Positions 1-64,000 of a DNA stretch of 64,000 nucleotides are shown one piece after another. The translations under genes and the position numbers were made by a program. Each line of letters starts with the position of its first letter. Position 1 is the stretch's first letter. The notes below the pieces were generated by a model that was not told where the DNA came from, searched no databases, and saw only the letters and a list, made by a program, of their open reading frames with translations. The stretch comes from Herbiconiux moechotypicola. Lineage in GTDB: Bacteria; Actinomycetota; Actinomycetes; Actinomycetales; Microbacteriaceae. The stretch spans positions 124,001 through 188,000 of the forward strand of contig NZ_JANLCN010000003.1 of assembly GCF_024979255.1 (NCBI RefSeq), in the 5' to 3' direction.

Positions 1-1
1 C

Positions 2-736
2 GCCCCCGAACGCGTCGACCTCAAACGCGAACTCTTCGCCCGCGTGCTCGAGTCAGCCCCCGCCGACGCCGTGCTCGCGAGCTCGAGCTCCGCCCTCACC
101 CCGAGCACGATCGCGGGTCTCCCCACCGGAGCCATGCCCACCCCCAGCACCGTCGCCACCGCCGAAGCTACCCCCACCACCGCGGGTGCCGTCGGCGAGC
201 TCGCGCGCCGCCTGATCGTGGGGCACCCGGGCAACCCGCCGTACCTGCTGCCCGTGATCGAGGTCGTGCCCTCGCCCGCGACCGACCCTGATGTCGTCGA
301 CCGCGCATCCGCGCTTTACCGTCGCGCCGGACTGCGGCCGGTGCTGGTGCGGCGCGAAGTTGAGGGGTTCCTGTTCAACCGGCTGCAGGGCGCGGTGCTC
401 CGCGAGGCGTACGCACTCGTGCGCGACGGGGTGGCGTCGGTGGAGGACATCGACGAGGTGGTGCGCTCGGGCCTCGGCCGCCGGTGGGCCTTCATCGGGC
501 CGTTCGAGACCGTCGACCTCAACACCCGCGGCGGGGTCGAGTCGCACGCCGCGAAGATGGGCCCCGCCTACGAGCGGATGGGCGCCGAGCGCGGCCAGCA
601 CGACCCGTGGACCCCCGAGCTTGTCGCCGAGGTCGCCGCCCAGCGCCGAGAGGCTCTTCCACTCGACGAGTGGGATGCGCGCGTGCGCTGGCGAGACGAG
701 ACCCTGCTGCGGGTGACGGCGGCGCTGCCGGGGTGA
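2..736 (+). CDS. 3-hydroxyacyl-CoA dehydrogenase family protein, C-terminal part (5' end outside window)
   Basis: The reading frame is open from base 2, so the gene begins upstream and its Rossmann N-terminus is missing. The visible part holds the end of the NAD domain (ASSSSALTPS, then GHPGNPPYLLP with the family histidine) and the helical C-terminal domain (GFLFNRLQGAVLREAYALV and GPFETVDLNTRGG). The pattern fits the L-gulonate/carnitine 3-dehydrogenase branch (lambda-crystallin type), which oxidises a 3-hydroxy group with NAD. An unusual Ala/Thr/Pro-rich insert of about 25 residues lies between ALTPSTIAGLP and LARRLIVGHP, where relatives run directly into the strand. The substrate is not decidable from this fragment. 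Confidence 0.85.
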   Translation, partial: APERVDLKRELFARVLESAPADAVLASSSSALTPSTIAGLPTGAMPTPSTVATAEATPTTAGAVGELARRLIVGHPGNPPYLLPVIEVVPSPATDPDVVDRASALYRRAGLRPVLVRREVEGFLFNRLQGAVLREAYALVRDGVASVEDIDEVVRSGLGRRWAFIGPFETVDLNTRGGVESHAAKMGPAYERMGAERGQHDPWTPELVAEVAAQRREALPLDEWDARVRWRDETLLRVTAALPG

Positions 737-786
737 GCTCCGCCCGGCGGAGGATCCTCCCAGCCTCGCGGGCCACACTCACGCTC

Positions 787-1071
787 ATGGATCTCGTGTT
801 CGTCGCCGCCGCGATGGTGGGTGCGGTGCTCCTCGCGGTCATCGGCATCCCGCGGATGATGCGCTCCGAACGCACCCGCCAGCGCTCCGAATTCGAGGCG
901 GGCGAGCGCGGGGTCGCCGGCTTCGGCGTGGTCGACGAGCTGTTCAACCCCTCCGCACGCAACGCGGTGTTCGAGCGCCAGGCGCAGCTCGAGCTGCCCG
1001 CACCCGCTCCGGCGCCGGGCGATCCGCCGCTCGAGAGCGGCCGCATCCGCATCACCCTTCCGCCCGAGTGA
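787..1071 (+). CDS. Small single-span membrane protein of unknown function
   Basis: The product is 94 residues. Residues 1-22 form one hydrophobic helix (MDLVFVAAAMVGAVLLAVIG), followed by a basic stretch (RMMRSERTRQR) that should stay in the cytoplasm, then a conserved-looking GVVDELFNPSARNAVFERQ segment and a Pro/Ala-rich tail. I do not recognise the family. The ATG at 787 is chosen because it starts the hydrophobic helix; the frame is open further upstream into the preceding gene. It lies 50 bases after the dehydrogenase and could be co-transcribed with it. Confidence 0.6.
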   Translation: MDLVFVAAAMVGAVLLAVIGIPRMMRSERTRQRSEFEAGERGVAGFGVVDELFNPSARNAVFERQAQLELPAPAPAPGDPPLESGRIRITLPPE

Positions 1072-1109
1072 CCCGCGCCCTCCCCCTCAGGGATGCCCGC
1101 TGTTCGTTT

Positions 1110-1166
1110 CGCCACGCCTGCGCCACACCGGTCCGCATAGGGGCTCGGATGAGCGCAGGCGTGGCG
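1110..1166. terminator. Long inverted repeat between convergent genes (possible bidirectional terminator)
   Basis: CGCCACGCCTGCGC at 1110-1123 is exactly complementary to 1153-1166, giving a 14-bp stem around a 29-base loop. It sits in the 147-base gap between the rightward small membrane gene and the leftward IclR gene. No T-run follows, so termination is inferred from position only. A palindromic repeat element is the alternative. Confidence 0.4.
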
Positions 1167-1218
1167 TTCCGCTGTTGGGCCGGGGTGGTAGACGGCCGTG
1201 AGCGGGCGGGCGGGCTGG

Positions 1219-1989
1219 TCAGCGCACGAGATCGAGCTCGGTGGAGATGGCGGTGGCGGCGGCCAGGAGCGGGGGCACGAAGTCGCCGGTGAGGCGTTCG
1301 AGCGGGGTGGTCGCCGCGGCGGTCGACACGTTGATCGCGGCCACCACCCGGCCGCCACGGCGCACCGGGGCCGCGAGCGAGCGCAGGCCGTTCTCGAGCT
1401 CCTGGTCGACGAGGGCCCAGCCCCGCTCGCGGGTGACGGCTATCTCGGTGCGCAGTGCATCGGCATCGGTCACGGTCGCCGCGGTAGGGCCCTGCTCGGG
1501 CAGGCCGGCGAGCGCCTCGTCGAGGGCGGCAGGCGGCAGCCCGGCCAGGAGCACGCGACCCATCGAGGTGGCGTAGGCGGGAAAGCGGGTGCCGATGGTG
1601 ATGGCGACGGTCATGATGCGCCGCGCCGGCACCCGTGCGACGTACACGATGTCGGCGCCGTCGAGCACGGATGCGGAGGTCGACTCGCCGAGGTCGCGCG
1701 AGAGCCGCTCGAGGTGGGGCTGGGCGACCTCGGGCAGCGAGAGTCCCGAGAGAAAGCCGTAGCCGAGCTCGAGCACGCGAGGCGTGAGGGCGAACAGCTT
1801 GCCGTCGGTGCGCACGTAGCCGAGCTCGACGAGGGTGTGCAGCAGGCGGCGCGAGGTGGCGCGCGTGAGCCCGGACGCCCGCGCGACGTCGCTCAGCGTC
1901 TGCTCCCGGCTCTCCGCCGTGAACGCGGTGAGCACCCGCAGCCCGCGCGCGAGCGACTGCACGAACTCCTCACGACCCTCCACACTCAC
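1219..1989 (-). CDS. IclR family transcriptional regulator (PcaR/PobR-like)
   Basis: The product is 256 residues. An N-terminal winged helix (about residues 10-75, with LSDVARASGLTRATSRRLLHTL as the recognition helices) is followed by an IclR effector domain (about 80-250, with MTVAITIGTRFPAYATSMGR and a C-terminal AAINVSTAA segment). Length and order match the PcaR/PcaU/PobR group, which control protocatechuate or beta-ketoadipate genes in response to a pathway acid. It lies 212 bases downstream of pcaIJF on the same strand, which supports it as the local regulator. The GTG at 1989 is preceded by GGGGAGG. Confidence 0.85.
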   Translation of the reverse strand: MSVEGREEFVQSLARGLRVLTAFTAESREQTLSDVARASGLTRATSRRLLHTLVELGYVRTDGKLFALTPRVLELGYGFLSGLSLPEVAQPHLERLSRDLGESTSASVLDGADIVYVARVPARRIMTVAITIGTRFPAYATSMGRVLLAGLPPAALDEALAGLPEQGPTAATVTDADALRTEIAVTRERGWALVDQELENGLRSLAAPVRRGGRVVAAINVSTAAATTPLERLTGDFVPPLLAAATAISTELDLVR

Positions 1990-2201
1990 ACGCTACCTCC
2001 CCGGCCTCGCGCGGCCCGCGCATCCCGCACCTGCTCCGAGCGTCCGCCTCGCGCGTCCCGCACCCGCCCCGCGCAGGCGCGTGCCTTCCGTTCGCTACCG
2101 CAAGAATCACGCCGACCGACCGCCCTACAGCAGCGGATGCGCTGATTCCTGCGTCTCTGAACCGCCCGGCGCCGTCGCGCGCATCCGCCCCGCGCATCCG
2201 C

Positions 2202-3380
2202 TCAGCGCTCGAGCACGACCGCGAGGCCCTGCCCCACGCCGATGCAGATCGCCGCAACCGCGACGCCCCCGCCGCGGCGGGCGAGCTCGTGCGCCGCGTG
2301 CCCGATGATGCGCCCGCCCGACGCCCCCAGCGGGTGCCCCAGCGCGATCGCCCCGCCGTGGATGTTCACGATCGACGGATCGAGCTCGGGCCACAGCTTC
2401 AGGCACGCCAGCGACTGCGACGCGAACGCCTCGTTGAGTTCCACGACGTCGACGTCGGCCCAGGTGCGCCCGGCTCGCGCGAGCGCCCGGTTCGCCGCTT
2501 CGACCGGCGCGATGCCGAAAACCTCGGGCGACACGCCCGACACCCCGCGCCCCGCGATGCGCGCGAGGGGCTCACCGCCGAGCGACCCCGCGGCCGACTC
2601 CCCCGCGACGAGCACCATCGACGAGCCGTCCGACAGCGGCGACGAGTTGCCCGCCGTCACGCTCCCGCCCACGGTGAACGCCGGCTTCAGCGGCGCCAGC
2701 GTCTCGACGGTCGACGACGCGCGGATGCCCTCGTCGCGCACCAGCTCAGACCCGGGCACCACGGTCGTCTCCGCGGAGTACACCCCCGCATCCCACGCCG
2801 CCGCAGCGAGCTGGTGCGACCGGGCGGCGAAGGCGTCCTGCTCCTCGCGCGAGATGTCGTAGCGCTCGGCGAGCAGCTCGGCCGAGAGGCCGTTCGAGAT
2901 GCTCCACTCGTCGGGCATCGCGGGGTTGACGAAGCGCCAGCCGAGGGTGGTCGACGTCATCGTCACGTCGCCCGCACCCCACGGCCGCGCGGCCTTCGGC
3001 ACCACGTAGGGCGCGCGCGTCATCGACTCGACGCCGCCCGCCACCACGATCGACGCGTCGCCCGCCTCGATCGCCCGCGACGCCTGCACCACCGCTTCGA
3101 CGCTCGACCCGCACAGCCGGTTCACGGTCGCCCCGGGCACCGAGGTCGGCAGCCCCGCGAGCAGCACCGCCATGCGGGCGACGTCGCGGTTGTCCTCGCC
3201 CGACTGGTTCGCCGCACCGAGGATGACGTCGTCGATGACGGCCGGGTCGAGACCGGGTGAACGCTCGAGCAGGGCGCTCAGGGTCGAGGCGGCGAGATCG
3301 TCGGGCCGCACCTCGGCGTAGGCCTTGCCGAAACGCGCGAAGGGGGTGCGCACGGCGTCGTACACGTAGCTGGCGGTCAT
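2202..3380 (-). CDS. pcaF: Beta-ketoadipyl-CoA thiolase (acetyl-CoA acyltransferase)
   Basis: The product is 392 residues, the normal length of a thiolase. The acylated cysteine is Cys90 in NRLCGSS, the base histidine is in GGAIALGHPLGASGG (about residue 349), and the second catalytic cysteine is in CIGVGQG (about 379). SGEDNRDVARMAVLLAGLP after residue 60 is characteristic of PcaF/PaaJ enzymes, which split beta-ketoadipyl-CoA into succinyl-CoA and acetyl-CoA. The ATG at 3380 overlaps the stop of pcaJ by 4 bases (ATGA), implying translational coupling. Context with pcaI and pcaJ favours the protocatechuate/catechol branch over phenylacetate. Confidence 0.93.
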   Translation of the reverse strand: MTASYVYDAVRTPFARFGKAYAEVRPDDLAASTLSALLERSPGLDPAVIDDVILGAANQSGEDNRDVARMAVLLAGLPTSVPGATVNRLCGSSVEAVVQASRAIEAGDASIVVAGGVESMTRAPYVVPKAARPWGAGDVTMTSTTLGWRFVNPAMPDEWSISNGLSAELLAERYDISREEQDAFAARSHQLAAAAWDAGVYSAETTVVPGSELVRDEGIRASSTVETLAPLKPAFTVGGSVTAGNSSPLSDGSSMVLVAGESAAGSLGGEPLARIAGRGVSGVSPEVFGIAPVEAANRALARAGRTWADVDVVELNEAFASQSLACLKLWPELDPSIVNIHGGAIALGHPLGASGGRIIGHAAHELARRGGGVAVAAICIGVGQGLAVVLER

Positions 3381-4237
3381 CGGATGCTCCCGGTGGTCGG
3401 GCGGGCGTCGTCGCCCTGGGTGGTGGAGGGGGTGGGGGTGACGGATGCGCGGCCCGCGTCGGTCGCGGCGGTTCCGGTGCCGGGCGGGGTGGTGGGCTCG
3501 GTGCCACGCGGGGTGACGGGTGCGGTGGCACCGGGCGGGGTACCCGCCGTCGCGTCGGCGAGGTCGAGGCCGATGAGGGCGCGGAGCTCGTCGAGCGTGG
3601 TGTCACCGAAAAGCTCGGTGACCGCGAAGCCGGACGGGGTGACGTCGAAGACGGCGCGGTCGGTGTAGACGCGGCTCACGCATCCGACCCCCGTCAGCGG
3701 ATAGCTGCAGCTCGCGACGAGCTTGGAGGCGCCGTCGCGGGTGAGCAGGTCGGTCATGACGAAGACGTTCTTGGCGCCGATCGCGAGGTCCATGGCGCCG
3801 CCGACGGCGGGGATCGCTCCGGGCGCGCCGGTGTGCCAGTTGGCGAGGTCGCCGTGCTCGGACACCTGGAAGGCTCCGAGCACGCACACGTCGAGATGCC
3901 CGCCGCGCATCATGCCGAACGAGTCGGCGTGGTGGAAGTAGGCGCTGCCGGGCAGCTCGGTGACGGGCTGCTTGCCCGCGTTGAGGAGGTCGGGGTCGTC
4001 GAGGCCCGATGCCGGCGCGGGGCCCATGCCGAGCATCCCGTTCTCGGTGTGCAGGATGATCTCGAGCCCCTCGGGCAGCGCGTCGGCGATGAGCGTCGGC
4101 GCCCCGATGCCGAGGTTCACGATCGACCCTTCGGGGATGTCGCGCGCGATCCGCGCCGCCAGCTCCCGCCGCCCGATGCCTCGCCGCTCCCGCAGGTCCA
4201 CCCCCGCGGCCGCCGCGGTGCCGCTCGTGGCGCTCAT
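3377..4237 (-). CDS. pcaJ: 3-oxoadipate CoA-transferase subunit B
   Basis: The product is 286 residues. Residues 20-225 match the beta subunit of family I CoA-transferases: GSIVNLGIGAPTLIAD, then the active-site glutamate in HTENGMLGMGPAP, and GGAMDLAIGAKNVFV. With PcaI it moves CoA from succinyl-CoA to beta-ketoadipate. The family usually ends near 215-225 residues. Here about 60 extra residues rich in Pro, Thr, Gly and Ala form a low-complexity tail of no evident fold. Start and stop each overlap a neighbour by 4 bases (ATGA). Confidence 0.9.
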   Translation of the reverse strand: MSATSGTAAAAGVDLRERRGIGRRELAARIARDIPEGSIVNLGIGAPTLIADALPEGLEIILHTENGMLGMGPAPASGLDDPDLLNAGKQPVTELPGSAYFHHADSFGMMRGGHLDVCVLGAFQVSEHGDLANWHTGAPGAIPAVGGAMDLAIGAKNVFVMTDLLTRDGASKLVASCSYPLTGVGCVSRVYTDRAVFDVTPSGFAVTELFGDTTLDELRALIGLDLADATAGTPPGATAPVTPRGTEPTTPPGTGTAATDAGRASVTPTPSTTQGDDARPTTGSIR

Positions 4238-5025
4238 GCCGCCGCCCCCGCATCCCGTGTCCCCGCATCCCGCGCCGCAGTCCCTGGGGCCGATGCCGCA
4301 CCCGCGGCCGCCCCCGCCGCACCGGACACCCCCACGAACGCGCCGTTGCGCATCCACGCCCGCTCCCCCACCGCGACCACGCGATCGACGAACAACCCGG
4401 GCGTCACCACGGCCTCCGGATCGAGCGCTCCCAGCTCCACGACCTCGTCGACCTGCACCACCGTGGTGCGCGCCGCCGCCGCCATGATGGGGCCGAAGTT
4501 GCGCGCCGTCTTGCGGTACACGAGGTTGCCCCAGCGGTCGGCCTTGAACGCCGACACCAGCGCCCAATCGGCGCGGATGGGGTACTCGAGAATGTAGTCG
4601 CGCCCCTCGATGGTGCGGGTCTCCTTGCCCTCGGCGACCAGGGTGCCGACACCCGTGGGCGTGTAGAACGCGCCGATGCCCGCCCCGGCGGCCCGGATGC
4701 GCTCGGCCAGGTTGCCCTGCGGCACGAGTTCGAGCTCGATCTCGCCTGCGCGGTACGTGGCGTCGAACACGTACGAGTCGCTCTGCCGCGGGAACGAGCA
4801 CACGATCTTGCGCACCCGGCCCGACCCCACCAGCGCTGCCAGGCCGAGATCGCCGTTGCCCGCGTTGTTGCTCACCACCGTGAGGTCGCCGGCGCCCTGC
4901 GCGATGAGGGCGTCGATGAGCTCGACGGGCTGCCCCGCCCGGCCGAAGCCGCCGATCATGACAGTCGACCCGTCTTCGATGCCGGCCACCGCCTCCTCGA
5001 GCCCGGGTCTCACCTTCGAGATCAC
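4234..5025 (-). CDS. pcaI: 3-oxoadipate CoA-transferase subunit A
   Basis: The product is 263 residues. The alpha-subunit hallmarks are present: the Gly-rich CoA loop DGSTVMIGGFGRAGQP near residue 20, SNNAGNGDLGLAAL, FYTPTGVGT, and ARNFGPIMAAAA. It pairs with PcaJ to activate beta-ketoadipate. The GTG at 5025 is chosen because AAGGAGG lies 8 bases upstream; the frame is open well beyond it. The last 35 or so residues are an Ala/Gly-rich tail partly built from two copies of a CCCCGCATCCCG word 15 bases apart (4246 and 4261). It is the first gene of pcaIJF. Confidence 0.9.
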   Translation of the reverse strand: MISKVRPGLEEAVAGIEDGSTVMIGGFGRAGQPVELIDALIAQGAGDLTVVSNNAGNGDLGLAALVGSGRVRKIVCSFPRQSDSYVFDATYRAGEIELELVPQGNLAERIRAAGAGIGAFYTPTGVGTLVAEGKETRTIEGRDYILEYPIRADWALVSAFKADRWGNLVYRKTARNFGPIMAAAARTTVVQVDEVVELGALDPEAVVTPGLFVDRVVAVGERAWMRNGAFVGVSGAAGAAAGAASAPGTAARDAGTRDAGAAA

Positions 5026-5050
5026 CTCGCCACCTCCTTGTGTTCGCTCT

Positions 5051-5066
5051 GCGCACGCTCGTGCGC
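5051..5066. promoter_or_regulatory. Palindrome in the pcaIJF / FetB-like divergent promoter
   Basis: GCGCAC at 5051-5056 and GTGCGC at 5061-5066 form a perfect 6-4-6 dyad in the 106-base divergent gap, 26 bases upstream of the pcaI start. TTGTGT and ACACAA flank it on either side. An IclR-type operator is plausible given the nearby regulator gene, but this is inferred from position. Confidence 0.35.
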
Positions 5067-5131
5067 TACTCGCACACAATTCTCCCGCCGTCGAGCACGC
5101 GGCGCAAGACCCGATCAGGGAGAGTGGAGAG

Positions 5132-5920
5132 ATGAGCCTCCTCTCCACGGGTCTCGCGGTGCTCGCCCTCACCGCGGTGACGTTCGCCCTCGTCGCCCGG
5201 CTCCGCCTCGAACGCCCGTGGTTGCAGCCGTGGGCGATCGTGCGCGCGTGCGTGCAGTTGGGCATCCTGAGTCTGTTGCTCACGGGCATCATCGCCGACC
5301 CGCGCTGGGTGGCTGTCTTTCTCGTCGTGATGGTGCTGGCGGCCACGGCGGTCAGCGCGCGCCGGCTCGAGGTCGGGATGCGGGGCGCGGTCGTGGTGCT
5401 GCTGGTGATCGCCGTCTCAGCCGCCGTACCGCTCGGCGTGGTGTTCACCCTGGGCGCGGTCGGCGTCGACAGCCGCTCCGTGCTCGCGCTCGCCGGCATC
5501 GTGATCGGCGGCACCATGACGGTCACCACTCTCATGGGCCGCCAGCTGAACGCCGCACTCTCCACCCAGCACGACGAGATCGAGGGATGGCTCGCGCTCG
5601 GCGCCACACCCCGGCGCGCCACGCAACGACTGGTGCGGATGGCGGCGTCGACCGCGCTCGTGCCCTCCACCGATCAGACCCGCACCACCGGGATCGTCAC
5701 CCTCCCCGGCGCGTTCGTGGGCGCCGTCTTCGCGGGGGCGTCTCCGCTCGAGGCCGCCCAGTTCCAAGTGATCGTGCTGAGCTGCATCCTGCTCGCCGCG
5801 GCCATCGCGGTCACGCTCGTCTCGGCCGCGTTCGGCGCCCCCGCCACGCTCCGCACGCCCGCCTCCGCCGCCACCGCCACACCGCGCGACGCGATCGACC
5901 CGTCACGAAGCGCCCCCTGA
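5132..5920 (+). CDS. FetB/UPF0014-type ABC permease
   Basis: The product is 262 residues with about seven hydrophobic helices. MGRQLNAALSTQHDEIEGWLALGATPRRA and TGIVTLPGAFVGAVFAGASPLEAAQFQ are the cytoplasmic-loop signatures of the UPF0014 family, whose studied member FetB pairs with the ATPase FetA in iron export. No ATPase gene is adjacent, so a partner must be elsewhere. The last 30 residues are a low-complexity Ala/Thr/Pro tail. AGTGGAGAG precedes the ATG at 5132. It diverges from the pca operon, and a functional link is not evident. Confidence 0.75.
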   Translation: MSLLSTGLAVLALTAVTFALVARLRLERPWLQPWAIVRACVQLGILSLLLTGIIADPRWVAVFLVVMVLAATAVSARRLEVGMRGAVVVLLVIAVSAAVPLGVVFTLGAVGVDSRSVLALAGIVIGGTMTVTTLMGRQLNAALSTQHDEIEGWLALGATPRRATQRLVRMAASTALVPSTDQTRTTGIVTLPGAFVGAVFAGASPLEAAQFQVIVLSCILLAAAIAVTLVSAAFGAPATLRTPASAATATPRDAIDPSRSAP

Positions 5921-6122
5921 CCCGCGCGAGAGGGCACTTCGCGACCGGTCGAGGGGGGTGGGGATGCGGGGCGGGATGCGGCGCAGGCGCGATGCGTGGC
6001 GCAGGCGTGGAGATGCAGGATGCGCGGGGCGGGCGGGCAGGATGCGCCGCGTCGAGTTGGTCGACGGTGGGACGGGATGAGCGGGGCCGGGTGCGGCCGG
6101 ATGCGGTGGACGCGCGCGGGCG

Positions 6123-6851
6123 TCAGCCCCAGGTGCCCGCGGGGGACGCGACCTCGGGCACCGGGCTGTACGACCAGTGTCCGCCGTTGGCGTAGTGGGA
6201 GCTCGCCCAGGGCGACGCCCAGATGGCGGCCTCGATCTGCGAGGTGGGCGCCGACGCCGCGAACCCAGCGACGATCGCCGCGTAGCCCGAGTTGCCGTGC
6301 AGCGCGTTGCCCACGTTCTCGGCCGCGGTGACGAGGTTGTCGTAGCTGCCGAGCCCACTGCCGCCGCCCGACCCCCACCCGTTGTTCAGCGGGTTGTTGC
6401 GCAGCCACCAGTTGTCGGGACCATTCTCCTGCCGCATCCAGCGCAGCATGACGGTGACGTTCGACTCGCTCGTCGGGAACCCCGCCATGTAGAGCACGAG
6501 CACCGCCCAGTCGCGGTTGGTCGACCCCTTCGAGAGGTTCTCCAGCCCCGAGGTCGCGCCGAACCCGTCGCGCACCACGGATGCTCCGGCCACGTCGGAC
6601 GGCACGGACAGCCCCTGCGTCGCCACGGCACCGGAGGCGAGCCCCGCCAGATCGAGAGCCCCGCCGGCACCCGTGCCGGCACCGCCCGGCCCGAGCGTGG
6701 TCTGCGCCATCGTCTGCGGCGTGGGCGCGATCACCACGAGCATCACGAGCGCCACCGCCGACGCGGCCGCCAGCACCGTCAGCGCGCGCCCCCACGCCCG
6801 CCCGGCCCTTCGGGAGCCGCGCGCACCACTGCGGAGGAAGAGCGACGCCAT
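6123..6851 (-). CDS. Secreted or membrane-anchored protein of unknown function with lysozyme-like features
   Basis: The product is 242 residues. A basic N-terminus is followed by one hydrophobic segment (about residues 28-48, TVLAAASAVALVMLVVIAPT), a Gly/Ala-rich linker, and a compact region (about 100-235) rich in Trp, Asn and Gly: RDWAVLVLYMAGFP, MRWMRQENGPDNWWLRNNPL (part) and AIWASPWASSHYANGG. The WMRQEN and NNPLN segments recall a glucosaminidase-like wall hydrolase fold, but no catalytic set can be assigned and I do not name a family. The ATG at 6851 is used; a GTG at 6863 is in frame. The 202 bases after it (5921-6122) hold only repeats of GGATGCG-like words. Confidence 0.6.
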   Translation of the reverse strand: MASLFLRSGARGSRRAGRAWGRALTVLAAASAVALVMLVVIAPTPQTMAQTTLGPGGAGTGAGGALDLAGLASGAVATQGLSVPSDVAGASVVRDGFGATSGLENLSKGSTNRDWAVLVLYMAGFPTSESNVTVMLRWMRQENGPDNWWLRNNPLNNGWGSGGGSGLGSYDNLVTAAENVGNALHGNSGYAAIVAGFAASAPTSQIEAAIWASPWASSHYANGGHWSYSPVPEVASPAGTWG

Positions 6852-6920
6852 CAGGCGCCCCACGCTACCAGCGGATGCTCCCCGCCGCCTGGGCGGTCAC
6901 CGCACGCGAAGCGCAGCGCG

Positions 6921-9572
6921 TCACCCCGTGTTCTGCAGCCCCGCCGCCACCCCGTTCACGGCGAGCAGCAGCAGCCGGTGCGGCGCATCCGCCGGATCGC
7001 TCGACCCCGACTCCCGCACCGCCCGCAGCGCCCGCAGCTGCAGCAGCGACAGCGCGTCCACATAGGGGCTCCGCAACCGCACCGCACGCCGCAGCACCGG
7101 CCGGTCTTCGAGGATCGTCTCGTGCCCGCTGGTGCGCTTCACCCACTCGGCCGTGAGCGCCATCTCCTCCTGCACGAGCGCGGCCAGGTCGGGCCGTTCG
7201 CCCAGGGCGAGGTAGCGCTCGGCGATGCGCGCATCCGTCTTCGCCAGCGACATCTCGACGTTGTCGATCATCGCCTGGAACAGCGGCCACCGCGCATAGG
7301 CGTCGCGCAGCACGGCCTCATCGCCCACGGCGGCGAGCGCCGAGCCGAGCCCGAACCAGCCGGTGAGGTTGATGCGCGCCTGCGTCCACGAGAACACCCA
7401 CGGAATGGCCCTGAGGTCTTCGAGCGACTCCACCGAGAGCCCGCGCCGCGCCGGCCGCGAGCCGAGCGCGAGCAGCCCCACCTCCTCCATCGGAGTGACC
7501 TGCGCGAACCAGGGCGCGAAGCCCTCGGCCTTCACCAGCTCGAAGAACCGGATGCGCGAGGCCTCGTCCATGGTGGCCGCCACCGCCGCGAAGTCGTCGG
7601 CCGCCGCGCGGTTCGCCTCCTCGTTCGAGGGGCTCGAGGCCAGCAGCGTCGCCGCGGCCATCTGCTCGATGTGGCGCACCGCGATGTCTTTGTCGCCGTA
7701 TTGCGCGAAGATCACCTCACCCTGCTCGGTGAGCTTGAAGCGCCCGTCGACCGACCCCGGGGGCTGCGCGAGCACGGCCTCGTTGGCGGGCCCGCCGCCG
7801 CGCCCGAGCGCGCCGCCGCGCCCGTGGAAGAGCGTGAGCACGATGTCGTTCTCGGCCGCCCAGTCGGCGATGCGCTGCTGCGCCGAGTAGAGCGCGAGCG
7901 TGGCCGACACGGGCCCGACGTCTTTCGACGAGTCGGAGTAGCCGAGCATCACCTCGATGCGCCGCCCCGTGGCCGCCATGCGCGCCTTCACCGGCTCGAG
8001 CTCGATCATCTCGCTCAGGATGCGCGTGGAGGCCTGCAGGTCGTCGAAGGTCTCGAACAGCGGGATGGCGTCGAGCGTGGGGGCGTCGGCGCCGAGCGCC
8101 GCCTCGGCGAGCTCGTACACGGCCGCGAGGTCGGCGGAGGACTGCGTGAACGACACGATGTAGCGGCGGGCGGCGTTGACGCCGTAGCGGCCCTGGAGGT
8201 ACTTGATGGTGCGGTAGACCTCGAGCACCTCCTCGGTCATCTCGCCGCGGGCGCCGCCCGCGCGGACCTCCTCGAGCGCCTGCCGGTGCACCTTCGAGTG
8301 CTGCCGCACCTCGAGCTCGGCGAGGTGGAACCCGAAGGTCTGCACCTGCCACACGAGGTTCTGCAGCTCCCCGTTCGCGCTGCGTGCGGCACCGCCGGCG
8401 CGCAGCGACTCCTGCACCACCGCGAGGTCGGCGAGCAGCTGCTCGGGGCCGGCGTAGGCGAGCCCGTCTTCGCCGCGCCGCGTGGCCGCGATGCGCTCGG
8501 CGATCACGAGCACCACGCGCCGGTGCGGCTCGTTCGGCGCCCGGGTGCCGATGGTGGAGGTGACCCGGCCGGCGATGCGCTCCTGCTCGGCGGCGAGTGC
8601 GACGAGCGCCTCGCTCGGCGGGGTGTCGGCCTCGTCGAGGGTGAGGGTGCGGCCGATGCGGTCGGCGGCGTGCTCGAGCCCGAGCAGCACGTGCTCGGCG
8701 GCGATGGCCGCGGCGGCCTTGGTGGTCTCGGCGGTGACGAAGGGGTTGCCGTCGCGGTCGGCGGCGATCCAGCTGCCGAGTCGCATGAAGGCAGGCGCGA
8801 GGGCGGGAGCCCGGCCGGCGTCGGCCCCGAGCATCCAGTCGTCGAGCAGTCGGTACACCTTCGGCACCGTCTGGAACAGCGTCTGGTCGAAGATGGCCAT
8901 CGAGGTGCGCACCTCGTCGAGCGGGGTGGGGCGGGTGGTGCGCAGCGGCGAGGTGCGCCACAGCACCTCGATCTCCTCGAGCAGACGCCGCTCGTTCTCG
9001 GCGAGCGCCGAGGCGCCGTCCTCGGCGTCGCGCTGATCGAGCAGCTCGCTGATGCGCCGGATGCCCGAGGCGATGGCGCGGCGGCGGGCCTCGGTGGGAT
9101 GCGCGGTGAGCACGGGATGGAATCGCAGCGACTGCAGGCGCTCGGCCGCCGCATCCGGACCCAGCTCTTCGGTGAGCTTCTCGATCGCGGCGGGCAGCGA
9201 GTCGGGGCGCGGGGCGTCGGCGCGCAGCACGCGCACGCGGTGGTGCTCCTCGGCGAGGTTGGAGAGGTGGAAGTAGCAGGTGAAGGCGCGAGCGATCTGC
9301 TCGGCGCGCTCGGGGGTGAACGACTCCACGAGCGCCTCGGCGTCTTCGATGGAGGCGTCGCTGTCGCGCTCATAGGCGTGGATGACGAGGCTGCGCAGCT
9401 TCTCCACGTCGGCGAGCAGCTCGTCACCGCCGGCCTCGGTGAGCACGCGGCCGAGCAGCGCTCCGAGCAGGCGCACGTCGGCGCGCAGGTCGCGATCGAC
9501 CTCGTCGCGGACGCTCTGGCGGGTGAGATCGGTGCTGTCGGCGGGTGGTTCCAACTCGCTGTTCACCCTCAT
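6921..9572 (-). CDS. ppc: Phosphoenolpyruvate carboxylase
   Basis: The product is about 883 residues, the standard bacterial length. It carries the catalytic histidine in VLTAHPTEARRRA (about residue 155), the glycine-rich GYSDSSKDVGPVSA, FHGRGGALGRGGGP with the essential arginines, and the conserved C-terminal QNTG. It adds bicarbonate to phosphoenolpyruvate to make oxaloacetate, replenishing the citric acid cycle. ATG at 9572 and GTG at 9575 are both possible; no convincing ribosome site is seen. It is transcribed away from the DEAD-box gene across a 94-base gap. The long frame opposite it is a high-GC shadow. Confidence 0.97.
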   Translation of the reverse strand: MRVNSELEPPADSTDLTRQSVRDEVDRDLRADVRLLGALLGRVLTEAGGDELLADVEKLRSLVIHAYERDSDASIEDAEALVESFTPERAEQIARAFTCYFHLSNLAEEHHRVRVLRADAPRPDSLPAAIEKLTEELGPDAAAERLQSLRFHPVLTAHPTEARRRAIASGIRRISELLDQRDAEDGASALAENERRLLEEIEVLWRTSPLRTTRPTPLDEVRTSMAIFDQTLFQTVPKVYRLLDDWMLGADAGRAPALAPAFMRLGSWIAADRDGNPFVTAETTKAAAAIAAEHVLLGLEHAADRIGRTLTLDEADTPPSEALVALAAEQERIAGRVTSTIGTRAPNEPHRRVVLVIAERIAATRRGEDGLAYAGPEQLLADLAVVQESLRAGGAARSANGELQNLVWQVQTFGFHLAELEVRQHSKVHRQALEEVRAGGARGEMTEEVLEVYRTIKYLQGRYGVNAARRYIVSFTQSSADLAAVYELAEAALGADAPTLDAIPLFETFDDLQASTRILSEMIELEPVKARMAATGRRIEVMLGYSDSSKDVGPVSATLALYSAQQRIADWAAENDIVLTLFHGRGGALGRGGGPANEAVLAQPPGSVDGRFKLTEQGEVIFAQYGDKDIAVRHIEQMAAATLLASSPSNEEANRAAADDFAAVAATMDEASRIRFFELVKAEGFAPWFAQVTPMEEVGLLALGSRPARRGLSVESLEDLRAIPWVFSWTQARINLTGWFGLGSALAAVGDEAVLRDAYARWPLFQAMIDNVEMSLAKTDARIAERYLALGERPDLAALVQEEMALTAEWVKRTSGHETILEDRPVLRRAVRLRSPYVDALSLLQLRALRAVRESGSSDPADAPHRLLLLAVNGVAAGLQNTG

Positions 9573-9666
9573 CACGGTAGTGCCCGGTCACTCCCCGCGA
9601 AAATCCTGCCGTGTTCGACGGCCTCCCTCCCAGCACCGGCACCGCCGGAGGACTACCGTTGACCCC

Positions 9667-11514
9667 ATGTCCTCCCCCAGCGCCGACGACTCGGCCGACC
9701 AGTCCACCGCCCCCACCGGCCCGTCCTTCGCAGACCTCGGCCTCGACGACGCGGTGCTGAAGGCCCTCCGCGACGTGGGCTACGAAACCCCCTCCGCCAT
9801 CCAGGCGGCCACCATCCCGCCGCTGCTCGCGGGGCGCGACGTGCTCGGCACCGCGCAGACCGGCACCGGCAAGACCGCGGCGTTCGCGCTGCCCATCCTC
9901 TCCCGCCTCGACCTGGCGCAGAAGACGCCGCAGGCGCTCGTGCTCGCCCCCACCCGCGAGCTCGCGCTGCAGGTGTGCGAGGCGTTCGAGAGCTACTCGG
10001 CGCACCTGCGCGGTGTGCACGTGCTCCCCGTCTACGGCGGGCAGGGCTACGGCGTGCAGCTGTCGGCGCTCCGCCGCGGCGTGCACATCGTGGTGGGCAC
10101 CCCCGGCCGCATCATGGACCACCTCGACAAGGGCACCCTCGACCTGTCGCAGCTGAAGTACCTCGTGCTCGACGAGGCCGACGAGATGCTCAAGATGGGC
10201 TTCGCCGAAGACGTGGAGACCATCCTCGCCGACACGCCCGACGACAAGCAGGTGGCGCTGTTCTCGGCCACCATGCCGGCGCAGATCCGCCGGCTCTCGG
10301 GCCAGTACCTCAACGACCCCGAGGAGATCTCGGTCAAGTCGAAGACCACCACCTCGGCCAACATCACCCAGCGCTACCTCGTGGTGTCGTACCCGCAGAA
10401 GGTCGACGCCCTCACGCGCATCCTCGAGGTCGAGAACTTCGAGGGCATGATCGTGTTCACCCGCACCAAGAACGAGACCGAGACCCTGGCCGAGAAACTG
10501 CGGGCCCGTGGCTACTCGGCGGCGGCCATCAACGGCGACGTGGCGCAGGCGCAGCGCGAGCGCACGGTGAACCAGCTGAAGTCGGGCAAGCTCGACATCC
10601 TGGTGGCGACGGATGTGGCGGCGCGCGGTCTCGACGTGGAGCGCATCAGCCACGTGGTGAACTTCGACCTGCCGATCGACACCGAGTCGTACGTGCACCG
10701 CATCGGGCGCACGGGCCGGGCGGGCCGCACCGGAGACGCGATCAGCTTCGTCACCCCGCGCGAGCGCCGCATGCTGGTGTCGATCGAGAAGGCCACCCGC
10801 CAGCCGCTCACCGAGATGAAGCTGCCGAGCGTCGACGACGTGAACGCCACGCGCCTCACCCGGTTCGACGACGCCATCACGGCGGCGCTGGCCGACCCGG
10901 AGCAGATCCAGACCTTCCGCGACATCGTGGGACACTACGTGTCGCACCACGACGTGCCCGAGGCCGACGTGGCGGCGGCGCTCGCGGTGGTGGCGCAGGG
11001 CGACACCCCGCTGCTGCTGGAGCCCGATCCCGAGCCGGAGCGGCGGTCGCGGTTCGACCGCGATCGCGACCGAGACCGGGACGGGGGTCGGGGCGAGCGC
11101 GGCGAGCGGGGCGACCGTTTCGAGCGCGGGGATCGCGGCGCCCGTGGCGAGCGGGACCGCGATCGCGACCGCGGGTCGCGCTACGACCGCGACGAGCGGG
11201 ACGGTCGCGGCGACCGCTACGGCTCCGACCGCGACGACCGGCGTGCCCGCACCTCGGAGCGCTTCGCGTCGTACCGCATCGCGGTCGGCCGCCGCCAGCG
11301 TGTCGAGCCCCGCCAGATCGTGGGCGCCCTCGCCAACGAGGGCGGCCTCCGCCGCGAAGACTTCGGGGCCATCCAGATCAAGCCCGACTTCTCGATCGTC
11401 GAGCTCCCCGCCGACCTCCCCCGCGGCACCCTCGACCGCCTCCGCGACACCCGCATCTCGGGCAAGCTCATCGAACTCCGCCCCGACCGCTACACCCGCC
11501 GCCCCCGCGACTGA
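9667..11514 (+). CDS. deaD: DEAD-box ATP-dependent RNA helicase (DeaD/CsdA type)
   Basis: The product is 615 residues. The motifs appear in order: Q motif (TPSAIQAATIP), motif I AQTGTGKT (residues 63-70), PTRELALQV, TPGR, DEAD, SAT, and helicase C-terminal motifs TDVAARGLDV and HRIGRTGRAGR. Residues about 455-530 are an Arg/Asp/Gly-rich linker with repeated RDRD and RGERGDR units. The C-terminal 80 residues form a DbpA-type RNA-binding domain (IAVGRRQRVEPRQIVGAL). The protein unwinds structured RNA in ribosome assembly and mRNA turnover, especially in cold. The ATG at 9667 is the first start giving a normal N-terminus; GGAGGA lies 14 bases upstream. Confidence 0.95.
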   Translation: MSSPSADDSADQSTAPTGPSFADLGLDDAVLKALRDVGYETPSAIQAATIPPLLAGRDVLGTAQTGTGKTAAFALPILSRLDLAQKTPQALVLAPTRELALQVCEAFESYSAHLRGVHVLPVYGGQGYGVQLSALRRGVHIVVGTPGRIMDHLDKGTLDLSQLKYLVLDEADEMLKMGFAEDVETILADTPDDKQVALFSATMPAQIRRLSGQYLNDPEEISVKSKTTTSANITQRYLVVSYPQKVDALTRILEVENFEGMIVFTRTKNETETLAEKLRARGYSAAAINGDVAQAQRERTVNQLKSGKLDILVATDVAARGLDVERISHVVNFDLPIDTESYVHRIGRTGRAGRTGDAISFVTPRERRMLVSIEKATRQPLTEMKLPSVDDVNATRLTRFDDAITAALADPEQIQTFRDIVGHYVSHHDVPEADVAAALAVVAQGDTPLLLEPDPEPERRSRFDRDRDRDRDGGRGERGERGDRFERGDRGARGERDRDRDRGSRYDRDERDGRGDRYGSDRDDRRARTSERFASYRIAVGRRQRVEPRQIVGALANEGGLRREDFGAIQIKPDFSIVELPADLPRGTLDRLRDTRISGKLIELRPDRYTRRPRD

Positions 11515-11529
11515 CGCCCTGTGCGTCCT

Positions 11530-11545
11530 CCCCGCGATCGCGGGG
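11530..11545. terminator. GC hairpin between convergent deaD and CGNR genes
   Basis: CCCCGC, loop GATC, GCGGGG is a perfect self-complementary 16-mer, 15 bases after the deaD stop. It lies in the 97-base gap before the end of the leftward CGNR gene. There is no T-run. Bidirectional termination is inferred from its location. Confidence 0.35.
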
Positions 11546-11611
11546 GCGGGCGGCACCTGGGCGGCGACGCCCGAGGCGGCGGCCCGGTCGCCCGGCCTCA
11601 GCCGCGCGCCC

Positions 11612-12148
11612 TCAGACGGTCGAGTGCCGGCGCCGATAGGCCGCGGCCTTGACCCGGTTGCCGCACTCCTCCATGCCGCACCAGGCGCGACGGGACCCGC
11701 GGGAGCGGTCGACGAACACGCGGGTGCATCGATCGCGACCGCACTCCTTCACGACCAGCGCGGGATCGGCCACTACCTCGACGGCGTTGCGGGCGAGCGC
11801 CGAGAGCACCTCCCGGGGAGATCCGAGGTGCTCGACCCCCTCGGCTCTCAGCACCGGGCGCACACTCGGGGTGGCGGCGAAGCGATTCACCGTGGCCACC
11901 GCCTCCTCGGGGGGCGCGGTGGCGCTCAGTCGCGCGGTGATGGCGGCGTAGATCGCCTCGCGCAGCTCCCGTGCCTCGAGGAGATCGGCGGTCGAACTGG
12001 TGATCGGCGCCGAGACGATACCCGACTGGAGCGCCCAGTCATCGAGATCGGCCGCCACGACGAGCAGCTCCTCCGGCGCGTCGCGGCGCCATTTGAGGGT
12101 GCCAGCGAAGTCGAGCGCCGCCTCACCACTGACGAACACGTGTGTCAC
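11612..12148 (-). CDS. CGNR zinc finger / ABATE domain transcriptional regulator
   Basis: The product is 178 residues. Residues 5-125 form the ABATE (stress-responsive) domain, beginning with a strand ending in EAALDFAGTL. Residues 133-172 form the CGNR zinc finger, with cysteines in CGRDRC and WCGMEECGNR followed by a basic helix (VKAAAYRRRH) that should contact DNA. The family acts as small-molecule or stress sensors, usually autoregulated. The GTG at 12148 lies inside the first of two identical inverted repeats, so the protein probably represses its own start. The divergent gene is a DinB-like protein. Confidence 0.85.
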   Translation of the reverse strand: MTHVFVSGEAALDFAGTLKWRRDAPEELLVVAADLDDWALQSGIVSAPITSSTADLLEARELREAIYAAITARLSATAPPEEAVATVNRFAATPSVRPVLRAEGVEHLGSPREVLSALARNAVEVVADPALVVKECGRDRCTRVFVDRSRGSRRAWCGMEECGNRVKAAAYRRRHSTV

Positions 12149-12170
12149 GTCACCATCTTGACCGGTGACG
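12148..12170. promoter_or_regulatory. Operator copy 1: CGTCACC-N9-GGTGACG
   Basis: CGTCACC at 12148-12154 and GGTGACG at 12164-12170 are perfect complements with a 9-base spacer. The left arm touches the GTG start codon of the CGNR gene. An identical repeat lies 40 bases to the right, about four helical turns. Autoregulation by the CGNR protein is inferred from position. Confidence 0.6.
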
Positions 12171-12187
12171 GGAGTTCATGCAAGTAT

Positions 12188-12210
12188 CGTCACCACTTGA
12201 ACCGGTGACG
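12188..12210. promoter_or_regulatory. Operator copy 2: CGTCACC-N9-GGTGACG
   Basis: CGTCACC at 12188-12194 and GGTGACG at 12204-12210 repeat copy 1 exactly in both arms and spacer length. The spacers are also alike (ATCTTGACC and ACTTGAACC). It lies 74 bases upstream of the DinB-like start, so it could control both divergent genes. Confidence 0.6.
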
Positions 12211-12284
12211 CACGCGGGCGCATCGGCTCTCCTGCACATCCAGACGCCGATCCCACCGGCCATCGACCCCCGATTGGAACGCTC

Positions 12285-12770
12285 ATGCTGACCCCCGACG
12301 ACTACTGGTACTTCACCGATCGTGCCCTGCGAGGTCTCACCGACATCGTGCGCGAGCTCGGCGATGACCTCGCGAACCGGCGCCCGCCGTTGCCGGGCGC
12401 CAACAGCCCGTACGCTCTCCTCACGCACTGTCTGGGAGTGGTGGACGCCTGGGTGGGCGGATTCGTGGCCGGGCGCCCGATCGACCGCGACCGCGACGCG
12501 GAGTTCGTGGCCGAGGGCTCCGTGACCGCCCTGCTGACCCGGGCTGAGGAAACGCGGGGCCGGTTCCTGCTCGACCTCCGGGCCGCCGATCCGTCCGCCC
12601 CGCTGAAGGCGCAGCCGCCCGCCGACTTCGAGGGCCCCGACCGCGGGCTCGACGCGGGCGCCGCACTGCAGCACGTCTACGAGGAGCTTGCCCAGCATCA
12701 CGGGCAGATGCAGCAGATGCGCGACCTCCTTCTCGCGGTCGAGCGAGGCGATCTGGTGGTCGCGCGGTGA
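12285..12770 (+). CDS. DinB-like DUF664 protein (mycothiol-dependent enzyme family)
   Basis: The product is 161 residues with the four-helix DinB fold. The metal-binding histidines are visible as LLTHCLG (about residue 49) and ELAQHHGQM (about 130), near the usual spacing for the first and last ligands. Family members use mycothiol for thiol-transfer or isomerisation in actinobacteria; the substrate here is unknown. Its stop overlaps the GTG of the following aminotransferase by 4 bases (GTGA), so the two are translationally coupled. Two CGNR-type operators lie upstream. Confidence 0.8.
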   Translation: MLTPDDYWYFTDRALRGLTDIVRELGDDLANRRPPLPGANSPYALLTHCLGVVDAWVGGFVAGRPIDRDRDAEFVAEGSVTALLTRAEETRGRFLLDLRAADPSAPLKAQPPADFEGPDRGLDAGAALQHVYEELAQHHGQMQQMRDLLLAVERGDLVVAR

Positions 12771-13987
12771 GCGGCTCGAGCCCGTTCGACCGGATCGACG
12801 AGGGCCGCCTGCGCAGCGGTGCGGGCGTGAAGTGGGGCGCCGTCGCCCCGGAGGTGCTGCCCGCCTGGGTCGCCGACATGGACTTCGGCATTCCGGGAGC
12901 CGTGCGCGAGGCGCTCTCCCGAGCCGTCGCGAGAGAGGACCTCGGCTACCCGTTCTGGCCCGGCGGCGACCCTGTCGTGCTGTCGTTCGAACGCCGGATG
13001 CGACGGTTCGGCTGGACACCGGAACCGGGTCGCACCCGCGTGTTCACCGATCTCATCCAGGTGCTGCAGGTGATGATCGAGCACGCCACCGAGCCGGGCG
13101 ACGGCGTTGCGGTGCACGTTCCGGCCTATCCCCCGTTCCTCGCCGCCATCGAGCGCTCGGGGCGGCGTATCATCCCCATCGCAGCCCGGCTGGGTGCGCG
13201 AGGATGGACCTTCGACGACGAAGGGCTCCCCGAACGTCTGCGCCGCGACAGCTGCCGGCTGCTGCTGCTCGTCAACCCCCACAACCCCACGGGTCGCGTG
13301 TTCGACCGGCACGAACTGACCACGCTCGCGACGATCGCCGCCGATCTTGACCTCGTCGTGCTGAGCGACGAGATCCACGCCGACCTCACCTATGGTGATC
13401 GCGAGCACATCCCGTTCGCCTCCGTGTCGCCCGATGCCGCCGCACGCACCATCACGGCCACGAGTGCCACCAAGGCCTTCAACATCGCCGGGATGCGCTG
13501 CGCCGTGGCGCACATCGGCCCCGACGAGGTGCGCGACCGCATCGAGCGGGAGCCGCTGGACTACTTCGGCCAGCCGAGCATCCTGAGCCGGGTCGCCACC
13601 TGTGCGGCATGGGACGATTCGGGTCCCTGGCTCGACGGGCTTCGGCTCCGACTTGCCGAAAACCGTGCCATCGTGGCCGACTGGGTAGAGTCGCGTGCTG
13701 GTGTGGCGCACGTGCAGCCAGAGGCGACCTACCTCGCCTGGCTCGACTTCGGGGCGACAGCGATCGGATCGGACCCCGCGGGCATCCTCCACCGACGAGG
13801 CGGGGTGCTGCTGAGCGAGGGGGCGGAGTTCTCGCAGCACACGATCGTCGACACCCGGTCGTTCGCCCGACTCAACTTCGCCACCTCGGAGCAGGTGCTG
13901 CTCCGCGCGCTCGCGCGAGTCGATGCGGTGCTCGACGGCGCACCTGACGGACTGCTCGACGGGCCCGGCCATGCGCCGCGCCGATGA
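12767..13987 (+). CDS. patB: MalY/PatB-type PLP-dependent C-S lyase (class I/II aminotransferase fold)
   Basis: The product is 406 residues. PatB hallmarks are present: AWVADMDFGIP near residue 35, the PLP-phosphate region VHVPAYPPF, NPHNPTGRVF, SDEIHADL and the Schiff-base lysine in TSATKAFNIAGMRCA (about residue 242). These enzymes cleave cystathionine or other S-conjugates to a thiol, pyruvate and ammonia, and some also act as regulators. Coupling to the DUF664 thiol-related gene suggests sulfur conjugate turnover; that link is inference. GTG start at 12767. Confidence 0.88.
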   Translation: MSGSSPFDRIDEGRLRSGAGVKWGAVAPEVLPAWVADMDFGIPGAVREALSRAVAREDLGYPFWPGGDPVVLSFERRMRRFGWTPEPGRTRVFTDLIQVLQVMIEHATEPGDGVAVHVPAYPPFLAAIERSGRRIIPIAARLGARGWTFDDEGLPERLRRDSCRLLLLVNPHNPTGRVFDRHELTTLATIAADLDLVVLSDEIHADLTYGDREHIPFASVSPDAAARTITATSATKAFNIAGMRCAVAHIGPDEVRDRIEREPLDYFGQPSILSRVATCAAWDDSGPWLDGLRLRLAENRAIVADWVESRAGVAHVQPEATYLAWLDFGATAIGSDPAGILHRRGGVLLSEGAEFSQHTIVDTRSFARLNFATSEQVLLRALARVDAVLDGAPDGLLDGPGHAPRR

Positions 13988-14603
13988 CGACCGCCGGGTT
14001 CGAGAGCTCCGCCGCGATCGGGTGATCGAGTGCCTCGCCGCCCAACCAGGACCCTGGACCACGGGCGATCTGGCCGTCACGGTGAGGATTCAAGGATCGA
14101 CCCTAGACCGTGTGCTCGGCGGCCTGGCAGACGAGGGCGCCGTGCTGTCGACCAGGCGAATCGGGTTGATGGCCGGCCCGATGCTCTTCTCGCGAAGCCC
14201 TCACGCCCCGGCGAGATGGGCCACCACCTTCGGGGCAGTGATCGAGCCCTACCTCTCCGATACCGACATCGTGGCGGGGACTCCGCTGGAGCTCGCCGTG
14301 TCGACGAGAACACGCCTCCTGCTGCTCGCCCGGTACGAGCGGACGGCGGGCCTGGTCTTCGCTCGCGGGGACGGCGGTGCGGCGCATCCCGAGAGCGCGA
14401 CGCTCGATCGGGCGAGCGCCGCCTCGATCCGCACGCTCCGCGGGCGACTGCTGCTGGGTACACCGCGCGGCGCCCCGCCGACGACCGTCTCGGAACTCCG
14501 GCCCGTGGCACAGCGCCTGCAGCGGGCGCTGGCGCGAAACTACCCGCTCGTCTGCGGGCGCACCGAGGTGCCCGACTCCGAAAGCCTCACGACCCTCGCG
14601 TGA
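13971..14603 (+). CDS. Winged-helix protein, possibly a divergent IclR-like regulator
   Basis: The product is 210 residues. Residues 5-60 fit a winged helix (RRDRVIECLAAQPGPWTTGD, then GSTLDRVLGGLADEGAVLST). The rest resembles a shortened IclR effector domain (about 90-195) but without clear family motifs, so the assignment is tentative. The ATG at 13971 overlaps the end of the C-S lyase by 17 bases; the frame is open upstream. Probably the last gene of the DUF664-patB operon and perhaps its regulator. Confidence 0.55.
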   Translation: MRRADDDRRVRELRRDRVIECLAAQPGPWTTGDLAVTVRIQGSTLDRVLGGLADEGAVLSTRRIGLMAGPMLFSRSPHAPARWATTFGAVIEPYLSDTDIVAGTPLELAVSTRTRLLLLARYERTAGLVFARGDGGAAHPESATLDRASAASIRTLRGRLLLGTPRGAPPTTVSELRPVAQRLQRALARNYPLVCGRTEVPDSESLTTLA

Positions 14604-14658
14604 CCACACGTGCGGGGCGTCGCGGGGCGGGTGGCCTCGGGCAGGTCAGGGTGGGCGG

Positions 14659-14687
14659 GTGACGGATACGCGGCGGTGCAGCATACT
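14659..14687 (+). promoter_or_regulatory. Candidate sigma-70-type promoter for the DyP-encapsulin operon
   Basis: GTGACG (14659-14664) and CATACT (14682-14687) are separated by 17 bases. Transcription would start near 14693, about 60 bases before the GTG at 14753. This argues against the further-upstream ATG at 14702 as the start. Consensus match only. Confidence 0.4.
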
Positions 14688-14752
14688 GGGGCGGTGGCGG
14701 TGTGCCGCGAGGGATGCGCTGCCCTCGCGCCGGAGTCGCAGAGGGAGGGCGC

Positions 14753-15886
14753 GTGGCCGGGAGTGACGCAGACGGGGCGACCACCGCATCCGGCAGGGTG
14801 CCGATCGAGCCGCAGAGCATCGACGCCCCGCTCACACAGTCGGCCGTGTTCCTCGTGCTCACGGTGGGCGACGACCCCGGTGCCGTCGCCCAGGTGCGCG
14901 ATGTGCTGGCCGGGCTCGACGAGCTCGTGAAGACGGTGTCGTTCCGCGATCTCTCCTCGGCGCTCACCTGCACGGTCGCGATCGGCGCCCGCGTGTGGCC
15001 CGCTCTCGTGCGCCGGCCGATGCCGGCCGAGCTGCACCCGTTCCGGCCGGTGCGCGGCAGCACCCACACGGCGCCGTCGACCCCCGGAGACCTGCTGTTC
15101 CACATCCGGGCCGACCGCCGCGACCTGTGCTTCGAGTTCGAGCGCATCCTGCTCGACCAGCTGGGTGCGGCCGTGACCGTCGTCGACGAGACCATCGGAT
15201 TCCGCTACTTCGACGTGCGCGACCTGCTCGGGTTCGTCGACGGCACGGCCAACCCGGTGGGGCGCGAACTGCCCGAGTCGACGATCGTCGGCCCCGAAGA
15301 CCCGGCGGGCGAGGGCGGCAGCTACGTGGTGGTGCAGAAGTACACGCACCCGATCGAGGCCTGGCGGGCGCTCAGCACCGAGCAGCAGGAGGCGATCATC
15401 GGCCGCACGAAGGCCGACAACATCGAGCTCGACGACGCCGTCTCGGGCCAGAAGTCGCACAAGACGCTCAACACCATCACCGACGACAGCGGCGAGGAGG
15501 TCGACATCCTCCGCGACAACATGCCCTTCGGCAGCCCCGCCTCGGGCGAGTTCGGCACCTACTTCATCGGCTACTCGCGCCGCCTCTGGGTGATCGAACG
15601 GATGCTCGAACGCATGTTCATCGGCGACCCGCCCGGCCTGCACGACCGCATCCTCGACTTCTCCACCGCCCTCACCGGCAGCACCTTCTTCGCCCCGAGC
15701 GCCGACCTCCTCGCCTCCCTCGACGACGACCCGGCCGCCGCCGACGACGCCTCCGCCACCGTCAACGACTCACCCGACGCCGCCACCGACACCGATGCCG
15801 CTCCTGCCCCGGCCTCTGCCCCACCGCCCGGCCCGGCCTCGGCCGCGCCCGACGGCTCGCTCGGCCTCGGGTCGCTCAGACCCTGA
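14753..15886 (+). CDS. Dye-decolorizing peroxidase (DyP), encapsulin cargo
   Basis: The product is 377 residues. It has the DyP signature GFVDGTANP (about 158-166, distal aspartate), the proximal heme histidine in GQKSHKTLNT and the distal arginine in ILRDNMPFGS. After the fold ends near residue 320 comes an Ala/Pro/Asp-rich flexible linker and the terminal DGSLGLGSLRP, which matches known encapsulin cargo-loading peptides. It is therefore a heme peroxidase packaged in the shell encoded 28 bases downstream. The GTG at 14753 has GAGGGAGGG 4-12 bases upstream; an ATG at 14702 is in frame but has no ribosome site. Confidence 0.93.
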   Translation: MAGSDADGATTASGRVPIEPQSIDAPLTQSAVFLVLTVGDDPGAVAQVRDVLAGLDELVKTVSFRDLSSALTCTVAIGARVWPALVRRPMPAELHPFRPVRGSTHTAPSTPGDLLFHIRADRRDLCFEFERILLDQLGAAVTVVDETIGFRYFDVRDLLGFVDGTANPVGRELPESTIVGPEDPAGEGGSYVVVQKYTHPIEAWRALSTEQQEAIIGRTKADNIELDDAVSGQKSHKTLNTITDDSGEEVDILRDNMPFGSPASGEFGTYFIGYSRRLWVIERMLERMFIGDPPGLHDRILDFSTALTGSTFFAPSADLLASLDDDPAAADDASATVNDSPDAATDTDAAPAPASAPPPGPASAAPDGSLGLGSLRP

Positions 15887-15914
15887 TTCCCCGCCACCCC
15901 GAGAGGACCACCCC

Positions 15915-16715
15915 GTGAACCATCTCTTCCGCGACCTCGCCCCCGTCACCCCCGACACCTGGGCGATGCTCGACGACGAGGCCCGCACCCGCCTCGCCCC
16001 CGCACTCGGCGCGCGCAAGCTCGTCGACTTCGAGGGCCCGCTCGGGTGGGAGCACTCCGCCACCTCGATCGGCCGGGTCGGCGCCGTCGCCGACTCCCCC
16101 GCCGACGCGGTCATCGCCCGCTCGCGCGTGGTGCTGCCGCTCGCCGAGGTGCGCGCCGAGTTCACCCTCTCGCGCGGTGAGCTCGACGCCGCGGCGCGCG
16201 GGGCCATCGACGTCGACCTCACCGCACTCGACGAGGCGGCCGCGCGGTTGGCCGCCGTCGAGAACTCGGCCGTGTTCAACGGCTGGGACGCGATGGGATT
16301 CGCCGGCATCATCCCGTCGAGCCCGAACGCGCCGATCACCCGCGACGACGACCCTCAGCGCTTCGCCCAGCAGGTGGCCGCGGCGGCCGCCGAGCTGAAG
16401 CGCTCGGGCATCGGCGGCCCGTACGGCTTGGCGCTCGACACCGACGCCTGGGTGAACGTGGAGGGCGGCAGCGACACGGGCGGCACGCCACTCATCGAGC
16501 ACCTCAAGCGCATCCTCGACGGCCCCGTGGAGTGGGTGCCGGGCATCGAGGGAGCCGTGCTCGTGAGTCAGCGCGGCGGCGACTTCGTGTTCGAATCGGG
16601 GCAGGACATCGCGCTCGGCTACAGCCACCACACCCCCGACGCGGTCACCTTCTACCTCGAGGAGACCTTCAGCTTCCGCATCGCCACCCCCGAGGCGGCC
16701 GTAGCGCTGCGGTAA
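15915..16715 (+). CDS. enc: Encapsulin nanocompartment shell protein (family 1)
   Basis: The product is 266 residues, the usual family 1 length (HK97 capsid fold). Landmarks are the N-terminal helix NHLFRDLAPVTPDTWAMLDD, ARKLVDFEGPLGWEHSA, and the C-terminal DIALGYSHHTPDAVTFYLEE. The N-terminal segment forms the pocket that holds cargo peptides in studied shells. Many copies assemble into an icosahedral protein compartment around the DyP peroxidase encoded just upstream, probably for oxidative stress or damage control. The GTG at 15915 follows GAGAGGACC. It converges with the glycosyltransferase gene across 6 bases. Confidence 0.95.
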   Translation: MNHLFRDLAPVTPDTWAMLDDEARTRLAPALGARKLVDFEGPLGWEHSATSIGRVGAVADSPADAVIARSRVVLPLAEVRAEFTLSRGELDAAARGAIDVDLTALDEAAARLAAVENSAVFNGWDAMGFAGIIPSSPNAPITRDDDPQRFAQQVAAAAAELKRSGIGGPYGLALDTDAWVNVEGGSDTGGTPLIEHLKRILDGPVEWVPGIEGAVLVSQRGGDFVFESGQDIALGYSHHTPDAVTFYLEETFSFRIATPEAAVALR

Positions 16716-16721
16716 CACCGG

Positions 16722-18056
16722 TCACCACCACTGCGGCCACGTCTCCACGGCCGCCGCGATCTCGCGCTCGATGTTCGCCAGCGTGTCGTAGCGCGCCGAG
16801 GCGGCCGCCATACGCCCCGCCGCAGCCCCGAACCCCGCGTCGCGGTCGAGCACCCGCTCCACCGCGCCCCTCACGGCCGCCGCCGTCGGCGTTCCCGTGT
16901 GCAGATCGACGCCCACCCCCGACCACGCCACCCGCGCCGCCACCTCCGGCTTGTCCTCGGTGTCGCCCGCCACCACCAGCGGCACCCCCGCGGCGAGCGC
17001 CTGCTGCACCCCGCCGTATCCGCCGTTCGTCACGAACACCGAGGTCAGCGGCAGCAGCCGGTCGTAGGGCAGGTACGACGCCACGCGGGCGTTCGCCGGC
17101 ACCGGGCCCAGCGCATCCGGAGCCCGCCCGCCGAGTGACACGACCACGAGCACGTCGAGTGCGGCCAGCCCTTCGAGCGTGGGGCGGATGAGGCGCTCGA
17201 GATCATGGTTGTCGATCGTGCCCTGCGTGACGTGCACGACCGGGCGGGTGCCGTCGAGGTCGCCCCACCACTCCGGCAACGCGGCTCCGGCCGAGCCGAC
17301 CGCACCGCCCGAGCCGCCCGGCGCCGCGGCGGCCCCCAGCGGCATCGCCCCCACGAACACCGTGTTCGGCGCCAGGTCGCTGCGCGGGTACTCGAACTCC
17401 GGCGGCGAGAGCTGCATGAACCGGTCGAAGGCGCTCGAGATGTCCATGACGAACAGCTCGAGGTGATCGATGCCGAGCCCCGCGAAGATCTGCTCGGCCA
17501 CCCGCTGCGTGCGCCGGAACAGGATGCGCCGGGCCACCACATCGAGCACCCGGTTGCGCACGCGCCCCGGCAGCGTGGACGACGGCGGGATGCCCGTGCC
17601 GGCCGGTGCGACGTCGCGACTGCGCTGCGTGAGCGGCGTGACCCCCAGCGCCAGCACAGGAGGTCGCGGGCCGTCGCGCAGCAGCAGCGGCCCCACTCCC
17701 CCGAAGGCTCCGTCGACCAGCACGGCGTCGGGCCGCAACTCGTCGACGATCCGCTGCACCGAGCGGTACTGGTCGGGGATGGTCTTCACGAAGATGTTCT
17801 GGATGTCGTACTGCGCCTGCGCCAGGCCCCGGTAGCGCTCCCGCTCGGGCAGGTAGCTCGGCACGTCGCGGTCGTCGAAGTCGGCGATGCCGTCGAGCGG
17901 GCGGAACTCGGCCCCCGCATCCGTCACCCGGCGCGCGAAGCGGCTGCCGGTGAGCATGACGACGCGATGCCCACTGCTCACGAGATGAGCGGCGGCGGTG
18001 AGCAGCGGGCTCACGTGACCGTGGATGGGCGAGCTGCACACGAGGATGGTGGACAC
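16722..18056 (-). CDS. Macrolide-type glycosyltransferase (MGT, GT1 family)
   Basis: The product is 444 residues with a GT-B fold. The N-terminal acceptor domain opens with ILVCSSPIHGHVSPLL, typical of MGT enzymes. The C-terminal donor domain has VVHVTQGTIDN and VFVTNGGYGGVQQALAAGVP, the nucleotide-sugar signature. It should transfer a hexose from UDP- or TDP-sugar to a small hydrophobic molecule, for detoxification or modification; the acceptor is unknown. A Gly/Ala-rich insert (AAAAPGGSGGAVGSAGAA, about residue 245) links the domains. GTG start at 18056 with a TATAAAT box 5 bases upstream and no room for a ribosome site. Confidence 0.88.
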   Translation of the reverse strand: MSTILVCSSPIHGHVSPLLTAAAHLVSSGHRVVMLTGSRFARRVTDAGAEFRPLDGIADFDDRDVPSYLPERERYRGLAQAQYDIQNIFVKTIPDQYRSVQRIVDELRPDAVLVDGAFGGVGPLLLRDGPRPPVLALGVTPLTQRSRDVAPAGTGIPPSSTLPGRVRNRVLDVVARRILFRRTQRVAEQIFAGLGIDHLELFVMDISSAFDRFMQLSPPEFEYPRSDLAPNTVFVGAMPLGAAAAPGGSGGAVGSAGAALPEWWGDLDGTRPVVHVTQGTIDNHDLERLIRPTLEGLAALDVLVVVSLGGRAPDALGPVPANARVASYLPYDRLLPLTSVFVTNGGYGGVQQALAAGVPLVVAGDTEDKPEVAARVAWSGVGVDLHTGTPTAAAVRGAVERVLDRDAGFGAAAGRMAAASARYDTLANIEREIAAAVETWPQWW

Positions 18057-18061
18057 GAGAG

Positions 18062-18068
18062 ATTTATA
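18062..18068 (-). promoter_or_regulatory. -10 box for a leaderless glycosyltransferase transcript
   Basis: Reading leftward, TATAAAT is followed by 5 bases and then the GTG start codon. Transcription would begin at or next to the start codon, the usual arrangement for leaderless actinobacterial mRNAs. The surrounding 18057-18119 is strikingly AT-rich. No good -35 box is seen. Confidence 0.5.
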
Positions 18069-18119
18069 GCACGAATTTATTCATTGACGTATAGCTCTAA
18101 CCAATGTAGGAATGCAGCC

Positions 18120-18539
18120 ATGACATTCCTCACCTGGTGGTTCCGCCTCGTCGGCCTCGTCAACATCGTGCTCGGCGCGATGTGGCTCCCGTTCCTCAAC
18201 GCCCCTCGCCTCGAACTCACCGTGCCGGGGTGGGACGCGCCCATCGGCGGCACTGCGTACCGCGGCTTCCTCGACTTCACGATGCTGTTCGGGCTCGACC
18301 TGCTCATCCTCGGCGCGTTCCTCATCGCGGCCTCGTTCCGGCCGTTCGAGAGCCGCATCGTGGCGTGGCTCGCCATCGTGCTGTCGATCGTGCGCGGCAT
18401 CCTCGACGACCTCTACATGATCGCGGCCGGCTACCCGCTGCCCGGCATGCTGGCGTTCATCGCCCTGCACCTCGCCATCGTCGTGACGGGCCTGTTCGCC
18501 CTGCGCGCCGCCGGGCGGTCGCGGAGGACCACCGCCTAG
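18120..18539 (+). CDS. Small four-helix membrane protein (BphX-like)
   Basis: The product is 139 residues with four hydrophobic helices: LVGLVNIVLGAMWLPF, FTMLFGLDLLILGAFLIAAS, IVAWLAIVLSIVRGI and MLAFIALHLAIVVTGLFAL. The layout resembles the BphX-like/DUF4345 group, whose role is not established. The ATG at 18120 follows AATGTAGGAATGCAGCC. It lies 10 bases before the TetR gene and is likely co-transcribed with it, from the AT-rich region shared with the divergent glycosyltransferase. Confidence 0.65.
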   Translation: MTFLTWWFRLVGLVNIVLGAMWLPFLNAPRLELTVPGWDAPIGGTAYRGFLDFTMLFGLDLLILGAFLIAASFRPFESRIVAWLAIVLSIVRGILDDLYMIAAGYPLPGMLAFIALHLAIVVTGLFALRAAGRSRRTTA

Positions 18540-18549
18540 GATCGGCACC

Positions 18550-19185
18550 ATGGCACCGCGCAGCTACTCCTCGCCCATCCGGGAGGAGACCTCGGCGTAC
18601 ACCCGCCGCCGGATCGTGGAGGCCGCGGCCACGCTGTTCTCCCGCGACGGCTACCAGGGCACCACCATGGCGGCCATCGCGAAGGAGGCCGGCGTCTCGG
18701 TGCAGAGCGTGCACCTCGCCGGCCCGAAGAGCGCCCTGCTCATGGCCGCGTTCGAGCTCGCGCTGGCCGGCGACGAGGGTACGCACCCGCTGCACGAGCG
18801 CCCCGCGGTGGCGGCGATCATGCAGCTACCGCCCGCCGAGGCGCTGCCGGCCTACCTCGCGTTCCTCGCCGAGGCCAATGCCCGCACCGCAGGCATCGAC
18901 CGCGCGCTCTACGTGGCCGCCGAGACCGACGAGACCGTGGCCGCGCTCGTGGCCGACCTCAACACCCGCCGGCACGCCGACATCGGCGCGGCCATCGCCT
19001 GGAGCGCCGCCCACGGCCTCCTGCACGGCGACGTCGACCCCGACGAGCGCACCGAGGTACTCACCCACCTCGTCTCGCCCGACACCTTCCGCTTCTTCAC
19101 CCAGGAGCGCGGCTGGAGCGTCGACCACTACACCCGCTGGCTCGGCGACGCCATCCAGCGCCTCGTCTTCCGCACTCCCGGCTGA
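18550..19185 (+). CDS. TetR family transcriptional regulator
   Basis: The product is 211 residues. The N-terminal TetR helix-turn-helix spans about residues 18-65 (RRIVEAAATLFSRDGYQGTT and IAKEAGVSVQSVH). The expected YYHF-like turn is replaced by VHLAGPKSALL. The rest is a helical ligand domain without assigned effector. The preceding 4-TM gene and the divergent glycosyltransferase are natural candidate targets. Stop at 19185, 57 bases before the end of the convergent aldo-keto reductase; that spacer has only GGATGCGCGGG words. Confidence 0.85.
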   Translation: MAPRSYSSPIREETSAYTRRRIVEAAATLFSRDGYQGTTMAAIAKEAGVSVQSVHLAGPKSALLMAAFELALAGDEGTHPLHERPAVAAIMQLPPAEALPAYLAFLAEANARTAGIDRALYVAAETDETVAALVADLNTRRHADIGAAIAWSAAHGLLHGDVDPDERTEVLTHLVSPDTFRFFTQERGWSVDHYTRWLGDAIQRLVFRTPG

Positions 19186-19242
19186 CCCCGCGGCTCCGGA
19201 TGCGCGGGGCGAGCGGATGCGCGGGCCAGACCCGCGGCTCCC

Positions 19243-20265
19243 TCAGCGGCGGCGCTCGCCCGGCGTGAGCTCGAAGGCGCTGTAGCTGGTGTCGTCGGGG
19301 TTGAGGGTGACACCCGGCGGCACGAGCTCGTCGATGCGGTCGAGCACCTCCTCGGAGAGCACCACGTCGGCGGCCGGCAGCTGCGAGACGAGCTGCTCCA
19401 TCGTGCGCGGCCCGATGATGGCCGAGGTGATGCCCGGGTGCCGGATGACGAACGCCAGCGCCAGCTCGATCATCGTCAGCCCCGCCTCCTCGGCGAGCGC
19501 CGAGAGCTGCGTCACCACCTCGAGCTTGCGCTGGTTCGCCGGGCTCGTCATGTCGAAGCGGGCCGCGGGCCGCGCCGACGAGGTGGGGGCCGCATCCTTG
19601 CTCCACCGTCCCGAGAGCCATCCGCCGGCGAGCGGGCTGTAGCTCAGCACCCCCATGCCGTGCCGGCGCGCGGTGGGCAGCACGTCGGCCTCGATGCCCC
19701 GCACGAGCACGGAGTACGGCGGCTGCTCGGTCACGAAGCGCTGCAGCCGGCGGTCGCTCGCCACCCATTGCGCCTCGACGATCTGGCTGCCGGTGAACGA
19801 CGACGACCCGATGTAGCGCACCTTGCCCTGGTGCACCAGGTCGGTGAGGGCACCGAGCGTCTCCTCGATGTCGGTGTCAGGCGTGGGCCGGTGCACTTGG
19901 TAGAGGTCGATGTAGTCGGTACCGAGGCGGGTGAGGGAGGCCTCCACCTCCTGCATGATCCACTTGCGGGAGCCGCCGCGGCGGTTCACGCCCTCGGCCC
20001 CGACGCCACCCATCGGCATGAAGAACTTGGTGGCGAGCACCACGTCGTCGCGGCGCCCCGCGAGCGCCTTGCCGACGATGCGTTCCGACTCGCCCGCCGA
20101 GTACACGTCGGCCGTGTCGACGAAGTTCACCCCCGCGTCGAGTGCGGCGTGGATGACCCGGATCGAGTCGGACTCGTCGGGATTGCCCCACGGCCCGAAC
20201 ATCATCGTGCCGAGGCAGAGCGGGCTCACCGAGACTCCGGTGCGGCCGAGGGGACGGTAGTCCAT
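19243..20265 (-). CDS. Aldo/keto reductase
   Basis: The product is 340 residues. It has the AKR barrel hallmarks: start MDYRPLGRTGVSVSPLCLGT, catalytic Asp/Tyr in FVDTADVYSAGESE, lysine in VVLATKFFMPMG, histidine in DLYQVHRPTP, and the C-terminal NADPH motif ITSAIIGPRTMEQL. It reduces carbonyls with NADPH; the substrate is unknown. A second, unrelated-type aldo-keto reductase is at 31606-32445. The ATG at 20265 is preceded by GGAAGG. Confidence 0.88.
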   Translation of the reverse strand: MDYRPLGRTGVSVSPLCLGTMMFGPWGNPDESDSIRVIHAALDAGVNFVDTADVYSAGESERIVGKALAGRRDDVVLATKFFMPMGGVGAEGVNRRGGSRKWIMQEVEASLTRLGTDYIDLYQVHRPTPDTDIEETLGALTDLVHQGKVRYIGSSSFTGSQIVEAQWVASDRRLQRFVTEQPPYSVLVRGIEADVLPTARRHGMGVLSYSPLAGGWLSGRWSKDAAPTSSARPAARFDMTSPANQRKLEVVTQLSALAEEAGLTMIELALAFVIRHPGITSAIIGPRTMEQLVSQLPAADVVLSEEVLDRIDELVPPGVTLNPDDTSYSAFELTPGERRR

Positions 20266-20353
20266 GGAGGTTCCTTCCGATCGTGGTGCTCTTCGCACGC
20301 TACGCCGCCACCCGCCGCGGGTGACAGGCACTGCCGGTACCCCCGCGGCGCCG

Positions 20354-20962
20354 TCAGCGCAGGCCGGCCGCCCGCAGCTGGTCGCGCACGGCCGCGAGCA
20401 CGTCGGCGGCGGGCGCGGCGGCGGGGGCACTCGCCATCGCGAGATACAGCACTGCCGAGACCACCCGCGCGAGCGCCGCCGCCCGCGCCGCATCACGGGC
20501 CGGCGCGGCGCCGGCGCCCGTCACGGCACCGGCGAGCACCCCGGCCACGGCCTCCTCGGTCTCGGCCACGATCGCGAGCGCCGCCTCGCGCTGCGGCTCC
20601 CCCGGCGCGCCGAACACCATCTCGCGCAGGTAGTGCCGCCCGTTCTCCACGTGCATCCGGTTGCACTCGACGACGGGCGTGACGAGCGCCATCACCCGGT
20701 CGAGATCGCCGGATGCGCGCGACGCCGTCTTCCGTCCCCGCCCGAGCGCCTCCGCGTAGCGCGCGTTCTGCACGAGCAGCAGCAGCTCGCCCTTGGTCTT
20801 GGCGTAGAGGAACACGGTGCCGGCCCCCACGCCGGCCCGCTCGGCGACGGCCTGGGTGGTGACCCCGTGCATCCCGTGCGCGTCGAACAGTTCGCCCGCG
20901 GCCTCGACGATGCGGTCGAGCTTCTGCTGCTTGTTCAGCGCGCGGCGCCCGACGGCCGTCAC
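20354..20962 (-). CDS. TetR family regulator co-transcribed with dihydrolipoyl dehydrogenase
   Basis: The product is 202 residues. The DNA-binding domain is at about residues 10-58 ([20 protein letters not shown], then [20 protein letters not shown]). The C-terminal domain is Ala-rich. The GTG at 20962 overlaps the stop of the preceding dihydrolipoyl dehydrogenase gene by 4 bases (GTGA), so both come from one mRNA. A perfect 24-bp palindrome ahead of that gene is the likely binding site, making this a self-controlled two-gene unit. Confidence 0.85.
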
Positions 20963-22362
20963 AGGTTGATCATGTGCCCGGTCAGCCCGTGGAACGCCTC
21001 CTGCAGCGCCTCGCCGAGCGTGGGATGTGTATGCACGTTGCGGGCGAGCTCGGCGGCGGTGAGGTCCCACTTCTGGGCGAGGGTGAGTTCGGGCAGCAGC
21101 TCGGCGACGTCGGCCCCGATGAGGTGACCGCCGAGCAGCTCGCCGTACTGCGCATCCGCGACGAGCTTCACGAAGCCGCCCGCCTCGCCCAGCCCCTGCG
21201 CCTTGCCGTTGGCGGTGAAGGGGAACTTCGCCACCTTCACCTCGTGCCCCTCGTCGCGCGCCTGCTGCTCGGTGAGCCCGAAGGAGGCCACCTGCGGCTG
21301 GCTGAAGGTGGCGCGCGGCATCATGCGGTAGTCGCCGAGCGTCATGGTCTCGGCGCCGGCGATGGTCTCGGCGGCCACGACGCCCTGCGCCTCGGCCACG
21401 TGCGCCAGCTGCAGCTTGGCCGTGACGTCTCCGATGGCGTAGAGGTGTGGCACCGAGGTGCGCATGTGGTCGTCGATGGCGATCGCGCCCCTTTCGGTAA
21501 GGGCGACGCCGGTGCGCTCGAGGCCGTAGCCCTCGGTGCGCGGGGCGAATCCCACCGACATGAGCACGCGGTCGGCGCGGATGCTCGTGCGCTCTCCGCC
21601 CGCCGGCGTGTACTCGACCACGACCGACGAGCCCTCGTCGGTGACCGACTCGACCTTCGTGGAGGTGAGCAGCGTGATGCCGAGCTTCTTGTACTGACGC
21701 GCGATCTCCTTCGACACCTCCGCATCCTCGTTGGGGAGGGCGCGGTCGACGTACTCGATGATCGTCACCTGCACGCCGTAGTTGACGAGCACGTAGGCGA
21801 ACTCCATGCCGATGGCACCGGCCCCCACGATCACGATCGACCCGGGCAGCTCGCGCGAGAGGATCTGCGACTCGTAGGTGACCACGTTCTCGCTGAGCGC
21901 GACGCCGGGCAGCAGGCGCACCACCGAGCCTGTCGCGATGATCGCGTCGTCGAACGTGACGGTGGTGGTGCCACCGCCCGTGAGCGCGACCTCGATGGTG
22001 CGGGCGTCGACGAAGGTGCCGAGCCCGTCGAGCTCGGTGATGCCGTTCTTCTTCATGAGGTAGTGCACGCCCTTGACCCGGCCGTCGGCCACCACCCGGG
22101 AGCGGTCGAACGCGGCTCCGTAGTCGAAGCTCACCTCTCCCGAGATGCCGAACAGTTCGGTCTGCTGCGTGACGGTGTGGGCGAGCTCGGCGTTGCGCAG
22201 CAGCGCCTTCGAGGGGATGCAGCCCACGTTGAGGCACACCCCGCCCCAGTACTGCTTCTCGATGACGGCGACGCTCTTGCCGAGCTGCGCGGCGCGGATG
22301 GCGGCCACGTACCCGCCGGGCCCGGCTCCGAGAACGACGACGTCGACGTGCTGCGCGGTCAT
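20959..22362 (-). CDS. lpdA: Dihydrolipoyl dehydrogenase (E3)
   Basis: The product is 467 residues, full length. It has FAD motif GAGPGG (12-17), the redox pair Cys43/Cys48 in [13 protein letters not shown], the NAD-binding [12 protein letters not shown], and the C-terminal [14 protein letters not shown] with the catalytic His-Glu pair. It reoxidises dihydrolipoamide of 2-oxoacid dehydrogenases or the glycine cleavage system. It is not next to any E1/E2 genes; the only E1/E2 set in the window (39237-42411) has a neighbour that lacks the cysteines, so this enzyme could serve it. The palindrome 22374-22397 is 12 bases upstream. Confidence 0.95.
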
Positions 22363-22373
22363 GGGGTCTCCTT

Positions 22374-22397
22374 CAATTCTGAGTGCACTCAGAATTG
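22374..22397. promoter_or_regulatory. Perfect 24-bp palindrome, probable TetR operator
   Basis: The sequence 22374-22397 is its own reverse complement over all 24 bases, with core TGAGTGCACTCA. It ends 12 bases before the lpdA start, in a 73-base AT-rich gap. Length, symmetry and core are typical of TetR-family operators. The co-transcribed TetR protein at 20354-20962 is the obvious ligand; this is inferred. Confidence 0.7.
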
Positions 22398-22435
22398 TAC
22401 GCCCCGCCCGCCGGGTCGCGTCGGCCGCGCGCGGA

Positions 22436-22813
22436 TCAGGAGCGGAAGTACGCGTTGGCCCGGGAGGTGTAGAGCATGATCAGTCCCACCACGGCGAGGA
22501 GGGCCGACACCACGGGGCCGAGGATGGTGGCGGGCTGCGCGAGCAGCACGTAGATCGCGTTGGCGATGGAGAGCAGCAGCACGATGGTGGTGAGCACCCG
22601 GGCCACACCGCTCCCCCGCAGCAATCCCACGCCGACCGCGATGGTGATGACGCCCAGGATGATCGAGATGATCGCCGAGGCCGCGAGCGGACCGGCGAGC
22701 TCGCCGCCCGCGGGCGCGGCCACGAGCGAGAAGATGCCGCCAAGCAGGGTGAACAGGCCCTGGATCCACACGATCACGGCGACGAGGGTCACTCCGGCAG
22801 GGCGTCTGGCCAT
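22436..22813 (-). CDS. Four-helix membrane protein of unknown function
   Basis: The product is 125 residues with four hydrophobic segments: [60 protein letters not shown] and [17 protein letters not shown]. It matches the general plan of actinobacterial DUF7144-type four-helix proteins, but no function is known to me. The ATG at 22813 begins MARRPAGV. It lies 38 bases upstream of the lpdA operator on the same strand. Confidence 0.65.
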
Positions 22814-22874
22814 GGCCCCACACTACCGACAGTTTCACCCAGCGCGAGGGCGCCACCGCGAGTAGGGTGCGAGC

Positions 22875-23369
22875 ATGCCCGTCACGCAGAGCACGGTCGA
22901 CGACGACCAGCACAGTCTCACCATCGAGGGCGAGTTCGCCGCCCCGGTCGACCGCGTCTGGCAGCTGTGGGCCGACCCGCGGCAGCTCGAGCGCTGGTGG
23001 GGCCCGCCCACCTGGCCGGCCACCTTCCGCGAGCTCGAGCTCCACCCGGGGGGCACCGCCCACTACGTGATGACGGGCCCCGACGGCACCGAGGCGGGCG
23101 GGATGTGGAACGTCACCGCCGTCGACGCCCCCACCTCGTTCTCGTTCGACGACCGCTTCGCCGACGCCGACGGGCATCCCCTCCCCGACATGCCCGTCAC
23201 GCACGGCACCGTCACCCTGGAGCCGATCGGCGGCGACGTCGTGGCCACCCGCATGCTCGTCGTCTCACACTACGACACGGCCGACGAGCTGCACCGGGTG
23301 CTCGAGATGGGCATGGAGGAGGGGATGCGCCTGGCCGCCGGCCAGATCGACGCGCTCCTCGCGGAGTGA
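22875..23369 (+). CDS. SRPBCC (START-like, AHSA1-type) domain protein
   Basis: The product is 164 residues. It shows the helix-grip fold of the AHSA1/CalC group: the strand HSLTIEGEFAAPVDRVWQLW, then RWWGPPTWP and the final helix MEEGMRLAAGQIDALLAE. These proteins bind hydrophobic ligands; some are partners of ArsR regulators. No such regulator is adjacent. Start ATG 22875. It converges with the alcohol dehydrogenase gene with 3 bases between stops. Confidence 0.8.
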   Translation: MPVTQSTVDDDQHSLTIEGEFAAPVDRVWQLWADPRQLERWWGPPTWPATFRELELHPGGTAHYVMTGPDGTEAGGMWNVTAVDAPTSFSFDDRFADADGHPLPDMPVTHGTVTLEPIGGDVVATRMLVVSHYDTADELHRVLEMGMEEGMRLAAGQIDALLAE

Positions 23370-23372
23370 GCG

Positions 23373-24479
23373 CTACGGCATCGTGAGCACGGCCTTCACG
23401 GCCACGCCCGACTGCGTGTCGGCGATCGCCTGCTCGATCTGCTCGAACGGGTACCGCGTCACCAGCTCGTCGAAGGGGAACAGCCCCGCCTCGAACAGCG
23501 CCAGCATCTCAGGGATGAAGATCTGCGGCACCGAGTCGCCCTCGATCGCCCCCACCAGCGTCTTGCCGGCGCCCGACACCAGCCCGAGCGGCAGCACCGC
23601 ATCCGGCTTCCCCACGCCGAGCAGCGCGATGGTGGCCCCGAAGCGGGTGGCCGCCACGACGTTCTGGATCACCTGCGGCACTGCGGTGGTGTCGACGCCG
23701 TAGGCGGCTCCGAGCCCGTCGGTGATCTCGAGGATGCGCGCGACGACGTCGTCGGTGCGGCCGTTCACGACGTGGGTGGCGCCGAGCTTGGTGGCGAACT
23801 CGAGGCGCTCGGGCAGCACGTCGACCGCGATGATCGTGGTGGCGCCGGCGACCTTGGCGGCCATGATCGCCGAGAGGCCCACGGCGCCGGTGCCGCTCAC
23901 GACCACGCTCGATCCGGCGGGCACGTCGAGCGTGTTCAGCACGGTTCCCGCGCCGGTCTGGATGCCGCAGCCGAGCGGCCCCACGATGTCGAGCGGGATG
24001 TGCGCAGGCACCTTCACGGCGTTGCGCTCGGCCACGATGGCGTGGGTGGCGAACGAGGACTGACCGAAGAAGGCTCCGTGCATCTCGCCGCCGTCGGGTG
24101 CGGTCATGGTGCCGGAGCCGTCTTCGCGCACGCCGGCGACGTTGAGCAGCATGAACTTGAGGCAGTACGCCTCGCGGCCGACGAGGCAGTTGGCGCAGTG
24201 GCCGCACGAGGCGAACGACACCGCCACGTGGTCTCCGATGGCGAAGTCGGTGACGGCCGAGCCGACCTGCTCCACGACGCCCGCACCCTCGTGCCCCAAC
24301 ACCGTCGGGAAGGCGGCCGGGATGTGACCGTGCACGACCGCGAGGTCGGTATGACAGAGGCCGGTGGCGACGATCTTCACGAGCAGCTCGTTCGGCCGGA
24401 TGTCGTCGAGCACGACGTCTTCGAAGGAGAACGGGGAGTCGAGGCCGCGGAGCACGGCGGCGTGGGCGGTGGTGGTCAT
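23373..24479 (-). CDS. Zinc-dependent NAD(P) alcohol dehydrogenase (class III / aryl-alcohol type)
   Basis: The product is 368 residues. Catalytic zinc ligands are in TGLCHTDL and LGHEGAGVV. The four structural-zinc cysteines are in SCGHCANCLVGREAYC. The nucleotide fold has GTGAVGLSAIMAAK. GCGIQTGAGTV is typical of the class III and aryl-alcohol dehydrogenase groups, which oxidise aromatic alcohols or thiol adducts of aldehydes. The ATG at 24479 has AGAAAGG upstream. It is divergent from an HxlR regulator with a candidate cysteine sensor, suggesting control by electrophiles or aldehydes (inference). Confidence 0.9.
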   Translation of the reverse strand: MTTTAHAAVLRGLDSPFSFEDVVLDDIRPNELLVKIVATGLCHTDLAVVHGHIPAAFPTVLGHEGAGVVEQVGSAVTDFAIGDHVAVSFASCGHCANCLVGREAYCLKFMLLNVAGVREDGSGTMTAPDGGEMHGAFFGQSSFATHAIVAERNAVKVPAHIPLDIVGPLGCGIQTGAGTVLNTLDVPAGSSVVVSGTGAVGLSAIMAAKVAGATTIIAVDVLPERLEFATKLGATHVVNGRTDDVVARILEITDGLGAAYGVDTTAVPQVIQNVVAATRFGATIALLGVGKPDAVLPLGLVSGAGKTLVGAIEGDSVPQIFIPEMLALFEAGLFPFDELVTRYPFEQIEQAIADTQSGVAVKAVLTMP

Positions 24480-24520
24480 GGTGTGCCTTTCTCGGGATGA
24501 CACACCTCAGCCTACGCTTC

Positions 24521-24536
24521 TCTGACAGGTGTCAGA
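24521..24536. promoter_or_regulatory. Palindrome TCTGACA-N2-TGTCAGA in the ADH / HxlR divergent promoter
   Basis: The arms 24521-24527 and 24530-24536 are perfectly complementary around GG. The site is 42 bases from the ADH start and just upstream of a candidate -35 box for hxlR. An HxlR dimer is the likely ligand, controlling both genes. Confidence 0.5.
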
Positions 24537-24539
24537 TAG

Positions 24540-24568
24540 TTGCCGAGAATCGCTATTGATTGCATACT
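24540..24568 (+). promoter_or_regulatory. Candidate promoter for the HxlR gene
   Basis: TTGCCG (24540-24545) and CATACT (24563-24568) are 17 bases apart in an AT-rich stretch, 35 bases before the GTG start. It abuts the palindrome at 24521-24536, so a bound regulator would block polymerase. Confidence 0.4.
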
Positions 24569-24602
24569 AGATACCCAGAAGAAACCAAGGAAGGGATTCG
24601 GC

Positions 24603-24953
24603 GTGAGCACAGTGGCCTCCGACGCCTGCGATCGAAACGACGTGTACGCAGCAGCCTGCCCCTGCCGCGAGATGCTCGACCTGCTCGCCAACAAGTGGTC
24701 GGCGCTGGCGATCGGCACGCTCGAAGACGGTCCGCGACGCTTCGGCGAGATCAGGCGCGAACTCCAGGGTGTGAGCCCGAAGGTGCTCTCCGCCACACTC
24801 AAGCGGCTGGAGGACGCCGATCTCATCGACCGGAAGGTGTTCGCGGAGGTCCCTGCCCGGGTCGAGTACTCGCTCACACCGCTGGGGCACAGCGCGGCCG
24901 CGCCGCTCGCCCACCTGCGCAATTGGGTGAACGAGTCGGTCACGGCGCACTGA
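24603..24953 (+). CDS. HxlR family transcriptional regulator
   Basis: The product is 116 residues, one winged helix: CREMLDLLANKWSALAIGTL, then RRFGEIRRELQGVSPKVLSA. Cys19 and Cys21 (AACPCREM) sit where redox- or quinone-sensing members such as QorR and YodB carry their sensor cysteine. It probably controls the divergent zinc alcohol dehydrogenase and itself through the 24521-24536 palindrome. The GTG at 24603 is chosen because AAGGAAGGG lies 6-14 bases upstream; the frame extends further. Confidence 0.85.
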   Translation: MSTVASDACDRNDVYAAACPCREMLDLLANKWSALAIGTLEDGPRRFGEIRRELQGVSPKVLSATLKRLEDADLIDRKVFAEVPARVEYSLTPLGHSAAAPLAHLRNWVNESVTAH

Positions 24954-24960
24954 GCTCGGT

Positions 24961-25479
24961 TCAGCCCCGTCCGACCGCGGTGATGACTCCGCGGGCGATC
25001 ACGTGGGGCAGGATGGCGAACGACACGAACGCGGGGGTCGACTCCGAGTCGATTCCGAGCTCGCCGACCCCGGCCACATCGAGGGCCTGCACCGAGAGCG
25101 CGTAGTGGTCGACGGCACCAGCCGGCGGGGCCGATCCGATGAACGCGGCCACCCGGGCGTCGTTCTTGACGACCCACGCCCCGGCGGGCAGGTCCGCGAT
25201 TCCGGTCTCGAGCTTCGCCGTCTCAGCCGGCAGATCGACGACCATCCAGTGCCAGAAGCCCGACGGGGTGGGCGCTTCGGGGTCGTAGAGCGACACGACG
25301 AAGCTCTTCGCCCCGTCGGGAACGCCGGTCCAGGCGACCTGGGGCGAACGGTCCTCCCCTCCGGGCACTCCGAAGATCGCAGAGTACTGGGGGGTGGCGA
25401 AGTCGCCGCCGTCGGCGACATCGGTGCTGGTGACCGTGAGTGCCGGCACGGCGGGCAGGCGATCGAAGGGGGTGGTCAT
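24961..25479 (-). CDS. YbhB/YbcL family PEBP-like protein
   Basis: The product is 172 residues. The phosphatidylethanolamine-binding-protein fold is recognised from SPQVAWTGVPDGAKSFVVSL, DPEAPTPSGFWHWMVVDLP (ligand pocket with the DPDAP-like and W-H-W motifs) and HYALSVQALD. Bacterial members bind small anions or lipids; their roles are poorly known. The ATG at 25479 has GAGGAGAGAAATC upstream. It is 61 bases downstream of the broken quinone oxidoreductase on the same strand and may share its promoter. Confidence 0.88.
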   Translation of the reverse strand: MTTPFDRLPAVPALTVTSTDVADGGDFATPQYSAIFGVPGGEDRSPQVAWTGVPDGAKSFVVSLYDPEAPTPSGFWHWMVVDLPAETAKLETGIADLPAGAWVVKNDARVAAFIGSAPPAGAVDHYALSVQALDVAGVGELGIDSESTPAFVSFAILPHVIARGVITAVGRG

Positions 25480-25540
25480 GATTTCTCTCCTCAGAGGGAC
25501 GTGTGTGTGGTCAGGGTCGGATGGGAAGCGCTCGAGCGGG

Positions 25541-26585
25541 TCAGTCGCGGGCGATCACGACCTTTCCGATGGCCCGCCCCGACTCGACGATGCGGTGCGC
25601 CGCGATCAGCTGCTCGGCATCCAGCGGAGACAGTCGCTCGGTCGCCGTGGTGCGGATGCGCCCCTCGTCGACGAGTTCGGCGACGAGGCTCAGGGTGCGG
25701 TGCTGTTCGATCAGATCGGCGCTGTGATGCATCGAGCGGGCGAACATGAACTCCCAGTGCCAGGAGAGCGCTTTGCCTTTCAGCGCTACCACGTCGAGGT
25801 GGGCGGGCGTCGATCGCGACGATCTGCCCGAAGGGCTTCGCGATGCGCACGTAGCTCGCCACGGCACCCGGTTTCGCCGAAGCCGAGGTGAAGATCCAGT
25901 CGACCCCGTCGGGCGCGGCCTCGAGCACGTGGGCAGCCAGGTCTCCCCCGTGGTCGACGACCGCGTCCGCACCGAGCGATCGCACCCACTGCTGCGACTC
26001 CGGGCGCGACGCCGTTCCGATGACGCGCACGCGCGGAGCGAGCACCTTCACCAGCTGGATCATGATCGAGCCCACGCCGCCCGCCGCGCCCACGATGAGC
26101 AGCGTTCCCTCGCTGGTCTCCGTGAGATGCAGCTTGTCGAACAGCGCCTCGTAGGCCGTGAGGGTGGTGAGTGGCAGCGCGGCCGCGTCGGCCCAGTCGA
26201 GCGAGGCCGGCTTCCGGCCCACGATCCGCTCGTCGACCGCTTGATAATGAGCGTTGGAGCCAGGTCTGTTCAGGGCACCCGCGTAGTACACATGGTCACC
26301 GGGCTCGAAGAGCGTGACCGACGAACCGGCCGCCACCACCACACCGGCCGCGTCGTAGCCGAGCACCCGGAATCCTCCCGAGCCCGCGTGCGCACGCTGC
26401 TTCACGTCCACGGGGTTCACGCTCACGGCATGCACTTCCACCAGGAGGTCGTGGGGGCCGATCTTCGGCAGAGGAACCTCTCGCTCGACCAGCGCTTCCG
26501 CGTCGTCGATCGCTGTGTTCTTCGAGTATCCGATCGCCCGCATGAGTGTGGGGAGGGGCCGTTCCTGGTGCGATTCCGTGGTCAT
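25541..26585 (-). pseudogene. Zinc-binding quinone oxidoreductase, frameshifted near 25801-25809
   Basis: Residues from MTTESHQERPL through KPFGQIVAIDA read in one frame. The continuation (HLDVVALKGKALSWHWEFMF to IGKVVIARD) reads in another, offset by one base. Removing one base from the GGGCGGGC at 25801-25808 would restore a protein of about 345 residues matching the intact paralogue at 60668-61681 (which has LLPLKSKSIAWHWELMF in the same place). The nucleotide motif VGAAGGVGSIMIQL is intact. It is either a real frameshift pseudogene or a one-base sequence error. Without the shift, translation would end in an unrelated Arg-rich tail. A perfect palindrome lies upstream. Confidence 0.75.
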
Positions 26586-26628
26586 GCCCACATCCTCATC
26601 CCGCGCCTCTGGTTACCCACAAGGGCAT

Positions 26629-26649
26629 CTGGTTCCCAATGGGAACCAG
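26629..26649. promoter_or_regulatory. 21-bp palindrome CTGGTTCCC-AAT-GGGAACCAG
   Basis: Arms 26629-26637 and 26641-26649 are perfect 9-bp complements. A related half-site CTGGTTACC is at 26608-26616. It lies 44 bases upstream of the quinone oxidoreductase start and 13 bases past the flavin monooxygenase stop. An operator is favoured because no T-run follows on either strand, but a terminator hairpin cannot be excluded. Confidence 0.5.
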
Positions 26650-26662
26650 TAGAGGAAGTATG

Positions 26663-28024
26663 CTACGAGCTCAGTCGGAGCCGGGACAGCGGGTGATCGT
26701 CGGGGAGCCGGGAGGCAGCACCTCCGAGCCTCTCGCGGAGAGTGAGCGACTCGGCGCGAGGAGCCTTGAGCCCGCGCTCGACCAGGAGCGGCATCACCCG
26801 CTCGGCGAACTCGCGGTAGATGTCGGACCCGCCGTAGGTCGGTTCGAGCATGATGCCGTCGATGTCGGTCGCCTCGACCCATTCCGCCAGGTCGTCAACG
26901 ACCTGTTCGGGGGTTCCGATGAGCTCGAACCCGCGAACACCCTTTCGGCGGTACTGCTCGATGATCTCGCCGACGGCCATCGTGGTGTCGCCGACCCGGT
27001 AGCGGTCGATCATGGTCTGGCCGAGCTCGCTCGTGTAGTCGCCGATCGGTCGGGCCGGATCCAACGAGAGGAGGTCGACACCGGTGAGCGCCAGGAAATG
27101 CAGGCCGGCGTCGATGCTCAGGTACTCGTCGAGGAGGCGTTCGTGCCTCGCCACAGCCTCGGCGCGCGATGGCGCCGTGATCACCGTGCAGCCGCTCACG
27201 ATCTTCACGCTGTTCGGGTCACGTCCTTCACGGCGGGCCTGCTCGCGGATGCTCGCGACCACCTCGCGGGTGGCTTCGGGAGTGGTGGCCTGGATGAAGA
27301 CCCCTTCCGCCACGCGGCCGGCGGTCTTGCGCCCTCGCGCCGAGGCACCCGCCTGGAACAAGTACGGCGTGCGCTGCGGCGACGGCGGCACAGAGAGGTA
27401 GCCGGCACTGGAGAAGTGCTCCCCGGCGAAGTCGACGGGGTGGAGCCGGTCGCGCTCGGCATAGACCTTCCGGGCGCGGTCGGCCACGACGGCATCGTCG
27501 TCCCAGACCGTCTCCCAGTGGCGCGCGCAGAGCTCCACGAACTCGTCGGCCATCTCGTACCGCTGGTCGTGCCGGATCGGCGAGGCGCCGTAGAGCTTGG
27601 AGACCACCCCGTGCTGGGCGCCGGTGACGATGTTCCACGCGATGCGCCCCTTGGTGAGGTGGTCGAGGGTGGCGAAGCGACGGGCGAGTGTGTAGGGCAG
27701 CTCGGCCGTCGTCGAGGCGGTGACCACGAAGCCGAGGTCGCGCGTGGCCGCGGCCATCGCCGTGACCAGGGTGATGGGGTCGAGGATGGGGAACTGGATC
27801 GAGTGCTCTGCGACCTCGCGGGGCATGTCGCCGTCGCGCTCGGCGTGGCCGAGGGTGTCGGCGAGGAAGAGGAAGTCGAAACCCGCCTCGTCGGCGAGCT
27901 TGGCGAGCGATACCCAGTGATCCAGCTCAAGCCAACTGTCGAGCTTGCTGTCCTCGTGCCACCAGGCGGGGGTGCCGTTGCTGAGGAGGAAGCCCTCGAA
28001 CAGGCCGACGCTGATTTCCTTCAC
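26663..28024 (-). CDS. LLM-class flavin-dependent monooxygenase (NtaA/SnaA/DszA type)
   Basis: The product is 453 residues, matching the long FMN-dependent subgroup (nitrilotriacetate, dibenzothiophene sulfone and similar monooxygenases). Motifs: DFLFLADTLGHAERDGD, TRDLGFVVTASTT, KGRIAWNIVT and PYLFQAGASARGRKTAGR. It needs reduced FMN from a separate reductase, and none is adjacent. The GTG at 28024 follows AAAGGGA. An operator box GTTTAC-N3-GTAAAC lies directly upstream and recurs before the binding-protein gene at 28814, tying the two to the XRE-cupin regulator between them. Confidence 0.9.
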   Translation of the reverse strand: MKEISVGLFEGFLLSNGTPAWWHEDSKLDSWLELDHWVSLAKLADEAGFDFLFLADTLGHAERDGDMPREVAEHSIQFPILDPITLVTAMAAATRDLGFVVTASTTAELPYTLARRFATLDHLTKGRIAWNIVTGAQHGVVSKLYGASPIRHDQRYEMADEFVELCARHWETVWDDDAVVADRARKVYAERDRLHPVDFAGEHFSSAGYLSVPPSPQRTPYLFQAGASARGRKTAGRVAEGVFIQATTPEATREVVASIREQARREGRDPNSVKIVSGCTVITAPSRAEAVARHERLLDEYLSIDAGLHFLALTGVDLLSLDPARPIGDYTSELGQTMIDRYRVGDTTMAVGEIIEQYRRKGVRGFELIGTPEQVVDDLAEWVEATDIDGIMLEPTYGGSDIYREFAERVMPLLVERGLKAPRAESLTLRERLGGAASRLPDDHPLSRLRLSS

Positions 28025-28041
28025 TGCATCCCTTTCTCAGA

Positions 28042-28060
28042 ATGTTTACTTGGTAAACAT
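28042..28060. promoter_or_regulatory. Operator ATGTTTAC-TTG-GTAAACAT upstream of the flavin monooxygenase
   Basis: The arms 28042-28049 and 28053-28060 are perfect complements. It starts 18 bases before the monooxygenase start codon. A second copy of the GTTTAC-N3-GTAAAC core is at 28766-28780. Repression by the neighbouring XRE-cupin protein is inferred. Confidence 0.65.
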
Positions 28061-28086
28061 AGCGAGTCACAGGATCGTAGGCAAGG

Positions 28087-28701
28087 TCAGCTGTGTGTGG
28101 TGAGCACCCGGAACGGCGCGCCGTCAGCACTGCGCCAGGAATGCGGGGTTTGCGCGTCGTAGACCACGGAGTCCCCGGCCTGCAGAAGATGCTCGCCGCC
28201 GCCGAGGTGCAGCATCAGGGCACCCTCGATCGCGTAGAGGAACTCGTCACCGTGGTGCACGAGGTGCGACCCTTCGTCGACGTTCGCGCCACTGTACTCG
28301 ACGAGCAAAGGCAACCGGGGCGATGCGGCAAGCCGACGGGCACTCGCATCGCCGTAGTGGTCGAGCTGCGCACCTTGCCCGCGCACGATGTGCAGACCTC
28401 CGGGAGGTACGTCGACCGGCGCCGAATCGGTGAGATCGAGGAGGAATTCTATGGGGTCGGACTCGAGCGCCGTGAGGATGCTCGAGAACGACGTCATGCT
28501 CGGCCTCGCCATCCCCCTCTCCACGAGGCTGAGGAAGGGATGCGACAGCCCGGCCTTGGCAGCGAGTTCGGAGAGCGTCATCGATCGCTTCACCCTGAGC
28601 ATCCGCATGCGGGCGCCCATCGCGACCGCCCGGTCATCAAGCGGAACGGAGTTGCGCTTCGCGCCCGCGGCCACCGATGTCGGATTCTCCTTGCGTGCCA
28701 T
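28087..28701 (-). CDS. XRE family regulator with C-terminal cupin domain
   Basis: The product is 204 residues. An XRE helix-turn-helix lies at about 28-85 (RSMTLSELAAKAGLSHPFLS, then LVERGMARPSM). A cupin_2 barrel follows at about 120-200 (HHGDEFLYAIEGALMLHLGG, LLQAGDSVVYDAQTPHSW). This class senses a small ligand in the cupin and often controls an adjacent catabolic enzyme or transporter. It lies between the monooxygenase and the lipoprotein gene, both with GTTTAC boxes. It reads leftward toward the monooxygenase with a 62-base gap. Confidence 0.88.
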   Translation of the reverse strand: MARKENPTSVAAGAKRNSVPLDDRAVAMGARMRMLRVKRSMTLSELAAKAGLSHPFLSLVERGMARPSMTSFSSILTALESDPIEFLLDLTDSAPVDVPPGGLHIVRGQGAQLDHYGDASARRLAASPRLPLLVEYSGANVDEGSHLVHHGDEFLYAIEGALMLHLGGGEHLLQAGDSVVYDAQTPHSWRSADGAPFRVLTTHS

Positions 28702-28747
28702 GCACGAAGGCTACCGAACCCCTCAGGAAACACGCCCGTCACGCGAC

Positions 28748-28782
28748 GTTTACATCTCCGCGTTCGTTTACCTGGTAAACAT
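28748..28782. promoter_or_regulatory. GTTTAC-N3-GTAAAC operator plus half-site before the lipoprotein gene
   Basis: GTTTACCTGGTAAAC at 28766-28780 (followed by AT) repeats the core found at 28042-28060. A half-site GTTTACAT is at 28748-28755, 18 bases away, about two helical turns apart. The gap separates the regulator (start 28701) from the lipoprotein (start 28814), so it may act on both. Confidence 0.6.
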
Positions 28783-28813
28783 TTGGGCATCACACACCTT
28801 GAAAGGACCTGTC

Positions 28814-29962
28814 ATGTCGTTCCGCATCCACCCGGCCGCCGCCCTCGCGCCGGCCCTGCTGCTCACCGCCTGCGCTTCGAGTGCACCCGCCTCCGAGACC
28901 ACCGGTTCGTCGATCGGCGCCGGAGGTCCGCTGGCGTCGGTCTGCCCCGAGACCGTGGTGATCCAGACGAACTGGAACCCGGAGTCGGAGCACGGGATGC
29001 TCTATCAGCTCCTGGGCCCCGATCCCGTCGTGAACGCCGCCGCCAAGTCGGTGAGCGGCCCCCTCACGAGTGGCGGTGAGCCGACAGGGGTCGATGTCGA
29101 GATCCGTGCGGGTGGGCCGGCGATCGGATTCCAGCTCGTGTCGTCGCAGATGTACCAGGATCCGTCGATCCTGCTCGGTGTCGTCACGTCCGACGAATCC
29201 GTGATGCTGTCCGACGACACGGCCACCACGGCCGTCTTCGCCCCCTTCGAGATCGGCCCCGAGTTCGTGATGTGGGATCCCGAGCGCTACCCTGACGCGA
29301 CCACGATCGCCGACGTGACGGCAGCGGGCGCGACCGTGCGGTACTTCCCGGGCACGGCCGCCTTCGAGTACTTCATCGCCACAGGCCTGATCCCCGAGAA
29401 CCAGGCCGACCCCGGCTACGACGGCACCCCTGCAGTGTTCGTCGCCGCCGACGGGGAGATCGCGCAGCAGGGGTACGTGAGCTCTGAACCATATCTCTAC
29501 GAGCACGAGGTCTCCGCATGGGCGAAGCCGGTGGCGTTCGAACTCCTCTACGACGCCGGGTGGAGGCCCTACACCAACGCCCTCGCCGTCCGAGCCAGCG
29601 AGGTGGACACCCAGTCGGCCTGCCTCGACAAACTCGTCCCGATCCTGCAGCAGGCGGAGCTGGACTACTTCGCCGACCCCACGGCCGTTGACCAGCTCGT
29701 CGTCGACCTCGTCGAGGAGTACGACACCGGGTGGGTCTACTCCGAGGGGAATGCACGGTACGCGGTCGAGACGATGACCGGGATGGATCTCGTGGGCAAC
29801 GGTGACGACTCGACTGTCGGAGACTTCGACGAGTCGCGACTCCAGGACTTCATCGACAAGACCGTGCCGGTGTTCGAGGGGCTGGATCTTCAGCCGCTCG
29901 AGGGCCTCACGCCGGAGCAGATCGCGACGAACCGCTTCATCGACACGTCGATAGGGTTCTGA
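28814..29962 (+). CDS. ABC transporter substrate-binding lipoprotein (NitT/TauT-like), orphan
   Basis: The product is 382 residues. A signal peptide ends in the lipobox LTAC (Cys about residue 20), so the mature protein is a lipid-anchored extracellular binding protein. The body fits the NMT1/THI5-like periplasmic-binding fold (PETVVIQTNWNPESEHGMLY near the mature N-terminus). No permease or ATPase genes are next to it; the nearest full importer is at 32478-35937. GAAAGGACC precedes the ATG at 28814. It shares an operator with the flavin monooxygenase, suggesting it captures that enzyme's substrate. Confidence 0.8.
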   Translation: MSFRIHPAAALAPALLLTACASSAPASETTGSSIGAGGPLASVCPETVVIQTNWNPESEHGMLYQLLGPDPVVNAAAKSVSGPLTSGGEPTGVDVEIRAGGPAIGFQLVSSQMYQDPSILLGVVTSDESVMLSDDTATTAVFAPFEIGPEFVMWDPERYPDATTIADVTAAGATVRYFPGTAAFEYFIATGLIPENQADPGYDGTPAVFVAADGEIAQQGYVSSEPYLYEHEVSAWAKPVAFELLYDAGWRPYTNALAVRASEVDTQSACLDKLVPILQQAELDYFADPTAVDQLVVDLVEEYDTGWVYSEGNARYAVETMTGMDLVGNGDDSTVGDFDESRLQDFIDKTVPVFEGLDLQPLEGLTPEQIATNRFIDTSIGF

Positions 29963-30025
29963 GAGCGGGGTCACCGCGATCCCAGCGGTGGGGCGTCGTC
30001 GCGGGCGCCCCACCACCCGTGCGGG

Positions 30026-30505
30026 TCAGCTCGCGGTGGGGCTGAACACGCCGAGGGTGTTGGGGCCACTCGACCACACGAGCTCGTAGTCGATGACGGC
30101 GATCCGCCAGAGGCCTTCCGATCGAACGAATCGCCACAGATAGCGGCCCCCGAACATCGAGTCGACCGAGCGCGGGTCGCCTGCACGACCCAGGTGCACT
30201 TCGAGGAGGCTCGACGTGCCCTCCGCCTCATCCCCGTCGACCCTCACCGTGAGGTTGGTGAGCAGGTGATAGAGCACGGGAACAGCATCGAGGGTCTCGC
30301 CGACCTCACTCAGGATCGACTCCCTCCCCCGAATCGTGCTCCAGGCCGAACGCAACTCCGCGTCCTCCGTCAGCAACGCCGCCATGCCACCCCACCGCTT
30401 GTGGTCCCAGTGACCGACGTACTCATCGAGGAGCCGAGTGAGGGCTGACTCGTCTTCGAGCATCGCGAGACGCTGCTCGAGTTCGGCAGCACGCGTTTCA
30501 TCCAT
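30026..30505 (-). CDS. SnoaL/NTF2-like domain protein
   Basis: The product is 159 residues with a cone-shaped alpha+beta barrel pattern: LEDESALTRLLDEYVGHWDH, then GGMAALLTEDAELRS, VRVDGDEAEGTSSLLEVHLG and RYLWRFVRSEGLWRIAVIDY. The SnoaL_4/ring-hydroxylating-dioxygenase-beta-like group includes small isomerases, dehydratases and accessory subunits; the activity is unknown. The ATG at 30505 follows AGGAG. It lies downstream of the Lrp regulator and has its own conserved element (30587-30621). Confidence 0.75.
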   Translation of the reverse strand: MDETRAAELEQRLAMLEDESALTRLLDEYVGHWDHKRWGGMAALLTEDAELRSAWSTIRGRESILSEVGETLDAVPVLYHLLTNLTVRVDGDEAEGTSSLLEVHLGRAGDPRSVDSMFGGRYLWRFVRSEGLWRIAVIDYELVWSSGPNTLGVFSPTAS

Positions 30506-30586
30506 GGAATCTCCTAGAGCAATCAACGTTACTCGCACACGATGTGCTTTCATCTTTATCGACTCTAGCGGGTAGATATCGCCCAA

Positions 30587-30621
30587 AAATTAACTGGAAG
30601 ATGCCTGCTCCAACTTTTTTG
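30587..30621 (-). promoter_or_regulatory. Conserved regulatory element A (AATTAA-N14-CTCCAA) before the SnoaL gene
   Basis: AATTAA at 30588-30593 and CTCCAA at 30608-30613 are 14 bases apart, followed by a T-run. It aligns over about 35 bases with element C at 51586-51615 and shares its two boxes and spacing with element B at 35959-35988. All three lie just upstream of a leftward gene. A binding site for the Lrp-type regulators, or an unusual promoter, is inferred. Confidence 0.55.
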
Positions 30622-30628
30622 TCGAGCG

Positions 30629-31582
30629 TTATGCCCACGCTGGGCTCTCGTGCACGACGGTGTCGAAGGAGTGGAGCTCCCAGGAGCTGATCGCGGGGAA
30701 GGCGTGGAGCTGCCGCACGGAGTCGAGGAGCTCTGCGTCGGAACGCGCGCAGAACTCCGCGTGGATCTCGGATCGCCCGAGCACACGGCTCACGTAGTAC
30801 ACGCCGGGCAGCGCCGCGATCGCCTCGGCCAGACGCGTCGTCTCGCCCGTCACCCGCAGGTAGGCCTCGGCCCGAGACACCAGACCGAGTGCAGAGGGCA
30901 GCACGTGCACCTGCAGCCGTATGGTCTTCGACTCGAGCAGGCGCAGCGCGCGCTGTCGTGCGGCGGGGGTCGTGAGTCCGGTGATCGCGGCGAGACGGGT
31001 GAACGACACCCGCCCGTCGTCGCGGAACGCGTCGATGATCGCGCGGTCCGTCTCGCTGAACGTGGTGGGCGAGTTCACCCCCAGCCAGGGTTCCGACCGC
31101 CGGCCCATCGTCTCGGGGAGGAAGACCGCCGTGATCATCTCGACGTCGGCGCGCACGACCCCCGGCCGCTGCTGGATGTTCTGCTCCACGAAAAGGGCAG
31201 CCTCGGTCGGATTCGCCGCACTCAGCGTGATGACGAACTGCCCGACCGAACGCAGGGTCACGATCCAGTGCACGTTGCCGAATCCGGCGAGCGCCGTGAC
31301 GATCGAGTGGAGCGAGTGCTCGACCACCACGGTGGCCTTCACCAGCACGGGGCGCCCGAGGGAGGCGGGGTCGACCAGGCCGAAGACCCGGAGTCTCCCG
31401 CTCCCGACGAGCAACGCGATCCGTTGCTGGACTGCGACCCGGGTGGCCCCGACCCGGGTCGCGATGGTGCTCACCGCCGCGCGGGGGTCGTCGCGGAGCA
31501 CCGCTACGATCGCGAGGTCGAACTCGTCGAGCTCGTCATCGCGGCCGGACTCCGTCGCTCCAGGCGCTCTCGAATCTGTCAC
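30629..31582 (-). CDS. Lrp/AsnC family regulator with two tandem HTH-RAM units
   Basis: The product is 317 residues, twice the usual Lrp size. Unit 1 has an HTH at about 20-65 (LDEFDLAIVAVLRDDPRAAV) and a RAM-like ligand domain to about 150. Unit 2 repeats this from about 168 (ETDRAIIDAFRDDGRVSFTR) to 305. It could bind DNA as a pseudodimer and sense a small metabolite. A paralogue with the same layout is at 51729-52712. GTG start at 31582 with TATATT 6 bases upstream and no ribosome site, so possibly leaderless. It follows the aldo-keto reductase by 23 bases. Confidence 0.85.
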   Translation of the reverse strand: MTDSRAPGATESGRDDELDEFDLAIVAVLRDDPRAAVSTIATRVGATRVAVQQRIALLVGSGRLRVFGLVDPASLGRPVLVKATVVVEHSLHSIVTALAGFGNVHWIVTLRSVGQFVITLSAANPTEAALFVEQNIQQRPGVVRADVEMITAVFLPETMGRRSEPWLGVNSPTTFSETDRAIIDAFRDDGRVSFTRLAAITGLTTPAARQRALRLLESKTIRLQVHVLPSALGLVSRAEAYLRVTGETTRLAEAIAALPGVYYVSRVLGRSEIHAEFCARSDAELLDSVRQLHAFPAISSWELHSFDTVVHESPAWA

Positions 31583-31588
31583 GCCTTC

Positions 31589-31594
31589 AATATA
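31589..31594 (-). promoter_or_regulatory. -10 box for a leaderless Lrp-type gene
   Basis: Reading leftward, TATATT is followed by 6 bases (GAAGGC) and the GTG start codon. This places the transcription start at or next to the codon. It would let the regulator be expressed independently of the transporter operon upstream. Confidence 0.4.
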
Positions 31595-31605
31595 GGTGCA
31601 CGGGA

Positions 31606-32445
31606 TCAGTTGACCTCGTGGGGGTGCGCACCGATCCGCCCCGCCTCTGCGCGGTCGAGCGCGGCGATCGTCTCGAGCTCGCTGCGGCCGAGCTCGAACC
31701 CGCCGAGGTCGAGGTTCTCGCGCATCCGCTCGCGATTGTTCGACTTGGGAATGACGATGTTCCCCACCTGGAGATGCCACTTGAGGATGGCCTGGGGCAC
31801 CGTCGCACCGTGGGCTCGGGCGATGGCGGCGAGCTCGGGAGAGGCGTTGATCGCACCTTGCCCCAGGGGCCCCCAGGCTTCGGTGGCGATCCCGTGCCGG
31901 GCGTGGAACGCCCGTAGCTCCGCCTGCTGGAAGTCGACATGCAACTCGATCTGATTGACCGCGGGCACGATGCTCGTCTCGCCCATCAGCGCCTCCAGGT
32001 GGGGCACCAGGAAGTTCGACACCCCGATCGCCCTGGCACGGCCCGACGCCGCGATCGCCTCGAGCCCCTTCCATGCGACCTCGAAGTTGCCGAGCGCGGG
32101 CGCCGGCCAGTGGATGAGGTAGAGGTCGACGTAGTCCAGCCCGAGTCGTTCCAGGCTGGCCGCGAAGGCCGCCTCGACATCGGCCTGATCGCTGTTCCAG
32201 AGCTTGGTGGTGATGAACAGCTCGTCGCGCGCGGCCACACCCGAGGTGATCACCTCGGCGATCGCCTGACCGACGCCCTGCTCGTTGCCGTAGATCGACG
32301 CGGTGTCGATGTGCCGGTATCCGACCTCGATCGCGTCGCGGACGACCCGTGCCGTCTCGTGGGGATCCACCCGGAAGACACCGAATCCCTCCTGGGGGAT
32401 CTCGACGCCGTTGTTCAGCAGCAGGGTGGGGGTGGTGCTCGTCAT
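31606..32445 (-). CDS. Aldo/keto reductase (2,5-diketo-D-gluconate reductase type)
   Basis: The product is 279 residues, the short AKR5-like class. Landmarks are GYRHIDTASIYGNEQGVGQA (catalytic Asp and Tyr), TKLWNSDQ (Lys), YLIHWPAP (His), GVSNFLVPHL and IVIPKSNNRERMREN for NADPH. It reduces sugar- or keto-acid carbonyls; the substrate here is unknown. The ATG at 32445 is used; an in-frame GTG at 32472 is possible. It is the fifth gene of the ABC importer operon, which suggests it works on the imported compound. Confidence 0.88.
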   Translation of the reverse strand: MTSTTPTLLLNNGVEIPQEGFGVFRVDPHETARVVRDAIEVGYRHIDTASIYGNEQGVGQAIAEVITSGVAARDELFITTKLWNSDQADVEAAFAASLERLGLDYVDLYLIHWPAPALGNFEVAWKGLEAIAASGRARAIGVSNFLVPHLEALMGETSIVPAVNQIELHVDFQQAELRAFHARHGIATEAWGPLGQGAINASPELAAIARAHGATVPQAILKWHLQVGNIVIPKSNNRERMRENLDLGGFELGRSELETIAALDRAEAGRIGAHPHEVN

Positions 32446-32477
32446 GGTTCCAGCCAATCGTTGTTCATTCACAGGTG

Positions 32478-33242
32478 TCAGTCGTCGCCGAAGAGGATCG
32501 CGCTGATCCGGTCTTCGTAGGAGCGGAAGACGGGGTCGCGCATCACGGCCACGGTACGGGGCCGTTCGAGCTCGATCGGAATCACGGAGTGCACCCTGCC
32601 GGGCCGGGCCGTCATGACGGCCACGACGTCGGACAGCAGCACCGCCTCGTCGATCGAGTGGGTCACGAGCAGGGTCGTGATGTCGCGCTCGCTCCAGATG
32701 CGCATCAGTTCCAGGTTCAGTCGTCGCCTGGTGAGGTCGTCGAGCGCGCCGAACGGTTCGTCCATCAGCAGCACGTTCGGCTCGGTGATCAACGACCTGG
32801 CGATGGCGACCCGCTGTTTCATGCCGCCGGAGAGCTGGGCGGGCCTGGCCTTCTCGAAGTCCGTGAGCCCGACGAGCGCGATGACGTCGTCGACCTCGGT
32901 CTTCCGGATCGGACGGCCGACGATCTCCAGCGCCAGCTCGATGTTCCCCCGCACCGATCTCCACGGCAGCAGGGACGGGTCTTGGAAGGCGATCGAGATG
33001 TGGCGGTTGCGGCGGGCCGCGTCGGGATCCTCACCGTGGACCAGTGCGACTCCGGAGCTGGCCCTCTCGAGGCCACCGAGGATGCGCAGGATGGTCGACT
33101 TCCCGCATCCCGACGGCCCGACCAGCGAGATCAGCGAGCCGCGAGGCACCGTGAGGTCGACGTCGTCCAGCGCCGTGATCGTCGAGCGCCCCACGGTGAA
33201 CGTCTTGCGGAGCTTCTGGAGATCGATCCCCGTGGCGGTCAT
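32478..33242 (-). CDS. NitT/TauT-type ABC transporter ATP-binding protein
   Basis: The product is 254 residues. Walker A is GPSGCGKST (about 42-50), the Q-loop FQDPSLLPW, signature LSGGMKQRVAIARSL, Walker B VLLMDEPFGALDD and the switch histidine in LVTHSIDEAV. This is the SsuB/TauB group that powers import of sulfonates, nitrate, pyrimidines and similar compounds. The ATG at 33242 overlaps the stop of the binding-protein gene by 4 bases. It works with the two permeases encoded upstream. Confidence 0.93.
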   Translation of the reverse strand: MTATGIDLQKLRKTFTVGRSTITALDDVDLTVPRGSLISLVGPSGCGKSTILRILGGLERASSGVALVHGEDPDAARRNRHISIAFQDPSLLPWRSVRGNIELALEIVGRPIRKTEVDDVIALVGLTDFEKARPAQLSGGMKQRVAIARSLITEPNVLLMDEPFGALDDLTRRRLNLELMRIWSERDITTLLVTHSIDEAVLLSDVVAVMTARPGRVHSVIPIELERPRTVAVMRDPVFRSYEDRISAILFGDD

Positions 33243-34306
33243 ACCCGGGTCTTCCCCGCGTAGATCTCGTCGAGGATCTCGCGGGTGACGATCGAGTCGA
33301 CATCGGCGTCGATCCCGAGGGTGTCGAGCACGTCCTGCGTGCCGGCGATGAGGTCGTCCGACATCGTGCAGAGACCGTTGGCCGTGCTCTCCTCTGTCAC
33401 CACGAAGTCCATCTGGCCCACGAGCGCCGCCATCTGCTCCTCCGGGTTGAGGCCGAGATCCTTTCCGTACCGGTTCACGGTGAGATCGATGGCTTCGTCG
33501 AACTGCTCGCCGAACGCGATGTCCTGCCACCCCTGGATCTCGCCCCGGAGGAACGACACCAGTTGTGCTCGTTTCACCTCGTCGTCGAGGGTGGACTTGG
33601 TCACCGCATAGGCGGCCGAGATGGGGTTGTACCCGAAGTCCGCGAGTTGAAGGGTCTCGAGGGTCACGTCGGTGGCGAGCTGGAACACCCGGGTCGAGCC
33701 GTACCCTTGCACCGCGTCGACCTGCCCTGCGGCGAGCGGGGTGATGTCGAAGCTGCCGGGGACCTCGGTGATCTTCGACCGGTCGACCCCGTTGATCTGC
33801 AGGAACGCCGCCCAGTCGCTGTCATTCGAGGCGAAGACGCCGACCGTCATCCCTTCGAGATCCTTCGGGGAGTGCACCGGCTTGTCCGAACGCGAGATGA
33901 CGGTCAACCCGTACTTCTGCCACAGGCATCCCACGATCTGCAGATCGATGCCGTCGGAGACCAGCATGTTCGCGGCCGACACCACCTTGCTCGACGACAC
34001 CAGCGCCTGACCCGAGGCGACGAGCTGCTCGGGGTTCGTGTTCGGGCCGCCGGGGAGGAGGGAGACACCGAGGTCCTGCGCCGTCCAGTACCCCTTCGCG
34101 TCGGCGATGTAGCTGCCGGCGAATTCGTAGTCCATAGTCCAGGAGAGCTGGTAGGGAAGCGGATCACCAGTCACGCCGGCCATCGAACCGGAGGCCCCCG
34201 GCGCACTGCACGCGGCGAGGAACCCGCTGATGCCGAAGGCGCCGGCACCGACGAGCAGGGAACGGCGGGACAGAACAGGGTTGGGGAGGACGAGGGACGA
34301 TCGCAT
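33239..34306 (-). CDS. NMT1/THI5-like ABC substrate-binding lipoprotein (probable Tat export)
   Basis: The product is 355 residues. The signal has a twin-arginine motif (SRRSLLVGAG) and a lipobox LAAC, so it is probably exported folded and lipid-anchored. The mature part has the THI5/NMT1 signatures YIADAKGYWTAQDLGVSLLP and GGPNTNPEQLVASGQA. These proteins bind thiamine pyrimidine precursors, sulfonates, riboflavin or similar N/S compounds; the ligand cannot be read here. AGGAGAATC precedes the ATG. It differs from the orphan binding protein at 28814. Confidence 0.88.
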   Translation of the reverse strand: MRSSLVLPNPVLSRRSLLVGAGAFGISGFLAACSAPGASGSMAGVTGDPLPYQLSWTMDYEFAGSYIADAKGYWTAQDLGVSLLPGGPNTNPEQLVASGQALVSSSKVVSAANMLVSDGIDLQIVGCLWQKYGLTVISRSDKPVHSPKDLEGMTVGVFASNDSDWAAFLQINGVDRSKITEVPGSFDITPLAAGQVDAVQGYGSTRVFQLATDVTLETLQLADFGYNPISAAYAVTKSTLDDEVKRAQLVSFLRGEIQGWQDIAFGEQFDEAIDLTVNRYGKDLGLNPEEQMAALVGQMDFVVTEESTANGLCTMSDDLIAGTQDVLDTLGIDADVDSIVTREILDEIYAGKTRV

Positions 34307-34348
34307 GATTCTCCTGGGTGAGTGAGGGGGAACAGGGCGGCGGAAGGG

Positions 34349-35170
34349 TCAGTGAGCGGCGAGCTGGTCGGGGTCGTAGCGAGCCAGGGCGATCGCCTCG
34401 ACGATCTCGACGGCGACGTAGGCGATCATGGTGAGCAGGGTGGTCGCCGACACGGCCGCCCACAGGGGGGAGAAACCCCCCACGGCCTGCATCGACGTGA
34501 CCACGAGGTAACCGAGCCCGTCGCCCGTGGCGAGCCACTCCGCCACGAAGGCGCCGAAGAGCGCACCGGGGACGGCCAGCCGGGCGGCGACGAAGAGACC
34601 GGCCACCGCGCTCGGGAAGCGCAGCCGGATCATGACGGTCGTGCGTGTCGCATCCAGACTCCGGAACAGGTCGACCGTCGTCGGATGCGGTGAGCGCAAC
34701 CCTTGCGACACCCACACCAGGGTCGGGAAGAACACGGTGAGGGCGACGATGGCCGTGGTCACCAGGTCACCTCGACCGAAGATCAGGATGAACAGCGGCA
34801 GGATCGCGAGGATGGGCACCGTCTGGATGAAGAGCACTGTCGGCAGGCTCGCGCGTTCGATCCGGGGCGCACTGGTGAACACCACGGCGAGGCCGATTCC
34901 CACGATCGACCCGACGACGTAGCCGCTCAGCGCGTGCCGCACCGTGACGCCGAGGGCATCGAAGACCACGCGGCGGTGCTCTGCCGAATCCGGCTCGAGA
35001 GCCCACCATTCCCACACCCGCCACGGCGTCGGCGTGCCGAAGGAGTCGAGTCCCAGTCCCCGCACGGACAGGTCCCAGATGACCGTGATGACCACGAGCG
35101 CCAGGAGCATGAATCCGAGCGTGCTGGCGATGCGCCTGACGGCGGCACCGGCGAAACCGGCCCTCATCAT
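34349..35170 (-). CDS. NitT/TauT-type ABC transporter permease
   Basis: The product is 273 residues with about six transmembrane helices and the cytoplasmic EAA-like loop SLDATRTTVMIRLRFPSAVAG, followed by AARLAVPGALFGAFVAEWLA. It belongs to the SsuC/TauC family. The ATG at 35170 overlaps the stop of the other permease gene by 4 bases (ATGA). Two permease genes imply a heterodimeric channel. It lies 42 bases before the binding-protein gene. Confidence 0.9.
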   Translation of the reverse strand: MMRAGFAGAAVRRIASTLGFMLLALVVITVIWDLSVRGLGLDSFGTPTPWRVWEWWALEPDSAEHRRVVFDALGVTVRHALSGYVVGSIVGIGLAVVFTSAPRIERASLPTVLFIQTVPILAILPLFILIFGRGDLVTTAIVALTVFFPTLVWVSQGLRSPHPTTVDLFRSLDATRTTVMIRLRFPSAVAGLFVAARLAVPGALFGAFVAEWLATGDGLGYLVVTSMQAVGGFSPLWAAVSATTLLTMIAYVAVEIVEAIALARYDPDQLAAH

Positions 35171-35937
35171 GCGGTGGACCCCGCCATCGGTTCGCTCCAC
35201 CCGTTCACCTTCCGGTCGGCCAGGCCCACCAGCCAATACAGCACGAGGGTTCCGGCGACCAGCACCACGCAGGTGCCCCAGACGCGGAGGGGCTGCAGAT
35301 AGGCGAGCGAGTTGACCATGAAGATGCCGAGACCTGAGCTCGCCCCGAGCCACTCGCTCGCGATCGCCCCGAGCACGGCCCCCGGCACGCCGAGCTTGAG
35401 CCCCGCGAAAATCTGCGGGAGAGCGCTGCGGAACGCGATCTTGCGAAGCACCATGACCCTGCCCCCGCCGAGCGACCTGACGAGGGAGCGCTGGTCGGCC
35501 GTCACCGCGCGGAGTCCTGAGGTGGTGGAGAGCAGGGTCGGAAAGAACACCACGATGGCGACCACGGCCACCCTCGTGCCGTCGAGGCCCACGATGGTTC
35601 CGAGGATCGGGGCGATGGCGAGTGTCGGCAGGCAGTAGACGACGAGCGCGAGCTTCGTGACGACCAGTTCGAGCGCCGACGACATCGACAGCACGAAGGC
35701 GAGCGCGAGCGCGATGGCCTGCCCGACGACATAACCGATCGCCGCGACGCGGAGGGTGGCGAGCGAGTTGGACAGGTAGAGGTCTCTGTCCTCCCAGAGC
35801 CCGGCCACGATCTGCGAGGGTTCGGCCATCACATAGGGATCGATCACTCCCGCGCGACTGGCCACCTCCCACGCCACGATCAGGCCGACCACGAGCGCGC
35901 CGACGACGAACCGATCCCTGGTTCCCGCTGCCATCAT
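35167..35937 (-). CDS. NitT/TauT-type ABC transporter permease (first gene of importer operon)
   Basis: The product is 256 residues with about six helices. The EAA-type loop is SLGGGRVMVLRKIAFRSALP, followed by GLKLGVPGAVLGAIASEWLG. It opens the leftward operon permease-permease-binding protein-ATPase-aldo/keto reductase and possibly the Lrp regulator. The ATG at 35937 is preceded by GAGAGGAGCTCGTC. The conserved element B lies 22 bases upstream in an AT-rich stretch (35950-36060). Confidence 0.9.
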   Translation of the reverse strand: MMAAGTRDRFVVGALVVGLIVAWEVASRAGVIDPYVMAEPSQIVAGLWEDRDLYLSNSLATLRVAAIGYVVGQAIALALAFVLSMSSALELVVTKLALVVYCLPTLAIAPILGTIVGLDGTRVAVVAIVVFFPTLLSTTSGLRAVTADQRSLVRSLGGGRVMVLRKIAFRSALPQIFAGLKLGVPGAVLGAIASEWLGASSGLGIFMVNSLAYLQPLRVWGTCVVLVAGTLVLYWLVGLADRKVNGWSEPMAGSTA

Positions 35938-35958
35938 GACGAGCTCCTCTCGACAACT

Positions 35959-35988
35959 AAATTAAGTTCGTATTTATTTGCTCAACAG
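35959..35988 (-). promoter_or_regulatory. Conserved regulatory element B (AATTAA-N14-GCTCAA) before the ABC importer operon
   Basis: AATTAA at 35960-35965 and GCTCAA at 35980-35985 have the same 14-base spacing as elements A and C. The left part AAATTAAGTTCG is nearly identical to AAATTAAGTGCG of element C. It lies 22 bases upstream of the first permease. The rest of the 164-base gap is AT-rich without another clear motif. Confidence 0.55.
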
Positions 35989-36101
35989 AATCTACATCTT
36001 GATTAGGGCTTTGCTCGCCAAATAGTTATTTTTATGCTCGCTTGCGACACATATTTACACGAGTGTCATCTGTGTAACAGGCCCGAAACACGGCGATGTC
36101 G

Positions 36102-37079
36102 TCAGCGAGAGCGCCCGCGACGGAGGATGCGCATCAGATCGGCCACGAAGGCCGCCTTATCGCCCTCGACCACCACATCGGTGTCGGGCACGGGCTCGAT
36201 CTCGAACGCCGGAAGCGAGCCGTCGGGCAGCCGCATGAGCCGGGCCCGCGCACCGTACCCGTCGGACAGCACGTTGACCGGTCCGCGCTCCACCGCGCGG
36301 ATCCACCCCGGCTCGAGCGCGAGGGCCACGGCGAAGCCGTCGTGGGCCGGCGAGATGCGTCGCCCCCAGGTGTGCCGGTAGAAGTCGTTGTACTGCTGGA
36401 GCACCGTGGCACTGAAGTGGCTCCACGCGCTCCCGCTGGACCTCAGATCCGCCCAGAAGCCCTCGTCGAGGATCGCCTGGATGGTCACGTTGACACCCAC
36501 CGACAACATCGAGACGCGAGGCGCCGCAAACACTGCGCGCGCGGCCACGGGATCGTTCGACACGTTGGAGTCGGCCGTCAATTCGGAGCCGGGTGGGCCG
36601 AACGGACCCGATCCTCCCATCACCATCACGGATCGATAGCGGGTGAGGATGAGCGGGTCGAGCTGCAACGCGAGCCCCAGGTTGGTGAGCGGGCCGAGCG
36701 CGAAGAGGTGGTGCTGCCGGGGCTCCGCGCGGCCGATCTCCACGATCAACTCGGCGGAGCTCAGCTCGGAGAGCCGGAGCGGCCGCGCCGGCTCTGGCCA
36801 GAGTCCACCCAGTCCGTCGATGCCGTGCACCGGCGCCGCGAGCTCGGCCGTCCCCTCCAGGGGTCCGCTCGCGCCTCGCGCCGTCGGTGTCTCGCCGAGC
36901 CCCGCGAGGTCGAGCACCCGGGCGATGTTGAGCAGGGCGGAGTCGACATCGGTGTTGCCATAGACACTGGTCACCGCGCGCAGCTCCACGTCGTCGCGCC
37001 CGGCCAGATAGAGCAGGGCCATCGCGTCGTCGATCCCCGGATCCGTGTCCACGACGACGCTCCGTATCTCTCGACTCAT
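36102..37079 (-). CDS. Nucleoside hydrolase (IU-NH family)
   Basis: The product is 325 residues. The calcium-binding signature is DTDPGIDDA (residues 11-19), and further active-site segments are HHLFALGPLTNL, SNVSNDPVAARAVFAAP and the late Asp in AHDGFAVAL. The family hydrolyses the N-glycosidic bond of ribonucleosides to base and ribose. The ATG at 37079 is preferred over the in-frame GTG/ATG at 37094 because GGAGGAG lies 6 bases upstream and it overlaps the preceding stop as ATGA. It is the last of the 15 genes of the leftward nucleoside operon. Confidence 0.88.
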   Translation of the reverse strand: MSREIRSVVVDTDPGIDDAMALLYLAGRDDVELRAVTSVYGNTDVDSALLNIARVLDLAGLGETPTARGASGPLEGTAELAAPVHGIDGLGGLWPEPARPLRLSELSSAELIVEIGRAEPRQHHLFALGPLTNLGLALQLDPLILTRYRSVMVMGGSGPFGPPGSELTADSNVSNDPVAARAVFAAPRVSMLSVGVNVTIQAILDEGFWADLRSSGSAWSHFSATVLQQYNDFYRHTWGRRISPAHDGFAVALALEPGWIRAVERGPVNVLSDGYGARARLMRLPDGSLPAFEIEPVPDTDVVVEGDKAAFVADLMRILRRGRSR

Positions 37080-38086
37080 GCGCCGCTCCTCCACTCACCC
37101 ACACGGATGACGGTGCGCCCGCTGTGGGTTCCGCCGAGGAGGGTGCCCACGAGCTCCTCGAGCTCGCCCAGTTCCGCGTCGCGCGACCACGCCCCGATGT
37201 TCCGGGGCCGGAGGTCGCCGGCGAGGCGCTCCCACAGCTCTCGTCTCCGCGCCAGTCCCAGCTCCACACTGTCGATGCCCCGCAGGGTCACCCCACGCAG
37301 GATGAACGGCATGACGGTGGTGGGCACCTCGACACCCCCCGTGAGCCCACTCGCGGCGACCACGGCGCCGTACGCAGATGTGCTGAGCACGTGGGCGAGG
37401 GTGCGGCCGCCCACCGAGTCGACGGCACCGGCCCAGGTGGAGGCGCCGAGCGCGCGGATCGCCGCCCCCGGATCCTCGGGCAGCCGCCCGATCACCCGGG
37501 CCGCGCCGAGCGAGGCGAGGAGTTCCGTCGCCGCTTCTTTGCCCGTCGACGCCACGACCTCGTAGCCGAGACCGGCGAGGAGGTCGACGCTGACGACGCC
37601 CACGCCCCCGCTCGCTCCGGTGACGAGCACCGGCCCGTCGTCAGGGCGGATCCCCGCCTCGAGCAGGGCCTCGACACTCAGCGCCGCCGTGAAGCCCGCG
37701 GTGCCGATCGCCATCGCGTCGCGATCGCTCAGTCCACCGCGATGCATGAGGAACTCTGCCGGAACCCGCGCGTATTCGGCGAATCCGCCGTCGATCCCCG
37801 TACCGAGGGTGTATCCATGGGCGAGAACCGGCGCGCCCACGGGGAACTCCGGATCCGACGACTCGACCACCTCGCCGGCGAGATCGATTCCCGGCACGAT
37901 CGGATAGCGCCGCACCACCTTGCCACCGGTCAGGGCGAGGGCATCCTTGAAGTTGAGGCTGGACCAGGTCACCCGCACGAGCACACCGGTGCCCTCGAGC
38001 ATCCCAGCCGCCCGCTCGGTCAGCTGCCAGGTCACGGCGCCCGATTCCTCCCGGCGCGCCTCGACGGCGGTGTACGTGGTGTTCAA
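37076..38086 (-). CDS. MDR-type quinone oxidoreductase / acrylyl-CoA reductase-like protein (AcuI/YhdH)
   Basis: The product is 336 residues. It matches the AcuI/YhdH branch: SSLNFKDALALTGGKVVRRY, GIDLAGEVVESSDPEFPVG, GTAGFTAALSVEALL and VTGASGGVGVVSVDLLAGLG for NADPH. AcuI reduces acrylyl-CoA; zinc ligands are absent as expected. Start is a TTG at 38086, selected because GAGAGGAC lies 4 bases upstream and the codon overlaps the previous stop as TTGA. In the operon it could reduce an enoyl-CoA made by the neighbouring acyl-CoA enzymes (inference). Confidence 0.82.
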   Translation of the reverse strand: MNTTYTAVEARREESGAVTWQLTERAAGMLEGTGVLVRVTWSSLNFKDALALTGGKVVRRYPIVPGIDLAGEVVESSDPEFPVGAPVLAHGYTLGTGIDGGFAEYARVPAEFLMHRGGLSDRDAMAIGTAGFTAALSVEALLEAGIRPDDGPVLVTGASGGVGVVSVDLLAGLGYEVVASTGKEAATELLASLGAARVIGRLPEDPGAAIRALGASTWAGAVDSVGGRTLAHVLSTSAYGAVVAASGLTGGVEVPTTVMPFILRGVTLRGIDSVELGLARRRELWERLAGDLRPRNIGAWSRDAELGELEELVGTLLGGTHSGRTVIRVGEWRSGA

Positions 38087-39237
38087 GATCGTCCTCTCCG
38101 ATCGGTGGGCAGCTCGCGCCAGCGCGCGACGGTCTGCCAGGGCAGTGCGGTGTGGATCACGTCGTCGACGAGCAGTCCGGCTTCCACCGCGACCGCGATT
38201 CCCGCGATGAAGGCGGCCGCGTCCCGCCCCGACGCCCAGGCGCCGAGGAGAACGCGGGTGCGCCGGTCGTTGACGAGCTCGATCCACCCCGAGTCCCCTC
38301 GCTCCGCACGCACCGAGTCCGTCGGGCGCGCAGCCTCGAGCTCGGCGGACGCGTCGAAGCCCGAGCCGACCGCCGCGATCTCGAACCGGCTCGAACCGTC
38401 GTCGATCGCGGCGGCGCACGCCACCGGTCCGCTCCATACGGTCCGCTCCCCTGAGAGTGTCGCGATCGCCGCGCGCGCCTGCGCTACCGCCCGTTGCGGC
38501 GTGGCGACACCCGGCACGACGTCGCCGATCGCCGCGATCCGCGGGGCGGCGAGCAGCGTCTCGTCCACGACCACGCCTCCGTCGGCGTCGACGGTCACCC
38601 CGGCTCGTTCTAATCCGAGGCCCGTGGTGCCGGGCCGGCGGCGCACGTCGATGCACTTGGTGGCCTCGACCGCCCCCCTGGCCCCGGCATCCCGATCGCG
38701 CACGAGGACTCGGTCACCCAGCCAGTCCCAGAGCGCTCGCTCGGCCGCCCGCGGAAACTCGCGGACGAGCAGGGCTGTCACGTCGCCGAGCACCAGTGTC
38801 GACCCCGCCCTCAGCAGCTGCGCGATCGCGTGCAAGGCGGGCATCCCGGTGCCCCGGACCTCGACTGCCTCTCCCCTGTCGCACTCAGCGTCGGTGTACG
38901 CCGTGTTCTGCTCCCCGTGCGTTCCGGTAGCGACCACACAGCTGTCGAACTCGACGATCAGACTGGGCAGATCAGCGCGCTGCACCCGCAGCGCACTCGA
39001 CGACAGGAAGGCGCCCCGACCGCGCACCACGTCGATCCCGAGCTCCGTCAGCTCCGGTTCTCCGAACCGGTGATCCGGTGCGGGGGCCCACTCCGCGAGC
39101 GCTCCGCCGAGCACGCCGTCGGTCACGAGCGTCACCTCGCGGCCTGCGGCCCGAGCGGCGGTCGCCGCCGCCACCCCGCCCGGGCCTGCTCCGATCACGA
39201 CGAGATCGCGAGGCTCCGGCATCTCTCCGACCACCAT
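38083..39237 (-). CDS. E3-like FAD/NAD oxidoreductase lacking the redox cysteines
   Basis: The product is 384 residues against about 460 for dihydrolipoyl dehydrogenase. FAD motif GAGPGG is at 16-21, VVATGTHG follows the FAD domain, and the C-terminal dimerisation region ends HTALPWQTVARWRELP. Where E3 has [13 protein letters not shown] this protein has GGALAEWAPAPDH (44-56), so both cysteines are gone. The central NAD glycine motif is also degenerate (LVLGDVTALL). It starts at ATG 39237, overlapping the E2 stop by one base. It may be a degraded E3 or a flavoprotein with another job; lipoamide oxidation as usual seems impossible. Confidence 0.8.
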   Translation of the reverse strand: MVVGEMPEPRDLVVIGAGPGGVAAATAARAAGREVTLVTDGVLGGALAEWAPAPDHRFGEPELTELGIDVVRGRGAFLSSSALRVQRADLPSLIVEFDSCVVATGTHGEQNTAYTDAECDRGEAVEVRGTGMPALHAIAQLLRAGSTLVLGDVTALLVREFPRAAERALWDWLGDRVLVRDRDAGARGAVEATKCIDVRRRPGTTGLGLERAGVTVDADGGVVVDETLLAAPRIAAIGDVVPGVATPQRAVAQARAAIATLSGERTVWSGPVACAAAIDDGSSRFEIAAVGSGFDASAELEAARPTDSVRAERGDSGWIELVNDRRTRVLLGAWASGRDAAAFIAGIAVAVEAGLLVDDVIHTALPWQTVARWRELPTDRRGRS

Positions 39238-40442
39238 CAGCCGGCCAGCAATCGGATGGGATCGGCGATCAGGCGCTCGATCTGGGAGCAGAACACACTC
39301 AACTCGGCGCCGTCGATGAGCCTGTGGTCTGCTGAGATCGACAGCGCGACGGTCTTGCGCACGGCCGGCACCCCGTCGACCGCCACCACCGCGTCGGCGA
39401 TCGGCCCGAATCCAGCGATGGCGACCTGCGGCGGCACGACCAGGGGCGTGCCGTACCGTCCTCCGAACTGCCCGTAGTTCGACACCGTGAACGTGGCTCC
39501 GGTGGTCTCCGCCGCGGTGAGCCTGCCCGCTCGCGCCCGGCCGGCGACGTCGTCGATCGCCTCCGCGAGAGCCGCCAGCGTCAATGAAGCGGCGTCGTGC
39601 ACCACCGCGACGGTGAGGCCGTCGGGAACCGCCACCGCGATGCCCAGACCCACCGCGGAGTGGTGGCGCACCATGCCGGCGTCGAGATCGAGAGAGGCGT
39701 TGAACCTCGGATGCGCGCGGAGCGCCGACAGCGCCGCCGCGGCGAACAAGGCGGTGTATGAGACACGGGCTCCGCCTCGCTCCTCCTGCAACGACCGTCG
39801 CGCCCGCACGAGTCCTTCCGCGTCGGCGTCGCGCAGGTCGGTGATGAGCGGAACCTCGCTCCACGCCCTGTGGAGCGCCGACGCGATGCCGCGTCGCATG
39901 CGGCTGAGCGGTTCGACACGGTCCGCATGCCCCGCACCGGGCGGCGACGGTTCGACAGCTGCTGTGGCCGGTATCGCGACTGGTGCCGCGGCCGGGCGCG
40001 ACGACGTGCCGCGGCCCGCCAGGAAGGCCTCGAGGTCGGCCGCGAGCACGCGACCACCCGGCCCGGTCGCGGGCACCTCCGAGAGGTCCGCCCCGTGCTG
40101 CGCCGCCCGCCGGCGCACGGTGGGGGCAGCAGGAACCCGGCCCGCACCGTCACGACTCGGCCGGGCGACCCGATCGCCGCCCACCTCCACCGCTCGCGCA
40201 TCCGCCGTCTCGAGCACCGCCAGCACCGTTCCCACCTCGACGGTGTCACCCTCGGGCGCTCCGTGGCTCACGAGGACACCGTCGACCGGACTGGGGATCT
40301 CGACCGTCGACTTCGCGGTCTCGATCTCCACCATCGGCTCCATCCGCACGAGCACACCGCCTTCGGGCACGAGCCAGCGCACGATGGCCGCCTCGGCCAG
40401 GCCCTCGCCCACGTCGGGAAGGCGGAACTCCGCGGCGCTCAC
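39237..40442 (-). CDS. 2-oxoacid dehydrogenase E2 (dihydrolipoyl acyltransferase)
   Basis: The product is 401 residues with three domains: lipoyl (about 1-75; lipoylated Lys in EIETAKSTVEI), a peripheral subunit-binding domain (about 108-145; RRRAAQHGADLSEVPATGPG), and the catalytic acyltransferase (about 175-400) ending with SISADHRLIDGAELSVF, where His and Asp are catalytic. It transfers an acyl group from E1 to CoA. The presence of E1 alpha and beta rather than a fused E1 fits branched-chain or pyruvate/acetoin-type complexes. GTG at 40442 overlaps the E1 beta stop as GTGA. Confidence 0.92.
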   Translation of the reverse strand: MSAAEFRLPDVGEGLAEAAIVRWLVPEGGVLVRMEPMVEIETAKSTVEIPSPVDGVLVSHGAPEGDTVEVGTVLAVLETADARAVEVGGDRVARPSRDGAGRVPAAPTVRRRAAQHGADLSEVPATGPGGRVLAADLEAFLAGRGTSSRPAAAPVAIPATAAVEPSPPGAGHADRVEPLSRMRRGIASALHRAWSEVPLITDLRDADAEGLVRARRSLQEERGGARVSYTALFAAAALSALRAHPRFNASLDLDAGMVRHHSAVGLGIAVAVPDGLTVAVVHDAASLTLAALAEAIDDVAGRARAGRLTAAETTGATFTVSNYGQFGGRYGTPLVVPPQVAIAGFGPIADAVVAVDGVPAVRKTVALSISADHRLIDGAELSVFCSQIERLIADPIRLLAG

Positions 40443-41422
40443 TCGGCGACTCCGACGGTGCGGCGCACGGCCCGCTTGACCCGATCGACGTCGGGGAGGA
40501 AGAACTCCTCGACACCAGGGACCGGGTAGGGCGTGTCGGGTGCCGTCACCCGCACGATCGGCGCCTCGAGGTCGTAGAACGCCTCCTCCTGCACCGTCGA
40601 CACCACCTCGGCACCGAACCCCGACGTGAGCGGCGCTTCGTGCACCACGACGCAACGGCCTGTGGCGACGACCGCCTCGACGAGTCCCTCGACGTCGAGC
40701 GGCACGATCGAGCGCAGGTCGACCACGGCGGCGCTGATCCCCTCGGCCTCGAGTTCTCGGGCCGCTCGCTCGCAGAGTTGCACGGCCGAGCTCCACGCCA
40801 CCAAGGTCACGTGGGTGCCCTGGCGTGCCAGGCGGATGTGACCCAGATCTACCAGGTGCTCCCCGTCGGGAACCTCGCCCTTCACGAGCCGATATCCCTT
40901 GAGGGGTTCCAGCACCATCACCGGGTCGTCGTCGCGGATGGCGGCGAGCAACAGCCCCTTCGCGTCGCCGGGGGTCGCGGGCGCGACCACCTTCAGGCCG
41001 GGAGTGTGCGCGTAAAGCGCCTCCAGCGCATCCGAATGCATCTCGGGTGTGCGCACACCCCCGCCGAACGGGGCGCGGATGGTGAGCGCGGGCGCGAATC
41101 GCCCCTGCGAGCGGTAGCGATAGCGAGCCACCTGCTGGGTGATCTGGTGGAACGCCTGCGCTCCGAACCCCAGGAACTGGAGTTCGGCGACCGGTCGGAG
41201 CCCGGAGAGGGCGAGGCCCAACGCGGCCCCGACGATCGCGCCCTCGGCGATCGGCATGTCGACCACCCGGTCACCCCCGAACTCGTCGATCAGCCCGGCG
41301 GTGGCACGGAAGACGCCTCCGAGCCGGCCCACGTCCTCGCCCAGCACCATCACGGTCTCGTCTCGGCGCATCTCGTGGGCCAGCGCCGAGCGCACCGCCT
41401 CGAGGATCGTCATCGTGGTCAT
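40439..41422 (-). CDS. 2-oxoacid dehydrogenase E1 component, beta subunit
   Basis: The product is 327 residues, normal for the family. Motifs: VMVLGEDVGRLGGVFRATAG, DMPIAEGAIVGAALGLALSG (TPP-site Glu), TIRAPFGGGVRTPEMHSDAL and the C-terminal domain VDLRSIVPLD. With the alpha subunit it decarboxylates a 2-oxo acid and passes the acyl group to E2 lipoyl. The branched-chain type is favoured by the HSDALEALYAHTPGLKVV region. The ATG at 41422 overlaps the alpha-subunit stop by 4 bases. Confidence 0.92.
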   Translation of the reverse strand: MTTMTILEAVRSALAHEMRRDETVMVLGEDVGRLGGVFRATAGLIDEFGGDRVVDMPIAEGAIVGAALGLALSGLRPVAELQFLGFGAQAFHQITQQVARYRYRSQGRFAPALTIRAPFGGGVRTPEMHSDALEALYAHTPGLKVVAPATPGDAKGLLLAAIRDDDPVMVLEPLKGYRLVKGEVPDGEHLVDLGHIRLARQGTHVTLVAWSSAVQLCERAARELEAEGISAAVVDLRSIVPLDVEGLVEAVVATGRCVVVHEAPLTSGFGAEVVSTVQEEAFYDLEAPIVRVTAPDTPYPVPGVEEFFLPDVDRVKRAVRRTVGVAE

Positions 41423-42411
41423 TCCCGGCCTCCACTCAGCTGCTCGCGACGCTGACGCTCGAGGCGGGCGGGCGGATTCTTGTAGACGTGGTCGAACACC
41501 CCGTCGGCACCCGGTTCCGGCTGTGCCAGGGCCCAGTCGAGGGCCGCGTCGAGCCGAGCCCGCACGGAGGCGGTGTACTCACGCTCGCGCTCGTCGTTCC
41601 AGGCGCCCTCCGCGCGCAACACACCCTCCAGTCGCTCGATGGGGTCGTCGCGTTCCCGCTCCGCGTGCTCGTCGGGGTCGCGATACCTGCTCGGGTCGTC
41701 ATTGGTGTTGTGTGCCCCGGCGCGATAGGTGAGGCACTCGACGAGGGTGGCGCCGCCGCCCGATCGTGCGCGCTCGACCGCGTCGAGAACGGCCTCGTGC
41801 ACGGCGTCGAGGTCGTTGCCGTCGACGGTGCGGCCGGCGATGCCGAAACCGGATGCGCGGTCGGCGATCCGCGATGCCCGCGTCTGCCGAGAGGTGGGGG
41901 TCGAGATCGCCCACCCGTTGTTCTGCACCACGACGACCACGGGGGCGCCGGTCACGCCTGCGAGGTTGCACGCCTCGAAGAAGTCGCCCTCGCTCGACCC
42001 GCCGTCCCCGACGAAGGCGAGCACCACGCCCGGCTTCTTCTGCAGGGCGAGACCCCAGGCCAGGCCCACCGCGTGCGGAAGCTGTGCAGCGAGCGACACC
42101 TGGTTGCAGAGCGCGTTCACGCCCGTCGGCACGGTGAAGCCGGCGGGCAGGTAGCGGTACAGGAGGAAAAGGAGTTCCAGCGGCACCCCGTGATGGACGA
42201 GGGCCGGGAGCTCACGGTACTGGGGCACCATCCAGTCGACGGCGGGATCGAGCGCCATCGCCGCTCCGACCAGGGTGGCCTCCTGTCCGCGCGCCTCACC
42301 GAAGGTGCCGAACACGCCCTGGCGTTGCAGCCCCACGGCGTAACGGTCCACCGCGCGCGAGAGCTTCATGAGTTCCAGCGCGGAGCGACGCTCTGCGGGA
42401 TCCAGGGTCAT
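41419..42411 (-). CDS. 2-oxoacid dehydrogenase E1 component, alpha subunit
   Basis: The product is 330 residues. The TPP-binding motif runs from GDGGSSEGDFFEACN to VVQNNGWAIS. The phosphorylation-loop-like region is TYRAGAHNTNDDPSRYRD. Sequence pattern fits branched-chain or acetoin-type E1 rather than mitochondrial-type pyruvate E1. It partners with the beta subunit encoded next. Its ATG overlaps the enoyl-CoA hydratase stop as ATGA, so acyl-CoA made by the complex probably goes on to that hydratase. Confidence 0.92.
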   Translation of the reverse strand: MTLDPAERRSALELMKLSRAVDRYAVGLQRQGVFGTFGEARGQEATLVGAAMALDPAVDWMVPQYRELPALVHHGVPLELLFLLYRYLPAGFTVPTGVNALCNQVSLAAQLPHAVGLAWGLALQKKPGVVLAFVGDGGSSEGDFFEACNLAGVTGAPVVVVVQNNGWAISTPTSRQTRASRIADRASGFGIAGRTVDGNDLDAVHEAVLDAVERARSGGGATLVECLTYRAGAHNTNDDPSRYRDPDEHAERERDDPIERLEGVLRAEGAWNDEREREYTASVRARLDAALDWALAQPEPGADGVFDHVYKNPPARLERQRREQLSGGRE

Positions 42412-43220
42412 CGGTCGCCGTAGGGGGCGTCTCGGGCGTCGAGGAACGCGCCCATGCCGTGGTCGCCGAGGGTCTTCATGATCGCGTCCTTCTCGGTCAC
42501 GCCCCGCGAGTCGAGCAGGTAGGTGTCGATCCAGCGGTGCGCCGACTGGGCCGAGTGGAATCCCTGGATGTCCATGGTGAGGCGCACGGCCCGTTTCGCG
42601 AGGGTGAGCGCATAGCCGGGGGCGTTCGCGATGCGGCGAGCGATCCGGGCGGCCTCGCTCGCCAGATCCGCGTCGTCGACCACCCAGTTCACGAGCCCGA
42701 GCTCCTTGGCCCGCGCGGCGGAGATGCGGTCTCCGGTGAGGTAGAGCTCGTTGAAGCCCTTGAAGCTCGTGAGCCAGGGCAGCAGGAGTAACGGCGAGAG
42801 CGCACCGTGCCGGATCTCCGGTTCCCCGAAGGAGGCGCTGGCCGCCGCGATCGTGAGGTCGGAGGCCAGGGCCACGTTGCAGCCGCCGGCGAGTGCGAAC
42901 CCGTTCACCGCGGTGATGACCGGCTTCGCCGCGTACCACAGCCTCGAGATGGCGTCGGCGTTGCCCCGGGTGTGCGCATCCCACTCGATCGAGTCGGCGG
43001 GCAGCCCGTCGGCCTCGAGGTCGATCCCGGTGCAGAAGGCCTTCGTGCCGCTCCCGGTGAGCACGATCACCTTCACGGTCTCGTCGCGCTCGGCCCGGTC
43101 GATGGCCGCCGTCAGTTCCCGGAACGTCTGCTGGCGGAGAGCGTTCAGCTTCGCCGGCCGGTTGATCGTGATGGTCGCGACGAGATCGTCGACGTCGTAC
43201 AGCAGATCATGATCGCTCAT
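42408..43220 (-). CDS. Enoyl-CoA hydratase/isomerase family protein
   Basis: The product is 270 residues with the crotonase fold. The oxyanion-hole segments are KAFCTGIDLEADG and NGFALAGGCNVALASDL; INRPAKLNALRQQTF is the first strand-helix. The usual catalytic glutamates are partly altered (FGEPEIRHGALSPLLLLPWL), and the 110-145 region resembles hydratases of unusual acyl-CoAs more than FadB. The substrate is undetermined. It starts 4 bases after the DUF3830 stop and overlaps the E1 alpha gene. Confidence 0.88.
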   Translation of the reverse strand: MSDHDLLYDVDDLVATITINRPAKLNALRQQTFRELTAAIDRAERDETVKVIVLTGSGTKAFCTGIDLEADGLPADSIEWDAHTRGNADAISRLWYAAKPVITAVNGFALAGGCNVALASDLTIAAASASFGEPEIRHGALSPLLLLPWLTSFKGFNELYLTGDRISAARAKELGLVNWVVDDADLASEAARIARRIANAPGYALTLAKRAVRLTMDIQGFHSAQSAHRWIDTYLLDSRGVTEKDAIMKTLGDHGMGAFLDARDAPYGDR

Positions 43221-43224
43221 GGAG

Positions 43225-43710
43225 TCACTGCTCGAAGCGGCTGATGGTGGCGATCTGGCGCCCCTCGCCGAGGGTGCGGTAGCAGGTGGCGAAGAGCTCC
43301 TCGTGCCGTTCGTCGATCGACGCGAAGAGGTTGCCGCGCACGTCGAGCTCCGTCATGCGTCGCAGCTCCCCCTCTCCGTACCAGATCGCGATCTCGGCGG
43401 CTTCTTTCGGGTTGCCCTCCAGGTTCACCTTGTGGGCGATGTTGCCCGCGTTCCGGCCGGGCTGGAGGTAGTAGTAGATGAACTGACCGGGCTTGGGATG
43501 CACGGTGTGGTTCTCCAGGGCGAGGTCGACGGCGGGGCAGTAGAGATAGAACTCGTAGCCCGAGAACACCGAGTGGTTCGTCGGCCCGGTGAGCGGCTCT
43601 TCGAGGAAGTCCCACACCGTCTGACAGGTGACGGGTGCCTCGTCCCAGTGCATCCGTACCGTGAAGTCGGCGCCGATCGCCGGGATGGTGAGCCTGAGGT
43701 CCTTGGTCAT
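43225..43710 (-). CDS. DUF3830 family protein (cyclophilin-like fold)
   Basis: The product is 161 residues. I recognise the DUF3830 family from FTVRMHWDEAPVTCQTVWDF, LENHTVHPKPGQFIYYYLQP and IAIWYGEGELRRMTELDVRGN; its structures are cyclophilin-like. The biochemical role is not established. It recurs in N-heterocycle and nucleoside catabolic loci, which fits its place between the nucleoside phosphorylase and the hydratase. A 60-base leader before it holds a GTGTC-type simple repeat. Confidence 0.72.
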   Translation of the reverse strand: MTKDLRLTIPAIGADFTVRMHWDEAPVTCQTVWDFLEEPLTGPTNHSVFSGYEFYLYCPAVDLALENHTVHPKPGQFIYYYLQPGRNAGNIAHKVNLEGNPKEAAEIAIWYGEGELRRMTELDVRGNLFASIDERHEELFATCYRTLGEGRQIATISRFEQ

Positions 43711-43722
43711 GAGCGTCCTTTC

Positions 43723-43758
43723 GTGTCTGTGTCTATGTCGGTGTCGTGTCTGTGTGTG
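43723..43758. repeat. Short GTGTC-type simple repeat between nucleoside phosphorylase and DUF3830 genes
   Basis: The 36 bases are imperfect tandem copies of GTGTCT and related words. They fill most of the 60-base gap inside the operon, ahead of the DUF3830 start. No known signal; a site of length variation is possible. Confidence 0.4.
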
Positions 43759-43770
43759 CGGCGCGGGCGG

Positions 43771-44475
43771 TCACGCCAGGGTCGCCAGGGCGAGCTCCAC
43801 CATGGTGCCGACCGCGCGCTCGCGCTCGGTCGCGCTCATCGACGGGCCGCCCAGGGTGTGGTCGGCGACCGTGCCGATCGTGAGGGTCTGCACCCTCTCG
43901 CGCAGTCCGATGGCGTAGAGGCCGGCGGCCTCCATCTCCACGGCGAGGGTGCCCAGACCCCTGAGGTACTCGATGAACCCCGTGCGAGGCGAGTAGAAGA
44001 AGTCGGTGGAGAAGACCGGGCCCACGTGCACCTGCCCGTCGACGACGGAGGCGGCGCTCATGGCGCGGGCGAGCAGCTGGGGCGACGGTGCGTGGCTGAG
44101 AGCGATCCCGTGCTCCTCGAGCGAGCGCAGACCCGAGTCGGTGTGCGCCGACGAGGCGATCACCACGTCTCCGACCGCGACCTCGGCCGGGATCCCGCCG
44201 ACGGTCCCCACCCGCACCACCCGGCGCACTCCGTACTCACGAACGAGCTCGGTCACATAGATCGAGAGCGAGGGTATGCCCATCCCCGAGGCGATCACCG
44301 ACAGCGGGCGGCCGTCCACGGTGCCGGTGTATCCGAGGATGCCCCGCACATCGGTGACGAGCCGCGCGCCGGTGAGGTAGGTCTCCGCGATCAGCTGCGC
44401 GCGCCGCGGGTCGCCGGGCAGGAGCACGTCGGGGGCGAAGTCGCCCGGTTCGGCGGAGATGTGGGCTGTGGGCAT
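43771..44475 (-). CDS. Purine nucleoside phosphorylase (DeoD-like, PNP/UDP family I)
   Basis: The product is 234 residues. Motifs: LLPGDPRRAQLIAETYL (phosphate loop), SGMGIPSLSIYVTELVREYG, RVGTVGGIPAEVAVGD, GTLAVEMEAAGLYAIGL (ribose-binding Glu-Met-Glu), and TVADHTLGG near the catalytic Asp. It cleaves nucleosides with phosphate to base and ribose-1-phosphate. GTVGG replaces the more common GSCGA, so specificity may differ. It follows the second nucleoside permease gene by 1 base. Confidence 0.9.
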   Translation of the reverse strand: MPTAHISAEPGDFAPDVLLPGDPRRAQLIAETYLTGARLVTDVRGILGYTGTVDGRPLSVIASGMGIPSLSIYVTELVREYGVRRVVRVGTVGGIPAEVAVGDVVIASSAHTDSGLRSLEEHGIALSHAPSPQLLARAMSAASVVDGQVHVGPVFSTDFFYSPRTGFIEYLRGLGTLAVEMEAAGLYAIGLRERVQTLTIGTVADHTLGGPSMSATERERAVGTMVELALATLA

Positions 44476-44476
44476 G

Positions 44477-45784
44477 TCAGATTCCTTTTCCGTAGGAGTC
44501 GCCGACCGCGGCCGGCGGGGTGACCTTCCCCGCGAAGCCGCAGACGGCGATCACCGTGACGACGTAGGGGATGGTGAGCAGCAGCTGCTGCGGCACGGCT
44601 GTGAGGCCGAGCGTGCTCAGCGTCTGCTGGATGCTGTTCGCGAAGGCGAACAACAGTGCGGCGGAGAGCACGCCGAGGGGCTTCCACCGCCCGAAGATGA
44701 GGGCGGCGAGTGCTATGTAGCCCTGCCCCGCCGTCATGTCCTGCGTGAACGCGCCCACCGACCCGATGGTGAAGAAGGCCCCACCGAATCCGGCGAGCAG
44801 ACCCGACAGCAGCACGTTGCGCCAGCGCACACGGGTCACGTTGATGCCCATCGTGTCGGCCGCCAGCGGATGCTCCCCCACGGCGCGCACGCGCAGGCCC
44901 CAGCTCGTGCGTGTGAGCGCCACCGCGATCACGGCGACGGCGAGGTACATGGCATAGACGATCAGCGACTGGTCGAAGAGCACCGGGCCGATCACCGGGA
45001 TGTCCGACAGCACGGGGATCGACAGATCCGGCAGCCGCTCCGGGGTGTTCCACACCGCGCCGTCGGGCACGAGCACCTGGTTGTAGACGAAGGTGGTGAC
45101 GCCGGAGATGAGCACGTTGATCACCACACCCACCACGATCTGGTTGACGAGGTAGTCGATCGAGAACGATGCCAGGATCACCCCGGTGAGCACACCCGCG
45201 GCTGCGGCGGCGGCGAGGCCGACGAAGACGTTGCCGGTGAGACTGGTCGCCACCGCCGCCGAGAACGCGCCCGCAAGCAGCTGCCCCTCGATCGCGATGT
45301 TGATCACGCCCGACTTCTCGGCCAGCAGTCCCGACAGGCCGCCGAACACCAGCGGCACAGAGAGCAGCAGGGTGCCCGAGAGCAGGCCCACCACGGGGAT
45401 CGTCTGCCCGGCGCCGGCGGCGACGAGGAAGGCGACCACACCCGACGCGATCACCGCGGCGAGAGGGAGGCGGCCGACCGGCCTGTGCCGGAGGACTCGA
45501 ACGCAGGTCCAGGCGGCGCTCGCCGCGAACAGCACCGTCATGACCCAGCCGGCCGCGAGCGTGGGCACCTGCATGGGAGGCAGCTGCCACGCCTCGGTGC
45601 CACCGGCGAGCGTGAACACGGTGACCGCCTGCGGCCGCTGGGACGTGGTCAGGGCGACCAGCAGCGCGACCAGCACGACGAGAACCGAGACCGCGATCCA
45701 CGCCTTCGCGCGCCCGGCCGCGGACACGGAGGCGCGCAGCGCCGACCTCGCGTGGTCACGGACGATGTCGATTCCGTCGGTCAT
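44477..45784 (-). CDS. Nucleoside ABC transporter permease (NupQ-like)
   Basis: The product is 435 residues. About 120 N-terminal residues with extra helices precede the conserved permease core, recognised by FGGLSGLLAEKSGVINIAIE, INVLISGVTTFVYNQVLVPD and RAVGEHPLAADTMGINVTR. This is the BmpDEFG/NupABC family of nucleoside importers. The ATG overlaps or abuts its neighbours: 45784 overlaps the NupP-like stop by 4 bases. Confidence 0.9.
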   Translation of the reverse strand: MTDGIDIVRDHARSALRASVSAAGRAKAWIAVSVLVVLVALLVALTTSQRPQAVTVFTLAGGTEAWQLPPMQVPTLAAGWVMTVLFAASAAWTCVRVLRHRPVGRLPLAAVIASGVVAFLVAAGAGQTIPVVGLLSGTLLLSVPLVFGGLSGLLAEKSGVINIAIEGQLLAGAFSAAVATSLTGNVFVGLAAAAAAGVLTGVILASFSIDYLVNQIVVGVVINVLISGVTTFVYNQVLVPDGAVWNTPERLPDLSIPVLSDIPVIGPVLFDQSLIVYAMYLAVAVIAVALTRTSWGLRVRAVGEHPLAADTMGINVTRVRWRNVLLSGLLAGFGGAFFTIGSVGAFTQDMTAGQGYIALAALIFGRWKPLGVLSAALLFAFANSIQQTLSTLGLTAVPQQLLLTIPYVVTVIAVCGFAGKVTPPAAVGDSYGKGI

Positions 45785-47004
45785 CGGCTCAGCTCCACCT
45801 TCTGCAGGGGCGTGATCGCGCGCCGTTCACTGCGGCGGAGACCGAAGATCTTGGTGATCAGGGCGGGCGCGCAGAGGAACAGCACGATCAGCGCCTGGAT
45901 CACGAGCACGATGTCGATCGAGAGCCCGGTGTAGGCCTGCATGTTCACTCCGCCGGCGCGGAGGGCGCCGAAGAAGAGAGCCCCCACCAGCACGCCCACC
46001 GGGTGCGATCGGCCGAGCAGCGCCACCATGATGGCGTCGCTCCCGATCGATCCGGCGATGCCCAGTTTGAGGAAGTGCTCGTCGCCGGCGAGGTGGATCG
46101 AGCCGGCGAGCCCGATCACTGCCCCGGAGAGCGCCATGCCCATCGTCCACACCACAGCGGGCCGCATGCCGGCTGTGCGGGCGGCGAAGGGGTTCGATCC
46201 CACGGCGGCCAGCTGGAAGCCGATCGTCGATCGCTGGAAGGTCCACCACACCAGCACCGTCATCCCGATGGCCACGACGATGCCGGCGGTCGTGCGCGTG
46301 CCAGCACCGAAGAGAGGGCCGAGCGATGCACTGGCGTCGAGGGCCGGCGACATCGGCGCGTTCGTGCCCGGCCGTTGGAACGCGGGCAGCGTGAGCAGGT
46401 AGGCGAGCACCAGGTAGGCGATCTGGTTGAACATGATGGTGAGGATGACCTCGTGGGCACCGGTCTTGGCCTTCAGCAGGCCCACGATGCCACCCCAGAT
46501 CGCTCCCGCGGCGACGCCGGCGAGCAGGGTGAGCACGAGGTGGATCCCGGGTGGCAGATGGAGCATGAAGCCCACCATCGAACTCGCGACGGCGGCCATG
46601 ATGATCTGACCCTGGGCACCGACGTTGAACAGGCCCGCCCGGAACGAGATGCTGAGTCCGAGGCCCGCGATCGCCAGGGGTGTCGCCCAGGCCAGCGTCT
46701 CGGTGAGGGGGCGGAAGAACCCGGCGGCATCCGGCGCGGTGGGGTCGACGACGGCGCCGGTGAACATCGCCGCGTACGCGCTGCCGATGGTCTGGCCCGC
46801 CGCGGCGAAGAAGTCGCCGGGCCGTCCGAAGACGTACGCCAGTGACGCCATCGCGTCGGCGTCGGTGAGCACCATGAGCACCGTTCCGAGGGCCATCGCG
46901 AGCACCACGGCGAGCACTGTCACCACCACCGAACGATCGGTGAAGGCCCGCAACAGCGCGTCCGCCCAGCGTCCGAGCCGCCCTGCGGTCGTTCTGGTCG
47001 TCAT
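45781..47004 (-). CDS. Nucleoside ABC transporter permease (NupP-like)
   Basis: The product is 407 residues with about nine to ten helices. Family motifs are GLGLSISFRAGLFNVGAQGQ, IWGGIVGLLKAKTGAHEVIL and TIMFNQIAYLVLAYLLTLPA, then AVGSNPFAARTAGMRPA. It pairs with the NupQ-like permease to form the channel for nucleosides. Starts with ATG 47004 overlapping the ATPase stop by 4 bases. Confidence 0.9.
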   Translation of the reverse strand: MTTRTTAGRLGRWADALLRAFTDRSVVVTVLAVVLAMALGTVLMVLTDADAMASLAYVFGRPGDFFAAAGQTIGSAYAAMFTGAVVDPTAPDAAGFFRPLTETLAWATPLAIAGLGLSISFRAGLFNVGAQGQIIMAAVASSMVGFMLHLPPGIHLVLTLLAGVAAGAIWGGIVGLLKAKTGAHEVILTIMFNQIAYLVLAYLLTLPAFQRPGTNAPMSPALDASASLGPLFGAGTRTTAGIVVAIGMTVLVWWTFQRSTIGFQLAAVGSNPFAARTAGMRPAVVWTMGMALSGAVIGLAGSIHLAGDEHFLKLGIAGSIGSDAIMVALLGRSHPVGVLVGALFFGALRAGGVNMQAYTGLSIDIVLVIQALIVLFLCAPALITKIFGLRRSERRAITPLQKVELSR

Positions 47005-48527
47005 CGGGCACTCCCTACGGCTTCGGCGGCGGGGATGCCCGCCATCATGAGCCCGATCACGTCGCGCGGAGTCTCCGGCGGCACCACGCCGACGATTTCC
47101 CCCCGGTACATCACGACGATGCGGTCGGCGAGGTTGTAGACCTCGTCGAGCTCGGTCGACACGATGACCACCGCGGCCCCCGCATCCCGTTCGGCCACGA
47201 TCCGGGCGTGCACGAACTCGATCGAGCCCACGTCGAGTCCACGGGTGGGCTGCGAGGCGATGAACAGGGCGAGCGGGCGGGCGAGCTCGCGCGCGAGCAC
47301 GATCTTCTGCTGGTTCCCGCCCGAGAGTGTTCCGGCAAGAGCCGTCGGGCCCGGTGCGCGGATGTCGAACTCGGCGATCGCGGCCTCGCCGTTCTCCCGG
47401 ATCGCCGCGCGGTGCATCGCGATCCCCGAGGTGAACGGCCCGCCGCTCAGGCGGTCGAGAACGAGATTGTGCTCGATCGTGAACGAACCGATGATGCCGT
47501 TCGCCTTGCGATCCTCGGGGACGAACCCCACCCCCGCAGCGAGGATGTCCTTGACCGCCTTGCCCGCGACTTCGGCGCCGTCGACGGTCACGGATCCGCT
47601 CGACACGGGCCGCAGGCCCACCAGGGCTTCGACGAACTCGGTCTGCCCGTTGCCCTCCACACCGGCGATCGCCGTGATCTCGCCGCCGCGGAAGGCGATC
47701 GAGATGTCGTCGACCGCGACCGCACCGTCGCTGCCGACGACCGTGAGGCCCGAGACGACCGTGCTCGATCGCCAGTCCCTACGAGGCGGCGACTTCGTGA
47801 TCGTGAGGGAGACCGAGCGGCCGACCATCATGGCCGCCAACTCCGACTCGGTGCTGCCGAGGGGCGCCTCACCCACCACACGACCGTGGCGGATGACCGA
47901 GATCCGATCGGCGATCGCCCGCACCTCCCTGAGCTTGTGGGAGATGAACACGATCGCCTTCCCCTCCGCACTCAACTGCCGCAGGATCGCGATGAGCTCA
48001 TCGGTCTCCTGAGGGGTGAGCACGGCGGTCGGCTCGTCGAAGATCAGAACCTGCGCGTCGCGGGCGAGCGCCTTGACGATCTCCACCCGCTGCTGGACCC
48101 CGACGGGCAGCTCGGAGACGAGCGCGTCGGGATCCAGCTGGAATCCGAACCGTTCCGACACCGCGACCACGTGCCGGCGTGCGGCGGCGTAGTCCAGGAG
48201 CCGGGCCGAGGTCTTCGGCTCGTCGCCGAGCATGACGTTCTCGGCGACGGTGAAGACCGGGATGAGCATGAAGTGCTGGTGCACCATGCCGATCCCGCGC
48301 TCCATCGCCGCCCGCGGGCTCTCGAACACCACCGGCTCGTCGTCGACGAGGATGCGGCCGGCATCGGGCTGATGGAGCCCGTAGATGATGTTCATCAGGG
48401 TCGACTTACCGGCCCCGTTCTCGCCGAGGATGCAGTGGATCTCGCCCGGGTTGATCGTGAGCGAGATGTGGTCGTTCGCGACCACGTCCCCGAACGTCTT
48501 GGTGACCTCGTCCAGCAGGATTCTCAT
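47001..48527 (-). CDS. Nucleoside ABC transporter ATP-binding protein (two ATPase domains)
   Basis: The product is 508 residues with duplicated nucleotide-binding domains. Domain 1 is complete: Walker A GENGAGKST, signature ELPVGVQQRVEIVKAL, Walker B VLIFDEPTAVLTP and ISHKL. Domain 2 has a degenerate Walker A (GVEGNGQTE) but an intact LSGGNQQKIVLARELA signature, as is usual for the NupO/sugar-type family. The ATG at 48527 is preferred; the frame extends far upstream as a shadow. It lies 11 bases after the binding-lipoprotein gene. Confidence 0.93.
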   Translation of the reverse strand: MRILLDEVTKTFGDVVANDHISLTINPGEIHCILGENGAGKSTLMNIIYGLHQPDAGRILVDDEPVVFESPRAAMERGIGMVHQHFMLIPVFTVAENVMLGDEPKTSARLLDYAAARRHVVAVSERFGFQLDPDALVSELPVGVQQRVEIVKALARDAQVLIFDEPTAVLTPQETDELIAILRQLSAEGKAIVFISHKLREVRAIADRISVIRHGRVVGEAPLGSTESELAAMMVGRSVSLTITKSPPRRDWRSSTVVSGLTVVGSDGAVAVDDISIAFRGGEITAIAGVEGNGQTEFVEALVGLRPVSSGSVTVDGAEVAGKAVKDILAAGVGFVPEDRKANGIIGSFTIEHNLVLDRLSGGPFTSGIAMHRAAIRENGEAAIAEFDIRAPGPTALAGTLSGGNQQKIVLARELARPLALFIASQPTRGLDVGSIEFVHARIVAERDAGAAVVIVSTELDEVYNLADRIVVMYRGEIVGVVPPETPRDVIGLMMAGIPAAEAVGSAR

Positions 48528-48538
48528 GAGGCGGTGGC

Positions 48539-49633
48539 TCAGGCCTTCGGGATGCTCGGGGAGTCGATCACGATGGTCCCGTCGGAGATCTGGGTCGCGA
48601 GCTCGTCCAACGTCGCCTGGAGGTCGGTCGGGATCGCGGACTCGAAGTCGTGGAAGGGTGCGAGCCCCACCCCGTCGTTCGCGAGAGTTCCCACGTACGG
48701 GTCGCTGCTGAAGCCGCCGTCCTGCTGCTCCTGGATCACCGAGAAGACGCCGCTGTCGATGCGCTTCATGACGGAGGTGAGGAAGAGGTCCTTGTACTCG
48801 GGAACCGTCTCGTAGCCGTCGGTGTCGACCCAGATGGCCTTCACGTCCTTCCCGGCGGCGTTGGCGTCGCGGATGGCGGCCAGCGTTCCGGTTCCGGCGC
48901 CACCGGCGACCGGCATGATGATGTCGACACCCTGGTCGATCATGCGGCTGGAGAGCTGCTTGGCGAGGTTGGTGTCGTTCCAGTCCCCCGTCGCCGAGCC
49001 GTTCTGGGCCGCCTTGTCCCAGCCGACGACTTCGACCGAGGTCGCGTTGTCGTCGTTGTACTTCGCCACGCCATCGGCGAAGCCGTCCATGAACAGCGTC
49101 ACGGTGGGGATGAGCTGGCCGCCGTAGGTGCCGACCTTGCCGGTCGTCGTCATGCCCGCGGCGAGGTAGCCGGCGAGGTAGCTGGCATCGGCCGTGTTGA
49201 AGAGGATGGGCTTCACGTTGGGCAGGTCGCCGGGGGGCTGGTCGTCGATGGTCATGAAGTGGGTGTCGGGGTTGGCCGTGGCCTCCTGCACCGTGATGTC
49301 CTGCATGTCGTAGCCCATCGTGGCGATGATGTCGCAGTCCTGTCGCACGAGGCTCTGCAGGTTGGGCAGGTACTGGGAGGTGTCCTTCGACTCGGCCACC
49401 TTCACCTCGACCCCGAGCTCCGACTCCGCCTTCGTGAAGCCGTTCCACGACGACTCGTTGAAGCTCTTGTCCTTGATGCCGGACTCGCCCGAGTCCATGC
49501 AGGCGAGCACGTCGCTCGCGGCCGCGGCACCCGAGCCGGAGGCCTCGGACGGGGGCGTGGCGCAGCCGGCCAGAACGATCCCTGCTGCGGCGAGTGCCAG
49601 CGCGGCGGCACCATAGCTGACGTGATTTCTCAT
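48539..49633 (-). CDS. BMP family nucleoside-binding lipoprotein
   Basis: The product is 364 residues. The signal peptide ends in the lipobox LAGC (Cys24). The mature protein has the BMP/PnrA features DSGESGIKDKSFNESSWNGF, the Asp in TMGYDMQD, and IDDQPPGDLPNVKPILFNTA with the Phe/Asn pocket residues. Studied members bind purine and pyrimidine nucleosides. It is the extracellular receptor for the importer encoded next. GGAGAATCC precedes the ATG. Confidence 0.92.
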   Translation of the reverse strand: MRNHVSYGAAALALAAAGIVLAGCATPPSEASGSGAAAASDVLACMDSGESGIKDKSFNESSWNGFTKAESELGVEVKVAESKDTSQYLPNLQSLVRQDCDIIATMGYDMQDITVQEATANPDTHFMTIDDQPPGDLPNVKPILFNTADASYLAGYLAAGMTTTGKVGTYGGQLIPTVTLFMDGFADGVAKYNDDNATSVEVVGWDKAAQNGSATGDWNDTNLAKQLSSRMIDQGVDIIMPVAGGAGTGTLAAIRDANAAGKDVKAIWVDTDGYETVPEYKDLFLTSVMKRIDSGVFSVIQEQQDGGFSSDPYVGTLANDGVGLAPFHDFESAIPTDLQATLDELATQISDGTIVIDSPSIPKA

Positions 49634-49682
49634 CGGATTCTCCTTGGGTCTCTCGGTGGGTGGGGTGGTGCGGGTGGTGCGG

Positions 49683-50714
49683 TCATGCGCCCTGGACGCC
49701 GCGCTCGAAGTGGCGGTGCACCTCGCCGACCAGCGCTGTGCGGGTGTCGTCGTCGAGGAAGGCGGAGCGGAAGGAGTTCTCGGCCAGCACCCGGAGTGTG
49801 GCCAGGTCGTAGCGCGGGTCGTCGTGCAGCGCGATCATGTTGTCGCCGACGTACCCGCCGAAGTACGCGGGATCATCGGAGTTGACCGACACCAGCAGCC
49901 CAGCGTCGAGCATCCGGCCGAGCGGATGCTGCGCGATGCTGTCGACGCCGCGCAGACGCACGTTCGACAGCGGGCAGACGGTGAGCGGCACCCGCTCCTC
50001 GGCCAGTCTCGCGACGAGCGCCGGGTCTTCCAGCGCGCGGACCCCGTGGTCGATGCGCTCCGCTCCCAGGGCGTCGAGTGCCTCCACGACGTAGGCCGGC
50101 GGCCCTTCCTCGCCCGCGTGGGCGACGCGGCGCAGGCCGAAGAGCGCCGCGGCGGCGAAGACGTCGTGGAAGGCGGCCGGCGGGTGGCCGGCTTCTGCCG
50201 AGTCCAGCCCGACGCCGACGATCCGGTCGAGGTAGGGCTCCGCCTCCCGCAGGGTCTCCGCGGCCGCCTCGGCGCCCAGATCGCGCAGGAAGCACAGGAT
50301 CAGCGAACTCGTCAGGCCGTGGGTCTCCACGCTGCGCGAGACCGCGCTCCAGAGGCCGTCCATGACCACCGACATCGGGACGCCTCTCCCGGTGTGCGAC
50401 TGCGGGTCGAAGAAGAGCTCGACGTGCCGCACACCTTGCGCGGCCGCGCGGTCGAAGTAGGCGGTCACGATGTCGGCGAAGTCGGCGACGGTCGTGAGCA
50501 CCGCGGTCACCTGGTAGTAGACGTCGAGGAACGACTGGAGGTCGTCGAAGCGGTACGCGTCCTTCAAGGCCTCGGCGGTCGCCCAGGGCAGCGTCACCGC
50601 GTTGCGTTCGGCGAGCGCGAACGCGTGCTCGGGCTCGATGGTGCCCTCGATGTGCACGTGCAGCTCGGCCTTCGGGATGGCCCGCACGAAGGCTGCAGTC
50701 GCGGCGTCGGTCAT
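49683..50714 (-). CDS. Adenine/adenosine deaminase family protein (Ade type)
   Basis: The product is 343 residues with a complete active site: zinc ligands His19/His21 (ELHVHIEGT), RRVAHAGEEGPP (zinc His and catalytic Glu), RIDHGVRA, and VNSDDPAYFGGY. VGVGLDSAEAGHPP and the GEEGPP loop are typical of adenine aminohydrolases rather than canonical adenosine deaminase. It would convert adenine, or an N6-substituted adenine, to hypoxanthine plus ammonia or an amine. The ATG at 50714 overlaps the upstream gene's stop as ATGA. Confidence 0.88.
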   Translation of the reverse strand: MTDAATAAFVRAIPKAELHVHIEGTIEPEHAFALAERNAVTLPWATAEALKDAYRFDDLQSFLDVYYQVTAVLTTVADFADIVTAYFDRAAAQGVRHVELFFDPQSHTGRGVPMSVVMDGLWSAVSRSVETHGLTSSLILCFLRDLGAEAAAETLREAEPYLDRIVGVGLDSAEAGHPPAAFHDVFAAAALFGLRRVAHAGEEGPPAYVVEALDALGAERIDHGVRALEDPALVARLAEERVPLTVCPLSNVRLRGVDSIAQHPLGRMLDAGLLVSVNSDDPAYFGGYVGDNMIALHDDPRYDLATLRVLAENSFRSAFLDDDTRTALVGEVHRHFERGVQGA

Positions 50715-51562
50715 GACTCGAGCGGCACGACGGATCCCTCGAGGATCGTCATCGCGTACCAGTAGTGATATCCGCGCCCCGCCTGGATCGGCCCGAGCTC
50801 CGCCAGCTCCTCGTACTCCGACTCGCCGAACTCGAGCTCGGCGTCGCCCGAGTAGGCACTCCCGACCTCGACATCGCGGAGCGTCAGCGTGGAGAGTTCC
50901 AGCACGGGCGACTCGGCCGGCGCGAGGGTGGGGAACATCCGCAGGTAGAGGTGCGGGATGGTCGCCGGCGGCGGCACGAACCCCTCGGGCTCTGCGGTGT
51001 CGAGCTTCACTGACGCGGTCGCCAGTCGGCGGTTCATGCTGTTGACGTGGGCGTGGAGCGTGTGCCCGGGCTGACGCTGAGGCCCGCCTCGACCCAGCTC
51101 CACCGGGCGAGAGATGTAGGCCGCTCCGAGCTTCTTGGGAAAGCCCTGCACGAGCCCACGGATCTGCGAGAGCTCGGTGCTCACCCACGAGAAGGCGAGG
51201 AAGCCGACCTTCTTCTCCCCCATCATCGCGTGGATGAGCAGGTAGGCCTCGTCGTGCTGGCCCCGGGCCGGATCGGCCTTCATCCTCGGATCGGCGTCGG
51301 CACCGGCGCTCCAGCGGCCGAATCCGAAGCTCGCACCGCCCTCGGCCGTGGGCACCAGGCCTGTGGGGAGGTAGCGGGCGAGTCGTTCGCGATCGGCCGT
51401 GAAGTCGACGACCAGCATCTCGGCCGAGTAGTCCCACGGCGGCGGGGGGAACAGCGAGGTGCGCCCGGAGGGCGACAGCGGCAGGGTGAAGCCGCGGAGT
51501 CCGGTTGCGGAGAGCGCCGGATCGTCGTCGTACTCGACGTGCGCGGGAGTCTCGGTAGTCAC
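50711..51562 (-). CDS. Acetoacetate decarboxylase superfamily protein
   Basis: The product is 283 residues. The Schiff-base lysine region is GLVQGFPKKLGAAYISR (about residue 140), with FGFGRWSAG, YLLIHAMMGEKKVGFLAFS and the C-terminal GYHYWYAMTILEGSVV. The superfamily decarboxylates or otherwise reacts 3-oxo acids through an imine; many members are not true acetoacetate decarboxylases. It is the first gene of the 15-gene operon. GTG start at 51562, with the conserved element C 24 bases upstream. Confidence 0.82.
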   Translation of the reverse strand: MTTETPAHVEYDDDPALSATGLRGFTLPLSPSGRTSLFPPPPWDYSAEMLVVDFTADRERLARYLPTGLVPTAEGGASFGFGRWSAGADADPRMKADPARGQHDEAYLLIHAMMGEKKVGFLAFSWVSTELSQIRGLVQGFPKKLGAAYISRPVELGRGGPQRQPGHTLHAHVNSMNRRLATASVKLDTAEPEGFVPPPATIPHLYLRMFPTLAPAESPVLELSTLTLRDVEVGSAYSGDAELEFGESEYEELAELGPIQAGRGYHYWYAMTILEGSVVPLES

Positions 51563-51585
51563 AGCGGTATTCCATCTCTCTCACG

Positions 51586-51615
51586 AAATTAAGTGCGAGA
51601 TGGATTCTGCAACAT
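51586..51615 (-). promoter_or_regulatory. Conserved regulatory element C (AATTAA-N14-CTGCAA) before the 15-gene operon
   Basis: AATTAA at 51587-51592 and CTGCAA at 51607-51612 are 14 bases apart. TTCTGCAACAT (51605-51615) recurs exactly at 51667-51677, 62 bases away. The region is strongly AT-rich. The element aligns closely with element A and shares boxes with element B. An Lrp-type operator or promoter is inferred. Confidence 0.6.
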
Positions 51616-51666
51616 TTTTTTGAGTTGTGGCGGACTATTACCTAGATATCTACGTCATTCGGGAAT

Positions 51667-51677
51667 TTCTGCAACAT
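51667..51677. repeat. Second copy of TTCTGCAACAT in the operon promoter region
   Basis: This 11-mer is an exact repeat of 51605-51615, spaced 62 bases (about six helical turns). It may be a second regulator contact. It lies 52 bases beyond the stop of the Lrp-type gene. Confidence 0.4.
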
Positions 51678-51728
51678 AGTGTTTACAATTCACCCTGATT
51701 CGGAAACCTGGATGAAACACGATCGCGT

Positions 51729-52712
51729 CTACCAGTTGCCCGTCTGGAACATCGCGGTGCGGAATCTCACCATGCGCACGGAGCGCACGGCCTGGAGCCG
51801 GGAGATGCGCGCGTAGCCCTCGGCGATCTGGGATTCACCGGCGCACAGGAGCTCGACGCTGAGCGGGCGCTGCCCCGTCGACTCGCTGATGTAGGTGACG
51901 TTCGGCATCGTCGCCAGCTCCGCCGCGACCGCCGTCGAGTCGCCGCGGATCTCCATGAGGATGCGGACCGCCGTCACGCCCTCGGCGCTGGTGTCGGGTC
52001 GTGTGCGCAGCTGGATGACCCGCTCGCCGACCAGCCGCATCATCCGCTGCCGGGTAGCGGGCACCGAGAGTCCGGCCGATGCCGCCATGGCGGTGAACGA
52101 CACCCGCGCATCGGTCTCGAGCAGGGCGAGCAGGATGCGATCGATCTCGTCGACCGTCCGTTCGGAGGCCGCGCCCGTGCGCCACGCCAAGGCGTCGAGC
52201 CCGGTCCCGCTCGTGTCGTGCCCGGAGAACGAGAAGACCGGCGCCCAGCTGCGCAGCACGATCGAGGTCCCGAGCGTGTCGACCTCCGCGTCGGTCTGGA
52301 TGTGGCGGTTCACCAGGTCGGCGAGTTCGGCGTTGGTCGACGTGCTCACCTGCACCAGGAGGCGCTCGTAGTCGTCAGCGACGCCGATCCACGCGACCCC
52401 CGGCACCCGGGCGAGTCGCTCGGCGAGCCCGGCGGTGCCGCGGCGGGCGACGATCTCCACGTGGGCGACGACGGGTCGGCCGAGGATGGCGGGATCGATC
52501 AGGGCCACGGTACGCAACAGTCCGCGCTCGACCAGCCGCTCATAGCGCAGTCGCACCCGGGCAGCGGGGAGCATCGTGTCGCGTGCGAGCTTCGCGATCG
52601 ACGCTCGGCCGTCGCGCTGCAGCGCCGCGATCACCTCGAGGTCGGTCGCATCCAGCTCGGGCCACGGGGTGCCCACCCTCGTCGCCGCGGCGGCCTCACT
52701 CACGTCACTCAC
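51729..52712 (-). CDS. Lrp/AsnC family regulator with two tandem HTH-RAM units
   Basis: The product is 327 residues. Unit 1: HTH at about 20-65 (LDATDLEVIAALQRDGRASI) plus RAM domain to about 155. Unit 2: HTH from about 180 (VDEIDRILLALLETDARVSF) plus a second RAM domain (about 235-310). It has the same double architecture as 30629-31582 and lies just upstream of the nucleoside operon in the same direction, so it is the prime candidate regulator. The GTG at 52712 is chosen for GGGAGGA upstream; in-frame GTG 52703 and the upstream 52751 start are alternatives. Confidence 0.85.
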   Translation of the reverse strand: MSDVSEAAAATRVGTPWPELDATDLEVIAALQRDGRASIAKLARDTMLPAARVRLRYERLVERGLLRTVALIDPAILGRPVVAHVEIVARRGTAGLAERLARVPGVAWIGVADDYERLLVQVSTSTNAELADLVNRHIQTDAEVDTLGTSIVLRSWAPVFSFSGHDTSGTGLDALAWRTGAASERTVDEIDRILLALLETDARVSFTAMAASAGLSVPATRQRMMRLVGERVIQLRTRPDTSAEGVTAVRILMEIRGDSTAVAAELATMPNVTYISESTGQRPLSVELLCAGESQIAEGYARISRLQAVRSVRMVRFRTAMFQTGNW

Positions 52713-52783
52713 AGATCCTCCCGACCCTCCGACGGCAGGATACCCTCGCACAAGACGCAGTCTCCGAAAGGACGAGCCACGAC

Positions 52784-53854
52784 ATGCGCGACCAGGTTCA
52801 CCGACGCGCTCCTGAGCAGGAGCAGGACGCGCTCTCGTTGCTGCTGCGGCGGCTTCCCAAGGCCGAGCTGCACCTGCACCTCACGGGATCGTTCTGGCCT
52901 TCCGAGCATGCTCGCCTCCGGGCCGGATCCGGTCGTCCCGTCACCCCGGCCGCCCTCGACCGCGCCTACGACAACCGCGGGCCGGACAAGTTCTTCGCCG
53001 ACCTCGATCGGGCGGCGGCCCACTGGGATGACCGCGATCGACTGGCGACGGCGACCCAGCGCGTGCTGCGGCGGGCGTTCGACCAGGGGTCGCACCACGT
53101 CGAACTGCTGTGCACCCCGTCGCTGACCGTTCGGCAGACGCGGATGGGAACGAGCGACGCGCTTCGCGCGATCGACGAGGGATTCGCGGCCGCCCGCGCC
53201 GAGCTTCCGATCACCGGCGGGATCGTGGTGGAGATGCACCGCCCCGACGGGGCGGCCGAGGCCCACCGCGTGGTCGACGCCGCCATCGCGCTGCGCGACG
53301 CCGGCGTGCGCATCCTAGGTGTGGGGAACGACGGCGACCACCGGCTCGGATCACTGGGCGAGCTGGCCGAACCGTACCGGCAGGCCATCGCCGCCGGCCT
53401 CCGCGCCACCGGTCACGTGATGTCCGTCGAGGAGGTCGCGCTGGCGCTGGAGCTGGGTCTGGACAGGCTCGACCACGGCTGGCCCGCCGTGACCCATCCA
53501 CACCTGCTCGAGCAGATCGTGGAGACGGGCACGGTGCTGACCTTCACCCCGATGGCCTACGCACTGGGAGGCCACCGGGCGTCGATCCACTGGGCTGACG
53601 CCTACCGGGAACTCGCTCTGGCCGGGGTGCCGGTCGTCATCGGCACCGACGATCCCGCCCTCCATCACACCGATCTCACTCACTCCTACGAGCTCGTCGC
53701 CTCGCGCCTGGGCTGGAACGCCCGCGAGGCGTCTGCGGCGGCCAGGGCGTCCTTCGAACGAGCCTGGTGGCAGCCCGACGAGGCCGGCCTGATCGCCGGG
53801 CGCCTGGCCGAGATCGACCGGCTCGACGCCGACCCGTGGGGGCGCAGGGACTGA
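52784..53854 (+). CDS. Adenosine deaminase-like protein with altered active site
   Basis: The product is 356 residues and keeps the deaminase barrel: His30/His32 in ELHLHLTGS, RLDHGWP (His) and VVIGTDDPALHH (Asp). Where deaminases have HAGE, it has HVMS (in ATGHVMSVEE), so the proton-shuttling glutamate is missing. The substrate loop GVGNDGDH is also unusual. It may deaminate poorly, act on a different group or be a binding protein. GAAAGGACGAG precedes the ATG at 52784. It diverges from the Lrp gene across 71 bases and abuts the convergent MmyB gene. Confidence 0.72.
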   Translation: MRDQVHRRAPEQEQDALSLLLRRLPKAELHLHLTGSFWPSEHARLRAGSGRPVTPAALDRAYDNRGPDKFFADLDRAAAHWDDRDRLATATQRVLRRAFDQGSHHVELLCTPSLTVRQTRMGTSDALRAIDEGFAAARAELPITGGIVVEMHRPDGAAEAHRVVDAAIALRDAGVRILGVGNDGDHRLGSLGELAEPYRQAIAAGLRATGHVMSVEEVALALELGLDRLDHGWPAVTHPHLLEQIVETGTVLTFTPMAYALGGHRASIHWADAYRELALAGVPVVIGTDDPALHHTDLTHSYELVASRLGWNAREASAAARASFERAWWQPDEAGLIAGRLAEIDRLDADPWGRRD

Positions 53855-54673
53855 TCAGCCGTCCGCGCGCCGCACGCCGTCCAGCCAGGCGGCCGCCGCG
53901 GTGCCCGGATCGGGGTGGTAGATCACGAGCACGAGGTCGGTGCCGTCGACGAAGAGCCGCTCGCGGCGCAGGATCAGGGTTCCGTTCCCCTCCACGGTCA
54001 CCTGGGCTGCGTCATCCGACCCTGTCGCGCTCACGTCGTGCCGAGCCCACAGTTCGCGGAACCGAGCGCTCTCGGCCGAGAGGTGACGAACGAGGTCCTT
54101 GAAGCGCGGATCGGCGTCGTCGGCGCCGATGTCCGACCGCAGCTGCGCCACCACGCTGGCGGTGTTGTTCTCCCAGTCGGGATGCGCGGAGCGGGCATCC
54201 GGGTCGGTGAAGAGCGACAACAGCCGGTTGGTGCCGACCTCGAGTGACGGCTCCAGCGCGCGAGCGAGCGCGTTCACCGCGAGCACGGTGCGGTACCGGT
54301 CGAGCACGAAGGCGGGAACGCCGATCGTGTCGAGGAGCACCCGGATGCCGTCCGGCACCTCGGACTCGGGCCGGTCTGCCTCGCGCGGCATCGGCGGAGC
54401 CATCCCGGCCAGCAGCCAGAGGTGTGCGCGGGCTTCGGCGTCGAGTCTCAGCGCGCGGGCGAGCGCCTCCAGCACCTGTGCCGACGGGTTGCGATCGCGA
54501 CCTTGCTCGAGGCGGAGGTAGTACTCGGCGCTGATGCCGGCCACGAGAGCCACCTCTTCGCGTCGGAGCCCGGGCACCCTGCGGCGTGAGCCGGAAGCCA
54601 GACCCACCTCGGGCGGCGTGACGAGTTCGCGTCGAGCTCGGAGAAAACCCCCGAGCGCCCGGTCTGCATCCAC
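53855..54673 (-). CDS. XRE regulator with MmyB-type ligand-binding domain
   Basis: The product is 272 residues. Residues 1-85 are an XRE HTH with the MmyB signature RRRVPGLRREEVALVAGISA and EYYLRLEQGRDRNPS. The C-terminal MmyB domain follows (PAFVLDRYRTVLAVNALARA, RFRELWARHDV). MmyB domains bind fatty acids in a PAS-like pocket. It is divergent from two short-chain dehydrogenases, its likely targets. The GTG at 54673 has TACGCT 6 bases upstream and no ribosome site. The stop touches the end of the deaminase-like gene. Confidence 0.9.
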   Translation of the reverse strand: MDADRALGGFLRARRELVTPPEVGLASGSRRRVPGLRREEVALVAGISAEYYLRLEQGRDRNPSAQVLEALARALRLDAEARAHLWLLAGMAPPMPREADRPESEVPDGIRVLLDTIGVPAFVLDRYRTVLAVNALARALEPSLEVGTNRLLSLFTDPDARSAHPDWENNTASVVAQLRSDIGADDADPRFKDLVRHLSAESARFRELWARHDVSATGSDDAAQVTVEGNGTLILRRERLFVDGTDLVLVIYHPDPGTAAAAWLDGVRRADG

Positions 54674-54679
54674 ACCATC

Positions 54680-54685
54680 AGCGTA
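54680..54685 (-). promoter_or_regulatory. -10-like box for a leaderless MmyB-regulator transcript
   Basis: Reading leftward, TACGCT (fits TANNNT) is followed by 6 bases and the GTG start codon. This matches leaderless actinobacterial promoters. The match is weak, so support is mainly positional. Confidence 0.3.
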
Positions 54686-54712
54686 CGACGTGGCCGCTCA
54701 TCCTGTTCCCCG

Positions 54713-54726
54713 CGGTACTGGTACAG
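54713..54726. promoter_or_regulatory. Dyad CGGTACTGGTACAG in the MmyB regulator / SDR divergent promoter
   Basis: CGGTAC and GTACAG are inverted around TG with one mismatch. It lies midway between the MmyB regulator and the first dehydrogenase. Such CTGTAC-like dyads would suit an XRE dimer; assignment is by position. Confidence 0.4.
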
Positions 54727-54807
54727 GAGGGGAAATGGTTCCGGCTGGGCGACGGATCGATGATCTATCGGTGGGCCGAAGGGCGGTCCACCCACAGGAG
54801 GAATTCG

Positions 54808-55644
54808 ATGTCACAACACACCTGGCTCATCACGGGGGCGAGCAGCGGTTTCGGCCGGCTCGTGACCGAGCAACTGCTGGCCGCCGGAGAACGGGTGGCC
54901 GCCACGGCTCGCTCCACCGCCGGCCTCGACGACCTCGCCGAGCGCTACGGCGACCAGCTCTGGCTCTCGACGCTCGACGTGACCGACACGGCGCGCCTGC
55001 GCGACGTGGTGGAGGAGGCCTTCGCCGCCCTCGGCCGGATCGACGTGATCTTCAGCAACGCGGGCTATGGGCTGTTCGGCGCGGCCGAGGAGCTGACCGA
55101 CGACCAGATCGACCAGCAACTGGCGACGAATCTCATCGCGCCGATCCAGTTGCTGCGCGCCGTGGTGCCGCACCTGCGTGAGCAGGGGGGCGGACGCTTC
55201 ATCCAGGTCTCGACCTACGGCGGCCAGGCGACCAATCCCGGGGCCTCGCTGTACCACGCCAGCAAGTGGGGCGTGGAGGGGTTCATGGAGGGCAATGCGC
55301 GCGACCTCGCACCGTTCGGCATCGGCGTGACCATCGTCGAGCCCGGCAGCGCGGCCACGGGCTTCCGCACGGGGAGTTCGAAGCTGCCCGAGCCGCTGGC
55401 CGCCTACGACGGCACCCCCGCGGCGATGAGCCGCGGCATCCAGAACCCTGCTCTGCCGTCGGTCAGCGACCCGGCCAAGGTGGCTTCCGCGATTATCGCG
55501 TCTGTCCAGAGCGAGCCTGCGCCGCTTCGGCTGGTGACCGGCAGCGACTCGCAGCGGTACCTGCGCGACGCCCTCCGCGAGAGGCTCGCCGACATCGAGT
55601 CGCAGGAACTCAGCGCCGCGACCACCGACCTGTCCGCCTCATGA
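54808..55644 (+). CDS. Short-chain dehydrogenase/reductase
   Basis: The product is 278 residues. NAD(P) motif TGASSGFG (about 9-16), NAG in SNAGYGLFG, catalytic Ser in VSTYGG and YxxxK as YHASKWG. The C-terminal region (PGSAATGFRTGSS, later AIIASVQSEPAPLRLVTG) is the classical SDR type seen beside MmyB regulators. Substrate unknown. The ATG at 54808 has a strong AGGAGG 6 bases upstream. It overlaps the next SDR gene as ATGA. Confidence 0.9.
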   Translation: MSQHTWLITGASSGFGRLVTEQLLAAGERVAATARSTAGLDDLAERYGDQLWLSTLDVTDTARLRDVVEEAFAALGRIDVIFSNAGYGLFGAAEELTDDQIDQQLATNLIAPIQLLRAVVPHLREQGGGRFIQVSTYGGQATNPGASLYHASKWGVEGFMEGNARDLAPFGIGVTIVEPGSAATGFRTGSSKLPEPLAAYDGTPAAMSRGIQNPALPSVSDPAKVASAIIASVQSEPAPLRLVTGSDSQRYLRDALRERLADIESQELSAATTDLSAS

Positions 55645-56429
55645 CCGAGGCCTCGACCACGGGGCCCTCGCAGTCCTCCGGTGATCACGGTGCCGCCGTG
55701 GTCACCGGAGGCACACAGGGCATCGGACTGGCGATCGCGAAGGCGCTCGCGGCCCAGGGCAGGCGGGTGGCCGTGCTCGGGCGATCCGTGTCGACGGGCG
55801 AGGCTGCTCGTGCGGAGCTCGGCGATGGGCACCTGTTCGTGAGCTGCGACCTCGGCGACGAGAACGCCATCCCGGCGGCGTTCACCGAGGTCGCCGCAGC
55901 GCTCGGCCCGATCGAGGTGCTCGTGAACAATGCGGGCGTCGGGCGGGCGGCCGGCATCGACGATCTCACCTCGTCGCAGTGGGACCAGCTCATGGCCGTC
56001 GACCTCAAGGCGGCCTGGCTTTGCGCGCGAGCCGCGCTCACCTCGATGGGCAGGGGCGGTTCGATCGTCAACATCGCCTCCATCCACGCGCATCTCACCC
56101 GGCGAGGGCTCTTCCCCTACGCGGCGGCGAAGGCCGGGATGCTCGGACTGACCAGGTCGATGGCTCTCGAACTCGCCGACCGCGGAATCCGGGTGAACGC
56201 CGTGTGCCCCGGATACGTGCGCACTCCCCCGATGGTGGCGCAGTACGAGTCGCGCGACGATCCGGCCGCGGCCTGGTCGCACCTGGAGAGCGTGCAGCCG
56301 CTCGGGCGCGTTGGCGAGCCCTCCGAGATCGCCGCCGTCGTCGCATTCCTCGCGTCGGGCACGGCCTCGTTCGTCACCGGGGCGAGCTGGGACGTGGACG
56401 GCGGGCTGGGCGCCCGGTTCGCATCCTGA
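55641..56429 (+). CDS. Short-chain dehydrogenase/reductase (SDR family, FabG-like)
   Basis: The product is 262 residues. TGGTQGIGLAIA binds NAD(P). The catalytic set is NNAG, Ser in NIASIHAHL and Tyr-Lys in YAAAKAGML. The C-terminal ASFVTGASWDVDGG is the usual FabG-like end. It is translationally coupled to the upstream SDR (ATGA at 55641-55644), so the two probably act on the same molecule. It converges with the HTH-less MmyB gene. Confidence 0.9.
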   Translation: MTEASTTGPSQSSGDHGAAVVTGGTQGIGLAIAKALAAQGRRVAVLGRSVSTGEAARAELGDGHLFVSCDLGDENAIPAAFTEVAAALGPIEVLVNNAGVGRAAGIDDLTSSQWDQLMAVDLKAAWLCARAALTSMGRGGSIVNIASIHAHLTRRGLFPYAAAKAGMLGLTRSMALELADRGIRVNAVCPGYVRTPPMVAQYESRDDPAAAWSHLESVQPLGRVGEPSEIAAVVAFLASGTASFVTGASWDVDGGLGARFAS

Positions 56430-56438
56430 CCCCTCGGC

Positions 56439-56996
56439 TCACGGCTGCGACGTCAGCCGGCGCAGCGCCTCCTCACCGGCCAGGTCGGGCGCGTGCCAGA
56501 TGGCGAGGGTCTCACCCGATCGGCCGGCGAGGGGAAAGAGGTGGTAGCGCAGCAGGAACTCTCCGACGACAGGGCTCGAGAAGACGAACTCCCCCGCGGG
56601 GCTGGAGGCGGGCTCCGCCGCCCACGCCGAGGCGAAGTCAGGGCTCAACGTCGCGAGCTCGCCCACGAGGTCGAGATACTTCTCGTCCTCGAGGTGACGG
56701 TGGAGCGACTCCCTGAGCAGCGCGGCGACCTGGTCGCGCTTGGCCGACCAGTCGCGCGCGTTCGTGTCGGCTGTCGACGGGAGGAAGGTGAACCGTGCCA
56801 GATTGCTGCCCACGGCGAAACCGGGGGCGACCACGACGGCGGCCGCATTGGATGCCACAACCGTCAGATGCCTGTCGTACACGAAGGCAGGATGCACCGG
56901 GAGCGAGTCGATCAACTCGACCACGTCTGCCCGGTGCCCTTCGTTCGGCTCGCTCTCGGTCACCGTGCACACGCTACGTTCGCGCGGCTCCCGCAT
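56439..56996 (-). CDS. Stand-alone MmyB ligand-binding domain, HTH missing
   Basis: The product is about 185 residues and consists only of the MmyB domain: VELIDSLPVHPAFVYDRHLT, VASNAAAVVVAP, ARFTFLPS and RYHLFPLAGRSGETLAIWHA. The XRE half found in its relatives (53855-54673 and 57031-57906) is absent. Start is uncertain: ATG 56996 or GTG 56963 (MTESEPNEGH). It could be a truncated remnant or a ligand sensor without DNA binding. It lies 34 bases downstream of the intact MmyB regulator on the same strand. Confidence 0.6.
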   Translation of the reverse strand: MREPRERSVCTVTESEPNEGHRADVVELIDSLPVHPAFVYDRHLTVVASNAAAVVVAPGFAVGSNLARFTFLPSTADTNARDWSAKRDQVAALLRESLHRHLEDEKYLDLVGELATLSPDFASAWAAEPASSPAGEFVFSSPVVGEFLLRYHLFPLAGRSGETLAIWHAPDLAGEEALRRLTSQP

Positions 56997-57030
56997 CGTG
57001 TCCCCGAGAGGAACACGGAGTCGAGATCGC

Positions 57031-57906
57031 TCACGCGATAGCCGCGTCGCGCGGCCGGATGCGCTCCCCGGCACCCGCCCTGGTGTTGACCTCGGCGCTC
57101 AGGAGCGCGCGGACGGCGTCGGCAGCGACGGTGTCGGCCTCGGCGTGCAGCACGGTCAGCACGTGGCGACGGTGGCCCGGGATGAGCAGGGTCTGCCGGG
57201 TGAAGTCGAGCAGCCCGAAGCCCTGGAGGGTCAGCCGCGCGGGGCTCACGTAGTGCGGATGCGCCTCGTGACGCGCCCAGAGCCGGCGGAAATCGGGGTC
57301 GCGCATGGCCAGAACGCCCACGATGCGCTGCAGCTCGCGGTCGTCGGGGTCGCTGTTGAATCGCAGCGAGGCCACTGTACGGCGCGCCGTCTCCTCCCAG
57401 TCGCGGTCCATCTCCCGCCACGCAGATCCGAACACCGCGATCGGCACGCTGATGCCGGGTTCCAGAATCCCCGGCAGCAGCGCCGCCGCCAGCGGATTCG
57501 ACATCACCACCGTCTGATTGCGGTCGACGATGTAGGCGGGGGTCTGCGCCCACTGCTCGAGCATCGAGCCGAGGCTGCGATCCATCTCCTCGGTGAGTCT
57601 CCTGGGGTCGTCGGCACGCGAGCCACCCGCCTGGAACTCGACCAGGCGACGCATGTAGGCGACAGCCGCGTTGTCGAGTTTCATCGCCCGTGTGAGAGCG
57701 AACAGCACCTGCTCGGACGGCTGCCGGTCACGCCCCTGTTCCAGGCGCAGGTAATACTCCTGGCTGATACCCGCGAGGCGCGCCACCTCGTCGCGCCGGA
57801 GACCCTCCACGCGTCGGCCGGGAAGCGCCGTGAGCCCGACGTCGGCCGGCTGCAGGGCGGCCCGTCGTGCTCTCAGGTAGTCTCCGAGCGGTGAACTGCT
57901 GACCAT
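57031..57906 (-). CDS. XRE regulator with MmyB-type ligand-binding domain
   Basis: The product is 291 residues. The HTH (1-80) has RRVEGLRRDEVARLAGISQE and YYLRLEQGRDRQPSEQVL. The MmyB domain follows (AYIVDRNQTVVMSNPLAAAL, DFRRLWARHEAHPHYVSPAR). The ATG at 57906 is chosen because GGAGGG lies 8 bases upstream; the frame is open further. No divergent dehydrogenase is next to it, so its target may be the HTH-less copy or a distant gene. Confidence 0.88.
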   Translation of the reverse strand: MVSSSPLGDYLRARRAALQPADVGLTALPGRRVEGLRRDEVARLAGISQEYYLRLEQGRDRQPSEQVLFALTRAMKLDNAAVAYMRRLVEFQAGGSRADDPRRLTEEMDRSLGSMLEQWAQTPAYIVDRNQTVVMSNPLAAALLPGILEPGISVPIAVFGSAWREMDRDWEETARRTVASLRFNSDPDDRELQRIVGVLAMRDPDFRRLWARHEAHPHYVSPARLTLQGFGLLDFTRQTLLIPGHRRHVLTVLHAEADTVAADAVRALLSAEVNTRAGAGERIRPRDAAIA

Positions 57907-58009
57907 GATCGGTCTCCCTCCTCGACCGATTCCCGGCCATGAGACCACGACACCAGAACGCCCCGCAGAAGACCATGCAGATGGCAGGCAGTTTGTTCTG
58001 CCCGCTCCG

Positions 58010-60250
58010 TCAGCCCAGTCGGTCGCGAAGCTCGACCACGTCGAGCATCATGATCGCCACGTGTCCGTTGCCCGGGTACAGGCTCAGCGTCGCCTCCACT
58101 TTCTCGAGGAGGGCTCGGGCATCGGCAGCCCGTCCCGCTGACAGCAGCGCTCTCGAGAGCGTGATCCCGGCACGTGCGGTGAGCACATCAGAGCCCAGGG
58201 GCTCCATCACGCCGAGGAACCGCTCCGCCCATCCCACCGCGGCTTCCGAATCGCCGAGGACGACCGAGGTGTTGGCCAGTTCTTCCAGCGCCGTCGTCCG
58301 CGAGAAGGAGTCGCCGAACTCCTCGTGAGGCTGTTCCTCGGCGGGGAGCTCGCTGAGGACCGCCAGAAGTTCCGCGGCGGACTCCTCGGGCCGGCCCACG
58401 AGGCGATACACCATCCCGCGCACGGTGCGGGCCTGCCGGCGATCGGCCAGGGCACCCGCCTCGGCGTAGCCCTCGATGGCGGCGTCGAGATGATCGAGCA
58501 CGGTCTCGAGTTGCCCCGTGTACGCGCGGGCCCAGGCATACAGGAAACCGGATCGGGCTGAGAGGTAGGTGTCGTCCTCCGCGGTGGCGATCGCCAAGGC
58601 CTCGAGCGCATACCGCTGGGCCGAGACGGGGTCCCCTCGCTCCGTCATCGATGTCCACACGAGCGCGCAGTCGGCCTCGGCGACCAGGGTCGGCGTGCCG
58701 AGCCGTTCAGCTGATGCCCGCGCGAGTTCGTTGAGCTCGTGCCAGCGATTCCACTCATGGCGCCCGACGTGCGCGCGCATGGCTCTGGACACCAGCACCG
58801 GTGCGTGGAGGTCGCCTTCGCCGGCGACCCTGGTGAGAGCCGGCCACCAGTGCTCGGCCTGACCGAAGACCCACCGTCGTTGCGCCAGACGATCAGCCGG
58901 GGGCGCCCAGCCCTCCACCGCGAAGACATCCCACTCCTCAGGGATCTCCACACCGGTCGAATCGGCCGCGACCACCTCCAGGAGCGAGCGCACGAGCCAG
59001 TACGACAGGCGATCCTGCGCGTCGCGTACCTGCTCGGGAGTGGACTCCAGACGCAACCGCGAGGTGGCGAACACCCGTAACAGATCGTGCAGCCGGTATC
59101 GGCCCCCCTGGCGCACCTCCAGCAACCCGAGGTCGACGAGACCCTCGAGGTGGTTCTCTGCCTCGGAGAGCGAGCATTCGGCCGCGGCCGCCGCGATACC
59201 CGGGTCGAACGTCGGACCCTCGATCATCGCCAGCGCGCGGAACACCTTCGCCCCGCCCGGGTCGAGTTCGTCGTAGGAGAGGGCGAACGCCGCCTCCACC
59301 GACCGGTCCCCCGCCACCAGGAGTGCGAGGCGCCGCTCCTCCGAACGCATCCTCTCTACGTAGTCGGCGACCGAGGACTGCGGCCGGCTCGCGACGCGGT
59401 TCCCCGCGATGCGGAGCGCGAGTGGCACCCCGTGGCACAGCTGCACCAGCTCCGCCACGGCGTCGGCAGTGCGCTGCTGCGACGGGATGATACGTTCGAG
59501 CAGTTGCGTGCTGCTCTCCGTGGGCAGCGAGTCCACATGCAGGCGGCCGCTCGCGGTGATCCCTGCGACGGTCCGGCGCGACGTCAGCACGATCGGACCG
59601 CGGGAGTTCGCGGCGAGCAGGGGGCGCGCCTGGTCCTCCGAGGCCACGTTGTCCAGCAGCACCGAAGCACCCGTCGACTCCGCGACCACCTGCCAGCGGG
59701 CGATCGCCTCGTCCAACGCCCCGGGCGGCTCGGCCAACTCGTCGTCGAGCTGCTTGAGCACGCGCTGCACGGTCTCCAGAGGCGTCAGCGGCACCCTCCC
59801 CGTGCCTCCGAGGTCAAGGAAGGCGAATCCGTCCGGCGACCGTCTCGCCATCGCCTCGAGCGCCAACGAGGTCTTGCCGAATCCCCCGGCACCCGTGAGC
59901 ACGATGACCGCAGCCGGCTCCACCATCATCGCGCCGAGCACCTCGAGCTCCGTGTCACGGCCCGTGAAGTCGAGCAGCCGATGAGGCCGCGGTGCCGCGG
60001 CGAGCGACGCGTCGGCGGCGAGCGCCTGGCGCACCGAGAGCACGAGCGCACGCGTCTGGTCGTCCGACAGCCCGAGTCCTTGCCCGATCGCCTCGAGGGT
60101 GCTGCGGCGCGGTGTTCTCGACACGCCGCGCTCGATGTCGCTGAGACCCCGCACGCTGACGCCCGATCGCTCGGACAGGTCTTCCAGGGTGAGCTCGGCC
60201 TCCTGGCGGGCAGCCCGCACCAACGCCGACACCTGAGTGTGCTCAGCCAT
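58010..60250 (-). CDS. XRE-NB-ARC-TPR protein (AfsR/SARP-like STAND NTPase)
   Basis: The product is 746 residues. An XRE HTH (about 8-70; LTLEDLSERSGVSVRGLSDI) precedes an NB-ARC ATPase with P-loop GAGGFGKTS (120-128), Walker B ASVLLDNVAS, sensor VLTSRRTV and GVPLALRIAGN. A winged-helix linker (GRYRLHDLLRVFA) and C-terminal TPR-like helices follow. Such STAND proteins switch on ligand-driven ATP exchange; most actinobacterial ones are regulators, though related folds serve in defence. ATGs at 60253 and 60250 both follow GGGAGG closely. The operon is monocistronic. Confidence 0.85.
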   Translation of the reverse strand: MAEHTQVSALVRAARQEAELTLEDLSERSGVSVRGLSDIERGVSRTPRRSTLEAIGQGLGLSDDQTRALVLSVRQALAADASLAAAPRPHRLLDFTGRDTELEVLGAMMVEPAAVIVLTGAGGFGKTSLALEAMARRSPDGFAFLDLGGTGRVPLTPLETVQRVLKQLDDELAEPPGALDEAIARWQVVAESTGASVLLDNVASEDQARPLLAANSRGPIVLTSRRTVAGITASGRLHVDSLPTESSTQLLERIIPSQQRTADAVAELVQLCHGVPLALRIAGNRVASRPQSSVADYVERMRSEERRLALLVAGDRSVEAAFALSYDELDPGGAKVFRALAMIEGPTFDPGIAAAAAECSLSEAENHLEGLVDLGLLEVRQGGRYRLHDLLRVFATSRLRLESTPEQVRDAQDRLSYWLVRSLLEVVAADSTGVEIPEEWDVFAVEGWAPPADRLAQRRWVFGQAEHWWPALTRVAGEGDLHAPVLVSRAMRAHVGRHEWNRWHELNELARASAERLGTPTLVAEADCALVWTSMTERGDPVSAQRYALEALAIATAEDDTYLSARSGFLYAWARAYTGQLETVLDHLDAAIEGYAEAGALADRRQARTVRGMVYRLVGRPEESAAELLAVLSELPAEEQPHEEFGDSFSRTTALEELANTSVVLGDSEAAVGWAERFLGVMEPLGSDVLTARAGITLSRALLSAGRAADARALLEKVEATLSLYPGNGHVAIMMLDVVELRDRLG

Positions 60251-60299
60251 CATCCTCCCGATTCTCCACTCCAGAATCGCACACGCCGCACGGCCTGTG

Positions 60300-60671
60300 T
60301 CAGACGGGCTTCACCTCGCGGGTGGTCCCCACCGCACCGGGCGAGAGAAGATCGGCGATCCACGCCGCTCCGCTCACCGCGTACTTCGATCGATAGGCGT
60401 CGTCGACCGCTTCCTGGCCGAGTTCCGTGGGCTCGAGCGTCACGTCCCAGGTCTCACCGTCGGCGCGAACGCGCACCTGTGACGCTCCCGACGCGTGACG
60501 GAACCACCCCGCACCCGCCCCGTGGGACGACCGCACCACGAGCCGGTCGCCGAGCCGCACCATCCAGATCGGCACGAACGCCCGGAAGCCGCCGTCGGGC
60601 GCGCTCGACGAGATCTCGATCTGCCACGCTTCGCCGAGGCGGTCCAGCTCGTCCGCGCTCCACGTCGTCAT
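60300..60671 (-). CDS. DUF2255 family protein
   Basis: The product is 123 residues. The family pattern is visible in AWQIEISSSAPDGGFRAFVP, IWMVRLGDRLVVRSSHG, WFRHA and YRSKY near the C-terminus. Function is unknown; a split-barrel nitroreductase-like (DUF385-related) fold is often suggested. The ATG at 60671 overlaps the stop of the quinone oxidoreductase gene as ATGA, so the two are coupled and may share a redox role. Confidence 0.78.
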   Translation of the reverse strand: MTTWSADELDRLGEAWQIEISSSAPDGGFRAFVPIWMVRLGDRLVVRSSHGAGAGWFRHASGASQVRVRADGETWDVTLEPTELGQEAVDDAYRSKYAVSGAAWIADLLSPGAVGTTREVKPV

Positions 60672-61681
60672 CGGGCCACCACCACCTTGCCCACGCTGCG
60701 ACCGGAGTCGACCAGCTTGTGGGCTTCCCGCAGGGTGTCGCCCGCGAAACCGTCCAGCACGGTCGTCGCCGTGGTGCCCACGGTGTGGTCGTCGACCAGC
60801 TGGGCGAGCTGCCTCAGCAGATCTCCCTGCTTGTGCATGTCGGGCGTCTCGTAGAGCGCCCTGGTGAACATCAATTCCCAGTGCCAGGCGATCGACTTCG
60901 ACTTCAGCGGCAGCAGATCGAGCCCCGAGGGTTCGTCGATGGCCGTCACCTCACCGAACGGCTTAAGCATCGTGGCGAACTGCGGGATGTTGCCACGGGA
61001 GTGCGGACTGAACACCCACTCGACACCGCCGGGTGCCACGGCCAGCACCCCCGAGGCGAGGTCGTGGTGGCCGACCACGTGGTCGGCGCCCAGAGCCAGC
61101 ACCCACGCCCGGGACTCGTCTCGCGAAGCAGTGGCGACCACCTGCACCTGGGTGAGCTTCTTGGCCAGCTGGATCATGATCGACCCGACACCGCCCGCGC
61201 CGCCGAGCACCACCAGGGTGCCCGCCGATCGGCCAGAGAGGGCGAAGCGCTCGAACAGCGTCTCCCACGCCGTGATCGCCGTGAGCGGGAGCGCTGCTGC
61301 ATCGGCATGGCTGAGCGTCGACGGCTTGCGGGCGACGATCCGCTCGTCGACGAGGTGCAGCTCGGCGTTCGTGCCGTCGCGGGAGATGTCCCCGGCGTAC
61401 CAGACCTCGTCACCGGGGGCGAAGCCCTGCACCTCCGGGCCCACCGCCTCCACCACCCCCGAGGCGTCCCACCCGAGCACCCGGCTGCTGCCGGCGCGCA
61501 GGGAGTTCCGCGTCTTCGTGTCGACTGGGTTGATCGACACGGCCTCCACCCGCACCAGCAGGTCGCGCGGTCTCATCGGCGAGAGCGTGTGCTCCTGCTC
61601 CACGAAGGCGCGCGGGTCGTCGAGTGTCGTGCCCCCTTGCGCGACCAGCGCCCTGGTGACGATGGGCTTGCCCTGACTCAT
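60668..61681 (-). CDS. Zinc-binding quinone oxidoreductase (ZADH1-like)
   Basis: The product is 337 residues of the MDR superfamily without catalytic zinc. Motifs are VEAVSINPVDTKTRNSLRAG, LGWDASGVVEAVG, GGAGGVGSIMIQLAKKL and C-terminal SVGKVVVAR. It reduces quinones or enones with NADPH. It is intact and closely parallels the frameshifted gene at 25541-26585 along its whole length, marking them as paralogues. The ATG at 61681 (MSQGKPIV) follows AGAGAGGACGAAC. Confidence 0.9.
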   Translation of the reverse strand: MSQGKPIVTRALVAQGGTTLDDPRAFVEQEHTLSPMRPRDLLVRVEAVSINPVDTKTRNSLRAGSSRVLGWDASGVVEAVGPEVQGFAPGDEVWYAGDISRDGTNAELHLVDERIVARKPSTLSHADAAALPLTAITAWETLFERFALSGRSAGTLVVLGGAGGVGSIMIQLAKKLTQVQVVATASRDESRAWVLALGADHVVGHHDLASGVLAVAPGGVEWVFSPHSRGNIPQFATMLKPFGEVTAIDEPSGLDLLPLKSKSIAWHWELMFTRALYETPDMHKQGDLLRQLAQLVDDHTVGTTATTVLDGFAGDTLREAHKLVDSGRSVGKVVVAR

Positions 61682-61864
61682 GTTCGTCCTCTCTCGTGTC
61701 GTCGAACACGCTAGGGCGAACCCCGCGCGAGCTGGCTGTCCGCGACACGGGTAGTCTCCGCACCCGGGTGGTCCCGTCGAGGGCACGCAGCGCACTGAAG
61801 CCGCTGCCTACCGTGAACCGTCGCGCAGACCGCGCATCCGTCATCACGACCAAGGAGGCACACC

Positions 61865-62686
61865 ATGCCGTACTTCACCACCTCGACCGGAGTCGAGCTC
61901 TACTACACCGAGCAGGGCGAGGGGCAGCCCATCATGCTGAGCCACGGCTGGCCGCTGTCGTCGGACGCCTGGCAGAAGGAGCTCAAGGTGTTCGCCGACG
62001 CCGGTTACCGCACGATCGCGCACGATCGCCGCGGGCACGGCCGCTCGGAGAAGACCTACACCGGCAACGACCTCGACACCTACGCTCGCGATCTCGCCGA
62101 GCTCATCGAGCACCTCGACCTGCACGACGTCGTCATCATGGGTCACTCCACCGGCGGCGGAGAGGCCGTGCGCTACGCAGCCCAGTACGCGAACGGCCGA
62201 GTCGCCAAGGTCGTCACCGCCGGCGCCATCCCACCGGTCATGCTCAAGTCCGACAAGAACCCGGCCGGTTCGCCCATCGAGGTGTTCGACGGAATCCGCG
62301 CCGGCGTGCTCAAGGACGCCTCGCAGTTCTGGATCGAGCTCAGCGAGTCGTTCTTCGGCGCGAATCGGCCGGGGAGCGCGGTGTCGGAGGGCGCGAAGCG
62401 CGACTTCTGGCGGCAGGGCATGCTCGTGAACCTCGCGGCCGCGTACGACTGCATCAAGGCCTTCTCGGAGACCGAGCAGTTCGACGACCTCGCCGCCCTC
62501 GACGTGCCGATCTACATCGCCCACGGATCAGACGATCAGATCGTCCCCATCGCCGGCGCGGCAGAGCAGAGCATCACGATCGTCAAGAACGGCACCCTGA
62601 AGGTCTACGAAGGCGCGCCCCACGGCATCTACGGCGCCTACCAGGACGAGCTGATCGCCGATGTGCTCGCCTTCATCAAGGGCTGA
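61865..62686 (+). CDS. Alpha/beta hydrolase (non-heme chloroperoxidase/esterase-like)
   Basis: The product is 273 residues. The catalytic triad is Ser in GHSTGGGE (about 97), Asp in HGSDDQIVP and His in GAPHGIYG. The oxyanion region is LSHGWPLSSD. This family (EC 1.11.1.10-type perhydrolases) has esterase activity and can form peracids. The physiological substrate is unknown. AAGGAGGCACACC lies directly before the ATG at 61865. It is followed by the transporter gene after 4 bases. Confidence 0.9.
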   Translation: MPYFTTSTGVELYYTEQGEGQPIMLSHGWPLSSDAWQKELKVFADAGYRTIAHDRRGHGRSEKTYTGNDLDTYARDLAELIEHLDLHDVVIMGHSTGGGEAVRYAAQYANGRVAKVVTAGAIPPVMLKSDKNPAGSPIEVFDGIRAGVLKDASQFWIELSESFFGANRPGSAVSEGAKRDFWRQGMLVNLAAAYDCIKAFSETEQFDDLAALDVPIYIAHGSDDQIVPIAGAAEQSITIVKNGTLKVYEGAPHGIYGAYQDELIADVLAFIKG

Positions 62687-62690
62687 GACG

Positions 62691-63668
62691 ATGGCGACCG
62701 CGCGAGTCAGACCGCCGCTGAACAGCTTCGGCATCTCGTTCGGCCTGTCGGGTCTCGCCGGCACCTGGTCTGAGGCGGCGCGATCCCTCGCGTCGCCTCA
62801 GGTCGTGGCGGAGGCGCTGTGGGTGCTCGCGATCGCGGCGTGGCTGGTGACGGTCGTCCTCATCCTCAATCGCGCGCCGTCGTGGCGGGCGCTCGCCGAC
62901 GACGTGCGCCACCCGGTGCTCGGCCCCTTCACGGCCCTGGTGCCTCTGCCCCCGATGATCTGGGGCGCTCACCTCGCCGCGACCGACCCGGTCGTCGGAA
63001 CCATACTGGTGTGGCTGGGGGCGACGGCGTCAGCCGTGTTCGGCGCGTGGTTCGTGGCGCAGCTGCTCGCGGTTCCGCGGGGCCTCGCGGCCGTGCACGG
63101 CGGTTACTTCCTGCCGGCGGTCGCTGCCTCACTGCTCAGTGCCCAGTCGCTCGCCGTGATCCGGCAGGACGGGCTGGCCCTGCCGCTGTTCGGTGTGGGA
63201 GTTCTGTTCTGGGCTCTCGTCGGCGGCGCCGTGCTGGCGCGGCTGATGGCCGGGCCCGAGCTCCCCGGCGGGCTGCTGCCCACGCTCGGCATCTTCTCGG
63301 CCCCGCCCGCCGTCGCCGGCAACGCGTGGTGGGTGATGACGGGAGGCGACACCGGGGCGGTGGGCATGCTGCTGGCGGGCTCCATGGTCGCGGTGCTCGC
63401 ACCCCACCTGTTCCTGCTGAGGCGCTATCTGCGCCTGGAGTTCGTGGTGGGGTTCTGGGCACTGACGTTCACCACCGCGGCGAGCGCGACCTTCGGCCTG
63501 AGACTGCTCGCCGCCTCGTCGACCAGCGGATGGGCGATGCCGGCCGGATGGGCGGTGCTGGGGATCGCGACCGCGGTGATCGCCCTCATCGCTGCTTTCA
63601 CGGTCCGGCTGTGGCTCGGCTCCGCCCTCAGTCGTCGATCAGCGCACCGAGCTGCCCTCGACGTGTGA
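62691..63668 (+). CDS. TDT family transporter (TehA/SLAC1-like)
   Basis: The product is 325 residues with about ten transmembrane helices. The TDT/SLAC1 features are GISFGLSGLAGTW in helix 1, FTALVPLPPMIWGAHLA, GGYFLPAVAASLLSAQ and GPELPGGLLPTLGIFSAPPAV. Members carry anions, dicarboxylates, sulfite or confer tellurite resistance; the substrate is not clear. Start ATG 62691. Its 3' end overlaps the convergent LuxR-type gene by 41 bases. Confidence 0.85.
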   Translation: MATARVRPPLNSFGISFGLSGLAGTWSEAARSLASPQVVAEALWVLAIAAWLVTVVLILNRAPSWRALADDVRHPVLGPFTALVPLPPMIWGAHLAATDPVVGTILVWLGATASAVFGAWFVAQLLAVPRGLAAVHGGYFLPAVAASLLSAQSLAVIRQDGLALPLFGVGVLFWALVGGAVLARLMAGPELPGGLLPTLGIFSAPPAVAGNAWWVMTGGDTGAVGMLLAGSMVAVLAPHLFLLRRYLRLEFVVGFWALTFTTAASATFGLRLLAASSTSGWAMPAGWAVLGIATAVIALIAAFTVRLWLGSALSRRSAHRAALDV

Positions 63669-64000
63669 CACCGAGCTTCGCGAACGCGCGGTGCAGATGC
63701 GCTCCCACGGTGCGATGCGAGAGATATACCTGATCGGCGATCTCCTTGTTCGTGAGACCCTGCGCCGCGAGCCGCACGACGAGCAGCTCCTGGGCGGTGA
63801 GCCGCGTCGCGAGGTCCGAGCCACGCGACACCGCATCGCGCGCCTCGCCCTCGCCCGCCGCACGAAGCTCGCCGGCCGCGCGCTCGGCCAGGGCGTAGAG
63901 CGACTCGGCACGGAAGCCCGCGAGCGCGGCCCTCAGGTGAGTACGCGCCTCGACGATATGCCGCGAGCGCCTCAACCACTCTCCGTAGAGCAGGCGGATG
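63628..64000 (-). CDS. LuxR-type regulator, C-terminal part (5' end outside window)
   Basis: The frame is open to the window edge. The visible 123 residues read LLYGEWLRRSRHIVEARTHL at the left, a helical repeat end, then a LuxR HTH with LTAQELLVVRLAAQGLTNKE, IADQVYLSHRTVGAHLHRAF and AKLGVTRRGQL. The upstream part fits the TPR tail of a large ATP-binding LuxR (LAL/MalT-like) protein. Its 3' end overlaps the transporter gene by 41 bases. Confidence 0.85.
   Translation of the reverse strand, partial: IRLLYGEWLRRSRHIVEARTHLRAALAGFRAESLYALAERAAGELRAAGEGEARDAVSRGSDLATRLTAQELLVVRLAAQGLTNKEIADQVYLSHRTVGAHLHRAFAKLGVTRRGQLGALIDD

Follow-up and report, generated by a model that had tools for sequence, protein, structure and literature searches.

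Organization of the locus

The window (the whole stretch of 64,000 nucleotides of Herbiconiux moechotypicola DNA analysed here) contains 15 co-directional genes between positions 36102 and 51562, all on the minus strand and never more than 60 bp apart. Their 14 junctions range from -19 to +60 bp, seven of them being of -4 bp, and profile searches match all 15 products to the families named in the original prediction, which had described a single leftward operon combining nucleoside import and cleavage with acyl-CoA enzymes. The limits of the run, its gene combination and its reading as an operon are therefore supported. The two halves meet between the DUF3830 and hydratase-like genes, at a junction of 4 bp. 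Third-position GC is high in all 15 genes (0.85-0.94 for the chosen starts); a first crude gene pick had recovered 9 of them, as several frames run on upstream. The features of the locus, in the direction of transcription of the operon, are the following.

52784..53854, plus strand: distant second member of the adenosine-deaminase family, transcribed divergently from the regulator (PF00962, 2e-30)
51729..52751, minus strand: Lrp/AsnC-type regulator, in two halves (Pfam PF13404/PF01037)
51563..51728, minus strand: upstream (promoter) region of the operon, with ATGTTGCAGAA at 51605-51615 and 51667-51677
50711..51562, minus strand: acetoacetate-decarboxylase (ADC)-like protein, MppR-like (PF06314, 5e-35; PDB 4JM3, 6EEJ, 4ZBO)
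49683..50714, minus strand: adenosine-deaminase-family protein, probably of adenine-deaminase type (PF00962; PDB 3RYS, 3OU8)
48539..49633, minus strand: BMP/PnrA-like binding lipoprotein (PF02608, 6.7e-52)
47001..48527, minus strand: ABC ATPase with two nucleotide-binding domains, NupO-like (PF00005, two stretches)
45781..47004, minus strand: ABC permease, NupP-like (PF02653)
44477..45784, minus strand: ABC permease, NupQ-like (PF02653)
43771..44475, minus strand: DeoD-type purine nucleoside phosphorylase, PNP (NF004489, 245.9 over a cut-off of 230)
43225..43710, minus strand: DUF3830 protein (PF12903, 1.6e-24; PDB 3KOP, 1e-7)
42408..43220, minus strand: crotonase-fold, hydratase-like protein (PF00378; 75% in SCRE01000014.1)
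41419..42411, minus strand: 2-oxoacid dehydrogenase E1 alpha (PF00676, 2.4e-71; 71% in locus L055)
40439..41422, minus strand: 2-oxoacid dehydrogenase E1 beta (PF02779/PF02780; 78% in L055)
39237..40442, minus strand: 2-oxoacid dehydrogenase E2 with lipoyl, E3-binding and catalytic domains (PF00364, PF02817, PF00198; 56% in L055)
38083..39237, minus strand: E3-derived flavoprotein of 384 aa (partial Pyr_redox_2; FAD motifs)
37076..38086, minus strand: AcuI/YhdH-type acrylyl-CoA reductase family protein (TIGR02823, 375.7 over 297.25; PDB 4JXK, 1O89, 5GXE)
36102..37094, minus strand: nucleoside hydrolase (PF01156, 6.8e-58)
35167..35937, minus strand: NMT1-type ABC transporter, permease 1 (PF00528; 68% in the operon of congener G011)
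34349..35170, minus strand: NMT1-type ABC transporter, permease 2 (PF00528; 67% in G011)
33239..34306, minus strand: NMT1/THI5-like substrate-binding lipoprotein (PF09084, 4.4e-27; 74% in G011)
32478..33242, minus strand: ABC ATPase of the NMT1-type transporter (PF00005; 72% in G011)

The NMT1-type transporter genes (32478-35937) follow the operon after an AT-rich gap of 164 bp. A search of 35500-52800 revealed no sigma-70-like promoter. Five terminator-like sites were detected, a number not clearly above that of shuffled sequences (mean 3.3, sd 1.9), and a single one lies on the minus strand inside the operon (44659-44675, within nupQ). A stretch homologous to the upstream region precedes the first transporter gene in the congener G011. 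Even when one mismatch is tolerated, the 64-kb window has no copies of the 11-mer ATGTTGCAGAA other than the two in the upstream region, and the 40 kb of G011 contain a single copy, which precedes the transporter. The acyl block of the window lies inside a nucleoside regulon, behind a promoter that it shares with this congener. Around the operon, no repeats convincing enough to indicate an insertion were found.

The encoded proteins

In the nucleoside half, a BMP lipoprotein, a double ATPase and two permeases are encoded together, and their Pfam domains bear out the complete BMP/Nup-type importer that had been predicted, with nucleosides as the putative substrate. As in known BMP/NupNOPQ systems with PNP and deaminase, the lipoprotein, double ATPase, two permeases, phosphorylase and deaminase share one operon; what sets this operon apart is its attachment to an NMT1-type transporter regulon and its acyl-CoA genes. 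The NMT1 binding protein, permeases and ATPase likewise make up an NMT1/THI5-type ABC importer. The PNP just misses the TIGR00107 cut-off (230.4 versus 232.25), misses that of NF009914 (244.2 versus 338) and has no other match at E<=0.001 in the same genome. The nucleoside hydrolase may differ in specificity from those of G011 and of a Microbacteriaceae metagenome-assembled genome (MAG, G069; see below), since it shares only 34% (193 aa) and 29% identity with them, respectively. At E<=1e-20, DUF3830 was found in 1 of 394 genomes of the class, its own, and no mention of it was found in the literature searched. It was considered as a guide to the substrate and rejected, as its distant relatives (27-36% identity, in 6 other genomes of 199) occur in mixed, uninformative contexts.

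The deaminase exceeds the cut-off of NF006850, 'adenosine deaminase' (475 bits versus 419), and scores 357 bits to 3RYS and 341 to 3OU8, while no other solved chain at E<=1e-30 exceeds 124 bits. We take 3OU8 to be Pa0148, an adenine deaminase, and 3RYS to be of the same kind, which makes the predicted adenine-deaminase (Ade) type probable; against it, both structures are labelled adenosine deaminase in the PDB, in agreement with the NCBIfam name of the window protein.

The closest solved relatives of the ADC-like protein are MppR and other ADC-like proteins (6EEJ/4ZBO, presumably Sbi00515), with E-values of 3e-36 and 4e-34. In the alignment it keeps the lysine of the PK motif, which we assume to be the catalytic one, together with the preceding VQG. 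It differs from MppR by its catabolic context and by its score of 158.7 bits, below the 380 of the MppR equivalog TIGR04460. MppR is reported to use an active-site lysine on a gamma-hydroxylated 2-oxo acid (PMC10367076).

In the acyl-CoA half, the E1 alpha, E1 beta and E2 identities are confirmed by their Pfam domains, and together, with the lipoyl and E3-binding domains of E2, these proteins make up the core of a 2-oxoacid dehydrogenase. The E2 translation contains the ETAK lipoyl site and the motif DHRxxDG. The complex is an extra one, since the same genome has two other E1/E2 loci (E1 37-45%, E2 29-51% in pieces). Pyruvate and branched-chain 2-oxoacid dehydrogenase complexes have the same E1 alpha, E1 beta and three-domain E2, and the nearest solved E1 alpha chains belong to pyruvate (1W85) and 2-oxoisovalerate (1X7Y) dehydrogenases. 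Yet the three window proteins fall below every NCBIfam cut-off listed, their partner E3 is degenerate, and they are coupled to AcuI and to a crotonase-fold protein with a single catalytic glutamate.

Enoyl-CoA hydratases have two catalytic glutamates. The protein predicted to be such a hydratase has N115 at the first of these positions and keeps E135 at the second; 31 of the 32 relatives aligned also miss one of the two glutamates. Of the predicted E3-like flavoprotein, the FAD motifs and a partial Pyr_redox_2 domain stand, but the alignment shows neither the CxxxxC redox disulfide, nor the GxGxxG NAD motif, nor the C-terminal H-P-x-x-x-E with its His-Glu pair. Its homologues have SxxxxC in L055 and L049 and CxxxxC in R. 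ruber, R. opacus and G856; the AlphaFold model (three sequences) has a mean pLDDT of 57, too low for a structural conclusion. The sequence suggests that the protein is likely an E3 pseudoenzyme. Finally, the AcuI-like reductase holds at family level: it shares with AcuI/YhdH acrylyl-CoA reductases a TIGR02823 score over the cut-off and has 5GXE/5GXF among its matches, but it remains below the NCBIfam AcuI equivalog cut-off (305.4 versus 440) and no DMSP/acrylate genes were recognised beside its gene.

The two halves in other genomes

In G011, the homologous promoter and a regulator 73.8% identical (tblastn) to that of the window head an orthologous operon in the order NMT1-type ABC transporter, ADC-like protein, Ldh_2-type dehydrogenase, deaminase and nucleoside hydrolase. 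Identity to the window reaches 67-85% for the regulator, transporter, ADC-like protein and deaminase. No orthologues of the Nup importer, PNP, DUF3830 or the acyl genes were found in the 40 kb of G011 that were read; in the window, these extra genes occupy the interval from the deaminase to the hydrolase, downstream of the shared promoter, and we infer that they were gained in the window lineage rather than lost in the congener. Judged by gene content, the unit is thus larger than 15 genes and composite, the Lrp/AsnC-type regulator and the NMT1-type transporter belonging to the same gene set in G011.

The acyl block has its best counterpart in contig SCRE01000014.1 of the MAG (locus L055), where the hydratase-like protein, E1 alpha, E1 beta, E2 and AcuI (56-78%) and the E3-like protein (32%) are encoded in the same order. 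There the block lies directly behind an aminotransferase gene and is divergent from a nucleoside hydrolase - ECF transporter - prolidase-like amidohydrolase - ribokinase set, which differs from the nucleoside genes of the window. The best score of the aminotransferase is to GntC, a PLP enzyme whose chemistry takes place at the gamma carbon, though it stays below the cut-off (311.5 versus 415 bits). Nucleoside genes thus neighbour the acyl block in each of the two genomes where it was found. The MAG contains four nucleoside hydrolase genes in 3.9 Mb, and the chance that one would fall within three genes of the block is below about 1% (4 x 6 / about 3,700 genes, an assumed number), a post hoc figure that would be larger if any nucleoside gene counted.

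Loci that split the two halves, which the original prediction had named as evidence against itself, therefore exist, and they are the two best relatives found. The halves were found together nowhere else among the genomes searched. At E<=1e-60, the hydratase-like protein was restricted to its own genome among 394 of the class (a sample that did not include the MAG) and, at E<=1e-50, among 16 congeners. A conserved whole operon is consequently rejected within the samples searched, where the hydratase-like protein and DUF3830 are matched at these thresholds only in their own genome.

A scan of genome contigs with two short peptide patterns, which misses relatives lacking both, returned 31 loci. 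The surroundings were read for L055-L059, L083, L062-L064, L066, L071 and L072, and the other loci were assessed through matches to window proteins only. Nucleoside genes are close by in few of the 31: apart from L055, three loci (L063, L071 and L064) carry PNP or hydrolase genes at a distance of 5-7 kb, apparently in other transcription units. E1 alpha, E1 beta and E2 genes of 29-39% identity occur beside the hydratase-subfamily gene or 6-7 kb off in L072 and L073, and a reductase 25-27% identical to AcuI is found nearby in L074, L077, L081 and L082. The E1 alpha relatives of 46-53% (two Rhodococcus plasmids and G856) belong to other clusters, with no crotonase-AcuI pair in the stretches read. 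In the literature searched, no paper combined 'nucleoside hydrolase', '2-oxoacid dehydrogenase' and 'operon'.

One catabolism or two

The operon looks like two modules joined, and several scenarios could account for it. The one that we favor, with a probability of roughly one half, is that a purine-nucleoside regulon was joined to a 2-oxo-acid-to-acyl-CoA module which shares in the same catabolism. The core of the regulon would be the set common to the congener (Lrp-type regulator, NMT1-type transporter, ADC-like protein, deaminase and nucleoside hydrolase), to which a second importer (BMP/Nup), PNP, DUF3830 and the acyl-CoA module would have been added. Nucleosides would enter through the Nup and/or the NMT1-type transporter, the phosphorylase or hydrolase would release the base, and the deaminase would convert adenine to hypoxanthine. 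A 2-oxo acid from the same catabolism would be oxidatively decarboxylated by E1/E2, the E3 activity presumably being provided by a housekeeping lipoamide dehydrogenase (e.g. 20959-22362) in place of the degenerate local E3. The crotonase-fold protein would then catalyse an isomerisation, or an elimination at the beta or gamma carbon, before the enoyl-CoA is reduced by AcuI. A shared 2-oxo acid would be the most economical hub, since the families of the ADC-like protein, of the congener's Ldh_2-type dehydrogenase, of the MAG aminotransferase and of E1/E2 can all act on 2-oxo acids or on their amino or hydroxy forms. Against this reading, no enzyme of the operon visibly produces a 2-oxo acid from a nucleoside. 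As for the earlier claim that one nucleoside with an acyl-forming side chain explains all the genes, the separation of the halves in the two best relatives found weakens it, whereas the nucleoside-hydrolase genes next to the acyl block in both genomes, and the place of that block within the nucleoside regulon of the window, speak for some link.

Alternatively, and somewhat less probably, two unrelated units may share one promoter: purine nucleoside scavenging and the catabolism of an amino-acid-derived 2-oxo acid, both switched on by an amino-acid-responsive Lrp/AsnC-type regulator with nutrients from dead cells or litter. The halves do occur apart in the two best relatives found, such a regulator stands at the head of the operon, and the aminotransferase directly before the MAG block implies that the module can start there from an amino acid without any nucleoside. 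Nevertheless, the MAG block adjoins nucleoside genes too, and mere co-regulation would require neither a 4-bp junction nor a location within the regulon.

An unlikely special form of the shared catabolism that we favor involves a nucleoside with a C4 side chain X-CH2-CH2-CH(NH2/OH)-COOH (3-amino-3-carboxypropyl type, as in acp3U or S-adenosylhomocysteine). The side chain would be converted to a 4-substituted 2-oxobutanoate and this, by E1/E2, to 3-X-propionyl-CoA, which would yield acryloyl-CoA and, through AcuI, propionyl-CoA; X would be lost by beta-elimination (single-glutamate crotonase-fold protein) or by an earlier gamma-elimination (ADC-like protein). Base and ribose would be salvaged, and the whole would make an undescribed route, itself improbable, whose complex includes a non-redox E3 pseudoenzyme. 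This is the only scheme considered in which aminotransferase or Ldh_2, lysine chemistry of the ADC-like protein at C4, E1/E2, a crotonase that is not a hydratase, and AcuI are used in succession, and it agrees with the best scores of the MAG aminotransferase (GntC) and of the window ADC-like protein (MppR, with an analogous reaction on a 2-oxo acid). It is, however, inferential: neither score reaches its curated cut-off, an aminotransferase is missing from the window operon, and no enzyme specific for S-adenosylhomocysteine or acp3U was identified.

The example offered in the original prediction, an N6-prenylated adenosine (cytokinin riboside) imported and cleaved so that the deaminase frees a prenylamine oxidised by the acyl genes, is very improbable: nothing found favours it, the nearest solved relatives of the deaminase (3RYS, 3OU8) are presumed adenine deaminases, the 15 genes include no amine/aldehyde oxidase or CoA ligase that would take prenylamine to acyl-CoA, and, from what is known of the families, a prenyl side chain gives no 2-oxo acid for E1/E2. 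The link to cytokinins comes from Patl2390, a member of the same protein family (cog1816) called a cytokinin deaminase, which is reported to take N6-methyl- and N6,N6-dimethyladenine and not adenine or adenosine (PMC13296781).

If the two halves act together, the locus would provide a genetic handle on how bacteria use the side chains that modified or amino-acid-bearing nucleosides carry once RNA has been turned over. Otherwise, it would still be a clear example of whole modules assembled into a catabolic regulon downstream of one conserved promoter, and also of an E3 subunit losing its chemistry. The second deaminase-family protein (52784..53854) has a counterpart of 58.5% identity over 340 aa in G011, where its gene is divergent too.

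Organisation of the operon

The fifteen genes lie in the source genome (4.28 Mb, 51 contigs) as one minus-strand run from 51562 to 36102, and their 14 junctions range from -19 to +60 bp; the gene run described in the original prediction is confirmed. The gene names assigned there were broadly right, but those of the E3-like and hydratase-like proteins have to be corrected.

51562 onwards (-), genes 1-6: ADC-like protein; adenosine/adenine-deaminase-family protein; BMP; double ATPase; two permeases
continuing (-), genes 7-11: DeoD-type phosphorylase; DUF3830 protein; crotonase-fold protein; E1 alpha; E1 beta
ending at 36102 (-), genes 12-15: E2; E3-like flavoprotein; AcuI-like reductase; nucleoside hydrolase
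52784-53854 (+): second, distant adenosine-deaminase-family protein, divergent from an Lrp-type regulator

Taken as a whole, the operon combines known parts in a new way. The association of nucleoside and acyl genes is rare among the genomes searched, and a literature search for an operon with nucleoside hydrolase and 2-oxoacid dehydrogenase found no paper with this combination. The operon's deaminase is closest in the PDB comparison to 3RYS and 3OU8, which we take to be adenine deaminases; both are labelled adenosine deaminase in the PDB, the name that NCBIfam also gives to the window protein. A literature search found no paper naming DUF3830. DUF3830 genes (27-36% identity) occur in varied catabolic surroundings at L044-L048, L050 and L053 in other genomes, several of them with ABC transporters and aldehyde dehydrogenases (products of L044-L048 read by eye).

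Separate occurrence of the two halves

The nucleoside half has a counterpart in a congener, G011, whose ADC-like protein is 85% identical. Around it are found an Lrp-type regulator (74%), the four genes of an NMT1-type transporter (67-74%), a deaminase (68%), a nucleoside hydrolase (34% over 193 aa) and an Ldh_2-type dehydrogenase, whose best NCBIfam match is L-sulfolactate dehydrogenase (213 vs 500 bits). The second deaminase-family gene keeps its divergent arrangement there (58.5% over 340 aa). In the 40 kb read in G011, the remaining window proteins hit only an enoyl-CoA hydratase of another kind (36%) and an ABC ATPase of sugar type (34%), both several genes away; for BMP and PNP the comparison covers this 40 kb locus. 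Searched as a whole, the G011 genome yields no DUF3830 match at E<=0.001 and, for the crotonase-fold protein, no match at E<=1e-50. Common blocks, GTAAACA-TATGTTGCA and AATGTTGCAGAAT...CTCGCACTTAA, precede the first transporter gene of G011 and the ADC-like gene of the window. The 64-kb window holds two copies of ATGTTGCAGAA, both upstream of the ADC-like gene, and the G011 40 kb holds one, upstream of the first transporter gene.

The nucleoside core is itself rare: the ADC-like protein is present at this level in 2/16 congeners and in two of the 199 family genomes, the own one and that of G011 (another 20 have it at 29-32%), and at E<=1e-50 in one of 179 order genomes (own only).

In the window, the NMT1-type transporter sits behind the nucleoside hydrolase across a 164-bp AT-rich gap. 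Nearby features are:

30629-31582 (-) and 31606-32445 (-): second Lrp/AsnC-type double-domain regulator and aldo/keto reductase, which immediately follow the transporter
28838-29962 (+): lipoprotein resembling another NMT1-type binding protein (by eye; no Pfam match at 1e-5)

Within the G011 40 kb, this regulator matches only the first-type regulator (25%) and the reductase has no match.

The acyl half recurs in contig SCRE01000014.1 of a Microbacteriaceae MAG, in the same gene order: hydratase-like 75%, E1 alpha 71%, E1 beta 78%, E2 56%, E3-like 32% (tblastn; 39% in pairwise alignment) and AcuI 64%. The block is preceded by a LacI-type regulator and a class I/II aminotransferase; divergent from it are a nucleoside hydrolase, an ECF transporter, a prolidase-like amidohydrolase and a ribokinase-like kinase (several of these assignments fall below curated cut-offs, and two ECF ATPases were read by eye). 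The hydrolase is RihA-like (393.7 vs 433 bits). Over the 20.8 kb read, the acyl module thus lacks the window's nucleoside genes, yet stands beside different ones. Nucleoside hydrolase genes number five in the own genome, five in G011 and four in the MAG; the chance of one lying within three genes of the acyl block is below about 1% by a post hoc estimate with an assumed gene number.

A possible pathway and its rival

The crotonase-fold protein has Asn at the position of the hydratases' first catalytic Glu. Across 32 crotonase loci this position holds N (15), V (12), L (3), T (1) or E (1), and the second catalytic Glu is present in 32/32. Single-Glu members of the superfamily are typically isomerases or lyases, not hydratases.

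At 384 aa, the E3-like protein is shorter than its nearest relative (463 aa). In the alignment it retains the first FAD motif and the AIGD motif, and the CxxxxC stretch, the GxGxxG NAD motif and the C-terminal His-Glu pair are all absent. The nearest relative has SxxxxC with both NAD motif and His-Glu pair, and CxxxxC is present in homologues from another genome, G856, and from two Rhodococcus plasmids. The AlphaFold model was too poor for use. Given the missing redox features, dihydrolipoamide oxidation would probably be supplied from outside the operon. The operon's E2 retains its E3-binding domain, and a canonical lipoamide dehydrogenase lies in the window at 20959-22362.

The base half would be ordinary, with uptake, phosphorolysis or hydrolysis, and adenine deamination. 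The acyl half would require a 2-oxo acid, on which four families could meet: the ADC-like protein, the Ldh_2 dehydrogenase (from a 2-hydroxy acid), the aminotransferase (from an amino acid) and E1/E2. These families come and go among the window, G011 and SCRE01000014.1 loci. MppR uses a lysine to act on a gamma-hydroxylated 2-oxo acid (PMC10367076). A speculative scheme, in which a C4 side chain would be converted through acryloyl-CoA to propionyl-CoA, fits the enzyme order best; the cytokinin riboside that the original prediction offered as an example is unlikely. Almost as probable as the reading with a shared 2-oxo acid is the simplest rival, in which one amino-acid-responsive regulator governs two pathways.

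Distant crotonase loci

Of the other 30 loci, which hold more distant relatives (35-55%) of the crotonase-fold protein, three (L063, L071, L064) have PNP or hydrolase genes 5-7 kb away that apparently belong to other transcription units, and two (L072, L073) have E1/E2 genes nearby. The actinobacterial relatives at 52-55% have different gene contexts. Overall, then, this crotonase subfamily has no general link to nucleosides.

L072 (3377-4186, +, and 2206-3189, -) and L073 are Chloroflexi MAG contigs with a relative at 40-42%; their E1 alpha/E1 beta/E2 set (29-39% to the window's) is divergent from it or 6-7 kb off. Single-Glu relatives at 52-55% in Nocardioides, Microbispora and Thermobifida (L056, L059, L060, L061, L069, L083) each carry two ABC ATPase genes no more than 8 kb away. 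In the three loci read more widely, L056 (Pfam), L059 and L083 (by eye), the neighbourhood includes an ADP-forming CoA ligase and a cyclic-type amidohydrolase, L056 also having a luciferase-like oxygenase (Pfam) and a nitrilase-like protein, and L083 seemingly likewise (by eye); such loci possibly represent an undescribed ring-compound pathway. On plasmid pMK-3 of Rhizobium sp. NIBRBAC000502774 (L052), a subfamily member (55%) adjoins a ring-opening amidohydrolase, a CoA ligase and an NMT1-like ABC transporter, with an allophanate hydrolase in the vicinity.
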